Shown here piece by piece: positions 1-64,000 of a stretch of DNA of 64,000 bases. The DNA comes from an uncultured Aquimarina sp. GTDB taxonomy: Bacteria; Bacteroidota; Bacteroidia; Flavobacteriales; Flavobacteriaceae. The DNA lies in NCBI RefSeq assembly GCF_947496855.1, contig NZ_CANMED010000003.1, positions 62,001 through 126,000 of the forward strand, written 5' to 3'. The stretch's first letter is position 1. Each line of letters opens with the position of its first letter. The notes below the pieces were generated by a model. The model saw nothing but the letters and a program-made list of their open reading frames with translations. It was not told the DNA's origin and searched no databases. Both the position numbers and the translations under genes were made by a program.

Positions 1-3000
1 CATACCCAGAATAATCTAGTCTAAAATCTCCATATCCTGAGGAAAGTCCCATTCTATTAAGAGGATTTCCAAAATGTGCAAACCATCTTTCCTGATTAAT
101 CTGAATAATCCCTTCTACTGCCTTTTTTGCTCTTCCTTTCCCTATAATTAATCCATCTGCTATGTCTGTATATACATCTAAATAGGTATAAAATGCTTTA
201 TTTTCGAAATCTAACTGCCCAAATAAATAAGCGTCTACTCCATCAACATCAGGCATAGATTGAATTTCGGTTACATCCGTACCTGCTTCTTCTTCAGAAA
301 TTCTTTCTGACAGAGACCTAGTATCTCTTACTTCATTATTAGTTGCATTATTATGTATTCCTCGTTCATCTCTTCCATTATTATCTGTGGCATTTCCTAA
401 AGTTCTATTTTCACCTTCTCCTTCATAAGCTTTTAATTGTTTAGATAATTGATTCTTTAAAAACATATTTGGATTATCTAGTTTATTAAGTCCTCTAGCC
501 TGTCCTATAAAAGAAAGACTGTTTATACCTCCGTTTTTATTAATATTTAATTCGGCACCTGCTCCACAGCGCATTAAATTATCTCCTCCGTGATGCCAGA
601 ATACAATAAACTTAATTCCAAAATGCCCCATTGCAGGCTCGTAAGAAAAACCAGAGGGTGAGACTTTAGAACTAGCATTACCAGCATCCATTCTCCTTCT
701 CATATTATTGTATATCCCACCTCCAAATCCATTAACTGAAAAAGCACCCTTAGGCAATGTAACCGTTGATTTATTAAATAATTTTTGAGGGAATTCGGCA
801 GAGAAATCTACATACCAAAATGACGCATCTTCAGCAAATAATACTTTAGACTTAATTCTTAAGTTGGTATTACTATTATCTTCTTCGTAATTCTGTTCTG
901 TTTTTTTTCGTTTAGAATCTGTAAAATCTATTTTAATTTCCCCATCACCTGCAAATGCATTTCCGTAGATTGAATCTCCATAAGTTCTTTTTACAAATGC
1001 TTTTAGTTTAAGAAAAGTCCATCTTCCTTTTACTGCTATTTTGGCCCATCTAGTGTCCTTATATGCTATACTGGAAACCCCATTAGTAATTTCATCCTTC
1101 GCAATAACGTCTATGCTTGTACTTCCCCTAATAAATTTCTTTTCATCTCCTCCTGTAAAATCCATGCTTACATCAAAACCTAATACTTTTTCATTTTTTT
1201 CTGGATAACTTTTATAGGTAATAGCATCTAACGAAATATTAAGTCTAGACTTCTTTTCTGGATCTAACCTTCCCGTTTGATCATTTCTATCACTATCATC
1301 AGAACTATATCTTTCTTTAATATTACTACCGTTACCCATTGCTAAACCTTCAGTATACCCTAAGTATTCGATATCTAAAGTGGCACCTTCAGTTTTCATT
1401 TTTAGTCCTTCAAAAGTGAGTCCCTTAAATCGAACCATATCGGTTTCATCCTCTGTTACTCCTTGATCTGTGGTATAGGATTGTGTTGCATTTTCTGCTG
1501 CTTCTCTTTGTTTTTTTGAAGAAATAATAGTTGTCATTATTCCATTAAAATTAGTCTCTGGCCTAAAGTTATTATCCACAACTGGCATTTTTATATAGGA
1601 CCCAGCACGTAGTTTTATAGAAGCTAAAAAAACAGGAATATCAATTTCACTTAAGGTTTTAACCTTTATACTATATTCTTCGTCCGAAATGAATCCATCA
1701 TATTCCAAGAATGAAATGTCATTTTGATCTGGTAAAATACCATTCTCATCATTATAAGAGGCATGTATTACTCCATTCGTACCGTTTTTGATATCCTCAA
1801 AAATAGGAAGACGCATGCCTCCAGAAAATTTTGATTCTAAGATATTATTGTTTAGTAGTTCTAAACTGATATTTGCCACAGACATAGGCCAACCAATGGG
1901 TTCTGAGGTGACTCCATCAGATATAGAAATTACATCTTCTTCAACTACAATACCAGATACGCCATGGTTATCAATAATCAAATTAGTAGCATCAAAATAG
2001 ACTCTATCATTATTTTGGATGCTTTGTTTAGTTTTAAAAACCTTTGGTAACCCTACTTGTAATGATTTAATGAAGATTCCTCTCCAAGTATGCTTATTTG
2101 GTAATAGAACACCTAAATCCAGATAATGCTGAGGAAAAGTGATGTTTTCAGGGTTCCTACTATCACTAAAATCAAAAACGGCTTGATTACTTGTAAATGT
2201 AAATTTGTCTTCTTTATTTACTAAAACAAATGGAGACAATTCTACATCTACTATCAAATCATTCCAAGAGGCAGCATTTGCTATAAAAGCTCCATTAACT
2301 TTCTCTGTAGCATCTTGAGAAGGCTCTCCATTTGATTGTATAGGAATCAATAAATTTCTCGAAATTTGCACCTGCCCATCAATACTCATACCCGTTACTC
2401 CATTACAATCTATAGATACAAATGATACATTCTGAATATTACCATTGATATAGTTAGAAGTTCCCTTTAGTGAGAGTAACCAGTTTGAGGAATGAAAAGG
2501 TATTTCAACATTACCTAATAATACCAAATTAGCATTTCCTGCGGTACCTCCATTACCAATAAGCCCTCCTTCTTTTGATAATTGAATATTATCAGCTCCA
2601 AAGAACAACTCGATAGGCTGACCATTCAAATTGGATTGAGGCAAAACGACTTTAACAAAAACCTTAAATAATGTTGACAAACCAAACCGAGCCTCTGCAA
2701 AAGCTATTTGATATTCTACTTCATCCACTACTTCCCTTATTCCAGCCGGAAGAATAACTTCATTGTTAGAGCCAGAGAATGTAGAAATCCAATTTCCTGA
2801 ATCTTCAATTTTTTCAAAAACCGTTTTTGCTTCTAATCTAGTATTTTCCGAAGTTGATGTTTTTTCCTTGTTTTTTGATGTTTGATTTTTAAAAAAATGA
2901 TACGATTGGCTATTAAAATTATAAACAGAAAAATCCTTTTTTATATCAAACAAGTAATTAGCTACGTTACTATCGTTTAAGATTAGTTTTGGGTTGTTAC

Positions 3001-3109
3001 GCGCAACGCTTGGAAGGTCAATGTTACTAAATTTACCGTTGCTTTTGCCTGTAAAACAGAAGAAATAAAATAACAATAAAAACAAAAAATTACTTTTTAG
3101 AGGAAGCAC
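1..3109 (-). CDS. Large surface/secreted protein, partial (C-terminus beyond window edge)
   Basis: Spot translation of the minus strand is open; it starts near GTG (3107-3109) with a hydrophobic signal-like N-terminus (VLPLKSNFLFLLLFYFFCFTGKSNGKFSNIDLPS...). Missed by the ORF track because no stop lies in the window. Start codon uncertain. Confidence 0.7.
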   Translation of the reverse strand, partial: MLPLKSNFLFLLLFYFFCFTGKSNGKFSNIDLPSVARNNPKLILNDSNVANYLFDIKKDFSVYNFNSQSYHFFKNQTSKNKEKTSTSENTRLEAKTVFEKIEDSGNWISTFSGSNNEVILPAGIREVVDEVEYQIAFAEARFGLSTLFKVFVKVVLPQSNLNGQPIELFFGADNIQLSKEGGLIGNGGTAGNANLVLLGNVEIPFHSSNWLLSLKGTSNYINGNIQNVSFVSIDCNGVTGMSIDGQVQISRNLLIPIQSNGEPSQDATEKVNGAFIANAASWNDLIVDVELSPFVLVNKEDKFTFTSNQAVFDFSDSRNPENITFPQHYLDLGVLLPNKHTWRGIFIKSLQVGLPKVFKTKQSIQNNDRVYFDATNLIIDNHGVSGIVVEEDVISISDGVTSEPIGWPMSVANISLELLNNNILESKFSGGMRLPIFEDIKNGTNGVIHASYNDENGILPDQNDISFLEYDGFISDEEYSIKVKTLSEIDIPVFLASIKLRAGSYIKMPVVDNNFRPETNFNGIMTTIISSKKQREAAENATQSYTTDQGVTEDETDMVRFKGLTFEGLKMKTEGATLDIEYLGYTEGLAMGNGSNIKERYSSDDSDRNDQTGRLDPEKKSRLNISLDAITYKSYPEKNEKVLGFDVSMDFTGGDEKKFIRGSTSIDVIAKDEITNGVSSIAYKDTRWAKIAVKGRWTFLKLKAFVKRTYGDSIYGNAFAGDGEIKIDFTDSKRKKTEQNYEEDNSNTNLRIKSKVLFAEDASFWYVDFSAEFPQKLFNKSTVTLPKGAFSVNGFGGGIYNNMRRRMDAGNASSKVSPSGFSYEPAMGHFGIKFIVFWHHGGDNLMRCGAGAELNINKNGGINSLSFIGQARGLNKLDNPNMFLKNQLSKQLKAYEGEGENRTLGNATDNNGRDERGIHNNATNNEVRDTRSLSERISEEEAGTDVTEIQSMPDVDGVDAYLFGQLDFENKAFYTYLDVYTDIADGLIIGKGRAKKAVEGIIQINQERWFAHFGNPLNRMGLSSGYGDFRLDYSGY

Positions 3110-3529
3110 TTAATAGCAGTTTTGAGGTTGATGATCTGTAATAAATTTTCTGTGTGTGAAAATAAAATTTTTACCCACAAGGAATATTTTTTAGTCATTA
3201 CCTTATCTTAATCATAATATTAAGTTCATATTATTCTTAAAAAAGCATAACTCTTGGGTTACTTTTTTTTTACCCTAAAGATTTGTCTTTCCCAAAAATA
3301 TTTTTTTATTCAAAAATGTTATAGTAGGTGAAGAGTTATGAGAAAACAATGAAACATTGATATTCTTAATAAAAATAACGGTGTTTAAAAGGCTAACTCC
3401 ATAAACATACCGAAAATGAAAGAAAAATTCTAATACTATTTTTTAGCACGATAAACTCGAATCTATAAATTAAATAACCCCATCATATTATCCATAATTA
3501 TTCTAAAATAATTATTGTATTTTCATTCT

Positions 3530-5794
3530 ATGAACGTAACTAAGTATACTCAAGGTGTTTTACAATATATTCCTTTCTTTTATGTAATCTGGTCAGACGA
3601 TTTGTTATCCTACTCGGAAATTTCTGTCGTAAAAACAGCGATCCAAGGAGATGAAACATTAGGCAAAGAAGACAGAGATATCCTTAAAAGTTGGTTAAAC
3701 CCTAATGAGCCTCCTAAGGATCAAGAACTTAAGAACTGGAAAAAAACAATAACAAATTCTTATATTAAGCTAGTAGAAAGTGAAGTGCAACCACTCACAA
3801 CTTTCAGCAAAAAATTAGTTTGTTATTATCATATAGAATGTCCTTTTAATACTCATTTAAAAGATATAGAAATAAACCTTGGTATTCAACCCAACCACTA
3901 CAGGCATTTATTTGATTTAGAAGTAGTGCAAGAAATAATGGCTGAGCATTATGAAGCTTCTACTATTGACAGGATTCTAAAGGGTGAGCACACTGATGTG
4001 GTTGATGCTTTTAGAGAAGTCCTTAAAAACCCCATTTTTGAATGGGATATCAGGAGAACCAAAGAAGAATTTAGAGAACACGTATTACAACAAGTGAAAT
4101 TCTTAGCCAAAGAAGGATATGGAGCCATGGCATATCCAGAAGCGTATGGTGGCACCGAGAATATGCCTGGATATGCAGCTGTTTTTGAAAATCTAATGTA
4201 TGTAGACGGAAGTTTAGCTATAAAGTTTGGGGTTCAATTCGGTCTTTTTGGAGGAAGTATCCAAAAATTAGGAACACAAAAACATCATGATCAATACCTA
4301 GCAGATACTGGCAAAACAAAACTATTAGGATGTTTTGCCATGACCGAAACTGGACATGGTTCTAATGTAAGAGGTATTAAAACTACTGCAACATATCATA
4401 AAGAAAAAGATAGTATAATTATACATACACCAGGACAAAATGATAATAAAGAATATATCGGTAATGCATTAGATTCTAAGATGGCTTCCGTTTTTGCCCA
4501 ATTGATCGTCAATGGAAAGAACGAAGGAGTGCACGCTATTCTCGTTCCTATAAGAAATGAGCAACACCAATTAATGCCTGGGGTCACTATCGAGGATAAT
4601 GGTTATAAATTAGGCCTTAACGGAGTAGACAATGGAAAAATATGGTTTCATCAAGTGCGCGTCCCTAGAGAGAACTTATTAAACAAATATGGCGACATTG
4701 ATGCTAATGGCTCATATCATTCTGATATCAAAAATCCGAACAAACGCTTTTTTACGATGTTAGGTACGCTAGTTGGAGGCAGAATATGTGTTGCTCGCGC
4801 TGGGCTAGGCGGAGCTAAAAAAGCCTTAGCTATCGCTGTTAGACACGCTTTAAAAAGAAGACAGTTTAACGATAGTATAAAAATTCAGGAGGATCTCCTT
4901 ATGGATTATCCCACACATCAATTGCGTCTTACACCTGCTGTCGCATCATGTTATGTTTATGATATTACATTAACACATATGATGAAAGTATACAGCGACA
5001 AATCTATAGTGGATAAACGAAAAATTGAAACTCAGGCGGCTGGGCTAAAATCCATAATCACCTGGTTTGCGAACGATACGATACAAGAATGTAGAGAAGC
5101 CTGCGGTGGAAAAGGATATTTAATAGAAAATCAAATTGCCGATCTAAAAGGTGATGTAGACATTTTCACCACTTTTGAAGGAGACAATCATGTATTACTA
5201 TTATTAGCAGCCAAGGGTATATTATCCGAATTTAAATCAGAATTTAATAGTGCTGGTTTTACTGCTGTTTTAAAACTATTGGGAGCTAGACTTAATGATA
5301 AATTAAGTACCATAAATCCGGCTTACACAAACAATGTAGATAAGGATCATCTGTATAGTTCTAAATTTCATAAGCATGCATTTGATTATCGCACCAGAAG
5401 GCTTACCTATACTTTAGCAATGCGAATTCGTGATTATGTAAAAAAAGGAATTCCATCGTATCAAGCTTTTCTAAAAGTTCAAACACATTTATTAGCCTTA
5501 GGAAAAGCATACAGCACAGAACTAGCATATACGACCTTCACTAATTTTGTAGATACCATAGAAGATGAAAAATATCAGCAGTTGTTTCAGAAAATGGGTA
5601 CTTTATATGCATTGCACGAATTGAGAAAAGATGCATCTTGGTATTTGGAACAAGGATATATTAGTGGTACAAAATCAAAAGCAATACGAAGCCGTGTAGA
5701 ACGTCTTTCTACAGAATTAAGACCTCATATAAAAACATTGATAGACGGCTATGGCATACCAGAGCATTGCATGAGCGCTCCTATTGCGAACTAA
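3530..5794 (+). CDS. Acyl-CoA oxidase/dehydrogenase family protein
   Basis: Long ORF with acyl-CoA dehydrogenase signatures (GCFAMTETGHGSNVRGIKTTATY, RREQF-like KRRQFND, EACGGKGYL). The track starts at a TTG (3515); ATG at 3530 is more likely. Confidence 0.85.
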   Translation: MNVTKYTQGVLQYIPFFYVIWSDDLLSYSEISVVKTAIQGDETLGKEDRDILKSWLNPNEPPKDQELKNWKKTITNSYIKLVESEVQPLTTFSKKLVCYYHIECPFNTHLKDIEINLGIQPNHYRHLFDLEVVQEIMAEHYEASTIDRILKGEHTDVVDAFREVLKNPIFEWDIRRTKEEFREHVLQQVKFLAKEGYGAMAYPEAYGGTENMPGYAAVFENLMYVDGSLAIKFGVQFGLFGGSIQKLGTQKHHDQYLADTGKTKLLGCFAMTETGHGSNVRGIKTTATYHKEKDSIIIHTPGQNDNKEYIGNALDSKMASVFAQLIVNGKNEGVHAILVPIRNEQHQLMPGVTIEDNGYKLGLNGVDNGKIWFHQVRVPRENLLNKYGDIDANGSYHSDIKNPNKRFFTMLGTLVGGRICVARAGLGGAKKALAIAVRHALKRRQFNDSIKIQEDLLMDYPTHQLRLTPAVASCYVYDITLTHMMKVYSDKSIVDKRKIETQAAGLKSIITWFANDTIQECREACGGKGYLIENQIADLKGDVDIFTTFEGDNHVLLLLAAKGILSEFKSEFNSAGFTAVLKLLGARLNDKLSTINPAYTNNVDKDHLYSSKFHKHAFDYRTRRLTYTLAMRIRDYVKKGIPSYQAFLKVQTHLLALGKAYSTELAYTTFTNFVDTIEDEKYQQLFQKMGTLYALHELRKDASWYLEQGYISGTKSKAIRSRVERLSTELRPHIKTLIDGYGIPEHCMSAPIAN

Positions 5795-5860
5795 AGTGAT
5801 CGTATAATTAATATGGAACTAGATTAACAATTCTATTAAACTAGTGTTAGTATATATATG

Positions 5861-5911
5861 AAGCCTATTAAAAGGGCTTAAAATACAACTTACGCATTTT
5901 TAGTAGGCCTA
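5861..5911 (+). terminator. Hairpin, possible terminator downstream of acyl-CoA oxidase gene
   Basis: Imperfect arms AAGCCTATTAAAA and TTTTTAGTAGGCCT followed by ATTTTTATTC. Confidence 0.4.
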
Positions 5912-6066
5912 TTTTTATTCAAAAACAAACTAATTAAATATAATAGGAAGAGTTCAACAATGAGAAGTAGTTCCAACTATTCATGATCCTCGGAACCGTA
6001 AGATTGTATGTTTCTAGATTCTACTTAGTGAAAATTTAAAAAAAATATGTGTTGAAGTTTTACACT

Positions 6067-7410
6067 CTAAAAAACTAACGTAAACACAGTGCCTTCGCCT
6101 TCTGTGCTACTGACGAGAATTTTTCCCTTATGTAGTAACATAATTTGTTTACATAAACTAAGACCGATACCACTACCTGTAGTTTTACTGGTAAAAAATG
6201 GAATAAAAATACTTTCCATAATATCCTGAGGAATTCCCGAACCATTGTCGTATACTTTGATTACGATATTTCTATTCGGTTTTTGCTCAGCAATTACTCG
6301 TATTTCTGGATTAGGTTTATGTTTGCAGGCGTCTACAGCATTTAAAATTAGATTAATCAAAACCTGTTCGATTAAATAGCTATCAATATTCAATTCTATT
6401 TTTGGAGGTACTACCTTAAAATCAATGGTAATGTCTTTTACATCCAAAGAAGGCTGCATTAGCAATTGTATAGTATCAAAAAGTTCGGTGATCTTTGTTT
6501 TATCCAGATTTAAATGTGTCACTTTACTTAGACTACGATATGTTTTAGCAAACTTCAATAAACCTTCACTCCTATTTTTTATAGTTTTCACACCTGCATT
6601 TAAATCTTCTAACTCCAGTGGATATTCATTAGGATTATCCAAAGTAAGCTGCAAATGTGATTGTAATGTGTCTGCCAGAGAGGAAATCGGTGCAATAGAA
6701 TTCATAATTTCATGTGTCATTACACTCAACAGTTTTTTCCAAGCTTCAGATTCATTTTTATTTAATGTATCATCGATATTTTGTAAAACTATAAGTTTAA
6801 AAGGATCATCATTAACCTGAAATACTGTATCAGAAATTAACACTTTTATCTTTTCATTTTGAACAGCTATAGAAATTGAATTTGGCTCTTTATGATAGGT
6901 CTCAAAAACTGCATCATACAAATCGGGTTTTCTTTTTTCTACAAAACGAATGTTCTTAAACGCTGGAAAATCTAATGTCTCTCTAAATGAATCATTGGAC
7001 CATAATACATCTCCTGTTTCCAGGTTATAAGCAATAATACCAATATCTACCATCTCTAATATCTTCTGAAGATATACGTATTGCGCCTCGTTCTGGGAGT
7101 TTATATCTTTGATAGTACGATTCACTTGATTAAAGCCTCTATAAAGAAATCGTATATCTTTAGGGCCTCTATCGTCAGGAAACCATCTAGAAAAATCTCG
7201 ATACTTAACCGCTTCAAAAAAATCATCCATAACAACAAAACGACGTTTCACAAAATTGTAAGTGGTATATCCAACATACAAGATTATAAACACGACACCT
7301 GTAGCAATACTACTATAGTCCATGTAAATAGCATATACTAAACCTAGTATCAGGGAAACCAAAATTAGAATCCTTAAGAATAGTCTGAAAATATAACCGT
7401 TATAATTCAT
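6067..7410 (-). CDS. Sensor histidine kinase (NtrY-like; HisKA/HATPase)
   Basis: N-terminal TM segments, H-box MTHEIMNSIAPISSLADTL, N-box NLILNAVDAC, G-boxes DNGSGIP and TTGSGIGLSLC. Confidence 0.9.
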   Translation of the reverse strand: MNYNGYIFRLFLRILILVSLILGLVYAIYMDYSSIATGVVFIILYVGYTTYNFVKRRFVVMDDFFEAVKYRDFSRWFPDDRGPKDIRFLYRGFNQVNRTIKDINSQNEAQYVYLQKILEMVDIGIIAYNLETGDVLWSNDSFRETLDFPAFKNIRFVEKRKPDLYDAVFETYHKEPNSISIAVQNEKIKVLISDTVFQVNDDPFKLIVLQNIDDTLNKNESEAWKKLLSVMTHEIMNSIAPISSLADTLQSHLQLTLDNPNEYPLELEDLNAGVKTIKNRSEGLLKFAKTYRSLSKVTHLNLDKTKITELFDTIQLLMQPSLDVKDITIDFKVVPPKIELNIDSYLIEQVLINLILNAVDACKHKPNPEIRVIAEQKPNRNIVIKVYDNGSGIPQDIMESIFIPFFTSKTTGSGIGLSLCKQIMLLHKGKILVSSTEGEGTVFTLVF

Positions 7411-8746
7411 ACTTATCCAACCTTCTATATAATGCTGCTCTAGTAATTCCTAGTTCTTTTGCAGATTTCGAAACATTTCCTTTGTTTTTTTCTAGAACGG
7501 TAAGAATTGCATTTTTTTCTATACTATCTAAATTCATTGTTACAGCAGAAGTATTATTAGTTTGTCTTTCTATAGAAGAAAAAACTAAATCTTCAGGTTT
7601 CAAAACATTACCATCAGTCATAATTACGGCACGTTCTAAAACATATTGTAGTTCTCTTACATTACCCGGAAAATCGTGTTTTTTTAATTTAGATATAAAT
7701 CCGGAATCCAATGTAAACGCGCTCTTATTATATTTATCGGCATAAATATTAATAAAATGTTTCGCTAGTAGAGTAATATCTGTTCCTCGATCTCGTAATG
7801 GAGGCATCAGAATATCTACGGTATTAATTCGGTAAATTAAGTCTTTTCTAAACTTTTGTTCATCTGCTAAAACTTGCGGCTCAATGTTGGTAGCACAAAT
7901 TAATCTAATATCAATAGCGATTGCTTCATTGGATCCTAATGGAGTAACCAATCTGTTTTGTAAAACTGTTAATAGACGTACTTGTTGTCCTAAAGTAATA
8001 TTACCTATTTCATCTAAAAACAAAGTTCCTCCGTTAGCAGCTTCAAATCGCCCTACTCGATCTTCTTTAGCATCTGTAAAAGCTCCTTTTTTATAACCAA
8101 ATAATTCACTCTCAAAAAGTGATGAAGTTAATGCTCCCACATCTACTTTTACAAAAGGCTTATTCTTTCTATTAGAATCGTCGTGTAATGCTCTCGCTAT
8201 TAAATCTTTTCCTGTACCATTCTCCCCAAGAATTAAAACATTAGCATCGGTAGGTGCTACTTTTTTAAGTTTTAAGAATACATCCTTAATAGCTTCACTC
8301 TCTCCTATAATTGTATTTGTTCTCGATTGAGAAGCATTATTTTTTGAATTTTTAGATTTTTTAAACTGTAATAAGGTAGTAATCGTGTTTATTATTTTTT
8401 CATTTTTCCAAGGTTTGACTAAAAAATCAGAAGCTCCTTCTTTCAATGCACGAATTGCCAAATCAATATCTGCATAAGCAGTAATTAAAATGACGTCGGT
8501 TTCAGGTTTTTTTTCCTTAATCTTATTTAACCAAAAAATCCCTTCGTTACCCGTATTTACAAGGCCATTAAAATTCATGTCCAAAATAATAATATCGAAT
8601 TTTTTCTGCTCTATTTGAGCACCTATATTACTGGGATTTTTTTCTATAACAACCTCTCTTACCAAAGGTTTTAATAAAAGACGTAGCGCAGTTAATACAT
8701 CTACATCGTCATCTATAACTAATATCGTAGCTTCCTTTAATACCAT
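7400..8746 (-). CDS. Sigma54-dependent response regulator (NtrC family)
   Basis: Receiver domain (VIDDDVDVLTAL, DMNFNG), AAA+ with GENGTGKD, GAFTDA, and C-terminal Fis-type HTH. Overlaps the kinase gene by 11 bp. Confidence 0.93.
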   Translation of the reverse strand: MVLKEATILVIDDDVDVLTALRLLLKPLVREVVIEKNPSNIGAQIEQKKFDIIILDMNFNGLVNTGNEGIFWLNKIKEKKPETDVILITAYADIDLAIRALKEGASDFLVKPWKNEKIINTITTLLQFKKSKNSKNNASQSRTNTIIGESEAIKDVFLKLKKVAPTDANVLILGENGTGKDLIARALHDDSNRKNKPFVKVDVGALTSSLFESELFGYKKGAFTDAKEDRVGRFEAANGGTLFLDEIGNITLGQQVRLLTVLQNRLVTPLGSNEAIAIDIRLICATNIEPQVLADEQKFRKDLIYRINTVDILMPPLRDRGTDITLLAKHFINIYADKYNKSAFTLDSGFISKLKKHDFPGNVRELQYVLERAVIMTDGNVLKPEDLVFSSIERQTNNTSAVTMNLDSIEKNAILTVLEKNKGNVSKSAKELGITRAALYRRLDKYEL

Positions 8747-8815
8747 TGATACAATATTACAATATTATATTCAGCATTTAAAAATAAGAAAAACAAAATA
8801 TTCAAGATCTTTAAA

Positions 8816-8855
8816 TGTATCGTTTTCGAACACAAAGTGTATCGAAATCGTACAC
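8816..8855. promoter_or_regulatory. Paired palindromic candidate enhancer (UAS) sites
   Basis: TGTATCGTTTTCGAACAC (8816-8833) and GTGTATCGAAATCGTACAC (8837-8855), centres about 21 bp apart, in the divergent region between an NtrC-type regulator and the ABC operon. Confidence 0.6.
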
Positions 8856-8906
8856 TTCTATTTCCATAAAAAAACATTAATTGCTGAAAAACAGTTATTT
8901 ACGTTT

Positions 8907-8921
8907 TTGGCACTATCTTGA
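8907..8921 (+). promoter_or_regulatory. Sigma54-like promoter element (imperfect)
   Basis: TTGGCACTATCTTGA; TGGCAC box, but spacing to the TTG element is about 1 bp shorter than the classical consensus. Confidence 0.4.
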
Positions 8922-8978
8922 CTATGTAATTGTTGTACAAAAATAAGATTGAAAGTATAACAAGATAATTCATAAGAA

Positions 8979-9203
8979 ATGAGCAAACTAATTTTAATTC
9001 TAATCGTAACGCTAGTAACTTTTTTTTATGGGCAAGACGCTAAGGAATCAAATTTAGATTCCACAGCCATAAACTCTTTAACTACAATTCTAAAAGATTC
9101 AAATAAAGAAGATGAGCTTGTAGATTTCTATATACCCATTATTGATCAAAACAATGTTTCGTATAATAATGAATTTGGGTATGCAAGTTTAAAAACAAAA
9201 TAA
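8979..9203 (+). CDS. Small secreted hypothetical protein
   Basis: 74-aa ORF with signal-like N-terminus (MSKLILILIVTLVTFFYGQDA), first gene after the putative promoter. Confidence 0.6.
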   Translation: MSKLILILIVTLVTFFYGQDAKESNLDSTAINSLTTILKDSNKEDELVDFYIPIIDQNNVSYNNEFGYASLKTK

Positions 9204-9244
9204 ACTAAATCAACTAATCAGCATCAATAATCAAAAGACCAAAC

Positions 9245-10495
9245 ATGGACGTTCCAATTCAAAAAAAGAAATTCTCAAAATCACGTATCGCGATGATGAT
9301 AGGCGGTTTAGCAATATTAGCATTGATACTATTTGTATTCATACAGTCCTCTGGGGGTTCTAAATTAAATGTAGAAAAAGAGCGTATTGCTATCAATACC
9401 ATTAAGAAAGATGTGTTTCAGGAAAATATTCCGGTAAATGGAATTGTCTTACCCATCACTACTATTTATCTCGATGCTCTGGAAGGTGGTAGAGTAGAAG
9501 AAAAATTTGTAGAGGATGGTGCTATTATGAAAAAAGGACAGCCAATTCTAAGATTATCTAATACCGATCTAGAATTAAGTCTAATCAATCAAGAAACATC
9601 AGTATATAACTTATTAACGCAGATGCAAATCTCTCAAAACGCTGCTCGTCAAAACACCATTAATAGACGAAATCAATTCACAGATGTAGAAAATAATCTT
9701 ATTGAAGCGAAACGTCTTTATGAACTAAATAAAAAATTGTATGATAAAGGAGCTGTTGGCCGTCAGGAATATCAATCTTCTGAAAACGATTATAACTATC
9801 AAAAACAACGTATGCAACTGGCTAAACAAGTATTGAGTCAGGACTCTTCTGCTACTAAACAAGAACTTGGTCAAGCTCAAAGCTCATACGCAAGAACACA
9901 AAGTGCATTAGAATTAATGCGTAAAAAAGTAGGTGACCTTGTCGTTCGTGCTCCTGTAGATGGACAGTTAACCTCATTAGATGCAGAAATCGGGCAATCG
10001 AAAAACAAAGGAGAGCGATTAGGACAAATTGATGTCCTAAGTGGCTTTAAAGTTCGTGTAGATATTGACGAACACTATATTTCTAGAATTTATAATGGAC
10101 AAAAGGGAACCTTTACTTTTAATGATAAAACTTATACGCTACTTATCAAAAAAGTATTTACTCAAGTTACTAATGGACGTTTTCAGGTGGATATGCAATT
10201 CGAAAGTGATATCCCTGAAGGAATTCGTAGAGGACAAAACCTACAGATACGTGTAGCCTTAAGTGCAGAAAAGCAAGCATTACTTGTTCCGAAAGGTGGA
10301 TTTTTTCAAAAAACAGGTGGTAACTGGATCTTTAAAATCAGTGAAGGAGGAAGTAGTGCATATAAAGTAAATATCCGTTTAGGAAGTCAAAATACAGAAT
10401 ATTACGAAGTGATTGAAGGATTACTTCCTGGTGATCAAGTAGTAACATCTAGTTATGACAGTTTTGGAGATACAGAAGAATTAATATTAAAATAA
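9245..10495 (+). CDS. HlyD/MacA-type periplasmic adaptor (membrane fusion protein)
   Basis: N-terminal TM helix, coiled-coil region, lipoyl/barrel-like GDLVVRAPVDGQLTSLDAEIGQ; followed by a MacB-type ATPase. Confidence 0.88.
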   Translation: MDVPIQKKKFSKSRIAMMIGGLAILALILFVFIQSSGGSKLNVEKERIAINTIKKDVFQENIPVNGIVLPITTIYLDALEGGRVEEKFVEDGAIMKKGQPILRLSNTDLELSLINQETSVYNLLTQMQISQNAARQNTINRRNQFTDVENNLIEAKRLYELNKKLYDKGAVGRQEYQSSENDYNYQKQRMQLAKQVLSQDSSATKQELGQAQSSYARTQSALELMRKKVGDLVVRAPVDGQLTSLDAEIGQSKNKGERLGQIDVLSGFKVRVDIDEHYISRIYNGQKGTFTFNDKTYTLLIKKVFTQVTNGRFQVDMQFESDIPEGIRRGQNLQIRVALSAEKQALLVPKGGFFQKTGGNWIFKISEGGSSAYKVNIRLGSQNTEYYEVIEGLLPGDQVVTSSYDSFGDTEELILK

Positions 10496-10521
10496 AAAAA
10501 TCAATTAAATAATCGAACGTA

Positions 10522-11199
10522 ATGATACAAATAACAGACTTAGAAAAATTTTACAGGACTGAAGAGGTACAAACGATAGCACTAAACAAATTATCTTTTA
10601 ATGTTAAAGAAGGTGAATTTGTAGCAATCATGGGACCTTCTGGTTGTGGAAAATCAACATTACTAAATATCTTAGGGTTACTAGATGATCCTGATGGTGG
10701 AAGTTTCAAATTTAATGGTGAAGAAGTTGCTGGGTATAAAGAGCGTAAACGATCAGACTTACGTAAGCATAATGTAGGGTTCGTTTTTCAGAGTTTTAAC
10801 CTGATCGATGAACTTACTGTTTTCGAAAATGTAGAATTACCCCTGATCTATACAGGTGTAAAACCTGCAGAACGTAAAAAACGTGTAGAAGAAGTGTTGG
10901 AGAAAATGCAAATCATGCATCGTCGTAATCACTTTCCACAACAATTATCCGGTGGACAACAACAACGAGTTGCTGTAGCCAGAGCTGTAGTTAATAATCC
11001 TAAATTAATTCTTGCAGATGAACCAACAGGAAATTTAGATAGCACCAATGGAAACGAAGTGATGGATCTATTAATTGAGCTTAACGAAGCAGGAACCACC
11101 ATTATCATGGTAACACATAGTGAACACGATGCTAAATACAGTCATCGTATTATCAGAATGCTAGACGGACAGAAGGTTACAGAAAATGTATTAGTATAA
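10522..11199 (+). CDS. ABC transporter ATP-binding protein (MacB/LolD-like)
   Basis: Walker A GPSGCGKST, signature LSGGQQQRVAVARA, Walker B LILADEPTGNLD. Confidence 0.95.
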   Translation: MIQITDLEKFYRTEEVQTIALNKLSFNVKEGEFVAIMGPSGCGKSTLLNILGLLDDPDGGSFKFNGEEVAGYKERKRSDLRKHNVGFVFQSFNLIDELTVFENVELPLIYTGVKPAERKKRVEEVLEKMQIMHRRNHFPQQLSGGQQQRVAVARAVVNNPKLILADEPTGNLDSTNGNEVMDLLIELNEAGTTIIMVTHSEHDAKYSHRIIRMLDGQKVTENVLV

Positions 11200-11250
11200 A
11201 GGTCATTCATCAATCAATAATCAAATCAGCAAATCAGCAAATCATTAATT

Positions 11251-13650
11251 ATGTTCAGGAATTACATCAAAATAGCATTTAGAAACCTACTTAAAAACAG
11301 AATATACTCTTTTATCAATATTTCTGGTCTTGCTCTAGGTATGGCTGTGACTATAATGATAGGATTATGGATCACAGACGAATTGAGTTACAATAATTAC
11401 TTTGAAAACAAAGTAACAATTGCACAAGTTTTCCAAAGTCAGACATTTAATGGTAAAATAAGTACGGGACCTGCAATTCCAAGACCGCTAGAGTTTGAAT
11501 TACGCGAAAATTACAATGATAATTTTGAGGACATCATTATGTCCTCCTGGACGCAACCTAGATATTTAAGATATGGTGAAAAAAGCATTTATAGAGAAGG
11601 TAATTTTATGCAAGAACCTGCTCCAGATGTATTAAACCTAAAAATTCTTCAAGGTGAAAAATATGGTTTAAAAGAAAAAAATTCTATCATGCTTTCTAGA
11701 TCTACTGCAGAAACATTATTCGCTACAGAAAATCCGCTAGGCAAGATTATAAAAGTAAATAATACCGACGATTTATTAGTAACCGCTGTATATGAAGATA
11801 TACCAGTTAACAACGCTTTTGATGATACTAATTATATTATCCCTTGGAAACATTATATAACCACTCAAGAATGGCTAAAAAGAGCTGCTGATTCTTGGGG
11901 AAACAATTCGTTTCAGCTTTTTGTGCAAATCAATGACAATACCACTATGGATATTGTTACCTCCAAAATAAAAGATGCTAAGAAAACAGCTAACGAAGAA
12001 ACGGCAGAATTTAATCCTCAGCTGTTTTTATTACCTATGAAAGACTGGCATTTGCGTTCTAATTTCGAAAATGGTGTTCAAACAGGTGGACGTATTGAAA
12101 ATGTTTGGTTATTTGGCATTATTGGCTTATTTGTATTATTATTAGCTTGTATCAATTTTATAAATTTAAGTACTGCTCGTTCAGAAAAACGTGCCACAGA
12201 AGTTGGTATAAGAAAATCTATTGGTTCTAAAAGAGTACAGCTTGTTTTTCAGTTTTTAAGTGAATCTTTTATAGTTGTCGTTTTCTCTTTTGTTTTAGCG
12301 CTGGCAATTGTATTATTATTTCTAAATGGTTTCAATAATTTAGCTAGCAAAGAAATAGTTTTTCCTTGGTTAAGTCTTCAGTTCTGGAGTGTTTCTCTAT
12401 TATTTATCATTCTAACCTCGTTTCTAGCAGGTAGCTATCCCGCACTTTATTTATCTTCCTTCAACCCTGTTTCGGTTTTAAAAGGAACTTTTAAAGCAGG
12501 GCGTTTTGCAGCAGTTCCAAGAAAAATATTAGTAGTCACTCAGTTTACAGTCTCTATCGCACTTATTATAGGGACACTCGTAGTAATGAATCAAATACAA
12601 CATAGTAAAGACAGACCTGTAGGATATAATAAAGAAGGATTGATACAGATACCAGTTATGAGTGATGAATTCACCGGTAAAGCTGATCTTATGCGTAATC
12701 AATTCATAGCCTCTGGTGCAGCTATAGAAATGGCGACGACTAGTAGTCCCACTACAAATGTTTGGTCAAATAGAAGTGGATATACTTGGGAAGGAAAACC
12801 CGAGGGTTTTCAGGAAGATTTGGCATATACATCAGTATCGTATGAATTTACTAAAACATTAGACATAGAAATAACTGCAGGTAGAGGTTTCTCCAGAGAA
12901 TTTGCTACTGATTCTAATGCTGTAATTCTTAATGAAACTGCCGTGAAATATATGGGACTTAAAGACCCAATAGGTAAATATATTAGAGATTCTGATAACG
13001 AAGATCCTGAGGAGCCACTTCAAATTATTGGAGTAATCAAAGATATGATTGTTCAGTCTCCTTACAGCCCAGTAAAACAAGCTATGTACGTATTTGATAA
13101 TGATGATAATGCTAGTTTTTATAACCTGCGATTACATCCTGCAAAAAGTGTGAATAGTAGTTTAGTATTGGTAGAAGAAACTTTTAAAAAGAATTTTCCA
13201 AACCTTCCATTTGATTATCAATTTGTAGATCAGGAATATGCCAAAAAATTTAAAGCAGAAGAGCGTATTGCCAGTTTAGCAAAAGTGTTCACTATGCTTG
13301 CGATTTTTATAAGTCTTTTAGGTTTATTCGGACTTGCATCCTTTGTAGCAGAGCAGCGTACTAAAGAAATAGGCGTACGAAAAATTCTTGGAGCTTCTTT
13401 AGGTAATTTATGGATGTTACTTTCTAAAGATTTTATTAAACTAGTAGTTATTGCACTCTTTATAGCAGGTCCTATTGCTTATTATTTTATGAGTCAATGG
13501 TTACAGAAATTTTCTTATAGAACTGATATTTCGTGGAACATATTTTTAATCGCAGGTTCTGGAGCACTTATCATAACTATTATTACGATAAGTGTACAGG
13601 CCATAAAATCGGTAACTGCGAATCCTGTAGATTCTTTACGAACAGAATAA
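11251..13650 (+). CDS. ABC transporter permease (FtsX/MacB_PCD family), paralog 1
   Basis: N-terminal MFRNYIKIAFRNLLKNRIYSFINISGLALGM, C-terminal EIGVRKILGAS...NPVDSLRTE. Confidence 0.93.
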   Translation: MFRNYIKIAFRNLLKNRIYSFINISGLALGMAVTIMIGLWITDELSYNNYFENKVTIAQVFQSQTFNGKISTGPAIPRPLEFELRENYNDNFEDIIMSSWTQPRYLRYGEKSIYREGNFMQEPAPDVLNLKILQGEKYGLKEKNSIMLSRSTAETLFATENPLGKIIKVNNTDDLLVTAVYEDIPVNNAFDDTNYIIPWKHYITTQEWLKRAADSWGNNSFQLFVQINDNTTMDIVTSKIKDAKKTANEETAEFNPQLFLLPMKDWHLRSNFENGVQTGGRIENVWLFGIIGLFVLLLACINFINLSTARSEKRATEVGIRKSIGSKRVQLVFQFLSESFIVVVFSFVLALAIVLLFLNGFNNLASKEIVFPWLSLQFWSVSLLFIILTSFLAGSYPALYLSSFNPVSVLKGTFKAGRFAAVPRKILVVTQFTVSIALIIGTLVVMNQIQHSKDRPVGYNKEGLIQIPVMSDEFTGKADLMRNQFIASGAAIEMATTSSPTTNVWSNRSGYTWEGKPEGFQEDLAYTSVSYEFTKTLDIEITAGRGFSREFATDSNAVILNETAVKYMGLKDPIGKYIRDSDNEDPEEPLQIIGVIKDMIVQSPYSPVKQAMYVFDNDDNASFYNLRLHPAKSVNSSLVLVEETFKKNFPNLPFDYQFVDQEYAKKFKAEERIASLAKVFTMLAIFISLLGLFGLASFVAEQRTKEIGVRKILGASLGNLWMLLSKDFIKLVVIALFIAGPIAYYFMSQWLQKFSYRTDISWNIFLIAGSGALIITIITISVQAIKSVTANPVDSLRTE

Positions 13651-13658
13651 ATCAATAA

Positions 13659-13679
13659 ATACTGAAACAAGTTCAGTAT
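13659..13679. repeat. Intergenic hairpin, family A
   Basis: ATACTGAA-ACAAG-TTCAGTAT, perfect 8-bp stem between permeases 1 and 2. Confidence 0.65.
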
Positions 13680-13696
13680 AAAAAAAACGAATAATC

Positions 13697-16078
13697 ATGA
13701 TCAGGAATTATATAAAAATAGCTTGGAGAAACCTTTGGCGTCGTAGAGGTTTTACATTCATTAATATCACAGGATTATCCATAGGAATGACTGCTAGCTT
13801 TCTTATGCTACTATATGTTAGCTTCGAATTAAGTTATGATGACTTTCATAGCAAAGCAGATAATATATATAGGGTTGTTGCGGATATCAAAACACCTTCT
13901 GATAATATAGAAGCTAACATAACAGCTTGGGCAGTTCCTCCTAATTTAGAGAAAGATTTCCCTGAAATAATTTCTGCAGTAAGAATTAATGACTTAAATA
14001 TGATTGTTCGCAGAGACGATCTAAAATTTAAGGAAGCAAATGCAATTGCAGCTGATTCTAATTTCTTCTCTGTTTTTGATTTCAAATTATTACAAGGAAA
14101 CCCAAAAGAAGTACTTAAAAAACAGTTTAGTCTCGTACTATCAGAAACTACAGCAAAAAAATATTTTGGCGATCAAAATCCTATTGGTAAATCCTTAAAA
14201 ATTACAGAAGAAGGATACAATTCTACCGTAACAGGAATTATGAAAGATTTTCCTAAAAACTCTCATATACAAGCTGATATAATACTATCGCTAACAACAT
14301 TTACTCAAAATCTAGAGAAAGATCTCGATACGCAATGGGGTAGCTATGATGCAGCAGCATATATTTTGGTAAATCCTAATATAAATACAAAACAACTAGT
14401 TGCTAAATTTCCGGCATTTTTGGAGAAACATAGCGGAGAATTTATGAAGAAAACCAAAATGTTTGTTACACTTTCTCTAGAACCTCTAAAAGGTTTATAC
14501 TTAGAATCTACTCGCGGTGGTACAGGAGGAGGCAGTCTTACTAATGTATATATATTCTCTATCATCGCTCTTTTTATATTATTAATTGCTTCAATTAATT
14601 TTATAAATCTCACAACGGCTCGTTCTGTAGAAAGAGCAAAAGAAGTTGGCATTCGCAAAGTAATGGGAGCAGAAAAACAGCAACTCTCTTTACAGTTTAT
14701 TGGTGAGTCTATTATTACATGTCTAATAGCATTTTTAATAACTATACTATTAATAACAGTGACTATACCATTCTTTAATGAAATAGCTGGAAAAACTATA
14801 AGTGAAGGACTTTTTTCTAACTTTTTCAACATTTTTGAGTTATTAGGTATTTCGATGGCTATAGGAATTTTTGCAGGAATCTATCCTTCAATAGTACTAT
14901 CCTCTTTTAAGCCTATACAGGTATTAAAAGGTAACTTCTCTACTGGTGGTAAAGGTGTTCTTCTTAGAAAAAGCTTAGTGATTATACAATTTACTATTTC
15001 GATTATTCTTATAACTGGCACCATTATTATCTATAACCAAATGGAATATATGCGAAATCAAGAATTAGGGTTCAATAAGGATCATTTATTAGTTCTTGAA
15101 GCAGAATCTTCGAAATCACAATTAGAGCTAAAACAGGCTATCGAAAATATCCCTGGAGTTAAATTTACTAGTCTAGGATCAAGTGTTCCTGGGGGTGGAA
15201 ACTCCTCTGCATACTCTGAAATAGAAAATAAAGCTGGGGATCTACAAATTGCAAACTTAGACCTCTATTTTGTAGATCATAGTTATATACCTCAATTTGA
15301 TCTAGAAATATTAGCCGGAAGAGCTTTTTCTAAAGATTTTGCTTCTGATTCTACACAAGCAATGATACTAAATGAAGAAGCTGTAAAACTATTAGGATAT
15401 AGTGATCCAAAAGAAGCAATTGGTGCCAGGTTTAAGCAATGGGGAAGAGAAGGTCAGGTTATTGGAATTGTCAAAAACTTTCATATCAACTCTTTACAGG
15501 ATAACATTAGTCCGTTGACTATGAGGATGGAAACAAACAGAAATGATTTGATTACCGTAAAATTAGAATCTCAAAATATCAAACAAACGATAGCATCTAT
15601 TAAAAATCAATGGGAATCTTTTTTACCAGATCAACCATTCGATTATTTCTTTTTGGATGATTCTTTTAATGAGCAATATCAAAACGAAGAACGCTTTGGT
15701 AATTTATTCCTATACTTTGCATCCTTAGCTATATTAATTTCCTGTCTAGGATTACTAGGCTTAGCAGCCTATAGCACACTTCAGCGAAAACGTGAAATAG
15801 GCATTAGAAAAGTTATTGGAGCTTCTGTCTCTGAAATTGTAAATCTCTTATCCAAAGATTTCTTAAAACTTGTGATGATCGCATTTGCAATTGCCTCACC
15901 AATTGCTTGGTATATTATGTATAATTGGTTACAAGATTTTGCTTATAAGATCGATATACAATGGTGGATGTTTCTGTTATCAGGAGGTTCTTCTATTTTA
16001 ATAGCATTATTAACAGTTAGCTTTCACGCAATAAAAGCTTCCTTATCAAACCCAGTAAACTCATTACGAACAGAATAA
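13697..16078 (+). CDS. ABC transporter permease (FtsX/MacB_PCD family), paralog 2
   Basis: MIRNYIKIAWRNLWRRRGFTFINITGLSIGM ... NPVNSLRTE. Confidence 0.93.
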   Translation: MIRNYIKIAWRNLWRRRGFTFINITGLSIGMTASFLMLLYVSFELSYDDFHSKADNIYRVVADIKTPSDNIEANITAWAVPPNLEKDFPEIISAVRINDLNMIVRRDDLKFKEANAIAADSNFFSVFDFKLLQGNPKEVLKKQFSLVLSETTAKKYFGDQNPIGKSLKITEEGYNSTVTGIMKDFPKNSHIQADIILSLTTFTQNLEKDLDTQWGSYDAAAYILVNPNINTKQLVAKFPAFLEKHSGEFMKKTKMFVTLSLEPLKGLYLESTRGGTGGGSLTNVYIFSIIALFILLIASINFINLTTARSVERAKEVGIRKVMGAEKQQLSLQFIGESIITCLIAFLITILLITVTIPFFNEIAGKTISEGLFSNFFNIFELLGISMAIGIFAGIYPSIVLSSFKPIQVLKGNFSTGGKGVLLRKSLVIIQFTISIILITGTIIIYNQMEYMRNQELGFNKDHLLVLEAESSKSQLELKQAIENIPGVKFTSLGSSVPGGGNSSAYSEIENKAGDLQIANLDLYFVDHSYIPQFDLEILAGRAFSKDFASDSTQAMILNEEAVKLLGYSDPKEAIGARFKQWGREGQVIGIVKNFHINSLQDNISPLTMRMETNRNDLITVKLESQNIKQTIASIKNQWESFLPDQPFDYFFLDDSFNEQYQNEERFGNLFLYFASLAILISCLGLLGLAAYSTLQRKREIGIRKVIGASVSEIVNLLSKDFLKLVMIAFAIASPIAWYIMYNWLQDFAYKIDIQWWMFLLSGGSSILIALLTVSFHAIKASLSNPVNSLRTE

Positions 16079-16080
16079 AT

Positions 16081-16104
16081 CAACCCGTCCTTCACAGGCA
16101 GATC
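16081..16104. repeat. Intergenic imperfect hairpin, family B
   Basis: CAACCCGTCCTTCACAGGCAGATC; related to 18548-18573 and 26690-26713. Confidence 0.4.
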
Positions 16105-16119
16105 AAAAAACGAACAATC

Positions 16120-18546
16120 ATGATCAGAAATTATATAAAAATAGCTTGGAGAAGTCTACAGAAAAACAAATTGCAAACTATAATTAATCTATTAGGATTA
16201 ACGGTAGGTACTATTTGTTGTTTAAGTATATTATTATATGTATTTGCACAACTTGGATATGACGACCATCATGATAACGCCGAGTCGTTGTATAGAGTTA
16301 GAACTATAATCGATGATCCTAGTTCTGTCCAATTTAATGCTGCATCTAGTGGTCCTCCCATCGGATTTGCTATGAAAGAGGATTTTCCTGAAGTAATAGA
16401 GGCTACAAGGCTAGTTTATCTGGGAGAAGGTTCAGAAGAACTTATTCGAGTAAGTGAAAATAATGAGGGGTTCTATGAACCTAGAGGATATCTAGCAGAT
16501 GCAACCCTATTTAATGTTTTTACTTTTACCTTTCTAGAAGGTAATCCTAATACTGCTCTAGTAGAGCCTAATACTGTTGTCGTATCATCATCGTTAGCAA
16601 AAAAGCTTTTTGGAAATGTTCCTGCATTACATAAAACTATTATATCCGGTAGTGGAGAACAACAATTATCACTTACAGTTACGGGTGTTTTTGATGATAG
16701 TAACCCAGAAAAATCACACCTAAATCCAAATTATTTAGTAACAATGAATACACCTGGTCTCGGTGAATTTGTTAGAAATGTACAAAATTTTGCAACTCAA
16801 AATTTCATCTATACCTATGTGAAATTAAATTCGTCTAATAATGCTTCTTTAGTTCAGGAAAAACTTCCAGCTTTTCTTAACGCTCGTGGAGCCAAAGATT
16901 TTGCAAAACTAAATTTCAAAAAAGAACTTCATCTTCAAAAAGTAAGCGACATTCATTTGCATTCTAAAGGTATATCGAGACAAATTGGTCCTATATCCGA
17001 TATAAGTTATCTGTATTTATTGATTACGTTGGCGTTGTTCATTCAATTAGTAGCCTGTATTAATTTCATAAATCTTAGTACAGCCAGAGCTAATAAACGT
17101 GCTAAAGAAATTGGAGTTCGTAAAACTATTGGCGCCGATAAAAAATCATTAATTGCCCAATTTCTTGGTGAATCCGTATTACTTTCCTTATTGGCAACAA
17201 TCGCTAGTGTTCCTTTAACTACATTTTTATTACCATTAGTTAACCAGTTAACACAAGGAAATGTAAGTTATACCGCGATTTTTGATTGGCGTATATTAGC
17301 TATTCTTCTAATTATAGGCATCATAACAGGTTTTATTGCTGGTATTTATCCAGCGTTAATATTATCCTCTATCAAACCAACACGAGTACTAAAAGGAATC
17401 TCGTCTACAAATTCTGGAGGAACAATATTAAGAAAAGGCCTAGTTGTATTCCAATTTGTTATATCTATTGGATTAATTGCTGCAGTATATATCATTACAG
17501 AACAAGTTCGATTTGCTCAAAATAAAGATTTGGGATATGAAAGTGATAATTTAATAGCAGTACGCTTAGGTACTCAGGAAGCTTTTACACAATATGAAAC
17601 ATTAAAAACAAATATGAGTAAGGTTTCTGGTGTCAAATCAGTTTCTGGTTGTAATATCTTCCCATCTCAAATGTTGCGCAGTGATGTAGGTGCCTATTTA
17701 CCAGGTAGTGATCCATCCAAACCAAAATTAGTTAAGGTCAATGGTATTCAATCAGGTTATCTAAAAACAACAAAAACAAAACTTCTAACTGGACGCGCAG
17801 TAAAAAAACAAGATACAGCTCAAGTCCTTGTAAATAAAGCAACCATTGACGCTTTTAATATTAAACTAGATGATGCGATCGGTCAGAAAGTTCTTTTTTC
17901 TACGGGAGAAGATGTTACCACAGTAGAAATCATTGGTGTAACCGAAAATTTTCACTTTGCATCTTTGAAAGAAGAGATTGAACCTTTATTAATGTATGTA
18001 GATGATAGCCCTGACTGGTTATTAATAAAAACTAAAACTACTAATTTTGAAAACATACTTGATCAACTACAAGTTGCCTGGAAAAAAGTTAATAAAACCA
18101 CACCATTTGTATACAATTTTGTGGACAAAGAAACTGAAAAATTAATCGCTGAAGAAAAACGATTAGCTAATATTTCCGTCGCTTTTACCACACTAGCCAT
18201 ACTTATTAGTTGTCTGGGTCTATTTGGTCTCATTTCATTTATGGCAGAACAGAAAAAGAAAGAAATTGGAATCCGTAAAGTACTTGGAGCGAGTGTAAGT
18301 ACCGTAATGAAAATGCTTACTAAAGACTTTCTTGTATTAATAATTATTGCCTTATTCATTGCGACACCTATAGCGTATTACGCGATGGAAAATTGGTTAC
18401 AAGACTTTACATATAGAATCTCAATAAGTTGGTGGATTTTTCTAATAGCTGGGGTTATCACAATGAGTATTACTTTTTTAACCGTTAGTATACAAGCTAT
18501 CAAAGCTGCTACTGCGAATCCTGTAAATTCATTACGAACAGAATAA
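16120..18546 (+). CDS. ABC transporter permease (FtsX/MacB_PCD family), paralog 3
   Basis: MIRNYIKIAWRSLQKNKLQTIINLLGLTVGT ... NPVNSLRTE. Confidence 0.93.
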   Translation: MIRNYIKIAWRSLQKNKLQTIINLLGLTVGTICCLSILLYVFAQLGYDDHHDNAESLYRVRTIIDDPSSVQFNAASSGPPIGFAMKEDFPEVIEATRLVYLGEGSEELIRVSENNEGFYEPRGYLADATLFNVFTFTFLEGNPNTALVEPNTVVVSSSLAKKLFGNVPALHKTIISGSGEQQLSLTVTGVFDDSNPEKSHLNPNYLVTMNTPGLGEFVRNVQNFATQNFIYTYVKLNSSNNASLVQEKLPAFLNARGAKDFAKLNFKKELHLQKVSDIHLHSKGISRQIGPISDISYLYLLITLALFIQLVACINFINLSTARANKRAKEIGVRKTIGADKKSLIAQFLGESVLLSLLATIASVPLTTFLLPLVNQLTQGNVSYTAIFDWRILAILLIIGIITGFIAGIYPALILSSIKPTRVLKGISSTNSGGTILRKGLVVFQFVISIGLIAAVYIITEQVRFAQNKDLGYESDNLIAVRLGTQEAFTQYETLKTNMSKVSGVKSVSGCNIFPSQMLRSDVGAYLPGSDPSKPKLVKVNGIQSGYLKTTKTKLLTGRAVKKQDTAQVLVNKATIDAFNIKLDDAIGQKVLFSTGEDVTTVEIIGVTENFHFASLKEEIEPLLMYVDDSPDWLLIKTKTTNFENILDQLQVAWKKVNKTTPFVYNFVDKETEKLIAEEKRLANISVAFTTLAILISCLGLFGLISFMAEQKKKEIGIRKVLGASVSTVMKMLTKDFLVLIIIALFIATPIAYYAMENWLQDFTYRISISWWIFLIAGVITMSITFLTVSIQAIKAATANPVNSLRTE

Positions 18547-18547
18547 A

Positions 18548-18573
18548 TCAACCTGTCCGCCTCAGGTGGATCA
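18548..18573. repeat. Intergenic hairpin, family B
   Basis: CAACCTGTCCGCCTCAGGTGGATCAA; stem TCCGCCT/AGGTGGA. Confidence 0.5.
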
Positions 18574-18586
18574 AAAATGAACCGTT

Positions 18587-21016
18587 ATGATCAGGAATTA
18601 TATAAAAATAGCTTGGAGAAACCTTATAAGAAATAAAGTCTTCAGTGCTATTAACATTGTTGGGTTAAGTATTGGTGTTGCTGCTTGTTTATTAATAACA
18701 TTGTTTATTATAGATGAAACGAGTTATGATACACAAATACCGAATAGAGATAATGTATATAGGCTAACACATTTTGCTAAAGTTGATGGTGTAGAAGGTT
18801 GGGGAGCTCATCACTCCGCTCTTATGGCAAGCACTATTAATCGTGAATTTGAAGAAGTAGAAAATGCAGGAAGATTATTAGATAATGAATTAATGTATGG
18901 AGCAGGAAATAATGAAATAAGTCTTAACAAGACCCCTGCTCAATACCACGAAGAACATTTTGCATATGCTGATCAAGCTATAGTTGATATTTTTGATTTA
19001 GAAATGATTGAAGGAGAAGCTTCTTCTGCGCTTACTATGCCATTAACGATAATAATTTCTGAAAGTAAAGCGAAGAAATTCTTTAAAAACAAAAGCGCCA
19101 TTGGTCAAGCTATGTATCTAAACGGAGATACATCCGAGGCTTATAAAATAACAGGAGTATATAAAGATTTCCCAAAAGCATCGAACTTTGATTACAAATT
19201 CTTGATAACACTAAAAGGGGTAGAATTTGGAGAAGGAGAACAAACGCGATGGACTCAAAATAATTATTTCAATTTCATACAACTAAAACCGAATACAGAC
19301 GTCGCTATCTTTGAAGATAGAATGACACAAGTAATTCTAAATAATTACATCTTAGCAGCATTCAGAAATGGTGGATACGATAAAACCGAACGTGTTTTGC
19401 GTACTTCTCACCTTGATTTACAACCTCTTGCCGACATTCATCTTCGCTCTAAAGGTATTCATGATGGGAAAACACATGGAGATATTCGGTTTGTATGGAT
19501 CCTTGGAGCTATCGCTCTTTTTATTCTAATAATAGCTTGTATTAATTTCATTAATCTATCAACCGCAAAATCCGCAAATAGAGCAAAAGAAGTCGGTCTT
19601 AGAAAAGTAATAGGTTCTGGAAGAAAAAAACTCATTATACAGTTTTTAATAGAGTCTATAGTTATTACTCTATTTGCATTTGGTTTAGGTGTTTTACTAG
19701 CGATACTTGGGTTATCTCTTTTTAATATAATTTCTGGTAAAACACTAACATTACCATGGAGTACTTGGTTCTTTATCCCTACTATATTTTTAGCAGGATT
19801 ATTCGTTGGAATTTCTGCAGGTATTTATCCTGCTTTTTATCTCTCAAAATTTACTCCAATTAATGTTTTAAAAGGAAAAATTAGTGAAGGTTCTAAATCT
19901 TCTAGTTTAAGAAGTAGTTTAGTAATATTTCAGTTTACTATTTCCATAGTATTAATAGTGAGTACTCTAATTATTAATAATCAAATGGATTTTATTTTGA
20001 ATAAAGAAATAGGGTTCAACAAAGAACAAGTTCTCCAAATTCATGGCGTAAATATGTTGGGAGATCGTCTTACTTCATTCGCAAACGAAATCAAACAAAT
20101 ACAAGGAGTCGAAAATGTTAGTAATAGTGATTATCTGCCAATAAAAGGAACAAAACGTAATGGTAATACTTTTTATAATAAAGAAGTTATGAATGCAGAC
20201 GGTGTACCGTCTCAAGCTTGGATTGTAGACGAAGATTATTTAAATACTTTTGGGATGCTACTTACCTCAGGAAGAAACTTTGACAAAAACCGAGCAATAG
20301 AAAACCAGTCTGTAATAATTAATCAAACACTTGCCGAAAAATTTGGAATGCAAGAGCCTATCGGTAAAAAAATGCTCCGAGGTAATAGTACATATACTAT
20401 TATTGGAGTCGTAGAAGATTTTAATTTTGAATCCTTACATCAACAAGTCGGACCCTTAGCCATGTTTCATGGTGATGATACAACGATAACGTCTATAAAA
20501 GTAAATACTCAAAACATATCCGAAGTGCTTGCTATGATAGAAAATAAATGGAAAACTTTTGTGCCTAATCTTGATTTCAGACACACATTTATGGATGAAT
20601 CATATGCCACAATGTATTCTAACATAAAGCATATGAAGCAATTGATCGTAAGTTTTGCCTTGTTATCTATTTTGGTAGCTTGTTTAGGTTTGTTCGCTTT
20701 ATCAGCTTTTTTAGTAGAACAACGCAAAAAAGAGTTAAGTATACGAAAAGTTTTAGGAGCCTCTATAAAAAACCTTTTTAAACTACTCACCACCCATTTT
20801 TTAATTTTAGTAGTAATTTCAATAATCATCGCGATACCATTGTCTTATTTTATTATGGATAATTGGCTTCAGGATTATGCATATCGAATTTCTATTTCCT
20901 GGAAAGTGTTTGCTTTAAGTGGTTCACTAGCAATTCTAATAACATTACTTACTATAAGTTATCACACGATTAAAGCAGGATTTGTAAATCCTATCGATAG
21001 TTTAAAATCAGAATAA
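18587..21016 (+). CDS. ABC transporter permease (FtsX/MacB_PCD family), paralog 4
   Basis: MIRNYIKIAWRNLIRNKVFSAINIVGLSIGV ... NPIDSLKSE. Confidence 0.93.
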   Translation: MIRNYIKIAWRNLIRNKVFSAINIVGLSIGVAACLLITLFIIDETSYDTQIPNRDNVYRLTHFAKVDGVEGWGAHHSALMASTINREFEEVENAGRLLDNELMYGAGNNEISLNKTPAQYHEEHFAYADQAIVDIFDLEMIEGEASSALTMPLTIIISESKAKKFFKNKSAIGQAMYLNGDTSEAYKITGVYKDFPKASNFDYKFLITLKGVEFGEGEQTRWTQNNYFNFIQLKPNTDVAIFEDRMTQVILNNYILAAFRNGGYDKTERVLRTSHLDLQPLADIHLRSKGIHDGKTHGDIRFVWILGAIALFILIIACINFINLSTAKSANRAKEVGLRKVIGSGRKKLIIQFLIESIVITLFAFGLGVLLAILGLSLFNIISGKTLTLPWSTWFFIPTIFLAGLFVGISAGIYPAFYLSKFTPINVLKGKISEGSKSSSLRSSLVIFQFTISIVLIVSTLIINNQMDFILNKEIGFNKEQVLQIHGVNMLGDRLTSFANEIKQIQGVENVSNSDYLPIKGTKRNGNTFYNKEVMNADGVPSQAWIVDEDYLNTFGMLLTSGRNFDKNRAIENQSVIINQTLAEKFGMQEPIGKKMLRGNSTYTIIGVVEDFNFESLHQQVGPLAMFHGDDTTITSIKVNTQNISEVLAMIENKWKTFVPNLDFRHTFMDESYATMYSNIKHMKQLIVSFALLSILVACLGLFALSAFLVEQRKKELSIRKVLGASIKNLFKLLTTHFLILVVISIIIAIPLSYFIMDNWLQDYAYRISISWKVFALSGSLAILITLLTISYHTIKAGFVNPIDSLKSE

Positions 21017-21025
21017 ACCAATTAG

Positions 21026-21044
21026 TACTAAACTTGTTTCAGTA
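21026..21044. repeat. Intergenic imperfect hairpin, family A
   Basis: TACTAAACTTGTTTCAGTA, related to 13659-13679. Confidence 0.45.
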
Positions 21045-21060
21045 TAAAAACCATACAGTT

Positions 21061-23481
21061 ATGATCCTTAATAATTTTAAAATTGCAATCAGAACCCTTT
21101 GGAAAGATCGCACGTTTACAGCGCTTAATATTGTAGGTCTTACTGCAGCTTTTGGAGTGGCAATATTGTTAGCCATGTATGCGGTCTTCCAACTTTCTTT
21201 TGATCGTTTTCATGAACAAGGAGAATATCTTTATCAAGTTTATTCTGAAGACAGTACTCCAAACGGGCTTCAAGCTAATCTTTCTAAACCAGAACCTTTT
21301 GTGGCAGCTCTTCAGGATGAAATAGCAGGGGTCGAAAGAATAACACGTCATAGCGGGTCTGGTATTTTATTAAATCATAAAGACAAGCAATTAGGCATGC
21401 ATGTTTCTTATGTAGATCCTGATTTTTTTAATATGTTTAGCTTTCCTATCATAAAGGGAGATGCGCAGAATCCAATAACTTCAGAATCCTCAATTGTTAT
21501 TACTGAAAAAGTCGCAAAACGAATTTTCGGAGAGGAAAATCCCATAGGACAAACCGTTACAGTTTTAAGAGACGAAGAACAGGTACCGTTTAATGTTACC
21601 GCAATTGTTAAGGATTTTCCAGATACAAGTTCAATGGGATTTGATGTCGCACTGAATTTTAAAAGTCAACCAAAGCATGCGTACGCTAGAACCATAGGGC
21701 GATGGGATATGAAGAATCACACAGTTTATATGCAACTCTCTAAAGAAATAACGCCTAAACAATTTGAAAAAAGCACCATAAATTTTACTCAACTACACTA
21801 TAAAAGTGAAATAGATAATGCCAAACGGGATGGCGCCCAACCAAATACCAATGGTGTCTATAAACAAATTAAACTATTGCCTTTATCAGACGTCCGATTT
21901 GCTAATTTCAGTCAAGGTAGTGTTACTGTAAATCATACCATGCAGTATTTAGTATTGGGTATTGCTATTCTTATTATTTGTATCGCTTGCTTCAATTTTA
22001 TGAATATGAGCATTGCAAAAAGTGCACAAAGGCTGCGAGAAATTGGGATGCGCAAAACACTAGGAGCCAATAAAGGGCAATTGTTTTTTCAGTTTTGGGG
22101 TGAAAGTATTATAATCTTTTTAGTTTCTACAGGTTTAGGAGTTTTAATTGCTTCTTTGTTACTAAAACCTTTTCAAACATTATTTAAAACTAAAGCTTCG
22201 TTTGCAACTATATTGACCCCCTCTACTCTGCTCGGGTTAATTTTAAGTTTGGTAATCATCACTATCATCGCGGGAGGTTATCCTTCTTTGTTAATGAGTC
22301 GTCTAGGTACTTTACAAAGTCTAAAAGGTAAACTGGAAAACAGTGGAAAAAATCATGTACGCAACAGTTTAATCATAGTACAGTTTGGGATTGCCATACT
22401 ACTTATCAGCGGGACACTTGTGCTTTGGAATCAGGTTGAGTTTATGCGTACCAAAGATTTGGGGTTTAATAAAGATCAGGTAATTGCTTTTCCTCTTAAT
22501 GGAAAACGTAACGATCAACAAGCTATTCAATTACTTCGGGACGCCCTTGAAGATAAAACAGATATTGTGAGTATTACAGCTTCCAATAATATTTTGGGCT
22601 TTGGCAAGGATGGAAATCGTTCTACAAGTGTTATGGGTTTTGACTACAAAGGTCGTGGTGTGGATACCCATATGTTAGTTGTAGATGCAGATTATGTTGA
22701 AACCTTAGATTTACATCTTATTGAAGGTCGTTCTTTTCGAAAAAACTTAGCTAGCGATAGTCTATCGATTATCATTAATGAATCGATGGCTAAAAAATTA
22801 AATGAAAAGGAAATTTTGAATACCAAAATTTTCTTAGAAGATTCTGTAGCCTTTTCTGTAGTGGGAGTTATAAAAGACTTTAATTTTCAGGAACTTGATC
22901 GAAATATTGCACCGATGACGCTTTTTGCGTTACCTAATTGGAATTTAAGACACGTATATGTGAAAGTTGCACCTCAAAATTTAGAGCAATCTTACACTAA
23001 TGTCAAAGCTGCATGGGCATCAATAGAACCCAATGCAGAGTTTCTAGGATCTTTTTTAGACGAAAACATAGAACGTACGTTACACAACGAGCGCACGATG
23101 GTCACGATGATTGGAAGCGGTTCTTTACTTGCTATAATTCTGAGCTGTATTGGTCTATTTGCCATCTCTCTTCTGGTTGTTGCGCAACGCAGAAAGGAAA
23201 TAGGAATCCGAAAAGTTGTAGGTGCAAGTGTTTCAAAAATAACAATGATGCTATCCATTGACTTTTTAAAACTTGTACTCATTGCCTTTGTGATAGCCAC
23301 TCCTATTGCTTGGTATTTCTCTTCTCAATGGCTTCAGAATTATACCTATCATATTAATCTTACTTTTTGGGTTTTTCTAACCGCTGGGAGTATTACCGTA
23401 TTAATTGCCTTGGCTACCATAAGTATCAAAACAATCAAAGCCGCTATACAAAATCCAGTAAAAAGCCTTAAAACGGAATAA
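21061..23481 (+). CDS. ABC transporter permease (FtsX/MacB_PCD family), paralog 5
   Basis: MILNNFKIAIRTLWKDRTFTALNIVGLTAAF ... NPVKSLKTE; internal ATG at 21061 matches paralog starts better than 21034. Confidence 0.9.
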   Translation: MILNNFKIAIRTLWKDRTFTALNIVGLTAAFGVAILLAMYAVFQLSFDRFHEQGEYLYQVYSEDSTPNGLQANLSKPEPFVAALQDEIAGVERITRHSGSGILLNHKDKQLGMHVSYVDPDFFNMFSFPIIKGDAQNPITSESSIVITEKVAKRIFGEENPIGQTVTVLRDEEQVPFNVTAIVKDFPDTSSMGFDVALNFKSQPKHAYARTIGRWDMKNHTVYMQLSKEITPKQFEKSTINFTQLHYKSEIDNAKRDGAQPNTNGVYKQIKLLPLSDVRFANFSQGSVTVNHTMQYLVLGIAILIICIACFNFMNMSIAKSAQRLREIGMRKTLGANKGQLFFQFWGESIIIFLVSTGLGVLIASLLLKPFQTLFKTKASFATILTPSTLLGLILSLVIITIIAGGYPSLLMSRLGTLQSLKGKLENSGKNHVRNSLIIVQFGIAILLISGTLVLWNQVEFMRTKDLGFNKDQVIAFPLNGKRNDQQAIQLLRDALEDKTDIVSITASNNILGFGKDGNRSTSVMGFDYKGRGVDTHMLVVDADYVETLDLHLIEGRSFRKNLASDSLSIIINESMAKKLNEKEILNTKIFLEDSVAFSVVGVIKDFNFQELDRNIAPMTLFALPNWNLRHVYVKVAPQNLEQSYTNVKAAWASIEPNAEFLGSFLDENIERTLHNERTMVTMIGSGSLLAIILSCIGLFAISLLVVAQRRKEIGIRKVVGASVSKITMMLSIDFLKLVLIAFVIATPIAWYFSSQWLQNYTYHINLTFWVFLTAGSITVLIALATISIKTIKAAIQNPVKSLKTE

Positions 23482-23508
23482 AAATTAATCATTTAATAAC
23501 GAACAATT

Positions 23509-23746
23509 ATAATCAGGAATTATAAAAAATCGTGTAGAAAAATTTACAAAAACGAAAAGTATTTTCCTTTTTAAATATTTTGGGATTAACCTTGGGGGTT
23601 GGATATCCTATTTTAATATTTCTGTACGCAAATGATCATCTCCAATTTGATAATTTTCATCATAATGAAGATAGTATTCATAGAGTAGTAACAGAAGAGC
23701 ATCAGGGCCAGATAGAGTATGAACCAAATGTCCCTACTGGTTTGTA
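23509..23746 (+). pseudogene. Remnant of a further FtsX/MacB permease (N-terminal region)
   Basis: ATAATCAGGAATTATAAAAAATCGTGTAG aligns with ATGATCAGGAATTATATAAAAATAGCTTGGAG of paralogs; ATG is now ATA, a frameshift and stops follow; downstream KVFSFLNILGLTLGVGYPILIFLYANDHLQFDNFHHNEDSIHRVVTEE. Confidence 0.75.
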
Positions 23747-24176
23747 GAAGTATTTAAATTCGATTTTAATTCTTTCAATCCGAATACTCTATCAAAAGAA
23801 AAAAGTATACTTTAATAAACTTAGGGCTACATAGGATTTTAAATAAAAAACTTTTCTAAATATTTCCAAAGGTGATCAGGCTGGTTTTTGTCCTGTCATC
23901 TAGAGTCTCTTTTGGTAAACTCAAAAAAGGCTTTGTTGAGAAGTCATTCTGAAAAATCATCCGAATTGATAATTTTCTATAACACCTATTTTTTTTCTAA
24001 ATGCACAACGGGTTATGATTCATTATTATTTGAAAATAACCAAGAAGATAAATTAAAAACGAAGGAATTTCCTACGTTTACTGAATTTATTACAGTATCT
24101 ATTAAAGGATATTGAAAATCGAAGATTCCACACAGCTAAATACATTGTTTTCAGAAGGAAGAGTCCTAATTTTAAA

Positions 24177-24216
24177 GTGTTCGATTATGAACAAGAAGTG
24201 TATCAAAATCGAACAC
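24177..24216. promoter_or_regulatory. Second copy of paired palindromic candidate UAS sites
   Basis: GTGTTCGATTATGAACA (from 24177) and GTGTATCAAAATCGAACAC (24198-24216); near-identical to the pair at 8816-8855, same spacing. Confidence 0.6.
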
Positions 24217-24267
24217 TTTCATTTTTGAAATAAAAAATAAATTACTGATTATCAGTATTTTAAATAT

Positions 24268-24283
24268 CCGGCATCATCTTCTC
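24268..24283 (+). promoter_or_regulatory. Second copy of sigma54-like promoter region (degenerate)
   Basis: CCGGCATCATCTTCTCTATATAATTT aligns with TTGGCACTATCTTGACTATGTAATTG (8907 on), same distance from the upstream palindrome. Confidence 0.35.
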
Positions 24284-24327
24284 TATATAATTTACACAAG
24301 TCATTATTTCAATCAAAAACTAACAGT

Positions 24328-26682
24328 ATGATCTTTAATTATATAAAAATTGCTTTTCGTAGTTTACTTAAAAATAAGGGATATAGCTTTCTAAATATTT
24401 TTGGCTTAGCTATGGGCATCACCTGCGCCAGTCTAATTTTTCTATGGGTAGAAGATGAATTGAGTTTTAATGACTCTTTTGCGAAACAAGATCAAATCTA
24501 TTACATTCCAACCAATCAGAATTACGAAGGTGAATGGCGTACATTTTATTCCACACCAGGTCCTCTGGCACAGGCAATGAAAGACGAGATTCCAGGAATT
24601 ATAAAAGCTACTCGTTCCAGCTCAGAAGAACGTCTCTTTACTGTTGGTGATAATGCTATTAGTATAAGAGGTCGATATGCAGATGCTGATTTTTTAGAAA
24701 TTTTTGATCTTAAATTTATAGAAGGAGATAGAGATAATGCATTTAGTAATCCAGAAGCAATCGTTATCACCAAAGAAACTGCAGAACAACTTTTTGGAGA
24801 AAAGACTAAAGTCTATGGAAAAACAATCAAAATAAATAACCAAGATATTTATCTTATAACAGGAGTTATCGAAAATCTTCCAAAAAGCGTATCATTTCCT
24901 TTTGATTGGGTTGCTCCTTTCGAAAGATATCGAGATGGTGCAGAATGGATGACAACCTATGGAAGTAATTTTTCAGACACTTTTGTTGAACTATCAACAG
25001 AAGCCAATTTTGAAGCAGTTGATAAAAAAGTTCGAGAAATACTACCCATAAAAAGCCCAAATAGCGATACCTATGCTTTTTTACATTCCATAAAAGATTG
25101 GCATTTAAGATCAAAATTCGAAGGAGGAAAAAAAGTTGGAGGAAAAATCATCTTTGTTCGTCTCTTTTCTATAATTGCGCTCATAATATTACTTATCGCC
25201 TGTATCAACTTTATGAATTTATCTACTGCCAGAAGTGAAAAAAGAGCAAATGAAGTTGGAGTCAGAAAAGCAATTGGGTCTAGTCGTCCAAGGTTAATGT
25301 TACAGTTTATTATTGAGTCACTTATGATGGCGTTTTTTGCATCTATGGTAAGTATTTTATTATTATTTTTAATATTACCGCAATTCAACTTACTCATCGA
25401 AAAAGAGTTAATACTAGGCCTATCTAATCCCACTCATATCGGAATCTTATTATTCATAACAATTATTTGTGGAGTATTTGCCGGATTATATCCTGCATTC
25501 TATTTATCTTCTTTTAAACCTGTAGAGGTTCTAAAAGGTATAAAAGTAACTGGTGGTTCTGCGTCTTTTATAAGAAAAGGATTGGTAGTAGGTCAATTCA
25601 CAATATCCATTGTGTTCATTATTTGCACCATACTCGTATATCAACAAATTCAACACGTGAAAAATAGAGATTTGGGGTATAATAAAGACCATTTGATAAG
25701 GATGCATGCTAATGGTAACATCATTGAAAAATTTAATGTTTTTGAACAAGATCTAAAAAATACTGGAATAGTAGACGGTGTGGCATTAAGCAACTCTCAA
25801 ATGTTATCTGCTGGAAATAATGGATCAGGCTTGCAATGGGAAGGAGGAACAGATACTGAAGATGTTTTGATTTCATATAGACATGTAAATTCAGATTTTT
25901 TTAAGACTACGGGAATAGAACTTATAGAAGGACGAGGTTTTAAGAAAAATCAAAATCTGGACAGCACGAATGTAATAATAACACAATCTCTAGCTAAACT
26001 TATGGGTGATGGTTCTCCTATCGGAAAAACAATAACCGGAGGTGATGATGTTTATAATATTATAGGTATTACAAAAGATTACCAGTATGGTGATATGTAC
26101 GGTGCTAGTGATCCTGTTATGTTTTTTAACAACCATAACTACGCTCGATATTTCTATATAAAAACCAAATCTGGTGTAGCTCTAAATGACATGCTTGCTT
26201 CTATTGAAAAAGTAATGAAAAAAAACAATCCCGCTTTTCCTTTCGAATATACGTTTGTAGATGAAGCATTTAATGCTGTATTTAAAAGTGAGCAGCTGGT
26301 TGGTAAACTATCACAAATATTTGCATTACTAGCTATCTTAATTTCTTGCTTGGGGCTTTTTGGATTAGCCGCTTACACAGCAGAGCAGCGTAGTAAAGAA
26401 ATTGGAGTAAGAAAAGTACTAGGAGCTAGTGTAACGGGGATTGTAAAACTACTATCAAAAGATTTTCTGAAATTAGTATGCATTGCAATTTTGTTAGCAA
26501 TTCCATTAGCTTGGTTAGTAATGAATAACTGGTTAAAAGATTATGCCTACAGAATCGAAATAAACTGGCTCGTTTTTGTAATCGCTGGATTTGTAGCCAT
26601 CATCATTGCACTAGCTACTGTCAGTTTCCAGGCTATTAAAGCTGCGATTACTAATCCCATAAATAGTTTAAAAACAGAATAA
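24328..26682 (+). CDS. ABC transporter permease (FtsX/MacB_PCD family), paralog 6
   Basis: MIFNYIKIAFRSLLKNKGYSFLNIFGLAMGI ... NPINSLKTE. Confidence 0.93.
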   Translation: MIFNYIKIAFRSLLKNKGYSFLNIFGLAMGITCASLIFLWVEDELSFNDSFAKQDQIYYIPTNQNYEGEWRTFYSTPGPLAQAMKDEIPGIIKATRSSSEERLFTVGDNAISIRGRYADADFLEIFDLKFIEGDRDNAFSNPEAIVITKETAEQLFGEKTKVYGKTIKINNQDIYLITGVIENLPKSVSFPFDWVAPFERYRDGAEWMTTYGSNFSDTFVELSTEANFEAVDKKVREILPIKSPNSDTYAFLHSIKDWHLRSKFEGGKKVGGKIIFVRLFSIIALIILLIACINFMNLSTARSEKRANEVGVRKAIGSSRPRLMLQFIIESLMMAFFASMVSILLLFLILPQFNLLIEKELILGLSNPTHIGILLFITIICGVFAGLYPAFYLSSFKPVEVLKGIKVTGGSASFIRKGLVVGQFTISIVFIICTILVYQQIQHVKNRDLGYNKDHLIRMHANGNIIEKFNVFEQDLKNTGIVDGVALSNSQMLSAGNNGSGLQWEGGTDTEDVLISYRHVNSDFFKTTGIELIEGRGFKKNQNLDSTNVIITQSLAKLMGDGSPIGKTITGGDDVYNIIGITKDYQYGDMYGASDPVMFFNNHNYARYFYIKTKSGVALNDMLASIEKVMKKNNPAFPFEYTFVDEAFNAVFKSEQLVGKLSQIFALLAILISCLGLFGLAAYTAEQRSKEIGVRKVLGASVTGIVKLLSKDFLKLVCIAILLAIPLAWLVMNNWLKDYAYRIEINWLVFVIAGFVAIIIALATVSFQAIKAAITNPINSLKTE

Positions 26683-26689
26683 AATTTAT

Positions 26690-26713
26690 AAACCTGTTCG
26701 TCTAAGGCGGGCA
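26690..26713. repeat. Intergenic imperfect hairpin, family B
   Basis: AAACCTGTTCGTCTAAGGCGGGCA; related to 18548-18573. Confidence 0.4.
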
Positions 26714-26728
26714 AAAAACAAATTCATC

Positions 26729-27472
26729 ATGAAACATCTCAAATATTTTCTAGCATTAATCGTATTAACAAGTACTCAACTAGTAATAGCACAAACAAAG
26801 AAGAGCGTTAGTGCTTTTGAAAAAGTAATTATAAGTCCACACATACAGGTAACTTTTGTAGAAAGTAATGACGAATCTGTAACCATAGAAGAAAGTACAG
26901 AGCCAGAAGACAAAATCAATATTGAGGTAAAAGGAAACGTACTTCGTGTGTATTTAGATAATGCTAAGGAAACTACCAAAAACAAAACCGTAATTATAAA
27001 TGGAACAAAAAGAAAAGTTCCTATTTATAAAGGAAAAGTACTAACAGTTACCATTGGTTATAAACAGCTTAAAGAACTTTCGATAAGAGGAGAACAAGCG
27101 ACTTTATGTAAAAGTAAAATCACTACTGAAAGTTTTGATTTAAATATTTACGGGGAATCACAAGTAGTTTTTAATGAAGTGAATTTCGAAAATATGGACG
27201 TAGATATCTATGGTGAGAGCACTTTGAAAATAGAAAAAGGAACTATCGAAAATCAAAAAATTACGGCCTATGGAGAAAGTGTTACTGATTTACTGGCAAT
27301 AGATAATAAAAACACAAAATTAAAAGCTTTTGGAGAAGCCGAATTCAAAATTCAAGCATCTAATCGTATCAAACTTACGTCTTTTGGCGAAGCAAGACTA
27401 TATTACAAAGGTGATGCAAGTATTAGTAAAGGTTTAAACATAGGAGAAGTAGAAATATCAGAAATTCAATAA
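26729..27472 (+). CDS. DUF2807-like (head GIN domain) secreted protein
   Basis: Signal peptide; repeated adhesin-like strands (FDLNIYGESQVVFNEVNFENMDVDIYGESTLKIE...KAFGEAEFKIQ). Confidence 0.75.
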   Translation: MKHLKYFLALIVLTSTQLVIAQTKKSVSAFEKVIISPHIQVTFVESNDESVTIEESTEPEDKINIEVKGNVLRVYLDNAKETTKNKTVIINGTKRKVPIYKGKVLTVTIGYKQLKELSIRGEQATLCKSKITTESFDLNIYGESQVVFNEVNFENMDVDIYGESTLKIEKGTIENQKITAYGESVTDLLAIDNKNTKLKAFGEAEFKIQASNRIKLTSFGEARLYYKGDASISKGLNIGEVEISEIQ

Positions 27473-27508
27473 TATTATTTAACACTATAATAATTCATCA
27501 CAAAAAAT

Positions 27509-28177
27509 ATGATCTTACAACTTAACAATACCTCTAGAGTAATCAGTTCTGGAGGAAAAAAAATAGCATTACTCGATAGTATCAACCTAAATGTTAATGA
27601 AGGTGAATTCATTTCATTAATGGGTCCATCGGGATCAGGTAAATCTACATTATTGAATTGCATCGGTATGTTAGATAATTTTACCGACGGTAGCTATACC
27701 TTTTTAGATGAAGCTGTTCATACTATGAAAGAGAAGCAACGATCTAAACTTTACAAAGAGTATATAGGTTTTGTTTTTCAGGCATATCATCTTATTGATG
27801 AACTAACTGTTTATGAAAACATTGAAACTCCTCTACTCTACAAAAATGTAAAGTCCTCAGAAAGAAAAGCATTAGTAGCTGATATGTTAGATCGTTTTAA
27901 TATTGTCGGTAAAAAAGATTTATTCCCGTCTCAGTTAAGTGGCGGACAACAGCAATTGGTCGGAATTGCCAGAGCACTAATTACCAAACCAAAATTAATT
28001 TTGGCAGATGAACCTACAGGAAACCTAAATTCTAAACAGAGTATCGAGATTATGGAATTGTTTTCAGAACTAAACAAAGAAGGTGTAACGATAATACAAG
28101 CAACACACTCTGAAAATAACGCTTCTTATGGTTCGAGAATTATTAATCTTTTAGACGGAAATATCGTCTCTGAATAA
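27509..28177 (+). CDS. ABC transporter ATP-binding protein
   Basis: Walker A GPSGSGKST; signature LSGGQQQLVGIARAL; LILADEPTGNLN. Confidence 0.93.
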   Translation: MILQLNNTSRVISSGGKKIALLDSINLNVNEGEFISLMGPSGSGKSTLLNCIGMLDNFTDGSYTFLDEAVHTMKEKQRSKLYKEYIGFVFQAYHLIDELTVYENIETPLLYKNVKSSERKALVADMLDRFNIVGKKDLFPSQLSGGQQQLVGIARALITKPKLILADEPTGNLNSKQSIEIMELFSELNKEGVTIIQATHSENNASYGSRIINLLDGNIVSE

Positions 28178-28188
28178 TCAAAAATAAC

Positions 28189-29610
28189 ATGTCACTGAAA
28201 TCAATTATTTATATCAGTGCTTTTCTTTTACAATTCGTTGGATTTACACAAAGAAAAGACACAAAAAGGTACTCCCTAGACCAGTGTATCGATATCGCTT
28301 TAGAAAATAATCTGGATTTAAAATCCACTATTTTGAATGCTACTACAGCCAGAGTAAACTATAATCAATCCAAAGCCAACATCCTACCAACACTAAATGG
28401 AAACTATAATATTGGTGTTAATAATGGACGTAGTATTGATCCATTTACCAATGATTTCATAAATCAAGAACTAACGTTTTCTAATGCAAGATTGAATCTG
28501 GATGCTACTATATTTAACGGGTTCCGACTATTAAACACAGTGCGTCAACAACGACTTAACAAACAAGCTTCTGAAATGGAAATAGAAGAGGCTAAACAAT
28601 CATTAATACTAAATGTAACCTTAGCATATCTTCAAGTTTTAAACAGAAAAGATGTATTAGCTTTAGCCGAAACAAGATTAATAGCGACTAATAAACAATT
28701 AAAACAACAGGGAGATTTGTACAATGAAGAGGTTGGAAATCCAGCTGATTATGCAGATATAAAAGGTCAAAAAACCATTGATGAAACGAATATCTTAACT
28801 GCTGAAAGCGATTTAAATAATGCGAAACTAAGCCTTGCTAGATTAATGAACTTACCGGGAGATATTTTGGTAGATAAAGCTTCAATTTTACTGGATTTCG
28901 AAAAATACACACTTTCATCAGACGATATTTTTAATGAAGCAATGCAAAACTTAGCAACTTTTAAAGCTAAAGAATTAAGATCAAAAGCTGCTGAAAAAGG
29001 AATTAAAGTTGCTAAAGCCCAGTATATTCCTGAAATTTCGTTTTTTGGACAAGTAAACACCAATTATTCTAGTGTCGCTGAAACATTTACAGAAATAGGT
29101 TCTAATATTGTAGAAACAGGAGATTTTGTAACTGTAAATAATGATCAAATTTCTGTTTTTACAAATCAATCACAGTTTAATGGAGAAAAAATTGAGTATT
29201 TGGATCAGTTTGATAATAATTTAAATACTGTTGTAGGAATTGCTGTAGACATTCCTTTATTCAATGGTTTTCAAGCGAAAAACAATGTAGCCCTAGAAAA
29301 AATAAAAGCCGAAGAATCTCTTATTGAACTGGAACGAACTGCACTAGAAATAAAAAATGCTATTGCGCAGGTTCATTTTGATATGCAAGCAGCCTATCAA
29401 CGTTATGAAAGCCTACAAAATCAAGTAACTGCATTCGAGGAATCATATCGTGTGAATGAAATTCGTTTTAATAACGGTGTATCCAACTTTATAGCATATA
29501 TAACCAGCAAGAACAATTTAGACAATGCAGAAACTAATCTTACGAATGCCAAATACGAATATATATTGCGTGTTAAAATATTAGAGTTTTATCGAGGGAA
29601 TTCTTTGTGA
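28189..29610 (+). CDS. TolC family outer membrane efflux protein
   Basis: Signal peptide, YSLDQCIDIALENNLDLK, repeated helical OEP pattern, VRVKILEFYRGNSL-type C-terminus. Confidence 0.9.
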   Translation: MSLKSIIYISAFLLQFVGFTQRKDTKRYSLDQCIDIALENNLDLKSTILNATTARVNYNQSKANILPTLNGNYNIGVNNGRSIDPFTNDFINQELTFSNARLNLDATIFNGFRLLNTVRQQRLNKQASEMEIEEAKQSLILNVTLAYLQVLNRKDVLALAETRLIATNKQLKQQGDLYNEEVGNPADYADIKGQKTIDETNILTAESDLNNAKLSLARLMNLPGDILVDKASILLDFEKYTLSSDDIFNEAMQNLATFKAKELRSKAAEKGIKVAKAQYIPEISFFGQVNTNYSSVAETFTEIGSNIVETGDFVTVNNDQISVFTNQSQFNGEKIEYLDQFDNNLNTVVGIAVDIPLFNGFQAKNNVALEKIKAEESLIELERTALEIKNAIAQVHFDMQAAYQRYESLQNQVTAFEESYRVNEIRFNNGVSNFIAYITSKNNLDNAETNLTNAKYEYILRVKILEFYRGNSL

Positions 29611-29811
29611 TTTTATCCATAGATTTCTTTTAACAATGAAGTTTTCTCTCTGGTTTTACTTTACATTAAAAAACCATCCTCATAAACAGTATACATTTCT
29701 ATTTATTATACACTTAAAAAATCGTTTGTTTTCTCTGTAAAGAGTGAGTGTAAGAAATTAAAGTAAAAAACATCCGTGTGTTTGCTATAATTTCTCCTGA
29801 AAAATAAAAAA

Positions 29812-29833
29812 GAGGCTGTAGTTATACAGCCTC
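29812..29833 (-). terminator. Rho-independent terminator of S8 peptidase gene
   Basis: GAGGCTGTA-GTTA-TACAGCCTC perfect stem; T-run on the minus-strand side (TTTTTTATTTTT). Confidence 0.8.
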
Positions 29834-29855
29834 TAACAAATTCAAAATTATTTAT

Positions 29856-31073
29856 TTAATTCAATGTAGCTATAGGAGCTGTATATCCTCCTTTACTTAC
29901 AGATCCATTTGTTCCTGTACTATTACCTCTTAATAACAATATTCCTGCTACGTGCGGTGATGCCATAGAAGTACCTGAAATATTGTTAAACTGACCATTT
30001 AGCCAAGTAGACCATACTGCTGTACCTGGAGCCCAACGATCTACACTGTCACCAAAGTTTGAAGAACCTGCAGCAGCACTTGAACGAGTCATGTTACCAA
30101 CACACCAAGAACTACTTGTTTCTAACCTTTGTGGTGAATAAAATTGGGTATCATCATTACTATTACCTGCCGCCATAGCTCCATAAGTCGTTCTTTCTAA
30201 ATTTCTAAACGTATCATCTATTGCCTGAGAAGTAAATCGATTACGAAATCCTACACTATAGTTCCAAGTATCTCCATTACTTGCATTACTAGCTACGTAA
30301 TCAATTCCTGAAAGAATACCAGCAGTAGCACCACTCCCCGCAGCATTTAAAACTCTCACGGAAACTACAGTTGCACCATATGCTACACCAATAACTCCAG
30401 AACCATTATTTTTTGCAGCAACAGTTCCAGCTACATGAGTTCCATGCCCATTTTGATCTTGCCATGATCCACCAACGAAACTTACGCTTCGACCAGTATC
30501 GATGTTTAAATCACTATGTGGTGCAATACCACTATCGATAATCCAACAAGTTCTACCACTACCGTTAGCTCTTCCTACTCTTTCTATACCCCAAGGTAAA
30601 AACTCTCCATTAGAAAGTTGAGAATCCTTTGTAGCATCTTTTCCTTGTACTGTTGCAGGAAGCGTACTTACAGGTTTACCCATATCAATATCCAGCTTTT
30701 GAATATAATTTGGTTCTATATAAGCTACTTCAGGATCATTTTTAAGCATCTCTGCTTGCTTTTCGGATAAGTTTTTAACAGCAAAACCCTGAATAGCATT
30801 ACTGTAAGTTTGTTTTATATTATCTTCTGCTATTGCATATTTAGATAATGTATACTGAGATTTAGCTTTCATTTCGGCACTTTTACCGGAAATAGATTCA
30901 TCTGCTCTATAAATTACAATATACTCTCCAGGTATAGCTTGATCAGCTCCTATATTTTCTATAGTCTCTATTTCTGATTCTAAATCTGTAATTGCTTCTC
31001 CATCCTTTTCGCAACTATAAAAGAGAAAAGAAAAGACTGTAATTGTACTTAAAATTCTTAATCTAGTTTTCAT
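29856..31073 (-). CDS. S8 family (subtilisin-like) serine peptidase, predicted lipoprotein
   Basis: Catalytic motifs DSGIAPHSD, GHGTHVAGT, SGTSMASPHVAG; I9-like propeptide; lipobox FLFYSCEKD. Confidence 0.93.
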   Translation of the reverse strand: MKTRLRILSTITVFSFLFYSCEKDGEAITDLESEIETIENIGADQAIPGEYIVIYRADESISGKSAEMKAKSQYTLSKYAIAEDNIKQTYSNAIQGFAVKNLSEKQAEMLKNDPEVAYIEPNYIQKLDIDMGKPVSTLPATVQGKDATKDSQLSNGEFLPWGIERVGRANGSGRTCWIIDSGIAPHSDLNIDTGRSVSFVGGSWQDQNGHGTHVAGTVAAKNNGSGVIGVAYGATVVSVRVLNAAGSGATAGILSGIDYVASNASNGDTWNYSVGFRNRFTSQAIDDTFRNLERTTYGAMAAGNSNDDTQFYSPQRLETSSSWCVGNMTRSSAAAGSSNFGDSVDRWAPGTAVWSTWLNGQFNNISGTSMASPHVAGILLLRGNSTGTNGSVSKGGYTAPIATLN

Positions 31074-31245
31074 GATTTTTTAATTTTGTGTTAACGTTTA
31101 ATTTTAGTTTTAAATTAAAATGTTGAGTTTTAATAAATTTCATTATCCAAAAGTAGAGATTAATAAGAATAAAAAAATACGGCAAAAACATAACAATCAA
31201 ACGGCTACACTAAAATCGCCTGTCTCTGATAATACAAAGCATATC

Positions 31246-31288
31246 TTGATTTTCAATAATGCAATACAGTTGCATTATTGAAAATCAA
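31246..31288. repeat. Perfect 19-bp inverted repeat, 5-nt loop
   Basis: TTGATTTTCAATAATGCAA-TACAG-TTGCATTATTGAAAATCAA. Confidence 0.8.
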
Positions 31289-31414
31289 AAGGTTAAACAG
31301 AAAAAAAAAGATTTAGATTCAATAAAAAATAATAGGGAAATTAACTCATATCAATAAAACTAATTTTAGTTGCATTTAACACTTAATTAACGGTGATTTA
31401 GCAAAAAAATAAAA

Positions 31415-31453
31415 TTTATTAAGACTAAATCTTTTAGATTTAGTCTTAATAAA
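31415..31453. repeat. Perfect 18-bp inverted repeat, 3-nt loop
   Basis: TTTATTAAGACTAAATCT-TTT-AGATTTAGTCTTAATAAA; T-rich on the minus-strand exit. Confidence 0.8.
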
Positions 31454-31483
31454 TCATTTAATTTCTATCATTTATCAAAAAAA

Positions 31484-31767
31484 AACTGGAATTACGACAG
31501 TATTTAAAAGTTAAAAATGCAATAGGTCAGGTTCATTTTGATATTAGAATTACATATGATCGTTTTCAAAATTTACTGAACCAAGCAATAATTTTCGGAG
31601 AATCAAATCATGTAAATGAAATCAAATTTAATAAGGGTATATCGAATTTTATAGCTTGTATAAATAGTATGATCTACTTAGACAATGCAGCAACTAATCA
31701 TACGAATACCAAATATGAGTATTTTTTAAGAGCAAAGATTTTAGAGTTTTATTGAGGGAATTCTTTA
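31484..31767 (+). pseudogene. TolC 3'-terminal remnant
   Basis: LKVKNAIGQVHFDIRITYDRFQNLLNQAIIFGESNHVNEIKFNKGISNFIACINSMIYLDNAATNHTNTKYEYFLRAKILEFY*GNSL parallels the C-terminus of the TolC gene at 28189-29610, with CGA to TGA near the end. Confidence 0.85.
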
Positions 31768-31802
31768 AAACCTTAAGAGTTTATAAAAAATTGATATAAA
31801 AT

Positions 31803-32297
31803 TTAAATAGAATTTATAGTTCTTTCCATGAATCTGTATAATTCATGCATTTCTTTTTTACTGGCTTCTTTGCCCAAGCGACCGGCAAAATAGAGGACAA
31901 ACCAGTTAATAAAAAGAAAAAACATTGTAATGATTCCATATAAGCAATCATCTCCTAAACTCATATTGACATATATCCAGATACATGCTCCTAAAAATGC
32001 AGTGAACACAATAAAATGTGCAAACATAAAAAATGTCCAAACCGTTGGACTGGGGCCAAAAAGTCCTTTCAGTTTTGGTTGATCGTTAACATCATAAATT
32101 TCTAAATGCAATTGCGGAGACCAAAAATGTTGATCTTTTTTAGGAATTTTTATAAAAACGTGATGATCTACACGGCTTATCTTAAAATTCTTACAGCCTT
32201 TTCCTTTCTGTTTAAAAGCTTCTAAGACCTTTTCTGATGGCATATCCAAGTCCTGAAAAAACCGTGGCCGTAATACAATGTCCTTTTTTATCTCCAT
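31803..32297 (-). CDS. Membrane protein, hypothetical
   Basis: Intact 164-aa ORF with two predicted TM segments. Confidence 0.65.
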   Translation of the reverse strand: MEIKKDIVLRPRFFQDLDMPSEKVLEAFKQKGKGCKNFKISRVDHHVFIKIPKKDQHFWSPQLHLEIYDVNDQPKLKGLFGPSPTVWTFFMFAHFIVFTAFLGACIWIYVNMSLGDDCLYGIITMFFLFINWFVLYFAGRLGKEASKKEMHELYRFMERTINSI

Positions 32298-32594
32298 AGA
32301 TAAAGATTAAGGTCAATGTTACTATTTTTCTAAATCTATTTTACTGATTTTTATCAGTTTTCAGGAATATCTAGCCCAAATGCATTGCTATTGATTTAAA
32401 TTCATAAACCATAACTTTTTTAATAAAATTATAAATCTTTACGCCTGTTAAAATCTGGTTAATATAGAACACACACACTATAAATAAGAGCTAATTACCT
32501 TATATTTATACTGTTAAGAAATTTTAGCAAATGTTTAAATAAATAATAAAGTGAGTTGTTTTATGACAAACTAGATTCTCAGAACTACTATAGG

Positions 32595-32921
32595 ATGAAT
32601 GATAAACAACAAAATAGCATCCATTTTTTTAGGCAATTTGTCTTCATTTTTGTGGTGTGTACTATGATCATTCAGCCCGTTATACAAACCTTTGATTTCT
32701 TATTTCAGGACAATTATGAATTAGCAAACTATGATTGGGACAAAAACACCGAGAAAGAAGAACAAGAGAAAGACGGTAAAGACGAAAAAATAGAAATACT
32801 AATTACCAGTGATTATTCTTACCAATTTACACAGAATAAAAAATCCCAGTGTCCGTGGTTACAGACTTATTTATGTGATGTATACCAAGAAATCCCGATA
32901 CCTCCTCCAGAACTCGTATAA
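32595..32921 (+). CDS. Small hypothetical protein with one TM segment
   Basis: MNDKQQNSIHFFRQFVFIFVVCTMIIQPVIQTF..., ATG inside a longer ORF. Confidence 0.5.
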   Translation: MNDKQQNSIHFFRQFVFIFVVCTMIIQPVIQTFDFLFQDNYELANYDWDKNTEKEEQEKDGKDEKIEILITSDYSYQFTQNKKSQCPWLQTYLCDVYQEIPIPPPELV

Positions 32922-33219
32922 TTTTTACAATTACTATTGGTGTAAGAGTATATCAAAAGTATATTTATAAAGAAGCTATATATTCTTTTTCAGAATGATC
33001 ATTTTACGAACAATCCTATAAATTATCAATAACTAAAAACTTGTAGAAACCAAGTATAGATGATAGGATATTTACCGTATCAATACTATTATTAAATAGT
33101 ATAAGTTTAGGCTTTTCTAAATATTAAAGAGGGATTAATTAGATTTCCTTTTCTCTACAAGATGCAATAAACACTGAAACCTATAACTATTTCAAATATA
33201 AGTTTAAAAACCTAAAACC

Positions 33220-34080
33220 ATGAAAAATCAAGATCATAAGAATAAATATCAGTTATTAGTCCTTATAGATTTAACCAAAAAATCATATACCGCATTAAAA
33301 AATGCAATCAACTTAGCAAAAGTAATGCGTGGAACTATTGAGGTATTTCATGTGAGTCCACCTGCGGACGTTGTAAAATACGAAAATCAACTTTCTGCAA
33401 TGCGTGCCATAAGTGAAATACATACTACAACAGAAAAAAAACTACAGGATTTAATACTGGAAATTTCAGAAGAAGAAAATGTTGCTATCACGTATAAATT
33501 CACTTTTGGTAATGTAAAAAACGAAATCCATAATTATATTCAGAAAACCAATCCCGACATTGTTGTTATTGGTAAGAGAGAGAAAAAGATAATTAATTTT
33601 TTAGAAGATGGCGTAACTAAATTTTTACTAAAAAAACATTCTGGGATTATTATGATTGCTGGTAACGAAAGAACTATACAATCAAATAGTAATATTTCTT
33701 TAGGCTTTTATAATAATAACAATAATGTTATCGACAAAAACACCATACAATTTGTTAAAGATCTACATGAGCAGCCTAGAAAACCTATAAAATTCTTTAG
33801 TATTCGTAAAAGATCTGCTGCAGAGAAAGCAAAATTAACAATCTCTCGTATAAAAACCGCTTGTAATCTTATGAATGCAGTAGAGTATGAATTTGAAGAA
33901 AGCCCTTATTCCATTAATGGTCTTACAACCTATGTTTCTAAAAATAATGTTGAACTATTGTGTATGGGTCGTTTTAGTGATACTAAAGGATGGTTAAACA
34001 GACTCATTAATAGAAAGTCTTCAATGGGCAATGTGATCGAAAAACTTAATATTTCTTTACTTGTTACTGGAGGTAAATAG
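33220..34080 (+). CDS. Universal stress protein family
   Basis: LLVLIDLTKKSYTALKNAINLAKVMRGTIEVFHV..., NPDIVVIGKREKK...; two Usp-like repeats. Confidence 0.8.
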   Translation: MKNQDHKNKYQLLVLIDLTKKSYTALKNAINLAKVMRGTIEVFHVSPPADVVKYENQLSAMRAISEIHTTTEKKLQDLILEISEEENVAITYKFTFGNVKNEIHNYIQKTNPDIVVIGKREKKIINFLEDGVTKFLLKKHSGIIMIAGNERTIQSNSNISLGFYNNNNNVIDKNTIQFVKDLHEQPRKPIKFFSIRKRSAAEKAKLTISRIKTACNLMNAVEYEFEESPYSINGLTTYVSKNNVELLCMGRFSDTKGWLNRLINRKSSMGNVIEKLNISLLVTGGK

Positions 34081-34553
34081 TACAATACATGCGCTATTCA
34101 TATAAATCATTAATAGATTCTTCTCTACATATGAACTAAAAATATAAAGCCAATATTTATATCATAATCAACAGAACTTGATTGTACAGGGCATAATATA
34201 TAATGGATATCATTATTTATATGATAGTGACTCAGATTATATGGATAAGACATGAGTGTTAAGATGCAGTATAAATGATCTTATTTTATCAACCTCATTT
34301 TCTTTGACAAAAGTGGGCCTAATTTCCAAGCGAACTATTCTCTCTTTTTTATAAAACCTAGGCATTCGAGTAGTTGTTGTGCCCAATAGGGTTTTGAAAA
34401 CATCGAAATTTACGAATCCATCCACTCAAAAAGTCTTCCATAATTGGTAAATTATTTCTCATTCAATTCTTTTTATAAAAATATTCATTTGCTGGGTAAC
34501 AGATTCGTACTTATAGGAACACGGAGGTAGTATTAACTTTTAATCAATATATT

Positions 34554-34725
34554 ATGTTAAAGAGTATTGTGAATTTAGGAACCTAATTAAACAAAGTCCA
34601 ACAACAATCAATCAACGGGGTAAAGTTCTAGCAATTCAACAATCTTGCGAAGATTTTTGTTGTGTGAAGGTGATCCATCAGATGGTGACAATTATAACGC
34701 TTGTATGGCAAACTGCGATGATTAA
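34554..34725 (+). pseudogene. Degenerate double-glycine-leader-type peptide precursor
   Basis: RBS-like CGGAGG; MLKSIVNLGT*LNKVQQQSINGVK then, via frameshifts, CEDFCCV / GDPSDGDNYNACMANCDD*. Confidence 0.5.
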
Positions 34726-34988
34726 ATAGTATTTTAAGTATAATAGAGCTACAACTTACTTATATTAATCTCTGATAATAAAGTCTTCCTTAACTGGAAG
34801 ATTATATTTTAATTTTTCTCTTTCAATACCTACCAAAAGATTACGCCTATCAAAATACAAAAGAAGTGGTAAATCAAAAAAATTGGCGATTTTACAAATA
34901 GATAATATTCTTTTGGTTAAACCTTATGATTTCAATAGTAAACCAAGTAAAAAACATTAAAGATTAGTCATTTTTAAAAAGAATCATA

Positions 34989-35609
34989 TTACTTTTTATA
35001 TCTAACATTTTCTTCTTCTAACCCATAACAAAGAGCTGCTTTTTTTAAGCCAAAAATTCTACCATTCTTTGCTTCGTAATTTGCATATAAAGCACCATTT
35101 TTTCTAAATGCTTGCTGTATTCCTTCTTCTTTTCCTTTGTTCATGTTTAACTTTTTAAAAAGCTCCCCAGTTGGATACCATTTCTTTTGCTCTCCATGGG
35201 GTTTACCTTTATGATAATTGAGTTGAGCAATAAGGATATGTAACGAATCTGGAGACCATATTTTTTTTTCTCCATGTAGTTTTCCATTATGATAATCTGT
35301 AACATTTTTTAAATGTCCATCAGGATACCATTGAATATATTTGTTTTGCTTTTTCCCAAGTAAGACTCCAAACTTTTCCTTCAATCTACTATCTGGATAA
35401 TAGCTTACTGCAAATCCAGAATATGGCTGATTGTTAAACATCCATATGGATATTTTACGATCATAGTGCAGGGCTGATTTTAACAATATTGTTTCTGGTG
35501 CCTTTAAGAGGAGATTTGTATTACGGTTTATTGATGATTTCTCTTTTTGTTCGGAACAGCCAATTGATAGAATGCATACAAACAAAAAACTCCAAAAAAT
35601 TATTTTCAT
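34989..35609 (-). CDS. MORN/YwqK-like repeat lipoprotein
   Basis: Repeats WYPDGHLKNVTDYHNGKLHGEKKIW, GKPHGEQKKWYPTGELFKK; lipobox SIGCSEQ. Confidence 0.8.
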   Translation of the reverse strand: MKIIFWSFLFVCILSIGCSEQKEKSSINRNTNLLLKAPETILLKSALHYDRKISIWMFNNQPYSGFAVSYYPDSRLKEKFGVLLGKKQNKYIQWYPDGHLKNVTDYHNGKLHGEKKIWSPDSLHILIAQLNYHKGKPHGEQKKWYPTGELFKKLNMNKGKEEGIQQAFRKNGALYANYEAKNGRIFGLKKAALCYGLEEENVRYKK

Positions 35610-35713
35610 TATAGTAATTTTAATTTAAGTAATTAATCTAAAAAGAAATCACCCAAAAAAACAAGAAAATGCCAAAAGTGATTTCTTTTCCAATGAATCA
35701 TCTTTGATATTAC

Positions 35714-36487
35714 CTACATAATATTATTAGGAGTGCCTTGCAAATCAACAGCAAAAAGGGCTATTATAGACCCTAAATAATATTCATTGATGATGTGATA
35801 ATGATAAAAATCGTCACCCTCACTGTGCTGTGTCGAAGTGTTATGTCCTCCAGAAACATCCAAATCTATTGGATTATCACCGGTCGAGTTACATTTTCTA
35901 CCATAAATTAAAAATCCATCTGATAAGATTCCTACCAATTTTTCATCGTCATGAGAAAGCACGGTATTTTCCGGAACATCCGAAGATTCAACATGGTAGT
36001 GATACCCTGAAGGCCCATTGTGAGCTCCTGCATAATCAAATGTTTCTACAATCATTTCTTCTATTGGCCTATTGTCCCCTTCTTGATCATTAAAAATAGG
36101 GACTCCCGTTACAGAAATACCAATTGCACCTAGCCCTGTAGCCGTAGTCGAAGCGGCTATTTCTGGCGCAGAAGGAACAGTAACAGTAATGCTACGACTT
36201 CCAATACCTCCAGGAGTTAAACGAGTAGCCACTACCGGATCAATATATAAAGGTTCGGTTTCTGCCCAGTAAGGAGACGTGTGATTAGGTAAACCATTTG
36301 ATTCAATAGTAATTTCGTCACTATCAAAAGAAATAGTAACAGCATCAGGATTAAATTCATCAAATGCAGATAATGGTGTGCTACCTTCGGTTGATGGATC
36401 CCCTGTATTGTTCGAATCATCCTTACAAGATGAAATTAAAATAATAGCTCCCAAAAGGAACAAAGATGTGAATTTTGAGTTTTTCAT
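35714..36487 (-). CDS. YHYH-domain protein, lipoprotein
   Basis: GPSGYHYHVESS, DDFYHYHIINEYY; lipobox SSCKDD. Confidence 0.8.
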   Translation of the reverse strand: MKNSKFTSLFLLGAIILISSCKDDSNNTGDPSTEGSTPLSAFDEFNPDAVTISFDSDEITIESNGLPNHTSPYWAETEPLYIDPVVATRLTPGGIGSRSITVTVPSAPEIAASTTATGLGAIGISVTGVPIFNDQEGDNRPIEEMIVETFDYAGAHNGPSGYHYHVESSDVPENTVLSHDDEKLVGILSDGFLIYGRKCNSTGDNPIDLDVSGGHNTSTQHSEGDDFYHYHIINEYYLGSIIALFAVDLQGTPNNIM

Positions 36488-36730
36488 ATTTTTAAATTTA
36501 AATGTAAGTGTGTTATAGTTAGACTTTACTATTTAAAAAAGGTTTAATTGTGGTGAAGATTTAATAACTGTTAGCCTAAACGTCTCTTTTATAACTCGTT
36601 TATTTTCTTAAGTAGCAATATGAATTACTTTAATCTTAAGTATGAAATATATTGAACTTCTTAAAGTCACAGATTGGTGTTAATAGGATAGGTATCTCCT
36701 AGAGCAAATCTCATAACAAGTTTTAAAACA

Positions 36731-37291
36731 TTATTTTACATTCATTAATGCAACATACATTGCATCTAGAAAGTCTTGCTGTTTTTTATCGTCCTTAAAA
36801 TAGCGTTGATATAACACACTACAGCCTTCTACATCTAAGATGTTAGATGTATCAAAAGACCAGTTGTCTCGGTTCTTTACTGTAATATCTAGACTACAAC
36901 CTTCTTCTTTCCATTTTTTGTAAAATGCTGTTTCATTGTTGGGTGCTACTTCAAAATCTGCATACACACTATATCCGCTCATATCTTTATTAAAAAACTT
37001 GTAAATAGTAGTAATGGGCACACCACCCCAATTAATCGTTCTACCTCCTGATAATTCAAAACCAGTGAGGTATTTTTCATTCATTATCGAACCTTGCTCT
37101 CCTTTTTTTAGGAAGTGTTTTTCGAAGTTTAACTTAGTCCCTTCTGGTATCGCTATTTCTTTAATTGTTATAGGCTCTGTGGTTATGAAATAGGGATTGT
37201 TAGCAGGCGATCCATTAGGGTTTAAGGTAAGGTCACAAGCAATAAAGAAACTTATAATTAATGTAATAAAAGATAATTTTAAGAATTTCAT
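36731..37291 (-). CDS. Hypothetical lipoprotein
   Basis: Intact ORF, lipobox FIACDLT. Confidence 0.65.
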   Translation of the reverse strand: MKFLKLSFITLIISFFIACDLTLNPNGSPANNPYFITTEPITIKEIAIPEGTKLNFEKHFLKKGEQGSIMNEKYLTGFELSGGRTINWGGVPITTIYKFFNKDMSGYSVYADFEVAPNNETAFYKKWKEEGCSLDITVKNRDNWSFDTSNILDVEGCSVLYQRYFKDDKKQQDFLDAMYVALMNVK

Positions 37292-37398
37292 AATCTGTTT
37301 TCTATTTTTCTGTTTCAGTAGAAAAGTAACGTATTTTCTAAACCATCACCAACGTACAACTAGTATACATTACAAACCTATGTTAGATAAAATAAAAA

Positions 37399-37432
37399 AA
37401 CAACCATAATACACAAAAGCAATATGGTTGTT
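37399..37432 (-). terminator. Terminator hairpin, repeated module copy 1
   Basis: AACAACCATA ... TATGGTTGTT, T-run on minus side; similar sequence at 62574-62596. Confidence 0.65.
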
Positions 37433-37539
37433 AAATATATATTCTTACTCATAGTTTCTACTAGTCACAGACCAGTACTCTTGAGGCTTAAACCACTGAA
37501 TTTTAACAAAAAAATCCTTTCTAGAGCCTTATACGACGG

Positions 37540-37941
37540 TTACTGTTTCTTTTTTATTTTAGTCAAAATGTGTGATAATATTAAAAACAAGAACGCTATT
37601 CCAAAGCCTAAAACTCCTATATTAATTCCTGCTATAGTCTTTTCACTTCCATCTAAATATTTCATAGAACCACCATATCCATCTTTTAAGAAGAATGCTA
37701 ATAAAAATCCTCCTGTAACCATAAGACTTAATAAAGTGCTTAATTGGACTTCTTTTTTATACCAGACTAACCACAAGCATAATACTCCGATACTTGAGTT
37801 AGTTATCAATTGCCAAACTTCATGAATTCTGGCATGAGGAGTCCAATCTGGGTTCCAAACATGCGTTTCATTGATATCCAAAAAAGGGACGACAAACGCA
37901 TATAGAATTATACTAAATGTTATTGCTATTTTTTTTATCAT
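37540..37941 (-). CDS. Membrane protein, hypothetical
   Basis: 133-aa ORF with about four hydrophobic segments. Confidence 0.65.
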   Translation of the reverse strand: MIKKIAITFSIILYAFVVPFLDINETHVWNPDWTPHARIHEVWQLITNSSIGVLCLWLVWYKKEVQLSTLLSLMVTGGFLLAFFLKDGYGGSMKYLDGSEKTIAGINIGVLGFGIAFLFLILSHILTKIKKKQ

Positions 37942-38022
37942 GACTATTTGTTTTTAGATTACACATCTAATACTATATAGGGTATTTCACTTCAATGGTT
38001 CTCAATCCTTGAGTAAACCTTT

Positions 38023-38931
38023 TTAATCAAGAGAATTGCTATTAGTTGTTTCATGGATTTCGTTTCTAAATTCCTGATAATATGACAAAACACCGCTTGG
38101 ATCTTCAATTTGCGGCCAATGTCCAATAGCTTCCCCCAATAGCTTTACTTTAGGATTAGGAATCAGTTCTTTATATCGATTAGCCATATGAATACCAGAA
38201 TTGGGATCGAATGGCCCATTTATAAAGCACATTGGAATCTTTGTGTTTTGCATAGCACTGATCCATCTTTCTTGATGGTTTAATTTGTCAAAAACCAGCC
38301 TCCCTATCAAATATGCGATTGACTTACCGTCCTTATAATTTAAAATATTCCAGAATTGATGTATGAGTTGGTCAGTAGGTTGGGTGTTGGGACCAAAAAC
38401 TGATTTTACTGATTTTTCTAATTTCTTTTTAGTGAGAAGCTGGCTCAACAATTTCCCAATAGGTTTGGGAGATTGAGAAAGCAGTCGCTGTATCATTCTA
38501 GGTTTGTAGCTATCCATAAACAAACCACCGTTCATAAACACAACGGATTGCATGGTAAAGCTGTTTTGTGAAGCTAAGTCCCTAGCTAATAATTCTTGTA
38601 CAATACTAACTCCTAGATCGTGTGACAGGATATGGGTTTGTTTGATACCCCAAAACTCAATTAAAAAGTTGACCATTTCGCTATGTTCCTGAAAGTTATA
38701 GTCATGATTTTTGGGTTTATCAGAAAAACCCATACCTAAATAATCAAATGTAAAAACGGTATAATTTTTTACCAAATTTCCCCAAACAGATTTCCACTCG
38801 AAGGTATTGAATGGATACCCGTGAAGTATTAAAAGGTTAGGACCATTACCTTCCTTTATATAAAATATTTGATGACCGTTTATAACTGTTGTCCTACCCC
38901 TATTCTTCCAAGCAATCACTTCTTTGTCCAT
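38023..38931 (-). CDS. Alpha/beta hydrolase
   Basis: LLILHGYPFNTFEW, FDYLGMGFSDKP, LSHDLGVSIVQEL. Confidence 0.9.
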   Translation of the reverse strand: MDKEVIAWKNRGRTTVINGHQIFYIKEGNGPNLLILHGYPFNTFEWKSVWGNLVKNYTVFTFDYLGMGFSDKPKNHDYNFQEHSEMVNFLIEFWGIKQTHILSHDLGVSIVQELLARDLASQNSFTMQSVVFMNGGLFMDSYKPRMIQRLLSQSPKPIGKLLSQLLTKKKLEKSVKSVFGPNTQPTDQLIHQFWNILNYKDGKSIAYLIGRLVFDKLNHQERWISAMQNTKIPMCFINGPFDPNSGIHMANRYKELIPNPKVKLLGEAIGHWPQIEDPSGVLSYYQEFRNEIHETTNSNSLD

Positions 38932-38964
38932 TCCAAGCTTAGTATGATTAATAATATCACAAAG

Positions 38965-39714
38965 CTACTTATTAGGTATGATAGAAATTTGTAAAAATCG
39001 GTCGTTTTCGTTATTTGACAGGCTTTTTGGAGTGTGGTTGGTATACTTTTTTATTTCTTTATTAAAATGAGATCTGTCGTAATAGTTTTGGTTAGAGAAT
39101 AATTCTCCTTTTTTGATGTCTTTGAATGATGCCGAACATCTTATTATATTACAATAACTTTTTAGTGAAAGCCCGAACGTTTTATTAAAATATCTGTTAA
39201 TTTGCCTACTAGACCAAAATACTTTATCCGTAAAATAGCTTACACTTTCATTGCCTTTAGTTTCACTCAACAACCTGAATAGATTAAGTTTTCGATTATC
39301 TACGTTTCTTTCTTTATTAATTTCTTCACTTATTATTGAACTTAACCTATCAATCGTATCTAGGTTTTCGGAAAAGTCAAATGAATTTAGATTCCAAAAA
39401 GCATCGGGTAACTTTTTTTCCGAATTTAACAACGGAGCAATACTTTCGCAGAATATATATTCCGCAGCTGGTAATTTGAATTGTATTCCGAAAAGTTGAT
39501 GATTTGGAGGAATCACCACCTCTACCTCTTTTGTGTATAGTCCTGTTAACACAGTACTTTGGTATTTATAATTATCAAAGTAAACGATAACATCAAAAAA
39601 ACCGTCAGGTAAAATCGTATAATCAAGTTTTTTTGATGAATCGTTGTCTAACCACCAAAAACACCTGACATACTGTTTCAAAACCTCATTAGATGCTTGT
39701 TGGTAGTAAGTCAT
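38965..39714 (-). CDS. AraC family-like transcriptional regulator
   Basis: DUF6597-like N-terminus (YYQQASNEVLKQYVRCFWWLD) and C-terminal HTH (FGLSLKSYCNIIRCSASFKDIKKGE...YDRSHFNKEIKKYTNHTPKSL). Confidence 0.8.
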   Translation of the reverse strand: MTYYQQASNEVLKQYVRCFWWLDNDSSKKLDYTILPDGFFDVIVYFDNYKYQSTVLTGLYTKEVEVVIPPNHQLFGIQFKLPAAEYIFCESIAPLLNSEKKLPDAFWNLNSFDFSENLDTIDRLSSIISEEINKERNVDNRKLNLFRLLSETKGNESVSYFTDKVFWSSRQINRYFNKTFGLSLKSYCNIIRCSASFKDIKKGELFSNQNYYDRSHFNKEIKKYTNHTPKSLSNNENDRFLQISIIPNK

Positions 39715-39755
39715 ATCCTATACTTCAAGTTTGGGTTAGTTTATATTTTATCAGT

Positions 39756-39880
39756 TTTGTATATAATTAGTTATGTGGTTAAGTAACTAATTATATACAA
39801 ATCGAATAAGTAATTTGCGAGATTTTCTGTAAAAAACTCATTACTAAGTTATTAATATTATAAGGTATTATGCACAGTGT
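39756..39880 (-). repeat. Cassette-boundary-like element E3a
   Basis: Contains perfect 18-bp inverted repeat TTTGTATATAATTAGTTA / TAACTAATTATATACAAA (39756-39801); right end overlaps the stop of the 39868-40088 remnant. Confidence 0.5.
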
Positions 39881-40088
39881 TCTTTTATTTTTCTACCAAT
39901 ACCCTTAACTATTTCCACGTGTCTAAGTTTAACATCTTCTTTATTCAAATTGGCTCTTAGTTGGATGCCAATCAACTGACCAAAAAAAACCATCGTTCTT
40001 TCTTTTCTTGATTTTGAATCCTTTCTTTTTGGGGTTGTTTACACCCTAAAAACATGCTGAAGATTATTAATATAAAAAATGTTCTCAT
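39868..40088 (-). pseudogene. Small lipoprotein gene with frameshift
   Basis: MRTFFILIIFSMFLGCKQPQKERIQNQEKKER then other frame MVFFGQLIGIQLRANLNKEDVKLRHVEIVKGIGRKIKEHCA*. Confidence 0.5.
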
Positions 40089-40113
40089 CTGTTTCATTTA
40101 GGCAATGTACTTC

Positions 40114-40299
40114 AACTGTTTGTGTATGAAACGTAACGTGTAAAAAAAGCTAACCTTTCCGATTAAAACAAAACTGTGTTTTTATATTTTATTGAGTTTT
40201 CTTTGTAAAACTAAACCAAAATATTCGACGATCTTTGCTTAGAAGCACAAACCATAGTATTAACAGAGATTTGAGCTATTTTTCATATACATTGCTACC
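40114..40299 (-). repeat. Cassette-boundary-like inverted-repeat element E3b
   Basis: Arms GTGTATGAAACGTAACG and GCTATTTTTCATATAC; internal sequence resembles E7. Confidence 0.55.
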
Positions 40300-40353
40300 A
40301 AACGTTTCTACGATTACTTTCAAAATTATATGTACTAAATTTATTGTTACTTC

Positions 40354-41259
40354 TTAAAAATTAACTGATCTTAACTTATCAATAATTTCTGTGCTTACCC
40401 AATACACATTTGATGACTCATCTTCGTCGGATCTATTAAAAAACAAATATTTGCCATCTGGCGTGATACTCGGGCACGATTCACTAAAATTAGAATTTAC
40501 TTCATTTCCAAGAGGAATTGGTTTTGTCCATGTACCGTCTTTTTCCTTAAAGCAGACATAAATATCGTGATCTTCATTTTCTTTCTTTCGATTATATACC
40601 AATAAATACTCTTGAGATGGAGAAATAAACCCGTGATGACCAAATTCAAGTTCTATTTCTTGTACTTCAGGAAATTCACCGTTTTTGTTGGGCGCATAAT
40701 ACATTTTCGCTTTTGAAATACTTGTATAAAAAAGATCTCCATTTTTAGCTTGATTAATATAAAAAACTAGGTCATCATTAATAGGTGAATCAAGTTTTAT
40801 TGCATCACTCCAAGAGTCCTCTAAACGGTTTACGTACCAAATTTTCTCATCCGAAAAAATAGAATCAAAAGCTGTGAAGTAAATCCTTTTGTCATTAAGA
40901 CTAACGGATGGATATAATTCCTCATTTTTTTTCCCATCGGTAAAATTTGCTCTTTTAACGGGAGTCCATTTATTACCTTTAAGTTTTGAGAAATAGATAG
41001 ATGATGTTTCTTCATCTTTTTCATGAGCTGAAAAATATATTTCATCTAAATCAGGAGAAAACGAAATAGTTGATGCGTTCCTTCCGTTGATTGAAACAAT
41101 TCCAGGAGCAAAAACTTCTGGAATTAAACCTGGTGGTTTTTGTCCAAAATAGAGGTTTTCTGTAGTTGATGAATCACTAACTATTGAGTGCTGTTTTTTA
41201 TTTTTACAAGCATTTACAAACAATGCAAATACAAGTATTAATAATTTAATAAATTTCAT
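40354..41259 (-). CDS. PD40 (WD40-like beta-propeller) lipoprotein
   Basis: Repeats [45 protein letters not shown]; lipobox VNACKNK. Confidence 0.8.
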
Positions 41260-41282
41260 GCTATTTCTTTGTTGTTTATATG

Positions 41283-41425
41283 TTTGCTAATGGTCTAGTG
41301 TTTGAGTAGTAGCGGATTTCTACTTACAGGCCTTTCTGTTCTGCACTGACCTTTGTTTTTATGTTTTTACTTTTATTTTGTCTCTTAAACCGCTATTACT
41401 TATACTCATTGTTAACACCTGCTTT
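41283..41425 (-). repeat. Cassette-boundary-like inverted-repeat element E4
   Basis: Arms GTTTGAGTAGTAGCGG and CCGCTATTACTTATACTCATTGTTAACACCTGC; abuts the stop at 41426. Confidence 0.6.
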
Positions 41426-41764
41426 TTATTTATAGATACTTTCAATATTCAACTCTTCGGTTATCATTTTCTGCAGAGTTTTCAATTCCTTATTGTAGTT
41501 AATATTTTCTTTTTCTTTCTTTTTTAATTCTGATAAAACGTCAAACGCAAAATTTTCCTCTCCATACTCATTCCAATCTTTTTGGAAACTCCTACTCCTA
41601 TGGTTACCGAATTTGAGTTCCATTTTATGTCTGTTCCATTTTGATTCCATATCAATACTATGGTCAATCAGAATTTTATTATTCTTAATGTTTTTTATTT
41701 GAAAAACTCCCATTGGAATTTTCATTTGTTTGTACTCTTCTTTAAGTTCTTTTTTTGTTTTCAT
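41426..41764 (-). CDS. GIY-YIG-like small protein (copy 1)
   Basis: MGVFQIKNIKNNKILIDHSIDMESKWNRHKMELKFGNHRSRSFQKDWNEYGEENFAFDVLSEL. Confidence 0.7.
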   Translation of the reverse strand: MKTKKELKEEYKQMKIPMGVFQIKNIKNNKILIDHSIDMESKWNRHKMELKFGNHRSRSFQKDWNEYGEENFAFDVLSELKKKEKENINYNKELKTLQKMITEELNIESIYK

Positions 41765-41765
41765 A

Positions 41766-42179
41766 TTACATAAATCCTAATTGTTTCATAACAGTTATTC
41801 TGTCAAAAACTTGAGTATGTCCATTAATTAAATTGTCCTTGAAATGATAAATTGTTAACCCTTTTGTATTTATGGTTTTTCTAGTTGGTGGATATCCGCC
41901 AATCATACCAAGGTTTGTACCAGTTAATATCCAAGTTATAGCAACGTGATTTTCTTCTGGAATTGCAGATGTTATTTCAAAATTCATATCAGGAAATGAA
42001 TTGAATGAAAAATTCAATCGTTCTTCGAATTCAGAATGAGATAAAGTTTTTCCTTCCCAAGGGTCAGTTGTATCAAGATGGATTGTATATTCTGGATGAA
42101 CATATTGTTCAACTTTATCAAAATTCTTTTTATTCCAAATTTCAGTCATAAATTCCCGAAGGAAAGATTCTTTGTTCAT
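41766..42179 (-). CDS. SnoaL-like/ester cyclase family protein (copy 1)
   Basis: WNKKNFDKVEQYVHPEYTIHL...PDMNFEITSAIPEENHVAITWILTGTNLGMIGGYPPTRKTINTKGLTIYHFKD. Confidence 0.8.
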   Translation of the reverse strand: MNKESFLREFMTEIWNKKNFDKVEQYVHPEYTIHLDTTDPWEGKTLSHSEFEERLNFSFNSFPDMNFEITSAIPEENHVAITWILTGTNLGMIGGYPPTRKTINTKGLTIYHFKDNLINGHTQVFDRITVMKQLGFM

Positions 42180-42223
42180 CTTCTTTTTTTTAAGTTGGTG
42201 CTAACGTTTAGGTGTTGTTGCGC

Positions 42224-42688
42224 TTAGCTATTTATTATACGCTCAAATTTTATTTTTCTAATTCCGTGGTCAGTATTCCATTGTTTAACTTCTTTGAAAT
42301 CAAATTTTTTATACAATTCAGTTGCAGGCCTATTTTCCAGTCCAGTCTCGACAACAAAAAGATTTGAATCAAATGTATCAAAAACAAATTCCATCAATTT
42401 TCTCGCAATTCCTTTTCTAAAAAAGGATGGATTAACAACTAAACTATGAATGTCTGTAAATTTACTGTTGTGCTCGACCTCAATTACTCCAGCAAGTTCT
42501 CTATCTTTCAAGTATCCAAAAAACTCTGTGTTACTATTAATGTATTTTTCAAGAGGTCTTTTCAAAGGAGGAAAATCAGTAGCATTTAATAATTCGGCTT
42601 CTATCTTATATGCTAATTGAAAAACTGAACGTATTTTTTTAGAGACCTCAATTTCATTATTCTGGAGCTTTTCAATCATCTTATGCAA
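42224..42688 (-). CDS. GNAT family N-acetyltransferase
   Basis: IHSLVVNPSFFRKGIARKLMEFVFDTF, NRPATELYKKFDFKEV. Confidence 0.85.
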   Translation of the reverse strand: MHKMIEKLQNNEIEVSKKIRSVFQLAYKIEAELLNATDFPPLKRPLEKYINSNTEFFGYLKDRELAGVIEVEHNSKFTDIHSLVVNPSFFRKGIARKLMEFVFDTFDSNLFVVETGLENRPATELYKKFDFKEVKQWNTDHGIRKIKFERIINS

Positions 42689-42847
42689 TGGTTTGTTTAA
42701 TTAAGTACAACATGTATGAAGCAGTATGACAAGATGTTAATAAAATAACATAAATAAAAATATTAAATTTTTTCATAATTGATACTAGTGTTTAACAGGT
42801 AGTCGATTTAGAATTAGTAAACTTTTAAGTGTTAGCACCTGCTTTTC

Positions 42848-43183
42848 TCAGTATGTACTTTCAATATTGAGTTCCTCAATCATCATATTTTCAAGAGTTT
42901 TTAATTCTTTATTATAATTAACATTTTCCTCCTCATTATTCTTTAGTTCGGACAAAACTTCAAAATCAAAATTATTTTCTCCATATTCGTTCCAATCTTT
43001 TTGAAAGGTTCTATTTCTATGATTCCCGAATTTAAGTTCCATTTTATGTCTATTCCATTTTGACTCCATATCAATGCTATTGTCAATTAGAACTTTATTG
43101 CTAACTTTATTTTTTATTTGAAAAACTCCCATTGGAATTTTCATTTGTTTATAATCTTCCTTAAGTTCTTTTTTTGTTTTCAT
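42848..43183 (-). CDS. GIY-YIG-like small protein (copy 2)
   Basis: Close paralog of 41426-41764. Confidence 0.7.
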   Translation of the reverse strand: MKTKKELKEDYKQMKIPMGVFQIKNKVSNKVLIDNSIDMESKWNRHKMELKFGNHRNRTFQKDWNEYGENNFDFEVLSELKNNEEENVNYNKELKTLENMMIEELNIESTY

Positions 43184-43184
43184 T

Positions 43185-43598
43185 TTACATAAATCCTAAT
43201 TGTTTCATAACAGTTAATCTGTCAAAAACTTGAGTGTGTCCATTAATCAAATTGTCTTTGAAATGATAAATAGTCATTCCTTTAGTTTTAATAGCTTTTT
43301 TAGTTGGCGAATATTCTCCAATCATTCCAAGATTTATTCCTGTTAGAATCCAAGTTATTGCAACGTGATTTTCTTCTTGAATTGCAGATGTAATTTTAAA
43401 ATTCATATCAGGAAATGAATTGAATGAAAACTTCAATCGCTCTTTAAATTCGGAATGAGTTAAGGTTTTTCCTTCCCAAGGGTCAGAAGTGTCAAGATGA
43501 ATTGTATATTCTGGATGAACATATTGTTCAACTTTTTCAAAACCCTGTTTATTCCAAATTTTGTCCATAAATTCCCGAAGGAATGATTCTTTATTCAT
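43185..43598 (-). CDS. SnoaL-like/ester cyclase family protein (copy 2)
   Basis: Close paralog of 41766-42179, about 19 differences in 137 aa by eye. Confidence 0.8.
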   Translation of the reverse strand: MNKESFLREFMDKIWNKQGFEKVEQYVHPEYTIHLDTSDPWEGKTLTHSEFKERLKFSFNSFPDMNFKITSAIQEENHVAITWILTGINLGMIGEYSPTKKAIKTKGMTIYHFKDNLINGHTQVFDRLTVMKQLGFM

Positions 43599-43621
43599 TG
43601 TGTTTCGTATTTTTTTTTTAA

Positions 43622-43825
43622 GTTGGTACTAACGGTTTGTGTATAAAACGTAGCGTGTAAAAAGATGCCAACTTTTCGGATTAACACAGAGCTGAATTTT
43701 TATATTTTGTTTTACTTTTTCTATTTTAAAAGCCAAATTCAAAAATTTGGCGGTCTTTGTAAATAAGCACGAACCTTTCGATTAATCAATTACTAGCTAT
43801 GTTTTATACACCTTGTTGCAGCCAG
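43622..43825 (-). repeat. Cassette-boundary-like inverted-repeat element E7 (clearest copy)
   Basis: Outer arms GGTACTAACGGTTTGTGTATAAAACGTAGC and GCTATGTTTTATACACCTTGTTGCAGCC; core GTGTATAAAACRTAGC matches 15/16; internal GCCAAATT-CAAA-AATTTGGC hairpin. Confidence 0.7.
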
Positions 43826-43858
43826 TATTTATTTTAATTCATTGTTATAGTTTAATTT

Positions 43859-45073
43859 CTAATTCAAGAGTAGAGCAACATTCCATAAATCAAAATCACT
43901 ACTATAATATTGAAGTGAATTACCACAGTGAACAATTACAGTTTCTTTATGAGGAATAATATAAATATTCTGTCCAAGATTTCCGTTTGCATAAAAATGG
44001 AAAGTACCGTCTTTATTTGCATGACCCCACCATTGATAATTATAATAAATTCTTTTGTTGCTTCTTCCAAACCATTTTGGGTAAATATCTCGAGGAATTG
44101 ATTTGTTTTCTAAAGTAGACTCCTGAACCCAATTTTTTGATATAATCTGATTACCAAACCAATTTCCTTCATTAAGCATAAGCTGACCAAAACGTGCATA
44201 ATCAATCGCCCGGGCAATCAATCGACTTGGCATATATTCAAAATTTGATTCTTTGCTATCTATGGAAAAAAGCGCATCATATTCCATTATTCTTGACCAC
44301 AATTTCTGCTCCAAATAATTGGATACAGTTACGTTAGTAGCTCTTTCAAGAATCAAACCCAAATAACTTGTATTGTAATTAGAATATTGAAAATCTTTTC
44401 CTGGTTCAGATGAAATTTCTACATTTTCAAGTAGCAACTTTCGAACATTAGGGTGATAATAGCCAACTGCTTCATCATGCCAAGGAGAATGAATATTAGT
44501 GAAGGGTATATGACTGGTATTGTATTTGAGCCCAGAACGCATTTCTAGTAAATGTTTGATAGTTATTTTTTTGAAACTTGAATCTCGCTCTAATAACTCA
44601 GGGATATAATTTGTTATTGGGTCATCTACACTTTTGATTATGCCATCATCAATGGCAGCTCCGATTAAAAATGATATAAACGACTTTGACATAGATTGAG
44701 AATGGAAATAGGAATCTCTACTAAAACCATTAAAATATTTCTCATAAATGATTGTATCTTTTTGTATAACAATTAGTGCCGTAGTTTGAGACTCAATAGC
44801 CCATTCTTCAAAACTATTAAATCCAGTTTTTGTTACTAGTTCGTCAAATAGTGACTCAACATATTTCTCTTTAGGCTGAGAAATAAATGTATTGGTGCTT
44901 TTTGCTCCCTGAATCTCGTGATTTCCAAAGTTCTTATAATCATAAACATCGGCTATATTCATTGTTATAAGTCGATAAACATAGGTAGGTGTATATTGAA
45001 TAGAAAGAAGTACCAAGAGGAATAGAACAAATGAAATTATTGTAAGAATTGTAATTTTTAGTTTTTTTATCAT
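43859..45073 (-). CDS. Serine hydrolase (beta-lactamase family, class C-like)
   Basis: SMSK and YSN motifs, YEKYFNGFSRDSYFHSQSMSKSF. Confidence 0.85.
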   Translation of the reverse strand: MIKKLKITILTIISFVLFLLVLLSIQYTPTYVYRLITMNIADVYDYKNFGNHEIQGAKSTNTFISQPKEKYVESLFDELVTKTGFNSFEEWAIESQTTALIVIQKDTIIYEKYFNGFSRDSYFHSQSMSKSFISFLIGAAIDDGIIKSVDDPITNYIPELLERDSSFKKITIKHLLEMRSGLKYNTSHIPFTNIHSPWHDEAVGYYHPNVRKLLLENVEISSEPGKDFQYSNYNTSYLGLILERATNVTVSNYLEQKLWSRIMEYDALFSIDSKESNFEYMPSRLIARAIDYARFGQLMLNEGNWFGNQIISKNWVQESTLENKSIPRDIYPKWFGRSNKRIYYNYQWWGHANKDGTFHFYANGNLGQNIYIIPHKETVIVHCGNSLQYYSSDFDLWNVALLLN

Positions 45074-45225
45074 TTTTTAATGTTTTTGACTATTTGTAAA
45101 GTGTTTCGGATTACTAATTGGCCATTATCAAATTTCTCTATTTCTGCACTGCTTTGTTTTTTATACTTGGAGACGGCAATGATAAGAGTGTATTTCGTTT
45201 GATCAATATCTGATCCTGAAAATTT

Positions 45226-45540
45226 TTACCTACCGCGTATATTTTTAGTTGTACTGGACAGTTCACTCATATCAAGTAAAATATATCCATTGTTTAAACT
45301 TCCTTTATAAGTTCTATATAATGCATAAGAAATTCTCCATGCATCAGGTAGATTATATTCATATGAGAACCCTGTCCCTTCATTTTTTCTGTATTCATCG
45401 TTTTTGGATGAATTATTCCATACTGGTATGATCTGAGTCTCGAAAATTGAATTATCAATCGTCGTTTTAATTGAGCTCGCGTCAATTTTAGACATATTAC
45501 CCTGTGCTAAAACCATGTCAACACAGAGTAAAAATGTCAT
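45226..45540 (-). CDS. Short hypothetical protein, possibly truncated
   Basis: 104-aa ORF only. Confidence 0.35.
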   Translation of the reverse strand: MTFLLCVDMVLAQGNMSKIDASSIKTTIDNSIFETQIIPVWNNSSKNDEYRKNEGTGFSYEYNLPDAWRISYALYRTYKGSLNNGYILLDMSELSSTTKNIRGR

Positions 45541-45789
45541 TGGGGGAATTAACCAACTTATACTATTTTATTTCATTTTAATTACATTTAATTTTATCTG
45601 TTTGACTAATCATCGTTCAAATAGAATTCATTTTAATTAAACATATTTTTTGTAGTTTCAACTTGAAATATTCCATTTTCAATGAAATCATCAAAAAATT
45701 GTAGACAGCTTGAAACGATATATACTTTATTAAGCGTATCATAAATTGTGTTATTAATTTATTCACTTCCTTTCTTTGTTACAGATGAA

Positions 45790-46776
45790 TTAACAAACTT
45801 TTTCATTTACTGTGATTACAACATTTCCTTTTTTATGTCCTTTATCAACATATCTATGCGCTTCGACAATATGATTAATTGAGAACTTTCTATCAATAAC
45901 TACTCGAAGTAGACCTGCTTCAACAAGTCTTTTCAAGATTATTAATGCTTCAGCTGTTTCTGGTGAATTTTTTCCTACAACCACTTTTCTACTAGCATTT
46001 ATTGAAGTCCATATCATTGACAAACTTTTCATAGGTCTACCAATGTTTAAGTAGTATCCATTTTTATTAAGTGCCTTTATACAAACTTTAAAGGGGCATT
46101 TATCTATAGTTATAAATATAATATCATAATTTTCGAAACTTTTCGTGAAACCGGTTTTTTCGTAATCAATAACTTTATCAGCTCCTAAGGATTTCACCAA
46201 ATCTAAATTAGCTTGGCTACATACTCCTGTTACCTCTGCTCCAAAATATTTGGCAATTTGTACGGCATAGGTTCCTACACTTCCAGAAGCTCCATATATC
46301 AACACTTTTTGCTCTGGTTTTATATTTCCTATTGTTTTGAGATAATGAAATGCCGTCCGAGCACCGATAGGTATGGCCGCAGCTTCTTCATAAGTAGCAT
46401 TATTTGGTTTTAAGGCAATCGGTCCATCTTCAGGTAAACATATGTATTCTGCGTAAGCTCCAAATGTTTGCAGGCTAGCCGCGAATACTTGATCTCCTTC
46501 TTTAAACAACTTAACATCTTTACCGATAGATTCAATTTTACCAGAAAGTTCCATTCCTAAAATAGACTTTCTAGGCTTTCTAAGCCCCACCATTAATCGA
46601 GCAGGAAGCCAGAAAGAGACTGGAATATCAAAACTCCGTACTCTATAATCAGCAGCACTTACCGAAGTTGCATGAACTTTCACAAGTATTTCATTATCCT
46701 TTGGAACAGGTTTTTCTACGTCTTGAATTTGTAGAACTTCTGGTGGCCCGTATTTAGTGCATACTACAGCTTTCAT
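45790..46776 (-). CDS. NAD(P)-dependent alcohol dehydrogenase / quinone oxidoreductase (MDR)
   Basis: [50 protein letters not shown]; start trimmed to ATG at 46776 because the ORF start overlaps the neighbour. Confidence 0.9.
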
Positions 46777-46786
46777 CTTTATTAAA

Positions 46787-47209
46787 TTAGGCATGAGATT
46801 CAGTAATATTAATATTATTATGAGTTGGCAATTTCCAAGCAATTCGGAATATCCATAAAATGGCAGCAGTCTCAATAGCCATATGAAACGCATCATCAAT
46901 ATCTAAAGAAGGTATACCTGTCGCAAATACTGCTAATGTGATTATACCGGCGATTATGTTAGCCCATTTATTTACATTTTCACTTAATATTCTGGAAAGA
47001 AGTATCATCAAAATGGGTATTTCTGCTAAAAACCCACCCAATAACATTAATTCGTCTGTTATTTCGATACCGTTGACAGTTCCAGTCATTATCTCTTCGA
47101 TAAATCCTGATTTGACGAATTGATGTAGGTCTCTAAAAATTATATTGAGCAATACAAAAATCCATAAAGTTGACAGTAGCGTTTGAGGTTCAATTTTATT
47201 ATTTATCAT
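46787..47209 (-). CDS. Hypothetical membrane protein
   Basis: Multiple hydrophobic segments, overlaps 47206 gene by 4 bp. Confidence 0.75.
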
Positions 47210-47892
47210 CTAATTAATATTTGTTTTGAAGTTGTTCTAATACCTTCCAATCCATCTTTTAAAAACTTATACACCATAGGGTTAATCAACCAAAGTGGCA
47301 TTCCTTTTGGGTCAAATTGTACACTATTGATTGCTTTACTTGAGTTATTCGTAATTTGTGAAAAACTGCAAGAACCCCTAAAAGTATCAACACGTTTTAG
47401 TTTTTTCGAAGGCTGTATCTGAGATTCTTCCCATGCTTCATTCCATCTTGCCCCAAAACCGCCATCTTCATCGCTGAAAAACAGATACCTGACACTCATT
47501 TCTGTGTTTTTAAAAAAGAACGGTTCATTGTGAATTACATAAGTTAGAATACTATTTTCAGATTCCTCTGAAATTTCATAGGTCGGATACTTTTTATTTT
47601 CAGCATCGTTAGCTAGCTTATCAATATTTTTTTTAAAGGCCTTAAGACAAGCTTCTGAAGATGATTTTACATCTCCTTCAATTTTATACTCTAAGAAATT
47701 TGTTCCTTTTAGTTTTCGTTTATAGATTTTCCAAGTAGGGTTTTGAGATTTATCTACTTTAACTATTTGCCATTCATACTTTTCCCATTCTTTAATACTT
47801 CTATCCCTTACTGATACACAGCTTTGTAGAACAAGAATCACAAATCCAAATAAGAAAATTTGTCTAGTAAGAATTGTAGCTTGTTTATTCAT
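47206..47892 (-). CDS. START/SRPBCC-like lipoprotein
   Basis: Lipobox LQSCVSV; NPTWKIYKRKLKGTNFLEYKIEGDVKSS pattern. Confidence 0.6.
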   Translation of the reverse strand: MNKQATILTRQIFLFGFVILVLQSCVSVRDRSIKEWEKYEWQIVKVDKSQNPTWKIYKRKLKGTNFLEYKIEGDVKSSSEACLKAFKKNIDKLANDAENKKYPTYEISEESENSILTYVIHNEPFFFKNTEMSVRYLFFSDEDGGFGARWNEAWEESQIQPSKKLKRVDTFRGSCSFSQITNNSSKAINSVQFDPKGMPLWLINPMVYKFLKDGLEGIRTTSKQILIR

Positions 47893-48190
47893 TGTAAATG
47901 ATGCTTTAATTGGGGCAAAATTAAACTACAACAAGAGCTTTATCATTAACTTAAGTTACAATCGTCTTGGAGGATGGAAAGTTTCTCTTTGTCTTGATTC
48001 TAATATCATTTTAGAGCATGGAAAATAAATCGCTGGTAGTAACATTTGTCTTATAGAATCGTTTAGTTAATAAATAATACATCAATTTGAAAAATCTATC
48101 TTTGCAACTATAGAATCTTATTTGTAAATTAAGCTAAATCAGAATCATTCTTAAAACATACTTCTGTGTGGATAGTTAAAAAAGTACACT

Positions 48191-48790
48191 ATGGAATTAA
48201 AGGAAAAAGTTAGAGCGATAGTAAGCTGTGCAAACATACTGAACGAAAAGGAAATTGATCTTATCGTCGAAAAAACGATTGTTAAACAATTCAAAAAAGA
48301 TGAAATTTTATTAAGAGAGGGTCAAATTCCAAGCAAGTGTTATATGGTCGTGGAAGGATGTGTAAGAGAGTATTTGATTAAGGACGGAGTAGAAAAATCA
48401 ACAGCTTTCTTTACGGAAGGAGATACTTTTGCACCATTCGCTCATGACGGAAAGGGCTCACCATCTAAACATTTCTGGACCTGTAGTGAAGATTGTGTTT
48501 TAACTGTAAGTAATCAAGCTTTTGAAAAAGAATTAAGAGCAGCACTTCCCAGACTGGATGCTGTTTTTCAACAAATAGCAGTAGAAAAATTGAATAAAGC
48601 GAAAGAAGAATGGAGTATTTTCATATCATCCTCACCAGAAGAAAGATACCTGAATTTACTAGAAACCAGACCAACTCTTTTTAATAGAGTTCCACATCAC
48701 CAAGTTGCAAGCTATCTTGGTATGGAGCCACAATCACTAAGCAGAATTCGTAAAAGAATTTTTGATAATTACTCAAATTCACATAACTAA
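48191..48790 (+). CDS. Crp/Fnr family transcriptional regulator
   Basis: cNMP-binding fold (FKKDEILLREGQIPSKCYMVVEGCVREYLIKDG) and HTH (VASYLGMEPQSLSRIRKRI). Confidence 0.9.
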   Translation: MELKEKVRAIVSCANILNEKEIDLIVEKTIVKQFKKDEILLREGQIPSKCYMVVEGCVREYLIKDGVEKSTAFFTEGDTFAPFAHDGKGSPSKHFWTCSEDCVLTVSNQAFEKELRAALPRLDAVFQQIAVEKLNKAKEEWSIFISSSPEERYLNLLETRPTLFNRVPHHQVASYLGMEPQSLSRIRKRIFDNYSNSHN

Positions 48791-48877
48791 ACTATTTTCA
48801 TTTCATTAATGTTCTGATTAAAGTATTTACAAACAAACTAACAGTATTCATGAATTGTCACTAAACTTAAAATCAGA

Positions 48878-49057
48878 TCAAATACCTATATAAGGTAAAT
48901 TAAGTTTGTAATTTAAACTACTATTGTTAGCTTGAAATTCATAACCAGTACGTAAACCTAATGTCACTTTTTTATCTTTTAATTGTTCAGTATCTGTTTG
49001 TGCTTGTAAAGAAAGCGTACAAATGAGACATGTAAATAGTAAAATAGTTTTTCTCAT
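48878..49057 (-). pseudogene. Short signal-peptide ORF, probably truncated outer-membrane protein
   Basis: MRKTILLFTCLICTLSLQAQTDTEQLKDKKVTLGLRTGYEFQANNSSLNYKLNLPYIGI*. Confidence 0.4.
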
Positions 49058-49101
49058 AATTTATTGATTAATTTAATTTTGATTCAAAAATGGGCAAAGA
49101 C

Positions 49102-50106
49102 TTACTTATTTAAATCAACTACTATTTTACCAACTACGGTACGCTGCTCGAGACTATGAAGAGCTTCTGGTACGTCTTTTAGTGAAATAACTTTTTGTAT
49201 AGAGGGCTTTATCTTTTTATCGGCAATCATTTCTAGTACTGTTTTTATATTTGCTGTAACCTCAACCTTTTGAGTTAAAGCCATAAATTTCTGACTACCA
49301 CGACCAAATCGGCCAAGAAATTTTACTTTAAGCATATTGTAAAAATCACCGCCGACTAATACATATTTACCATCTTTCTTTAAAACCTGTTTGTATCGAC
49401 CTGGACATTCAAAAGATGCAGTATCAAATACCGCATCAAACTCTTTTCCAATTAAGGCTTTGATTGAATCCTTTTTTTGATAGTCAATAATCTCATCTGC
49501 TCCCCAACCTTTTACGGCCTTAATTTTTTTGGTAGAACAGATAGCTGCTACATATGCACCCTGAGCTTTTGCTATCTGAATGCCAAAAGATCCCACACCA
49601 CCTGAAGCACCGTTGACCAGAACTTTATCACCTGGATTGATTGAACAAAGAATCACTCCCATCATTGCAGCTTGGCCAGATATAGGCACTGTACAGGCTT
49701 GTTCAAAAGAAATTTCCTCAGGTTTTTTTACTAAGTATTTTGTATTTACAGTGGTATATTCTGCATAGCCTCCTCCAAAGGATTTTCGAATATCGGCTAC
49801 CACTGCATCACCTACTTGAAAACCCTTAACATTTTGCCCAATGCTTTGAATAGTTCCTGCTATATCCATTCCTAAGATTCTCTTGTTCTTGGAAGGTCTG
49901 AACAATCCAAAAACCAACCGAATAATAAAGTAATTAGCTCGCACAATATATCTATCAGCCGCATTAACTGAGGCACATTCAACTTTCACTAAAACTTCAT
50001 TCTTATTGGGTATAGGGATTTTACAATCTTTTACAAGTTTCACTACTTCTTGAGGGTTGCCATAGTCTCGAAAAATGATAGCACGCATCAATTTTGAATG
50101 TTTCAT
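49102..50106 (-). CDS. NAD(P)-dependent alcohol dehydrogenase (MDR)
   Basis: MRAIIFRDYGNPQEVVKL, VLVNGASGGVGSFGIQIAKAQGAYVAAICS. Confidence 0.9.
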   Translation of the reverse strand: MKHSKLMRAIIFRDYGNPQEVVKLVKDCKIPIPNKNEVLVKVECASVNAADRYIVRANYFIIRLVFGLFRPSKNKRILGMDIAGTIQSIGQNVKGFQVGDAVVADIRKSFGGGYAEYTTVNTKYLVKKPEEISFEQACTVPISGQAAMMGVILCSINPGDKVLVNGASGGVGSFGIQIAKAQGAYVAAICSTKKIKAVKGWGADEIIDYQKKDSIKALIGKEFDAVFDTASFECPGRYKQVLKKDGKYVLVGGDFYNMLKVKFLGRFGRGSQKFMALTQKVEVTANIKTVLEMIADKKIKPSIQKVISLKDVPEALHSLEQRTVVGKIVVDLNK

Positions 50107-50168
50107 ATTCTTTTTGATGCAAACATATTAGCAAATAATGATTCGGTCTTTGCCAGTGGGTTCAATTA

Positions 50169-51014
50169 TCATTCATTGAGGTTCTTTCTGAACTCAGTAG
50201 GAGAACAGCCATATTCATTTTTGAACATTCGAGAAAAACTGGATGGATTAATGAATCCACAATCATAGCATATCTCTTGTATGGAGTTCTGAGAAAAAGC
50301 TAAATTACTACGTGCCTTTTCCAACTTTTTTTGAGTGATATATTTAGCTGGTGTGCTGTCGTACATTTTGTTGAATTTTCTTTTAAAAGAAGTCATACTA
50401 TTGTTTGTCATAGCTGCCAAACGTTGAAGGTTCAATGGTTCATACAAATTAGCATCAATGACTTTCCTAAATGAAAAAGTTTTATTAGAAAATAAACGTC
50501 TTATAATTAAATTGAAGTGCGAAGACTCTTCAGTTTGCAGGAGGAGCAGAATAATTTCTTTTAACTTGACCGCCAAAATTTCCTCGCTTAGTGCAGTTTT
50601 GTGTTCAAAAAATTTGGCAACACTCAAAAAATAGGCTTTTACTAAGGCCGAAGCGTCTTCTTGAAAGCTGTCTTTTTTTAAAGGGCAATCCAATTCCTTC
50701 CAAAATTTTGGCTTTTCGCCATCAAAAACTTTTTGCAGTACGTCTTGATTAAAATGAACAACAATAGTACTTATGTATCCAGTTTCAATTGTGGAGAAAC
50801 TACGTCCAACTGTTTTACCACATAACGAAAGAATAATTGTTCCTTTAGTAGCTGAAAATCCTGATTTTGTTACATCCTGATTATCACCTTCTAAAATATA
50901 GGCAAAACAAGATTCAGAAGGTAAACTTAATTCTTTTTCAATGGGTGTAGATAATTCATACCAAGAGAATAGTGGTTTTTCATACAACGCGATTTGATTA
51001 AGTTTTTGAGTCAT
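50169..51014 (-). CDS. AraC family transcriptional regulator
   Basis: C-terminal AraC HTH: NLQRLAAMTNNSMTSFKRKFNKMYDSTPAKYITQKKLEKAR...CGFINPSSFSRMFKNEYGCSPTEFRK. Confidence 0.93.
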   Translation of the reverse strand: MTQKLNQIALYEKPLFSWYELSTPIEKELSLPSESCFAYILEGDNQDVTKSGFSATKGTIILSLCGKTVGRSFSTIETGYISTIVVHFNQDVLQKVFDGEKPKFWKELDCPLKKDSFQEDASALVKAYFLSVAKFFEHKTALSEEILAVKLKEIILLLLQTEESSHFNLIIRRLFSNKTFSFRKVIDANLYEPLNLQRLAAMTNNSMTSFKRKFNKMYDSTPAKYITQKKLEKARSNLAFSQNSIQEICYDCGFINPSSFSRMFKNEYGCSPTEFRKNLNE

Positions 51015-51119
51015 AAAGTTTACGTCGTGTTCTCTGTGATTTTTTTATTTTCTTTCTGTATTATAATGATATAGGTTAACCTATTTCAGTAAAGTCTTGG
51101 ATTCATCGTTTTAATGTGT

Positions 51120-51256
51120 GGTAACATTCCGTACAAGCATAGTGCGTTTCGTCAGCGAGTAATTTCCGAAGAAAATTCAGAAGTAATAAAAGAGCACTAG
51201 CTTTTGATTAATCATCTAATTTAGCATTATTTTTATACAATCTTGACAATAGTTTT
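51120..51256 (-). repeat. Cassette-boundary-like element E9 (degenerate)
   Basis: Arms CGTACAAGCATAGTGC (51131-51146) and GCATTATTTTTATACA (51225-51240); abuts the stop at 51257. Confidence 0.45.
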
Positions 51257-51649
51257 TTACTTTTCTATTTTAGTCGGATTAGTTTTAAATACATAGGCAA
51301 AAAGTATTGCAAAAACTACATACACTACTGTTAGAAAAATAACAATTTCCAGATTATTTTGGATATTAGAAATAACTTTAACTAATGCAATTGCCCCAAC
51401 TGCAAAATGCATTAAGTTTCCAATGGCAATTGGCTTATTATAAATCCCTCCAATTAACGTTCCTTTTGCCATCCAATTTAAAATTCCAAACCCCAGATAT
51501 AGTGCACTCAATATATTCAAAAAGAGTATTGTAATGGTACTTGATTCTACATTTAGATATTCAATTACTTCATTCGGTAAAAAAGAAAAAAGGATTCCTA
51601 TAATTGCTAAGAATATGGCGCTTGAGGTCATTACTATTTTTGTGATCAT
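51257..51649 (-). CDS. Hypothetical membrane protein
   Basis: 130-aa ORF with about four TM segments. Confidence 0.7.
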   Translation of the reverse strand: MITKIVMTSSAIFLAIIGILFSFLPNEVIEYLNVESSTITILFLNILSALYLGFGILNWMAKGTLIGGIYNKPIAIGNLMHFAVGAIALVKVISNIQNNLEIVIFLTVVYVVFAILFAYVFKTNPTKIEK

Positions 51650-51661
51650 GATCTTTATTTT

Positions 51662-52252
51662 TTAATCTGTTAATTGTTCTTTTAAATTTTTTAATTGAGC
51701 TATCAATTTATTTAATCGAACTTGTTGCTTCCTTATGGTTTTTGGTCTAAAATAGAAGGTATTTAGAGCTATTGTAAAAAGTACAATCCCGTAAGTTAAT
51801 ACAGCCCAAATAAACGTCATTCTAACTGCATACTCATACATATAAAAGCCAAGACCTAAAGAAAGTAAAAAGAAGTAACCATTTAATAAAGTTGTCTGCT
51901 GAAAACGTTGCTTTTCTTTTAGTTGTAATAGCTGCAGCAACTGTTCTTTAGCGCTTGCCTCAAGATTCCTTTTTAATAGAAGCGGCATTAATGTACTTTG
52001 AAATGCTACGTATATTAGAATTGCTATCATAATTATGATAATTCCGATTTTTGTTGTCAAAAACTCAGGTTGATAATAGAACCAAATAAAACTAATGCCT
52101 ATACAAGATATTAGTAAAACAATGTTGCCTGCAATAAGTTTGAAGCGCGTTTTTCTTTTAAACTCATTGGCTTTTTTTATTAGTTCCTCTGGTGTTTGAG
52201 TTTCAATTTTCTGCTTATTCCAGTATCGTTTAAAGTCTATGTTGTCTGTCAT
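51662..52252 (-). CDS. Membrane protein following an ECF sigma gene (possible anti-sigma-like)
   Basis: Hydrophobic segments; overlaps sigma gene by 23 bp. Confidence 0.65.
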   Translation of the reverse strand: MTDNIDFKRYWNKQKIETQTPEELIKKANEFKRKTRFKLIAGNIVLLISCIGISFIWFYYQPEFLTTKIGIIIIMIAILIYVAFQSTLMPLLLKRNLEASAKEQLLQLLQLKEKQRFQQTTLLNGYFFLLSLGLGFYMYEYAVRMTFIWAVLTYGIVLFTIALNTFYFRPKTIRKQQVRLNKLIAQLKNLKEQLTD

Positions 52253-52724
52253 GTTTCTGGAATTTTTTGGTTAACTTTTCTTTAATTCGGTGAATTTTCA
52301 CTCTGACATTACCTTCTGTAAGTCCAACAATTTTTGCTATCTCTTTCTGTTTCAATTCCTCCAATTCCAATGATATGATGATACGTTCAACTTCAGGAAG
52401 TTCTGAAATGCATTTGTACAAAAACTCTACTTGAGGTTCATTATTCACTAGAATTTCTTCAACTATTTCATTTGGAAATTCAGATTTTGGCATATTTTTA
52501 TCTTTACTAATTTGTCTTAAGCAAGAGTTTACCGCAATTCTAAACACCCAAGTACCGATGGAAGACTCATTCCTGAATTTTGGTAGATGTTGCCAAACCT
52601 TTATAAAGGTTTCTTGCGTAATATCTTTAGCTGCATCATGGTCGTTCATATACCCCATACATTGCCGATATACTTTTGGCCAATACACTTTATGAATTTC
52701 TTCAAAAGTCATTAGTGAATCCAA
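52230..52724 (-). CDS. ECF RNA polymerase sigma factor
   Basis: DHDAAKDITQETFIKVWQHLPKFRNESSIGTWVFRIAVNSCL; C-terminal EELKQKEIAKIVGLTEGNVRVKIHRIKEKL. Confidence 0.93.
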   Translation of the reverse strand: MDSLMTFEEIHKVYWPKVYRQCMGYMNDHDAAKDITQETFIKVWQHLPKFRNESSIGTWVFRIAVNSCLRQISKDKNMPKSEFPNEIVEEILVNNEPQVEFLYKCISELPEVERIIISLELEELKQKEIAKIVGLTEGNVRVKIHRIKEKLTKKFQKHDRQHRL

Positions 52725-53662
52725 GTTTTTAGAGAGGCTACAAACTGACTTTGTTGATCAATAAAGACATTATGAGAGCAGTTCTCCATGTATTTTAAAT
52801 TATTTTTTGGTATTATTCCTTTGATTTCCTTAACATGTTCTTTTGAATATAAACCATCTTCGGTACCGTAGAGTCCAAAAACTTCAATTTTATGTTTTAA
52901 TACATTTTTTAAGTTTTGTGTTAGATCTATTGAAGTATACTTTTCATTTTCCCAAAACCCTTTTGGTGCTTCCATTGTCATTTTTGCATCCTTTCTTTTA
53001 ACTAAAGTATCTGATTTCAATTTTGTGTAAATGGCTGTGGCTTCTTCAGATGGTGCCTTGGGCATATAAAAACCATTTTGCATGGCATGTCCAAAACTGT
53101 ACGAACTATATCCCAATGAGTTTTTATCCATGATCTCTAACATTCCAATGTACCTTAGGTTGGTGTTGTCATTATTGCTTTCGTAGATGCTTTTAGAAGT
53201 TTTTATAATGGTGCTTAATGTCTCTTGTATAGATAATGGCGCAGCTACCAGTACTAAAGATTTTGTTTTATTTGGATATTTCTCTGCGTAAAGAGTTCCA
53301 ACCACTCCTCCAAAGCTATGTCCTATAAGGGTAGCAACTTTTAAATTGAATTTTGTATATATGACGTTCAAATCATCAAACGTTTCTTGAAATGTAAATT
53401 TTGCGTTTTTATCTGAAGATCTACCTTCTCCACGTCTATCATAAACTATGACAAAAAATCCGTTTTCACTAAGCTTTTTAGCAGTTGTTACTTCAAAACC
53501 TATTGAATTGTATCCAGGACCACCATGTAGGTAAATTACGGGTTCATTATTCGGGTTACCAAATGCTTTTGAATAAATCGTTTGAGAATTAATAGCTATT
53601 GAAACTAAGATAAATACGAATAAGGTGATAGTTTTTTTCATTTTGATTCCTTTATTTTTCAT
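52712..53662 (-). CDS. Alpha/beta hydrolase, secreted
   Basis: Signal peptide; YLHGGPGYNSIG, YDRRGEGRSSD, IGHSFGGVVGTLYA. Confidence 0.9.
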   Translation of the reverse strand: MKNKGIKMKKTITLFVFILVSIAINSQTIYSKAFGNPNNEPVIYLHGGPGYNSIGFEVTTAKKLSENGFFVIVYDRRGEGRSSDKNAKFTFQETFDDLNVIYTKFNLKVATLIGHSFGGVVGTLYAEKYPNKTKSLVLVAAPLSIQETLSTIIKTSKSIYESNNDNTNLRYIGMLEIMDKNSLGYSSYSFGHAMQNGFYMPKAPSEEATAIYTKLKSDTLVKRKDAKMTMEAPKGFWENEKYTSIDLTQNLKNVLKHKIEVFGLYGTEDGLYSKEHVKEIKGIIPKNNLKYMENCSHNVFIDQQSQFVASLKTWIH

Positions 53663-53710
53663 TTAGATACAAGGAATGACAAAATGTTACAAGCTATTTT
53701 TTAATTATTG

Positions 53711-53846
53711 CAAACATCCCGTATAAGCATAGTAGCGGATTTAAAGCACTTTATTTTCGGATAATGAAATACTTAAATAAAATACAAAACGGTTCGAGTT
53801 TACACTCAAACCGCTATTGCGTTTATACATTTGTTAGGCACTGGCT
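53711..53846 (-). repeat. Cassette-boundary-like inverted-repeat element E11
   Basis: Arms CGTATAAGCATAGTAGCGG and CCGCTATTGCGTTTATACATTTGTTAGGCACTGGC, the latter with a GTTAGGC (GTTRRRY) box; abuts the stop at 53847. Confidence 0.65.
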
Positions 53847-54329
53847 TTATTTTACCAATTTAATTATATTTTTCACCATTTCCCCTCTTGCCGTGGTTAT
53901 AAAGCTATCAAATTGTATTTTAGTCATATTAGGGTTTTCCATAAATTCATAACTTGATGTCCATACAATCATTGATTTATTGTAGCCAAAATCAACAACC
54001 TTAATCGTATTGTTCATGTTTTTTGCTGGAACACCTTCGACAACTTGGTAAGAGTAGGTTCTCGTTTTATCATCGAATCCAGTTATTTTTTCTTTAAAGT
54101 GACCGTTCCCGTCTGCAGAAGTACAGACTCTTTCACCACCAATTCCCTTTGGTCCTGTCCATTTTACTTTAGAGACAAAAGATGATAATTCATCAATATT
54201 ATCCATTTTACGAATTTGTCCCCAAACATCGTCTGCTGAGCTCTCAATTTCAACAACTAGTGGTGTTTGTGCTTGTATTGCTAAAATTGAAGAAATGAAT
54301 ACGGTAAATAAAATTGCTGATTTTTTCAT
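53847..54329 (-). CDS. SRPBCC family protein, secreted
   Basis: VEIESSADDVWGQIRKMDNIDELSSFVSKVKWTG pattern. Confidence 0.8.
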   Translation of the reverse strand: MKKSAILFTVFISSILAIQAQTPLVVEIESSADDVWGQIRKMDNIDELSSFVSKVKWTGPKGIGGERVCTSADGNGHFKEKITGFDDKTRTYSYQVVEGVPAKNMNNTIKVVDFGYNKSMIVWTSSYEFMENPNMTKIQFDSFITTARGEMVKNIIKLVK

Positions 54330-54379
54330 TGTTTTAAATTTTAAAATATTAATAATAGTTATTTTGTAATTTGGTTGAT

Positions 54380-54997
54380 TTAAGTTTTTATTACTGTAGC
54401 CTTAGGATATGTATTCTTTATTTTTTTGTAAGTGTCAGTACCTCCAGTTACGCGCTCGCCAGTCTCTATATAGTGTTTTAATCCTACAAGCGTTCCAGAT
54501 AATTGATTTTTAAATCCTCCTTTGGCAATTATTCCTAAAAAGACTGGCTTAGTTCTGAATTGAAATTCGTATGAAGCGGTTGAAGTACCATCCCCATTAT
54601 CTTTTACTTTATAAAAAGCTTGAGAATTGTCAAAGTTTAAAGGAAGTTTTGCTCCATCAATTACAACGTTTCTCATTATCATATTTTCGTTATCAATTTC
54701 TGCAATGCGCTCTTTAGACCATTGTATTCCTTTTTCATTAAAATTACATTTGCGTTCAGCTCCTAATTCACCTTTTAAAGAACCATTCGTATATTCAGAA
54801 GTGAAGATATATGGTGAGAAGTTTGATATTTCTCCATAATCCAAAACCATAGCTTTCCATACACGTTCTGCTGGTGCGTCTATTTTTATTTCTACTTTTA
54901 CAGTACGGAACTTTTTAACCATACTTTGGGCTAATGCATTTACACTAATTATTCCTAAGAGTGTGAATGCCAATATTGATTTCATTGTTGTTTTCAT
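54380..54997 (-). CDS. SRPBCC family protein, secreted
   Basis: VEIKIDAPAERVWKAMVLDYGEISNFSPYIFTSEY pattern. Confidence 0.8.
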   Translation of the reverse strand: MKTTMKSILAFTLLGIISVNALAQSMVKKFRTVKVEIKIDAPAERVWKAMVLDYGEISNFSPYIFTSEYTNGSLKGELGAERKCNFNEKGIQWSKERIAEIDNENMIMRNVVIDGAKLPLNFDNSQAFYKVKDNGDGTSTASYEFQFRTKPVFLGIIAKGGFKNQLSGTLVGLKHYIETGERVTGGTDTYKKIKNTYPKATVIKT

Positions 54998-55055
54998 AGT
55001 TCTAAATTTTTAGTTATATAGCTTTGATATGTTATTTATACGGGTGTCACAAAAC

Positions 55056-55559
55056 CTAAGCAATTCTCTTTGAGAGCCTTTCAATTTCTTTTGCTTTATT
55101 CTGACTTGGCTTTCCTGTTTCAACAAAGTGTTTCAAATCATTAGGAATGTGAATAAGTTGTTTGTTTAATTGCAGTTTCATCATAGGATTCATGATACTG
55201 CCAACCAAACCTTTAGTTTTTACTAAAAGATGCATGTTCACTTTTGTGCTTTGTGTGCTTATTTTGGTAAGTTGCCAGTTGTTGATAGCTGTATCCACAA
55301 AGAATGGAAAGCCTTCAACAACTTCGTATTCTAAGATGTAATAACTAGAGTCAAATTTTTTGATGACCTCTTTGATTGTACCCGAAGGTAATTCGCAAGC
55401 CCGATTGTTTGAAGGTGCTCCATTAATTGATGGTGGACCAAACGCTTTAGAATGATTTAAGCCCGATGCCCATTCGTAAGCATCGCCAAATTGATTACCT
55501 AATACTTCCCAAACTGCTTCTATTGGTTTGTTGATGATTATTTCTTTTTTAAATTCCAC
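55056..55559 (-). CDS. SRPBCC family protein
   Basis: KEIIINKPIEAVWEVLGNQFGDAYEWASGLNHSKAFG pattern. Confidence 0.8.
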   Translation of the reverse strand: MEFKKEIIINKPIEAVWEVLGNQFGDAYEWASGLNHSKAFGPPSINGAPSNNRACELPSGTIKEVIKKFDSSYYILEYEVVEGFPFFVDTAINNWQLTKISTQSTKVNMHLLVKTKGLVGSIMNPMMKLQLNKQLIHIPNDLKHFVETGKPSQNKAKEIERLSKRIA

Positions 55560-55688
55560 GTCAATAAATTTTATAGTATTAATGATTTACTGTTTTGATA
55601 CAGGAAAGTATAATGTGTTACAAAACGACAAAGGCTACTCCGATATGGAGTAACCTTTGTAACTAGTTATAAGAAGCTTTTTGGCAGC

Positions 55689-56561
55689 TTATAACTTGAA
55701 ATAACCAGAAAGTTTATTGTTATTTATAAGTTCATTAATAATTGTGTCTTTATCGAAGTCTTCTTTAACAGGATGCTCTTGAAATAATTTAGTGTAAGTC
55801 GAAGTGAAATCGTCTAAAGCTTCTTTATGTTTATGCTCAACAAAATCTTTTACCTTCGTTTTTGTTTTGATATTGAAAAGCATTTTTTCTTCATCTAAAA
55901 CACCCATTTGTTTCAAAGCTTTTGCTTTTTTAGGACATCGACATGGGTTTTCTTTTTTTACTAGTCCGCATTTATTGTTCATGTAGTTAAACAAATCCTT
56001 ACGGGCTCTATGAAGTTTTATCCTAAAATTTTGAGGACTTATACCAAAAATATCCGCTCCAAGCGTATGATCAATTCCAAAACTTGCTCCTATAATAAAA
56101 ATTAAGCGCTGTTCTCTATTTAAACACATAATCATTCCACTCATACATTGAACTTGCATTTCTTTTGATAGCTCTTGGTAGCTTATTTCTTCCTCAATGC
56201 TTAATTCAGGATTTGGAACTTGGTCTAAGCGTTCTCCATAATTATCAAAATCAGAAAATTGCGCTTCGCCTTTTCTTCTTTTGGATTGTAAAAACTCGTT
56301 GACAACAATACGATAAAGCCATGTTCTAAATTTACTTTTAAAGTTGAATTGTCCTAATTTGGTAATTACTTTAATAAGAACTTCTTGGGTCAAATCCTGA
56401 GCGTCTACGGGATTGTGACACATTTTCCACGCCACGTGGTAAATAAATGGCTGATGAAAGTTTATAATGTCATTTAAGGCTTCTTTGTCGCCTTGTATGG
56501 CTTGTTTTACAAGACTTTGTTGTTCTGTATCTGAATATGATTTACTTAAAGGAAATTGCAT
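55689..56561 (-). CDS. ECF RNA polymerase sigma factor with C-terminal extension
   Basis: PVDAQDLTQEVLIKVITKLGQFNFKSKFRTWLYRIVVNEFLQSKRR; extension beyond region 4 with CRCPKKAKAL. Confidence 0.88.
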   Translation of the reverse strand: MQFPLSKSYSDTEQQSLVKQAIQGDKEALNDIINFHQPFIYHVAWKMCHNPVDAQDLTQEVLIKVITKLGQFNFKSKFRTWLYRIVVNEFLQSKRRKGEAQFSDFDNYGERLDQVPNPELSIEEEISYQELSKEMQVQCMSGMIMCLNREQRLIFIIGASFGIDHTLGADIFGISPQNFRIKLHRARKDLFNYMNNKCGLVKKENPCRCPKKAKALKQMGVLDEEKMLFNIKTKTKVKDFVEHKHKEALDDFTSTYTKLFQEHPVKEDFDKDTIINELINNNKLSGYFKL

Positions 56562-56879
56562 AATTAAAGGATTTTCGATTTAGATACAGAATATTACAAA
56601 GTGTTACAAAAGTTCTTGGGTACTCAATTGGTTTTCTGAGCCTATGCCTAACACACGAGTATTGTTACTATTAATTATATCTAGTAGTATATGTAATTAA
56701 TTACAAATACTTACAAACGTATCGTATTGCAACTCGTTTTCTTTGTAAGATTCTAAAAATTACGTCCTCATATTACAAAATGATATATTCTTACTGGCAA
56801 TCGCTACTTACAAAATATTAGTAGTGATAGCGAGGCCGGTTTTTATAGATAAATAAAATCGTCAGGGTCAATAGTCACA

Positions 56880-56911
56880 ATTTATGTTTTATACCTTGTT
56901 GCACACTGGCT
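56880..56911 (-). repeat. Cassette-boundary-like element E12 (right arm only)
   Basis: ATTTATGTTTTATACCTTGTTGCACACTGGCTT, close to right arms of E7 and E11; abuts the stop at 56912. Confidence 0.5.
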
Positions 56912-57781
56912 TTATTCTTTTCGGTTTATTATTCTGTCAAATAATTTTAATTTATCAATTCCAAGTAATACCAAATAAGCAAATAAACTTAAGAAAAAGA
57001 AGGTTACCATAATTCGAAGATAAATCTTAACTGTCCATTCCAATGCTACTTTTACTCTCTGCATAGTTCCTATCTTCACTTCTTTGCCTTCTAAAAGAGA
57101 AAATTGGACTGTACAAAATTCATTTTCATCATCAAAATCTCCAAGACTAACACCAAGTCCTTGAAGTTGCTGTTCTATTTCGAGAATACGGTTTTCTAAT
57201 CCCATATATTCATCTATTTTTCCACCTTTTGATTTTAATTCGATTAATGAGGTTCTGATTTTTTCTAATGATTGTTTTTTAGCATTTAGTTCCTTGTATT
57301 CATTTGTCTTATCTTTCTTTGTTATTTGCTTTGCTTGTACTTTACCAATTGTTATTAATTGACTATACAAATCGTCAAAATTTTCAGGAGGAACTCCAAT
57401 TACTAGATTCAATTTTCGATATCCTTTGTTTCCACTTTTCTGCTCGAATTGGATTAATGCGTCAAGTTTTTTAATCGTTTCTCTAGATGATTTTTCTTCT
57501 TTTTCAAAGTTTGAAGATTTCGTTTTAATTTCTGCAATTTTTTCATACTTCTGGTCAACTTTTATTGCAGATTGATTTCTAGTACCTGATTTTACTTCAT
57601 ATTTCTTCGTTGCGTAGTTCCTTTTGGAGTTAGAAATATTATCAAAAAACTGAGATTGATTCGGTGTCTCATCAAATGTTTTTGTATAACCATACATCAG
57701 TCTGAAAATGAATAAAATTGCAAAAACTAATATTAGCCAAAGAATCAACTTTTTTAATCGTTTCTTAAATGATTGTTTCAT
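56912..57781 (-). CDS. DUF4349 domain-containing protein
   Basis: NLVIGVPPENFDDLYSQLITIGKVQAKQITKKDKTNEYKELNAKKQSLEKIRTSL, C-terminal TM. Confidence 0.8.
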   Translation of the reverse strand: MKQSFKKRLKKLILWLILVFAILFIFRLMYGYTKTFDETPNQSQFFDNISNSKRNYATKKYEVKSGTRNQSAIKVDQKYEKIAEIKTKSSNFEKEEKSSRETIKKLDALIQFEQKSGNKGYRKLNLVIGVPPENFDDLYSQLITIGKVQAKQITKKDKTNEYKELNAKKQSLEKIRTSLIELKSKGGKIDEYMGLENRILEIEQQLQGLGVSLGDFDDENEFCTVQFSLLEGKEVKIGTMQRVKVALEWTVKIYLRIMVTFFFLSLFAYLVLLGIDKLKLFDRIINRKE

Positions 57782-57885
57782 ATTTCAAATGTTTGTTTTG
57801 CTTGTGTATAATGTTCTCATATATGATTTGTTGCGTATTTTAAGTACTTAATTTAGTAAATACGGTGCTGTGGTGTTGTATTTTT

Positions 57886-58047
57886 TCAATTCGTTGTTAT
57901 TTCGTAAGGTTTTTTGGAAATCCATATAGTGTAACTTTTTCCGTAAGTACTTCCACTCTTAATCATTAGCCGTATTCCACTCAAATCTTGTCCATTTACC
58001 GAATTAAAAATCATTGTCATTAGTATTATGAATGTCGTTTTTCTCAT
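57886..58047 (-). CDS. Small secreted hypothetical protein
   Basis: MRKTTFIILMTMIFNSVNGQDLSGIRLMIKSGSTYGKSYTIWISKKPYEITTN*; not in ORF track, flanked by element-like sequences. Confidence 0.4.
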   Translation of the reverse strand: MRKTTFIILMTMIFNSVNGQDLSGIRLMIKSGSTYGKSYTIWISKKPYEITTN

Positions 58048-58202
58048 AAGCGCCACAACATGTTTGTGTATGACTTGTTACGTGAGCAACTAAGATAGCA
58101 AATTGCAGTAAAGACATTGTTAGCTTTGACATGAAAATAGAATTTATACTGTAACAAAACTTATACTGATTCGTCATTAAAATGTAATAAATTACTAAAT
58201 TT

Positions 58203-59243
58203 ATGAAACGTATTTTTTCTATTCTATTATTATTTATTTCAATAATTTTTATAAACTGTAAAAATCACACTTCTATAGATTCTTATATAAAAGAACTAGC
58301 AACAAAAGGTAATTTTAACGGAAACGTCTTAGTAGTTCTAAATGGAGAAAAAGTTTACGAAAATTCTTTTGGATTTTCAGATGGCTCTAAAACAGTAAAA
58401 CTTAATAAAGAGTTCCGTTTTGATTTAGGTTCTGTATATAAAGAATTTCCAGCAGTTTCAATCATGCAACTTCAAGAAAAAGGATTAGTTAATTTAGAGG
58501 ATAAAATAAATGTATATTTAAAAGATTTACCAAGTTGGGCATCAACAATTTCAATTAAAAATTTATTACAATACACAAGTGGTCTTCCAGAGGTTGAATG
58601 GGATAAATATTTTAAAATAGATGAACGAATTACTAATGAAAAAATTAAAGAAGATTTATTAAATATAAAAGAGTTAGAGTTTAAGCCAGGTACAGATTAC
58701 TTATATACCAATCATAGTCCAATGTTATTGTCTCAAATTGTAGAAAAAATCACAAACCAAACTTTTAAAGAGTATGTTACTCAAAATTTATTCACTCCTT
58801 TTTCATTAAAAGATGCAATAATTCATCCACAAGCTCCATATTTAGATAAAAGCTTAATGGCTATTCCTTTTAATGATGATTATGAGGAAGATTCTTATAA
58901 AGTAACAATCTCAGGAGCTATTTTTAGTTTAACTGCAGATGATTTATATAATTGGATAGAAAACCTTCATTCTTATAAAATTATAAATCAAGAATCAATA
59001 AAATTCTTGTCTGAAGAAGCAGATTTTTTTGGAAATATTCAATCTCCTTTAGGTTCTGTAGAATGGGCAAAGAATAGAATTATTGAACATTCTCATCATG
59101 GTTCTGCTGGGAATTATGAATGTATTGTAAGAAGATTTAATAATGATAAAGATGTGTTAACTATTATAGTTCAAACAAATCAGAAACATGAAAATGTAGG
59201 TGATATTTCAGATGAAATCAAAAATATTTTAAAATTCAATTAA
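58203..59243 (+). CDS. Serine hydrolase (beta-lactamase family), lipoprotein
   Basis: SVYK, YTN motifs; lipobox FINCKN. Confidence 0.85.
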   Translation: MKRIFSILLLFISIIFINCKNHTSIDSYIKELATKGNFNGNVLVVLNGEKVYENSFGFSDGSKTVKLNKEFRFDLGSVYKEFPAVSIMQLQEKGLVNLEDKINVYLKDLPSWASTISIKNLLQYTSGLPEVEWDKYFKIDERITNEKIKEDLLNIKELEFKPGTDYLYTNHSPMLLSQIVEKITNQTFKEYVTQNLFTPFSLKDAIIHPQAPYLDKSLMAIPFNDDYEEDSYKVTISGAIFSLTADDLYNWIENLHSYKIINQESIKFLSEEADFFGNIQSPLGSVEWAKNRIIEHSHHGSAGNYECIVRRFNNDKDVLTIIVQTNQKHENVGDISDEIKNILKFN

Positions 59244-59429
59244 GTATTAAAAGGCTTATGTTAAATTTATTGTTTCAGAAATTCCTGTGAATCTGTTGTT
59301 AATAACTCTGAAAACTGACTTGAAGTACTTTGTGCAAAATTCCGTTGTCACCTTTTACAAAGTCGATAATTTAATTATTTTATTTTATAGGTTTTCTCCA
59401 TTTTACATTTAAATTTAGGTGTTTTTTGC

Positions 59430-59572
59430 TTGTAGATAACCTGTTCGTATATGGTTAATTGCGTTGGTAAGCACTAAGCTAGTAAATAGAAAACGAACTA
59501 AAAGAAAATTCGCAGGATTTTCCTAGTACACTCAAACTAGCAATTAACTATATACGTCTTTGTTGAAGCTCG
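59430..59572 (-). repeat. Cassette-boundary-like inverted-repeat element E14
   Basis: Arms CGTATATGGTTAATTGC (59446-59462) and GCAATTAACTATATACG (59540-59556), 16/17 complementary; TTGTTGAAGC right end. Confidence 0.6.
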
Positions 59573-59617
59573 TTAAGTTTATCACTTTTTTATAAGCAAA
59601 TTTCACACATTAGTTAA

Positions 59618-60871
59618 CTAATTATTTAAGAGAAAATTAAGTAAATTTATTTGAAACTTATTTTTGTTTTCTGAATTGGTAAAAAACACATAACCTACCT
59701 TCTTTTCTAGATTAAGCATGTATAGTGCTGTATTACTTAAGTTATCACCTCCGTGAGAGTAATGGGTGCCATAACCAGATTCTTCAATACCAATTCCTAA
59801 TCCATATTTCTGTTCTTTTGATCTTTCAGTTGCTAGTTTCCTTGATTGTATTTTTAATAGCTCTTTAAGACCGTTTTCTGATAATATTTTATTATTCATA
59901 ATCGCCATTAAAAAATTTGAAAATTCTTTCGATTCTGTTTGTAGACTAGCCGATGCTTTAAAACCAGGATCTTTTGCACTGTTCCCATACCCTTTATTTA
60001 GTTTACCTCTAAAATGACCATTAGCACGATGATTTTCAATATAATCATTCCAAACAAAACTAGAATTTTTCATTTCTAGAGGTTTAAAAATAACTGTTTT
60101 AATCAAGCCTTGTAGTTCATTCTTTTCAACTCCTTTAAGATGAGCAATTACTTTAGCCAAATATTCATAACCTTCTCCTGAATATTGAAATTTAGTTCCC
60201 GGTTCAAATTGTATAGTAAGCTTCCTATCTGGATCATAATTGCCTTCTTTATCTAGAAATCTCCAATTAGGAAATCCACTCGTATGAGATAATACCATTC
60301 TAGCGGTAATTGCTTTATACCGCTCATCGTAAGCAATGTCTGGGTATTTCATATAGGTATATAGTGGTGTGTCCAAATCAAGAAGGCCATCGTCTATCAT
60401 TTTCAAAGTAAAAAAACTGAACACTGTTTTAGACATAGAAGCAGCATCAAAAATGGTATAATCATCTACTTTCTCGTTGGTTTCATTATTTTTAACTCCT
60501 AATGCATTGTGATACACTATTTTATTATCATTAATAAATGCTATAGAAAGTCCTGGCATATTTAGTGAATCCATTTGATGTTTAATAAAGGCATCCATTT
60601 CAGATTTAGAGATAAGATTACCATTAAAAGATCGAATTGAATCTTGGTTTTTGGTCTTCTCATTTTCTGAACGATTCATTGTAACAATACCTATTTTTCC
60701 TTGTATTCTATTTATAGTTATAATTGAACCAGTCACATAAGATGGCATAGAAATTAATAATATTAATAAGGAAGTATAAAATAGATGTCTTGATTTTGAT
60801 TTTTGTTGATGATTCATTTTTTCGTTTTTTTGATTGATGTTATATAATAATGTGTGCAGTTTAAAATACAC
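59618..60871 (-). CDS. Serine hydrolase (beta-lactamase family)
   Basis: SMSK, YSG motifs; HSGG near C-terminus (HYSHGGDN). Confidence 0.87.
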   Translation of the reverse strand: MYFKLHTLLYNINQKNEKMNHQQKSKSRHLFYTSLLILLISMPSYVTGSIITINRIQGKIGIVTMNRSENEKTKNQDSIRSFNGNLISKSEMDAFIKHQMDSLNMPGLSIAFINDNKIVYHNALGVKNNETNEKVDDYTIFDAASMSKTVFSFFTLKMIDDGLLDLDTPLYTYMKYPDIAYDERYKAITARMVLSHTSGFPNWRFLDKEGNYDPDRKLTIQFEPGTKFQYSGEGYEYLAKVIAHLKGVEKNELQGLIKTVIFKPLEMKNSSFVWNDYIENHRANGHFRGKLNKGYGNSAKDPGFKASASLQTESKEFSNFLMAIMNNKILSENGLKELLKIQSRKLATERSKEQKYGLGIGIEESGYGTHYSHGGDNLSNTALYMLNLEKKVGYVFFTNSENKNKFQINLLNFLLNN

Positions 60872-60990
60872 ATTTTAATTTTAACCATAATGGAACAGCA
60901 TCACTTCCGTATTTGTCCATTAAGCCAAATAATGTAGCCTTTTCAGATTGACTAGAATATACGTATGCAATTCTACAACTTATCAATGGT
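60868..60990 (-). pseudogene. C-terminal gene fragment
   Basis: Open minus-strand frame NAPPLISCRIAYVYSSQSEKATLFGLMDKYGSDAVPLWLKLKCVF* without a start codon. Confidence 0.3.
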
Positions 60991-60999
60991 GGTGCATTT

Positions 61000-62427
61000 T
61001 TACTCGCTCTGTAACTCGCTAATCGCATTTAAAGTATTCTTTTTGTCTTGTTCTAAATCGTTTACTACATATCTGAAAAATGTCTGTCTATCTTTGGGGT
61101 AATTCAATTCGTAATGAACAGGAACTCCAATGTTTTCGTAAAGTTTACCATTCTTATCTGTGTAAATTTCGTTTGAAACTGAAAAATACCATCCGTTTGG
61201 TAAAGTCTTTTGTAAAGCATCTGAAATTGCTCCATTTGTATGTGAGCCAATACGCTTTAAATTATTTAATTCCATTGAACTTAAAGCCATCATATCGGTT
61301 GCGCTTGCCGATTGTTGGGAAGTCATTAGGTAAACTGGTTTTGTATAAGGGTTTTTGGCAGGCTCTAAATAAATCGGTGTTTTTTTGGTGAAGTCATTAT
61401 TGTGTCTTGCTTTTTTTACACCGATTTGTTTTTTATCAACGTTAAATCTTCTCAAAATTTCTAAGGCCACTACATCTTGACCACCACCATTAAAACGAAC
61501 ATCTATAATAATATGTTTTGTTTCTTTTAGGTCTTGCATTATTGTATCCATTAACTTACTTATTCCAATTACCTCTTCTGCAATTTGTTTTTCGTAATTC
61601 AAACTGTCAAATACGTCCATGTAAGTTGAAATATATCCGTTTTCTTTAACTAGACTATCATTTAAGTTCAAATCTGCATACAGAAACATTGTTTTAATTT
61701 GAATATAGCCGACATTGTTTTCCATCTTCCCCCATTTTATAAGCCACGAATCTTTGGTCAAATCCTCTTTAAGATAATAATCTGCAACAATTTCAGCAAT
61801 CTCAAAATCGCCATATTCTTTTAATTCTTCCGTTTCTTCGTCTTCAATTTCAGACTGAATTTGACTCTCTGCCAATTCGTAAATTTCATCCGTTGGTTCT
61901 ATTGAACCGTGGTTGTCTTTTAATCTTTCAATCATATCTTCCATCACTAAAAATAAGTTAACTTCCGTACTTTTTGAGTCGATTTTATTTTTTGCTTTTT
62001 TGTAAAGACTGTCCCAATCAACATTATTGAGGTCTAAATAAGCATAATGATTTTTGTAGGTATTTGCAAAAACCTCAAAATTATATGAGATGTCGTTTTT
62101 GTCTTTTAAATTTTCATGGCACAAGTCTGGAAACTTGTTTAATCTTACATAGCGATATTTGCTAAATCCACGTTCTATGGTAAGGGTATCATTTGAAATT
62201 TGTATTGAGTTTTTAACTTCTGAAATATCGCCTTCTTTTACAGGTAAACAAGAGACATCTGTTATGTCAAAATATTTATAAGTATTAGCGTCTATTTTAA
62301 GAATTTTTCCATAACCTATAGATTCCCAAATTCCTTTGATTGAGTTATTTTTATCGTTATTTGGTTTGCAACCAATTAATAAAATTAAAATTAGTAGAAT
62401 AGCAGAAAGAGTAGCTTTAGTTCGCAT
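61000..62427 (-). CDS. S41 family peptidase, lipoprotein
   Basis: IIDVRFNGGGQDVVALEILRRF, YLMTSQQSASATDMMALSSMELNN; lipobox LIGCKPN. Confidence 0.85.
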   Translation of the reverse strand: MRTKATLSAILLILILLIGCKPNNDKNNSIKGIWESIGYGKILKIDANTYKYFDITDVSCLPVKEGDISEVKNSIQISNDTLTIERGFSKYRYVRLNKFPDLCHENLKDKNDISYNFEVFANTYKNHYAYLDLNNVDWDSLYKKAKNKIDSKSTEVNLFLVMEDMIERLKDNHGSIEPTDEIYELAESQIQSEIEDEETEELKEYGDFEIAEIVADYYLKEDLTKDSWLIKWGKMENNVGYIQIKTMFLYADLNLNDSLVKENGYISTYMDVFDSLNYEKQIAEEVIGISKLMDTIMQDLKETKHIIIDVRFNGGGQDVVALEILRRFNVDKKQIGVKKARHNNDFTKKTPIYLEPAKNPYTKPVYLMTSQQSASATDMMALSSMELNNLKRIGSHTNGAISDALQKTLPNGWYFSVSNEIYTDKNGKLYENIGVPVHYELNYPKDRQTFFRYVVNDLEQDKKNTLNAISELQSE

Positions 62428-62573
62428 AACATTATTTGATTTTCACTCTAAAGATTACATTTTTTTATGTTTGTTACAGTTTTTCTTAAATGCACCACAA
62501 CATGCGGGGATATATTACTATTACATTTAGTACCGCTTGTTATTAATTATGAACGTATACTAAACAACATAAA

Positions 62574-62596
62574 AAACAACCATAATGCACAAAAAC
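62574..62596 (-). terminator. Terminator hairpin, repeated module copy 2
   Basis: AACAACCATAATGCACAAAAACTATGATTG, T-run on minus side; similar module at 37391-37450. Confidence 0.5.
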
Positions 62597-62650
62597 TATG
62601 ATTGCTATATATTCTTACTCTTATTCACAGACTAGGGATGGCAGGATTTT

Positions 62651-63400
62651 TTATATTTTTCCATTAAGCGTTTTCAATCTATTCAGTTCGTCAAATTCTG
62701 CAACTAAAACTTTATTGTTTCTTAAGCCTTCAATTTTATTTTCTTGTATATTTATTTCAAAGCTTCGATCAATCAAATAGTTTTTAAAAGCTTCTTTATG
62801 GTTTAAATCTATTCCGCTAATTACTTGTGGGAAAGTAGTCAGAACCTTCTCCAATCTGTTTTCATCTACTTTTGGAATTTTATCACTTTTCAAGGTCAAA
62901 ACCATTGTCCCCTGTCCATAGTTTGCGCAAAAATATGCATCTGCATTAAGAAGCCCGCTTGCAACTATTCCCATTTTATGCTCAAACCCTTCCTCTACAC
63001 TAAAATGTCCTTTTGTAAATTCTTCAATTTGTTTTTCTTCTCCAGTTTTTTTCATATTTAATGAACCCATTAAAAGATTTTCAGGGATTCCACTTTTAGC
63101 GTTAGCCCATCCCCACATCCAAGAGTAATCATTGAAAGACAAGGATCCAATTACTTCTATAGGAAAATCAATATCTCCAAAAGATAAGGTTGCAGTATTT
63201 AGATCGATATTCCAAGCTAAACCTCCAGTTAAATCATTAAAATTCTGTTGTTTTTCAAAAGAAAGACCCGCATTCTGATTTACTAAGTCAATAAAATTTT
63301 TAAATTCATTCTTACTGATTAATGAAAAGTCGGATTGATTAATTTCAATATTAGTATTTTTCTTTTCAGGTTTTCCAAATAGTTTTTTAAATATACTCAT
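62651..63400 (-). CDS. DUF6882-like hypothetical protein
   Basis: GSLSFNDYSWMWGWANAKSGIPENL motif typical of the family. Confidence 0.65.
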   Translation of the reverse strand: MSIFKKLFGKPEKKNTNIEINQSDFSLISKNEFKNFIDLVNQNAGLSFEKQQNFNDLTGGLAWNIDLNTATLSFGDIDFPIEVIGSLSFNDYSWMWGWANAKSGIPENLLMGSLNMKKTGEEKQIEEFTKGHFSVEEGFEHKMGIVASGLLNADAYFCANYGQGTMVLTLKSDKIPKVDENRLEKVLTTFPQVISGIDLNHKEAFKNYLIDRSFEINIQENKIEGLRNNKVLVAEFDELNRLKTLNGKI

Positions 63401-63681
63401 AGGTTTTTTTTAATGTTCGCTAACATTTAACTATGTACAATACTAGAGCAAAAGTCAGAGATTTTTGGTCGATCACTATGCCTAAGTTTATGTTATCTTT
63501 TTATCTTTTCTAAAATACTAAATTTAAACCTTTGGCAACAAACTAAATAAAATAACTACTTTTCGTTTAAACCTAAACCCTGTTTTGTAGTATAGGTGTT
63601 GTTACGCCTTATTTCATTCTTTATTAATCTACCATCCAATAAGCTAACAATCCAGTCAATATTATTAGGTTAATTAAATAT

Positions 63682-64000
63682 TTAATTGATTTCCGAATCA
63701 TCATCTAATTTGTAAGGAACAGAAATAACTTTTCCGTTTTTCATTTCTACTTCATCTGCATCTTCACTTGCTAAATCAAGGGCTTTTTGCGTAAAAGGAT
63801 TGTCAAGATTAAAGATATGACTCCAAGCGGGAGAATTGTGTGTTATATTGAATGCCAAACCTGTATTAATTTTTAGCTTATCTGTCAATATTTTAAAGGT
63901 TTCAACTACATTCGCTCCAGCTTTTCTTAGTTCAGAAATAAATTCATATATATCATCAGTTTCGTTTAGATACCTTTTCTATTTCGGTTTCTTTATCCTC
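63682..64000 (-). pseudogene. Hypothetical protein, apparent frameshift, runs off window edge
   Basis: DDIYEFISELRKAGANVVETFKILTDKLKINTGLAFNITHNSPAWSHIF...; upstream in-frame stop, other frame EDKETEIEKVSKRN*. Confidence 0.4.

Follow-up and report, generated by a model that had tools for sequence, protein, structure and literature searches.

Integrons are a known platform for gene capture, and the capture of cassettes has so far been tied to the recombinase IntI, while clusters of attC sites lacking an integron-integrase are referred to as CALIN. Here, we analyzed a window of 64,000 nucleotides from an uncultured Aquimarina sp. (contig C3, positions 62001-126000), for which a preliminary description had proposed an integrase-less array of attC-like gene cassettes. 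The arrays of this genome and its relatives resemble integrons (IntI/attI/attC, including sedentary chromosomal ones such as those of Vibrio) in pairing a tyrosine recombinase with an attI, in their directional series of mostly single-gene cassettes with a hairpin site past the stop codon, in a folding bias toward the bottom strand, in an AAC/GTT core at which the cassette boundary lies, and in turnover at attI and similar repeats throughout one array. They differ in their recombinase, in the box of their sites, where the extrahelical base is also often missing, and in their attI. With IntegronFinder 2.0, a complete integron of Bacteroidetes was reported only in Salinibacter (PMC9024848). We found no description of the present arrays in the open-access literature, which is weak evidence of absence.

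Results

The window holds a decayed set of attC-like sites

All six elements named in the preliminary description (E3b, E4, E7, E9, E11, and E14) are present in the layout it gave, and every one is matched by R1, a covariance model of the element family built on 16 clear aligned copies from this genome (Table 1). They lie on one strand, in the same direction as the minus-strand genes, although E4 and E9 are weak matches when taken singly. The position of E4, E9, and E11 at stop codons was borne out (stops at 41426, 51257, and 53847 on the minus strand, each 6-7 nt away), and E7 stands 36 nt from the minus-strand stop at 43859.

Table 1. Coordinates of the sites, cassettes, and genes discussed in the text (window numbering unless a contig is given; the strand of E3b is in gene orientation, its folded bottom strand being +)
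Feature	Coordinates	Strand	Remarks
attC-like element E3b	40108..40302	-	R1 E 8.2e-9; left core AAC decayed to AGC
attC-like element E4	41283..41419	-	R1 E 0.003; right core GTT decayed to ATT; abuts stop at 41426
Decayed two-gene cassette ending at E4	41426..42205	-	Small ORF 41426-41764 and ORF 41766-42179
GNAT acetyltransferase ORF	42224..42688	-	Pfam Acetyltransf_10, 3.6e-13
Second cassette, homologous to that at 41426..42205	42848..43632	-	ORF 42848-43183 and SnoaL-like ORF 43185-43598 (Pfam SnoaL, 5.6e-24)
attC-like element E7	43625..43823	-	R1 177.6 bits, E 2.5e-33; best preserved in window; in R1 training set
Beta-lactamase-fold serine hydrolase gene, precedes E7	43859..45073	-	Pfam Beta-lactamase, 2.3e-27
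attC-like element E9	51117..51250 (C3:113117-113250)	-	R1 E 0.0046, whole-genome search; AAC lost; just after stop 51257
attC-like element E11	53707..53841 (C3:115707-115841)	-	R1 E 8.9e-7, whole-genome search; just after stop 53847
attC-like element E14	63416..63609	-	R1 E 2.1e-14
Tyrosine recombinase, ~377 aa	C9:13268-14410		This genome; heads array on C9

Signs of decay are found throughout the cluster. Part of the AAC/GTT core is gone in E3b, E4, and E9, and a well-matching pair of ends survives in none of the window's units. The best value, 5/7, is that of the cassette ending at E4, which starts with GTTAGCACCA at 42205 and is compared with the complement of its end, GTTAACACCT; a copy of this cassette, 79% identical, is found at 42843-43142. 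The second, homologous cassette begins at GTTAGTACCAAC, its start and end boxes reading GTTAGTACCAAC and GTTAGCACCTGC, and a truncated site remnant, AACAACACCTAAACGTT, can be read from the sequence at the stop of the acetyltransferase ORF. A search of the window against Rfam gave no match, and no recombinase match to TIGR02249 was found on contig C3. With six R1 sites, albeit of a non-canonical attC family, and no integrase nearby, the cluster corresponds to a CALIN (at least two attC sites without a nearby integrase), with which it shares several sites and cassettes, decay, and the distance from any recombinase. The window cluster is an old, decayed cassette set at the edge of a genome-wide gene-cassette library. 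The term integrase-less holds for the window and fails for the genome as a whole, since a non-IntI recombinase heads the array on contig C9, away from the window cluster.

The sites share a conserved fold with variable sequence

The covariance model search retrieved approximately 74 copies in this Aquimarina genome at E <0.01, clustered on C3 (at 0.9-20 kb and at 102-145 kb, the second stretch holding the sites of the window) and on contigs C9, C12, C13, C15, C16, and C17, with intact arrays on C9, C12, and C13. The consensus bottom-strand fold of the 16-copy alignment comprises 33 pairs, 22 of which show compensatory changes. Among 150 aligned copies from relatives, 92.6% of stem cells were paired, in comparison to 72.3% in shuffled and 28-52% in slid versions, and the covariation score of 0.476 (0.154 when shuffled) was reached by none of 500 shuffles; this alignment was fitted to the model and so favours its structure, and shuffles and slides are nonetheless far lower. 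Complementary arms that vary in sequence from element to element, as first noticed in the window, are therefore real and exceed chance, and the sites are imperfect inverted repeats of conserved structure and variable sequence, a feature of attC.

The predicted fold was more stable on the bottom strand in 278 of 327 sites, and gene-body controls behaved in the opposite way (52 to 193). This bias speaks against reading the hairpins as transcription terminators or as 3′-end structures in the mRNA of unrelated genes, an explanation that would agree with their hairpin-forming nature and their location about 14 nt past stop codons; an RNA role would require stability on the coding strand. The invariant AAC/GTT, the keys at the cassette ends, and the units that recur from junction to junction (see below) are likewise at odds with it, and we regard this explanation as hardly credible. 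In other respects, the sites are less like canonical attC. The extrahelical base typical of attC is often missing, with 55 of the 150 aligned sites carrying one at the main L″ position, and, although AAC and GTT are near invariant, only 35 of 327 boxes (11%) fit the integron consensus GTTRRRY. The box here is instead GTTRNNN with a private paired key, and the sites are not canonical attC, which corrects the preliminary description.

Each cassette carries a private key at its two ends

In gene orientation, the repeated unit consists of GTT, a private key of about 7 nt, the gene, the complement of the key, AAC, a short spacer, the L″ arm, a variable middle, the L′ arm, and about 3 nt plus C before the next GTT. 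A median of 14 nt separates the stop codon from the AAC of the site, in line with the proposed location just past stops, and the longest ORF ran in the direction of the site in 172 of 182 cassettes, which thus mostly hold one co-oriented ORF.

To the two ends of one cassette, i.e., the sequence after its starting GTT and that before its final AAC, corresponds a complementarity of 6.0/8 positions on average (150 cassettes from relatives). In contrast, the two sides of one in-array site match at 2.5/8, a value equal to that of shuffled cassette ends (2.46 ± 0.11, maximum 2.79 in 1000). Own ends match at 6-7 of 7 positions in 46 of 55 cassettes of this genome and in 210 of 253 when relatives, this genome, and its close relatives are pooled. 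Moreover, where homologous cassettes have altered keys, both ends are altered (e.g., ACCCAAC versus AGCAAAT). In integrons, cassette boundaries are defined by the same own-end logic. The match of own ends, together with the mismatch within the array, implies that a site would be fully paired only when its unit is a circle. It also accounts for the failure, in the window, of a pattern scan that demanded long R-box pairing inside each in-array site. Since pairing of R″ with R′ in the array does not extend past the core, excision from it may be inefficient.

These keys also bear on whether the elements could be MITEs, or inverted repeats of other transposon origin, with a preference for landing past stop codons, as a many-copy inverted-repeat family with conserved inner sequence might suggest. 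The variable end sequence is common to both ends of the gene unit and not of the element, all elements point in one orientation, and the arrays lie proximal to a recombinase. Flanking direct repeats that could represent target-site duplications, which the preliminary description had named as the mark of a MITE, were no more frequent than in shuffles. A transposon origin is hence very improbable.

A tyrosine recombinase outside the IntI clade heads the arrays

The tyrosine recombinase that had been suggested to accompany such arrays was found, upstream of them and co-oriented. Its relatives were gathered from 80 loci in Aquimarina, Maribacter, Winogradskyella, Flavivirga, Lacinutrix, Olleya, Psychroserpens, Mangrovimonas, and others, as well as in Cyclobacteriaceae, Fulvivirga, and Saprospiraceae. 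Although more sequence was scanned upstream (~707 kb) than downstream (338 kb), only one of the 213 R1 matches in these loci is upstream (L078:1614), and the rest are downstream on effectively one strand, two of the 213 being mirror matches of a palindromic site. Sites are present in 45 of the 49 loci having at least 2 kb downstream, while the contig stops within 700 bp of the recombinase gene in 17 loci, as expected at repeats.

The catalytic residues R236, K261, H325, R328, H351, and Y360 are invariant in the array recombinases. The recombinase scored 200 bits against the IntI model TIGR02249 (cut-off 265), and its best family match was NF040815 recomb_XerA_Arch (229 bits, cut-off 220), with the archaeal XerA structures 5hxy and 4a8e among its best PDB matches. 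NCBI names NF040815 'site-specific tyrosine recombinase/integron integrase'. Array recombinases have 91-92 aa between GLR and HxLRH (79 of the 80 that could be measured), versus 133-134 aa in IntI and 96 aa in the genome's own Xer, and the IntI-specific additional domain near patch III is absent, the alignment to PDB 2a3v skipping this segment. In the tree, 15 IntI proteins form a single clade (100/100) on a long branch with the array recombinases outside, long branches leaving the exact placement within the wider family unsure. The array recombinase is also distinct from the XerC/D-like genes of its own genome, and differs from XerA/XerC/XerD-type proteins by a ~100-aa N-terminal domain and a constant association with cassette arrays.

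In Flavobacteriaceae, the recombinase mostly carries this extra domain and runs in the direction of the array, both unlike integrons. An AlphaFold model (mean pLDDT 83.7) predicts a beta-beta-alpha-beta-beta-alpha-beta order for its ~100 aa, and searches with the domain gave no Pfam match and no significant PDB fold match. A HARP-like identity was considered and is unsupported, as SMARCAL1 HARP (4o66) and XPB (2fwr) appeared only at E 0.39 or worse. A shorter recombinase of ~280 aa, divergent from its array and also accompanied by a hairpin attI-like sequence, occurs in several distant genomes and one from the same family (L215-L218 and L221); in loci L215-L221, including the co-directional L220, own ends match at 6-7 of 7 positions in 11 of 17 cassettes. 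A close full-length recombinase is absent from about 13 of 45 genomes of the genus, most of which still have sites, whose presence has to be explained there by another recombinase or by decay.

Cassettes turn over at a hairpin attI and are shared between genomes

In approximately 40 loci, the first cassette begins 35-75 bp past the recombinase stop, usually at AATT|GTT and behind an attI-like hairpin located about 45 bp past that stop. A near-perfect stem (score of at least 8) was detected in 69% of 75 loci versus 0.4% of shuffles, and its sequence differs among loci. In close relatives, whose recombinases are 94-97% identical, a nearly identical sequence runs through ATT|GTT and is then followed by four different first cassettes. 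An attI beside the recombinase and the turnover of cassettes there are therefore found as in integrons, the near-perfect hairpin being unlike the classical attI.

A synteny search with the left flank of the window gave only weak matches in relatives, and gain and loss were thus examined at attI and through shared cassettes instead. Of 63 pairs of homologous cassettes, 38 aligned from one junction to the other, including 20 between genomes; many pairs come from one repeated cassette family, so that the count is not one of independent events. One cassette of an uncultured Aquimarina recurs in this genome with 99% identity across all 850 bp, its flanks being unrelated. Furthermore, the contig ends of C9 and C13 have one cassette start in common behind different sites. 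Gain and loss thus occur exactly at the element boundary, as a cassette array would predict.

Sites co-occur with the array recombinase across Bacteroidota

In a phylum sample of 395 genomes, R1 matches were found in 52, a recombinase of this type (A3-type) in 110, and both in 37 (Fisher p 2.6e-12, uncorrected for shared ancestry). The sites could also belong to classical integrons or CALINs served by a true IntI that is located elsewhere or was lost, the neighbouring recombinase being a bystander. The attC architecture and cassette logic of the sites would fit such an origin, and true IntI is common across the phylum at large (105 of the 395 genomes encode one). However, the sampled family and order yielded no IntI, nor did the genome itself above the TIGR02249 cut-off, and the scarcity of GTTRRRY boxes is equally hard to reconcile with it. 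In five distant genomes that hold both recombinases (G112, G128, G166, G173, and G200), the sites are found ~1-6 kb from the A3-type recombinase, whereas IntI is on other contigs. We thus consider a classical integron unlikely.

Discussion

The reading of the window as part of a cassette array is supported in its mechanism by the self-complementary cassette ends, the recombinase co-located with an attI-like site, the switching of first cassettes, and the cassettes shared in unrelated surroundings. We estimate the probability that these arrays constitute an integron-like gene-capture system of Bacteroidota, served by a non-IntI recombinase, at roughly 0.88. The system works like an integron, yet as a member of the integrons it fails on several of the tested features, namely, IntI family, IntI domain, IntI clade, and GTTRRRY box.

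Under the proposed mechanism, a ~375-aa tyrosine recombinase that lacks the IntI-specific insert and has an additional domain at its N-terminus would capture circular gene cassettes, each made of GTT and a private key of ~7 nt, usually one gene, the complement of the key with AAC, and a long hairpin. Circularization would join both cassette ends and create a fully paired folded site, on whose bottom strand the recombinase would act, joining it to the hairpin attI ~45 bp past its own stop, with the crossover at GTT. New cassettes would then enter beside the recombinase, and older ones would drift away. Site structure, cassette boundaries, the association of recombinase and attI, attI switching, and cassette sharing can be read from the sequences compared; from them, we infer the circular intermediate, the use of the bottom strand, and the array recombinase as the probable catalyst.

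Tentatively, these arrays might represent a separate lineage of gene-cassette capture, spread across Bacteroidota, with a non-IntI recombinase and a private 7-nt paired key per cassette that pairs perfectly only in the free circle. If true, the mismatch of keys once a cassette is integrated would bias the system toward capture over excision. The hairpin form of attI further suggests that the recombinase may recognise the two partners alike in a folded, single-stranded form. A second recombinase lineage following the same logic would mean that structure-specific capture has multiple origins or has diverged well beyond what is currently known. Such libraries allow bacteria to collect and swap genes and, if this interpretation is true, marine Bacteroidota would hold a large uncounted pool of cassettes that standard attC and IntI models likely miss.

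Duplicated cassettes and cassette ends

Two copies of a two-gene unit in the window, comprising a small ORF and a SnoaL-like protein, share 79% identity and probably represent a single duplicated cassette. The ends of contigs C9 and C13 from the same genome have a common cassette start, GTTACCATACATAAAAATCAG, preceded by different sites (attC-like hairpins after gene stops), indicating an assembly break at a duplicated cassette. In cassettes of loci L077-L155, the matching key (a private ~7-nt sequence complemented at the cassette end) is followed, at about position 8, by a fixed start/end difference, A versus G, which would be a G.T wobble on the bottom strand. The window also carries six tandem ORFs of ~780-815 aa each.

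Feature coordinates
Feature	Location	Strand
Two-gene unit, first copy	window 41424-41723	
Two-gene unit, second copy	window 42843-43142	
Tandem large ORFs	window 11251-26682	+
GTTACCATACATAAAAATCAG, C9 end (L018)	G000:C9:1-60	
GTTACCATACATAAAAATCAG, C13 end	L010:6110-6191	
277-aa recombinase (Aquimarina)	G022:C188:127822-128625	

Recombinase forms and array layouts

No close full-length recombinase was found in the Aquimarina genomes G002, G004, G011, G038, and G042, which contain 25-29 sites each. A shorter, 42% identical protein located close to an array in G022 may represent a second recombinase type. Furthermore, loci L215-L218 and L221, from distant families and one Flavobacteriaceae genome, displayed a second layout, in which the array diverges from a short recombinase, with a hairpin attI-like sequence just past the latter.
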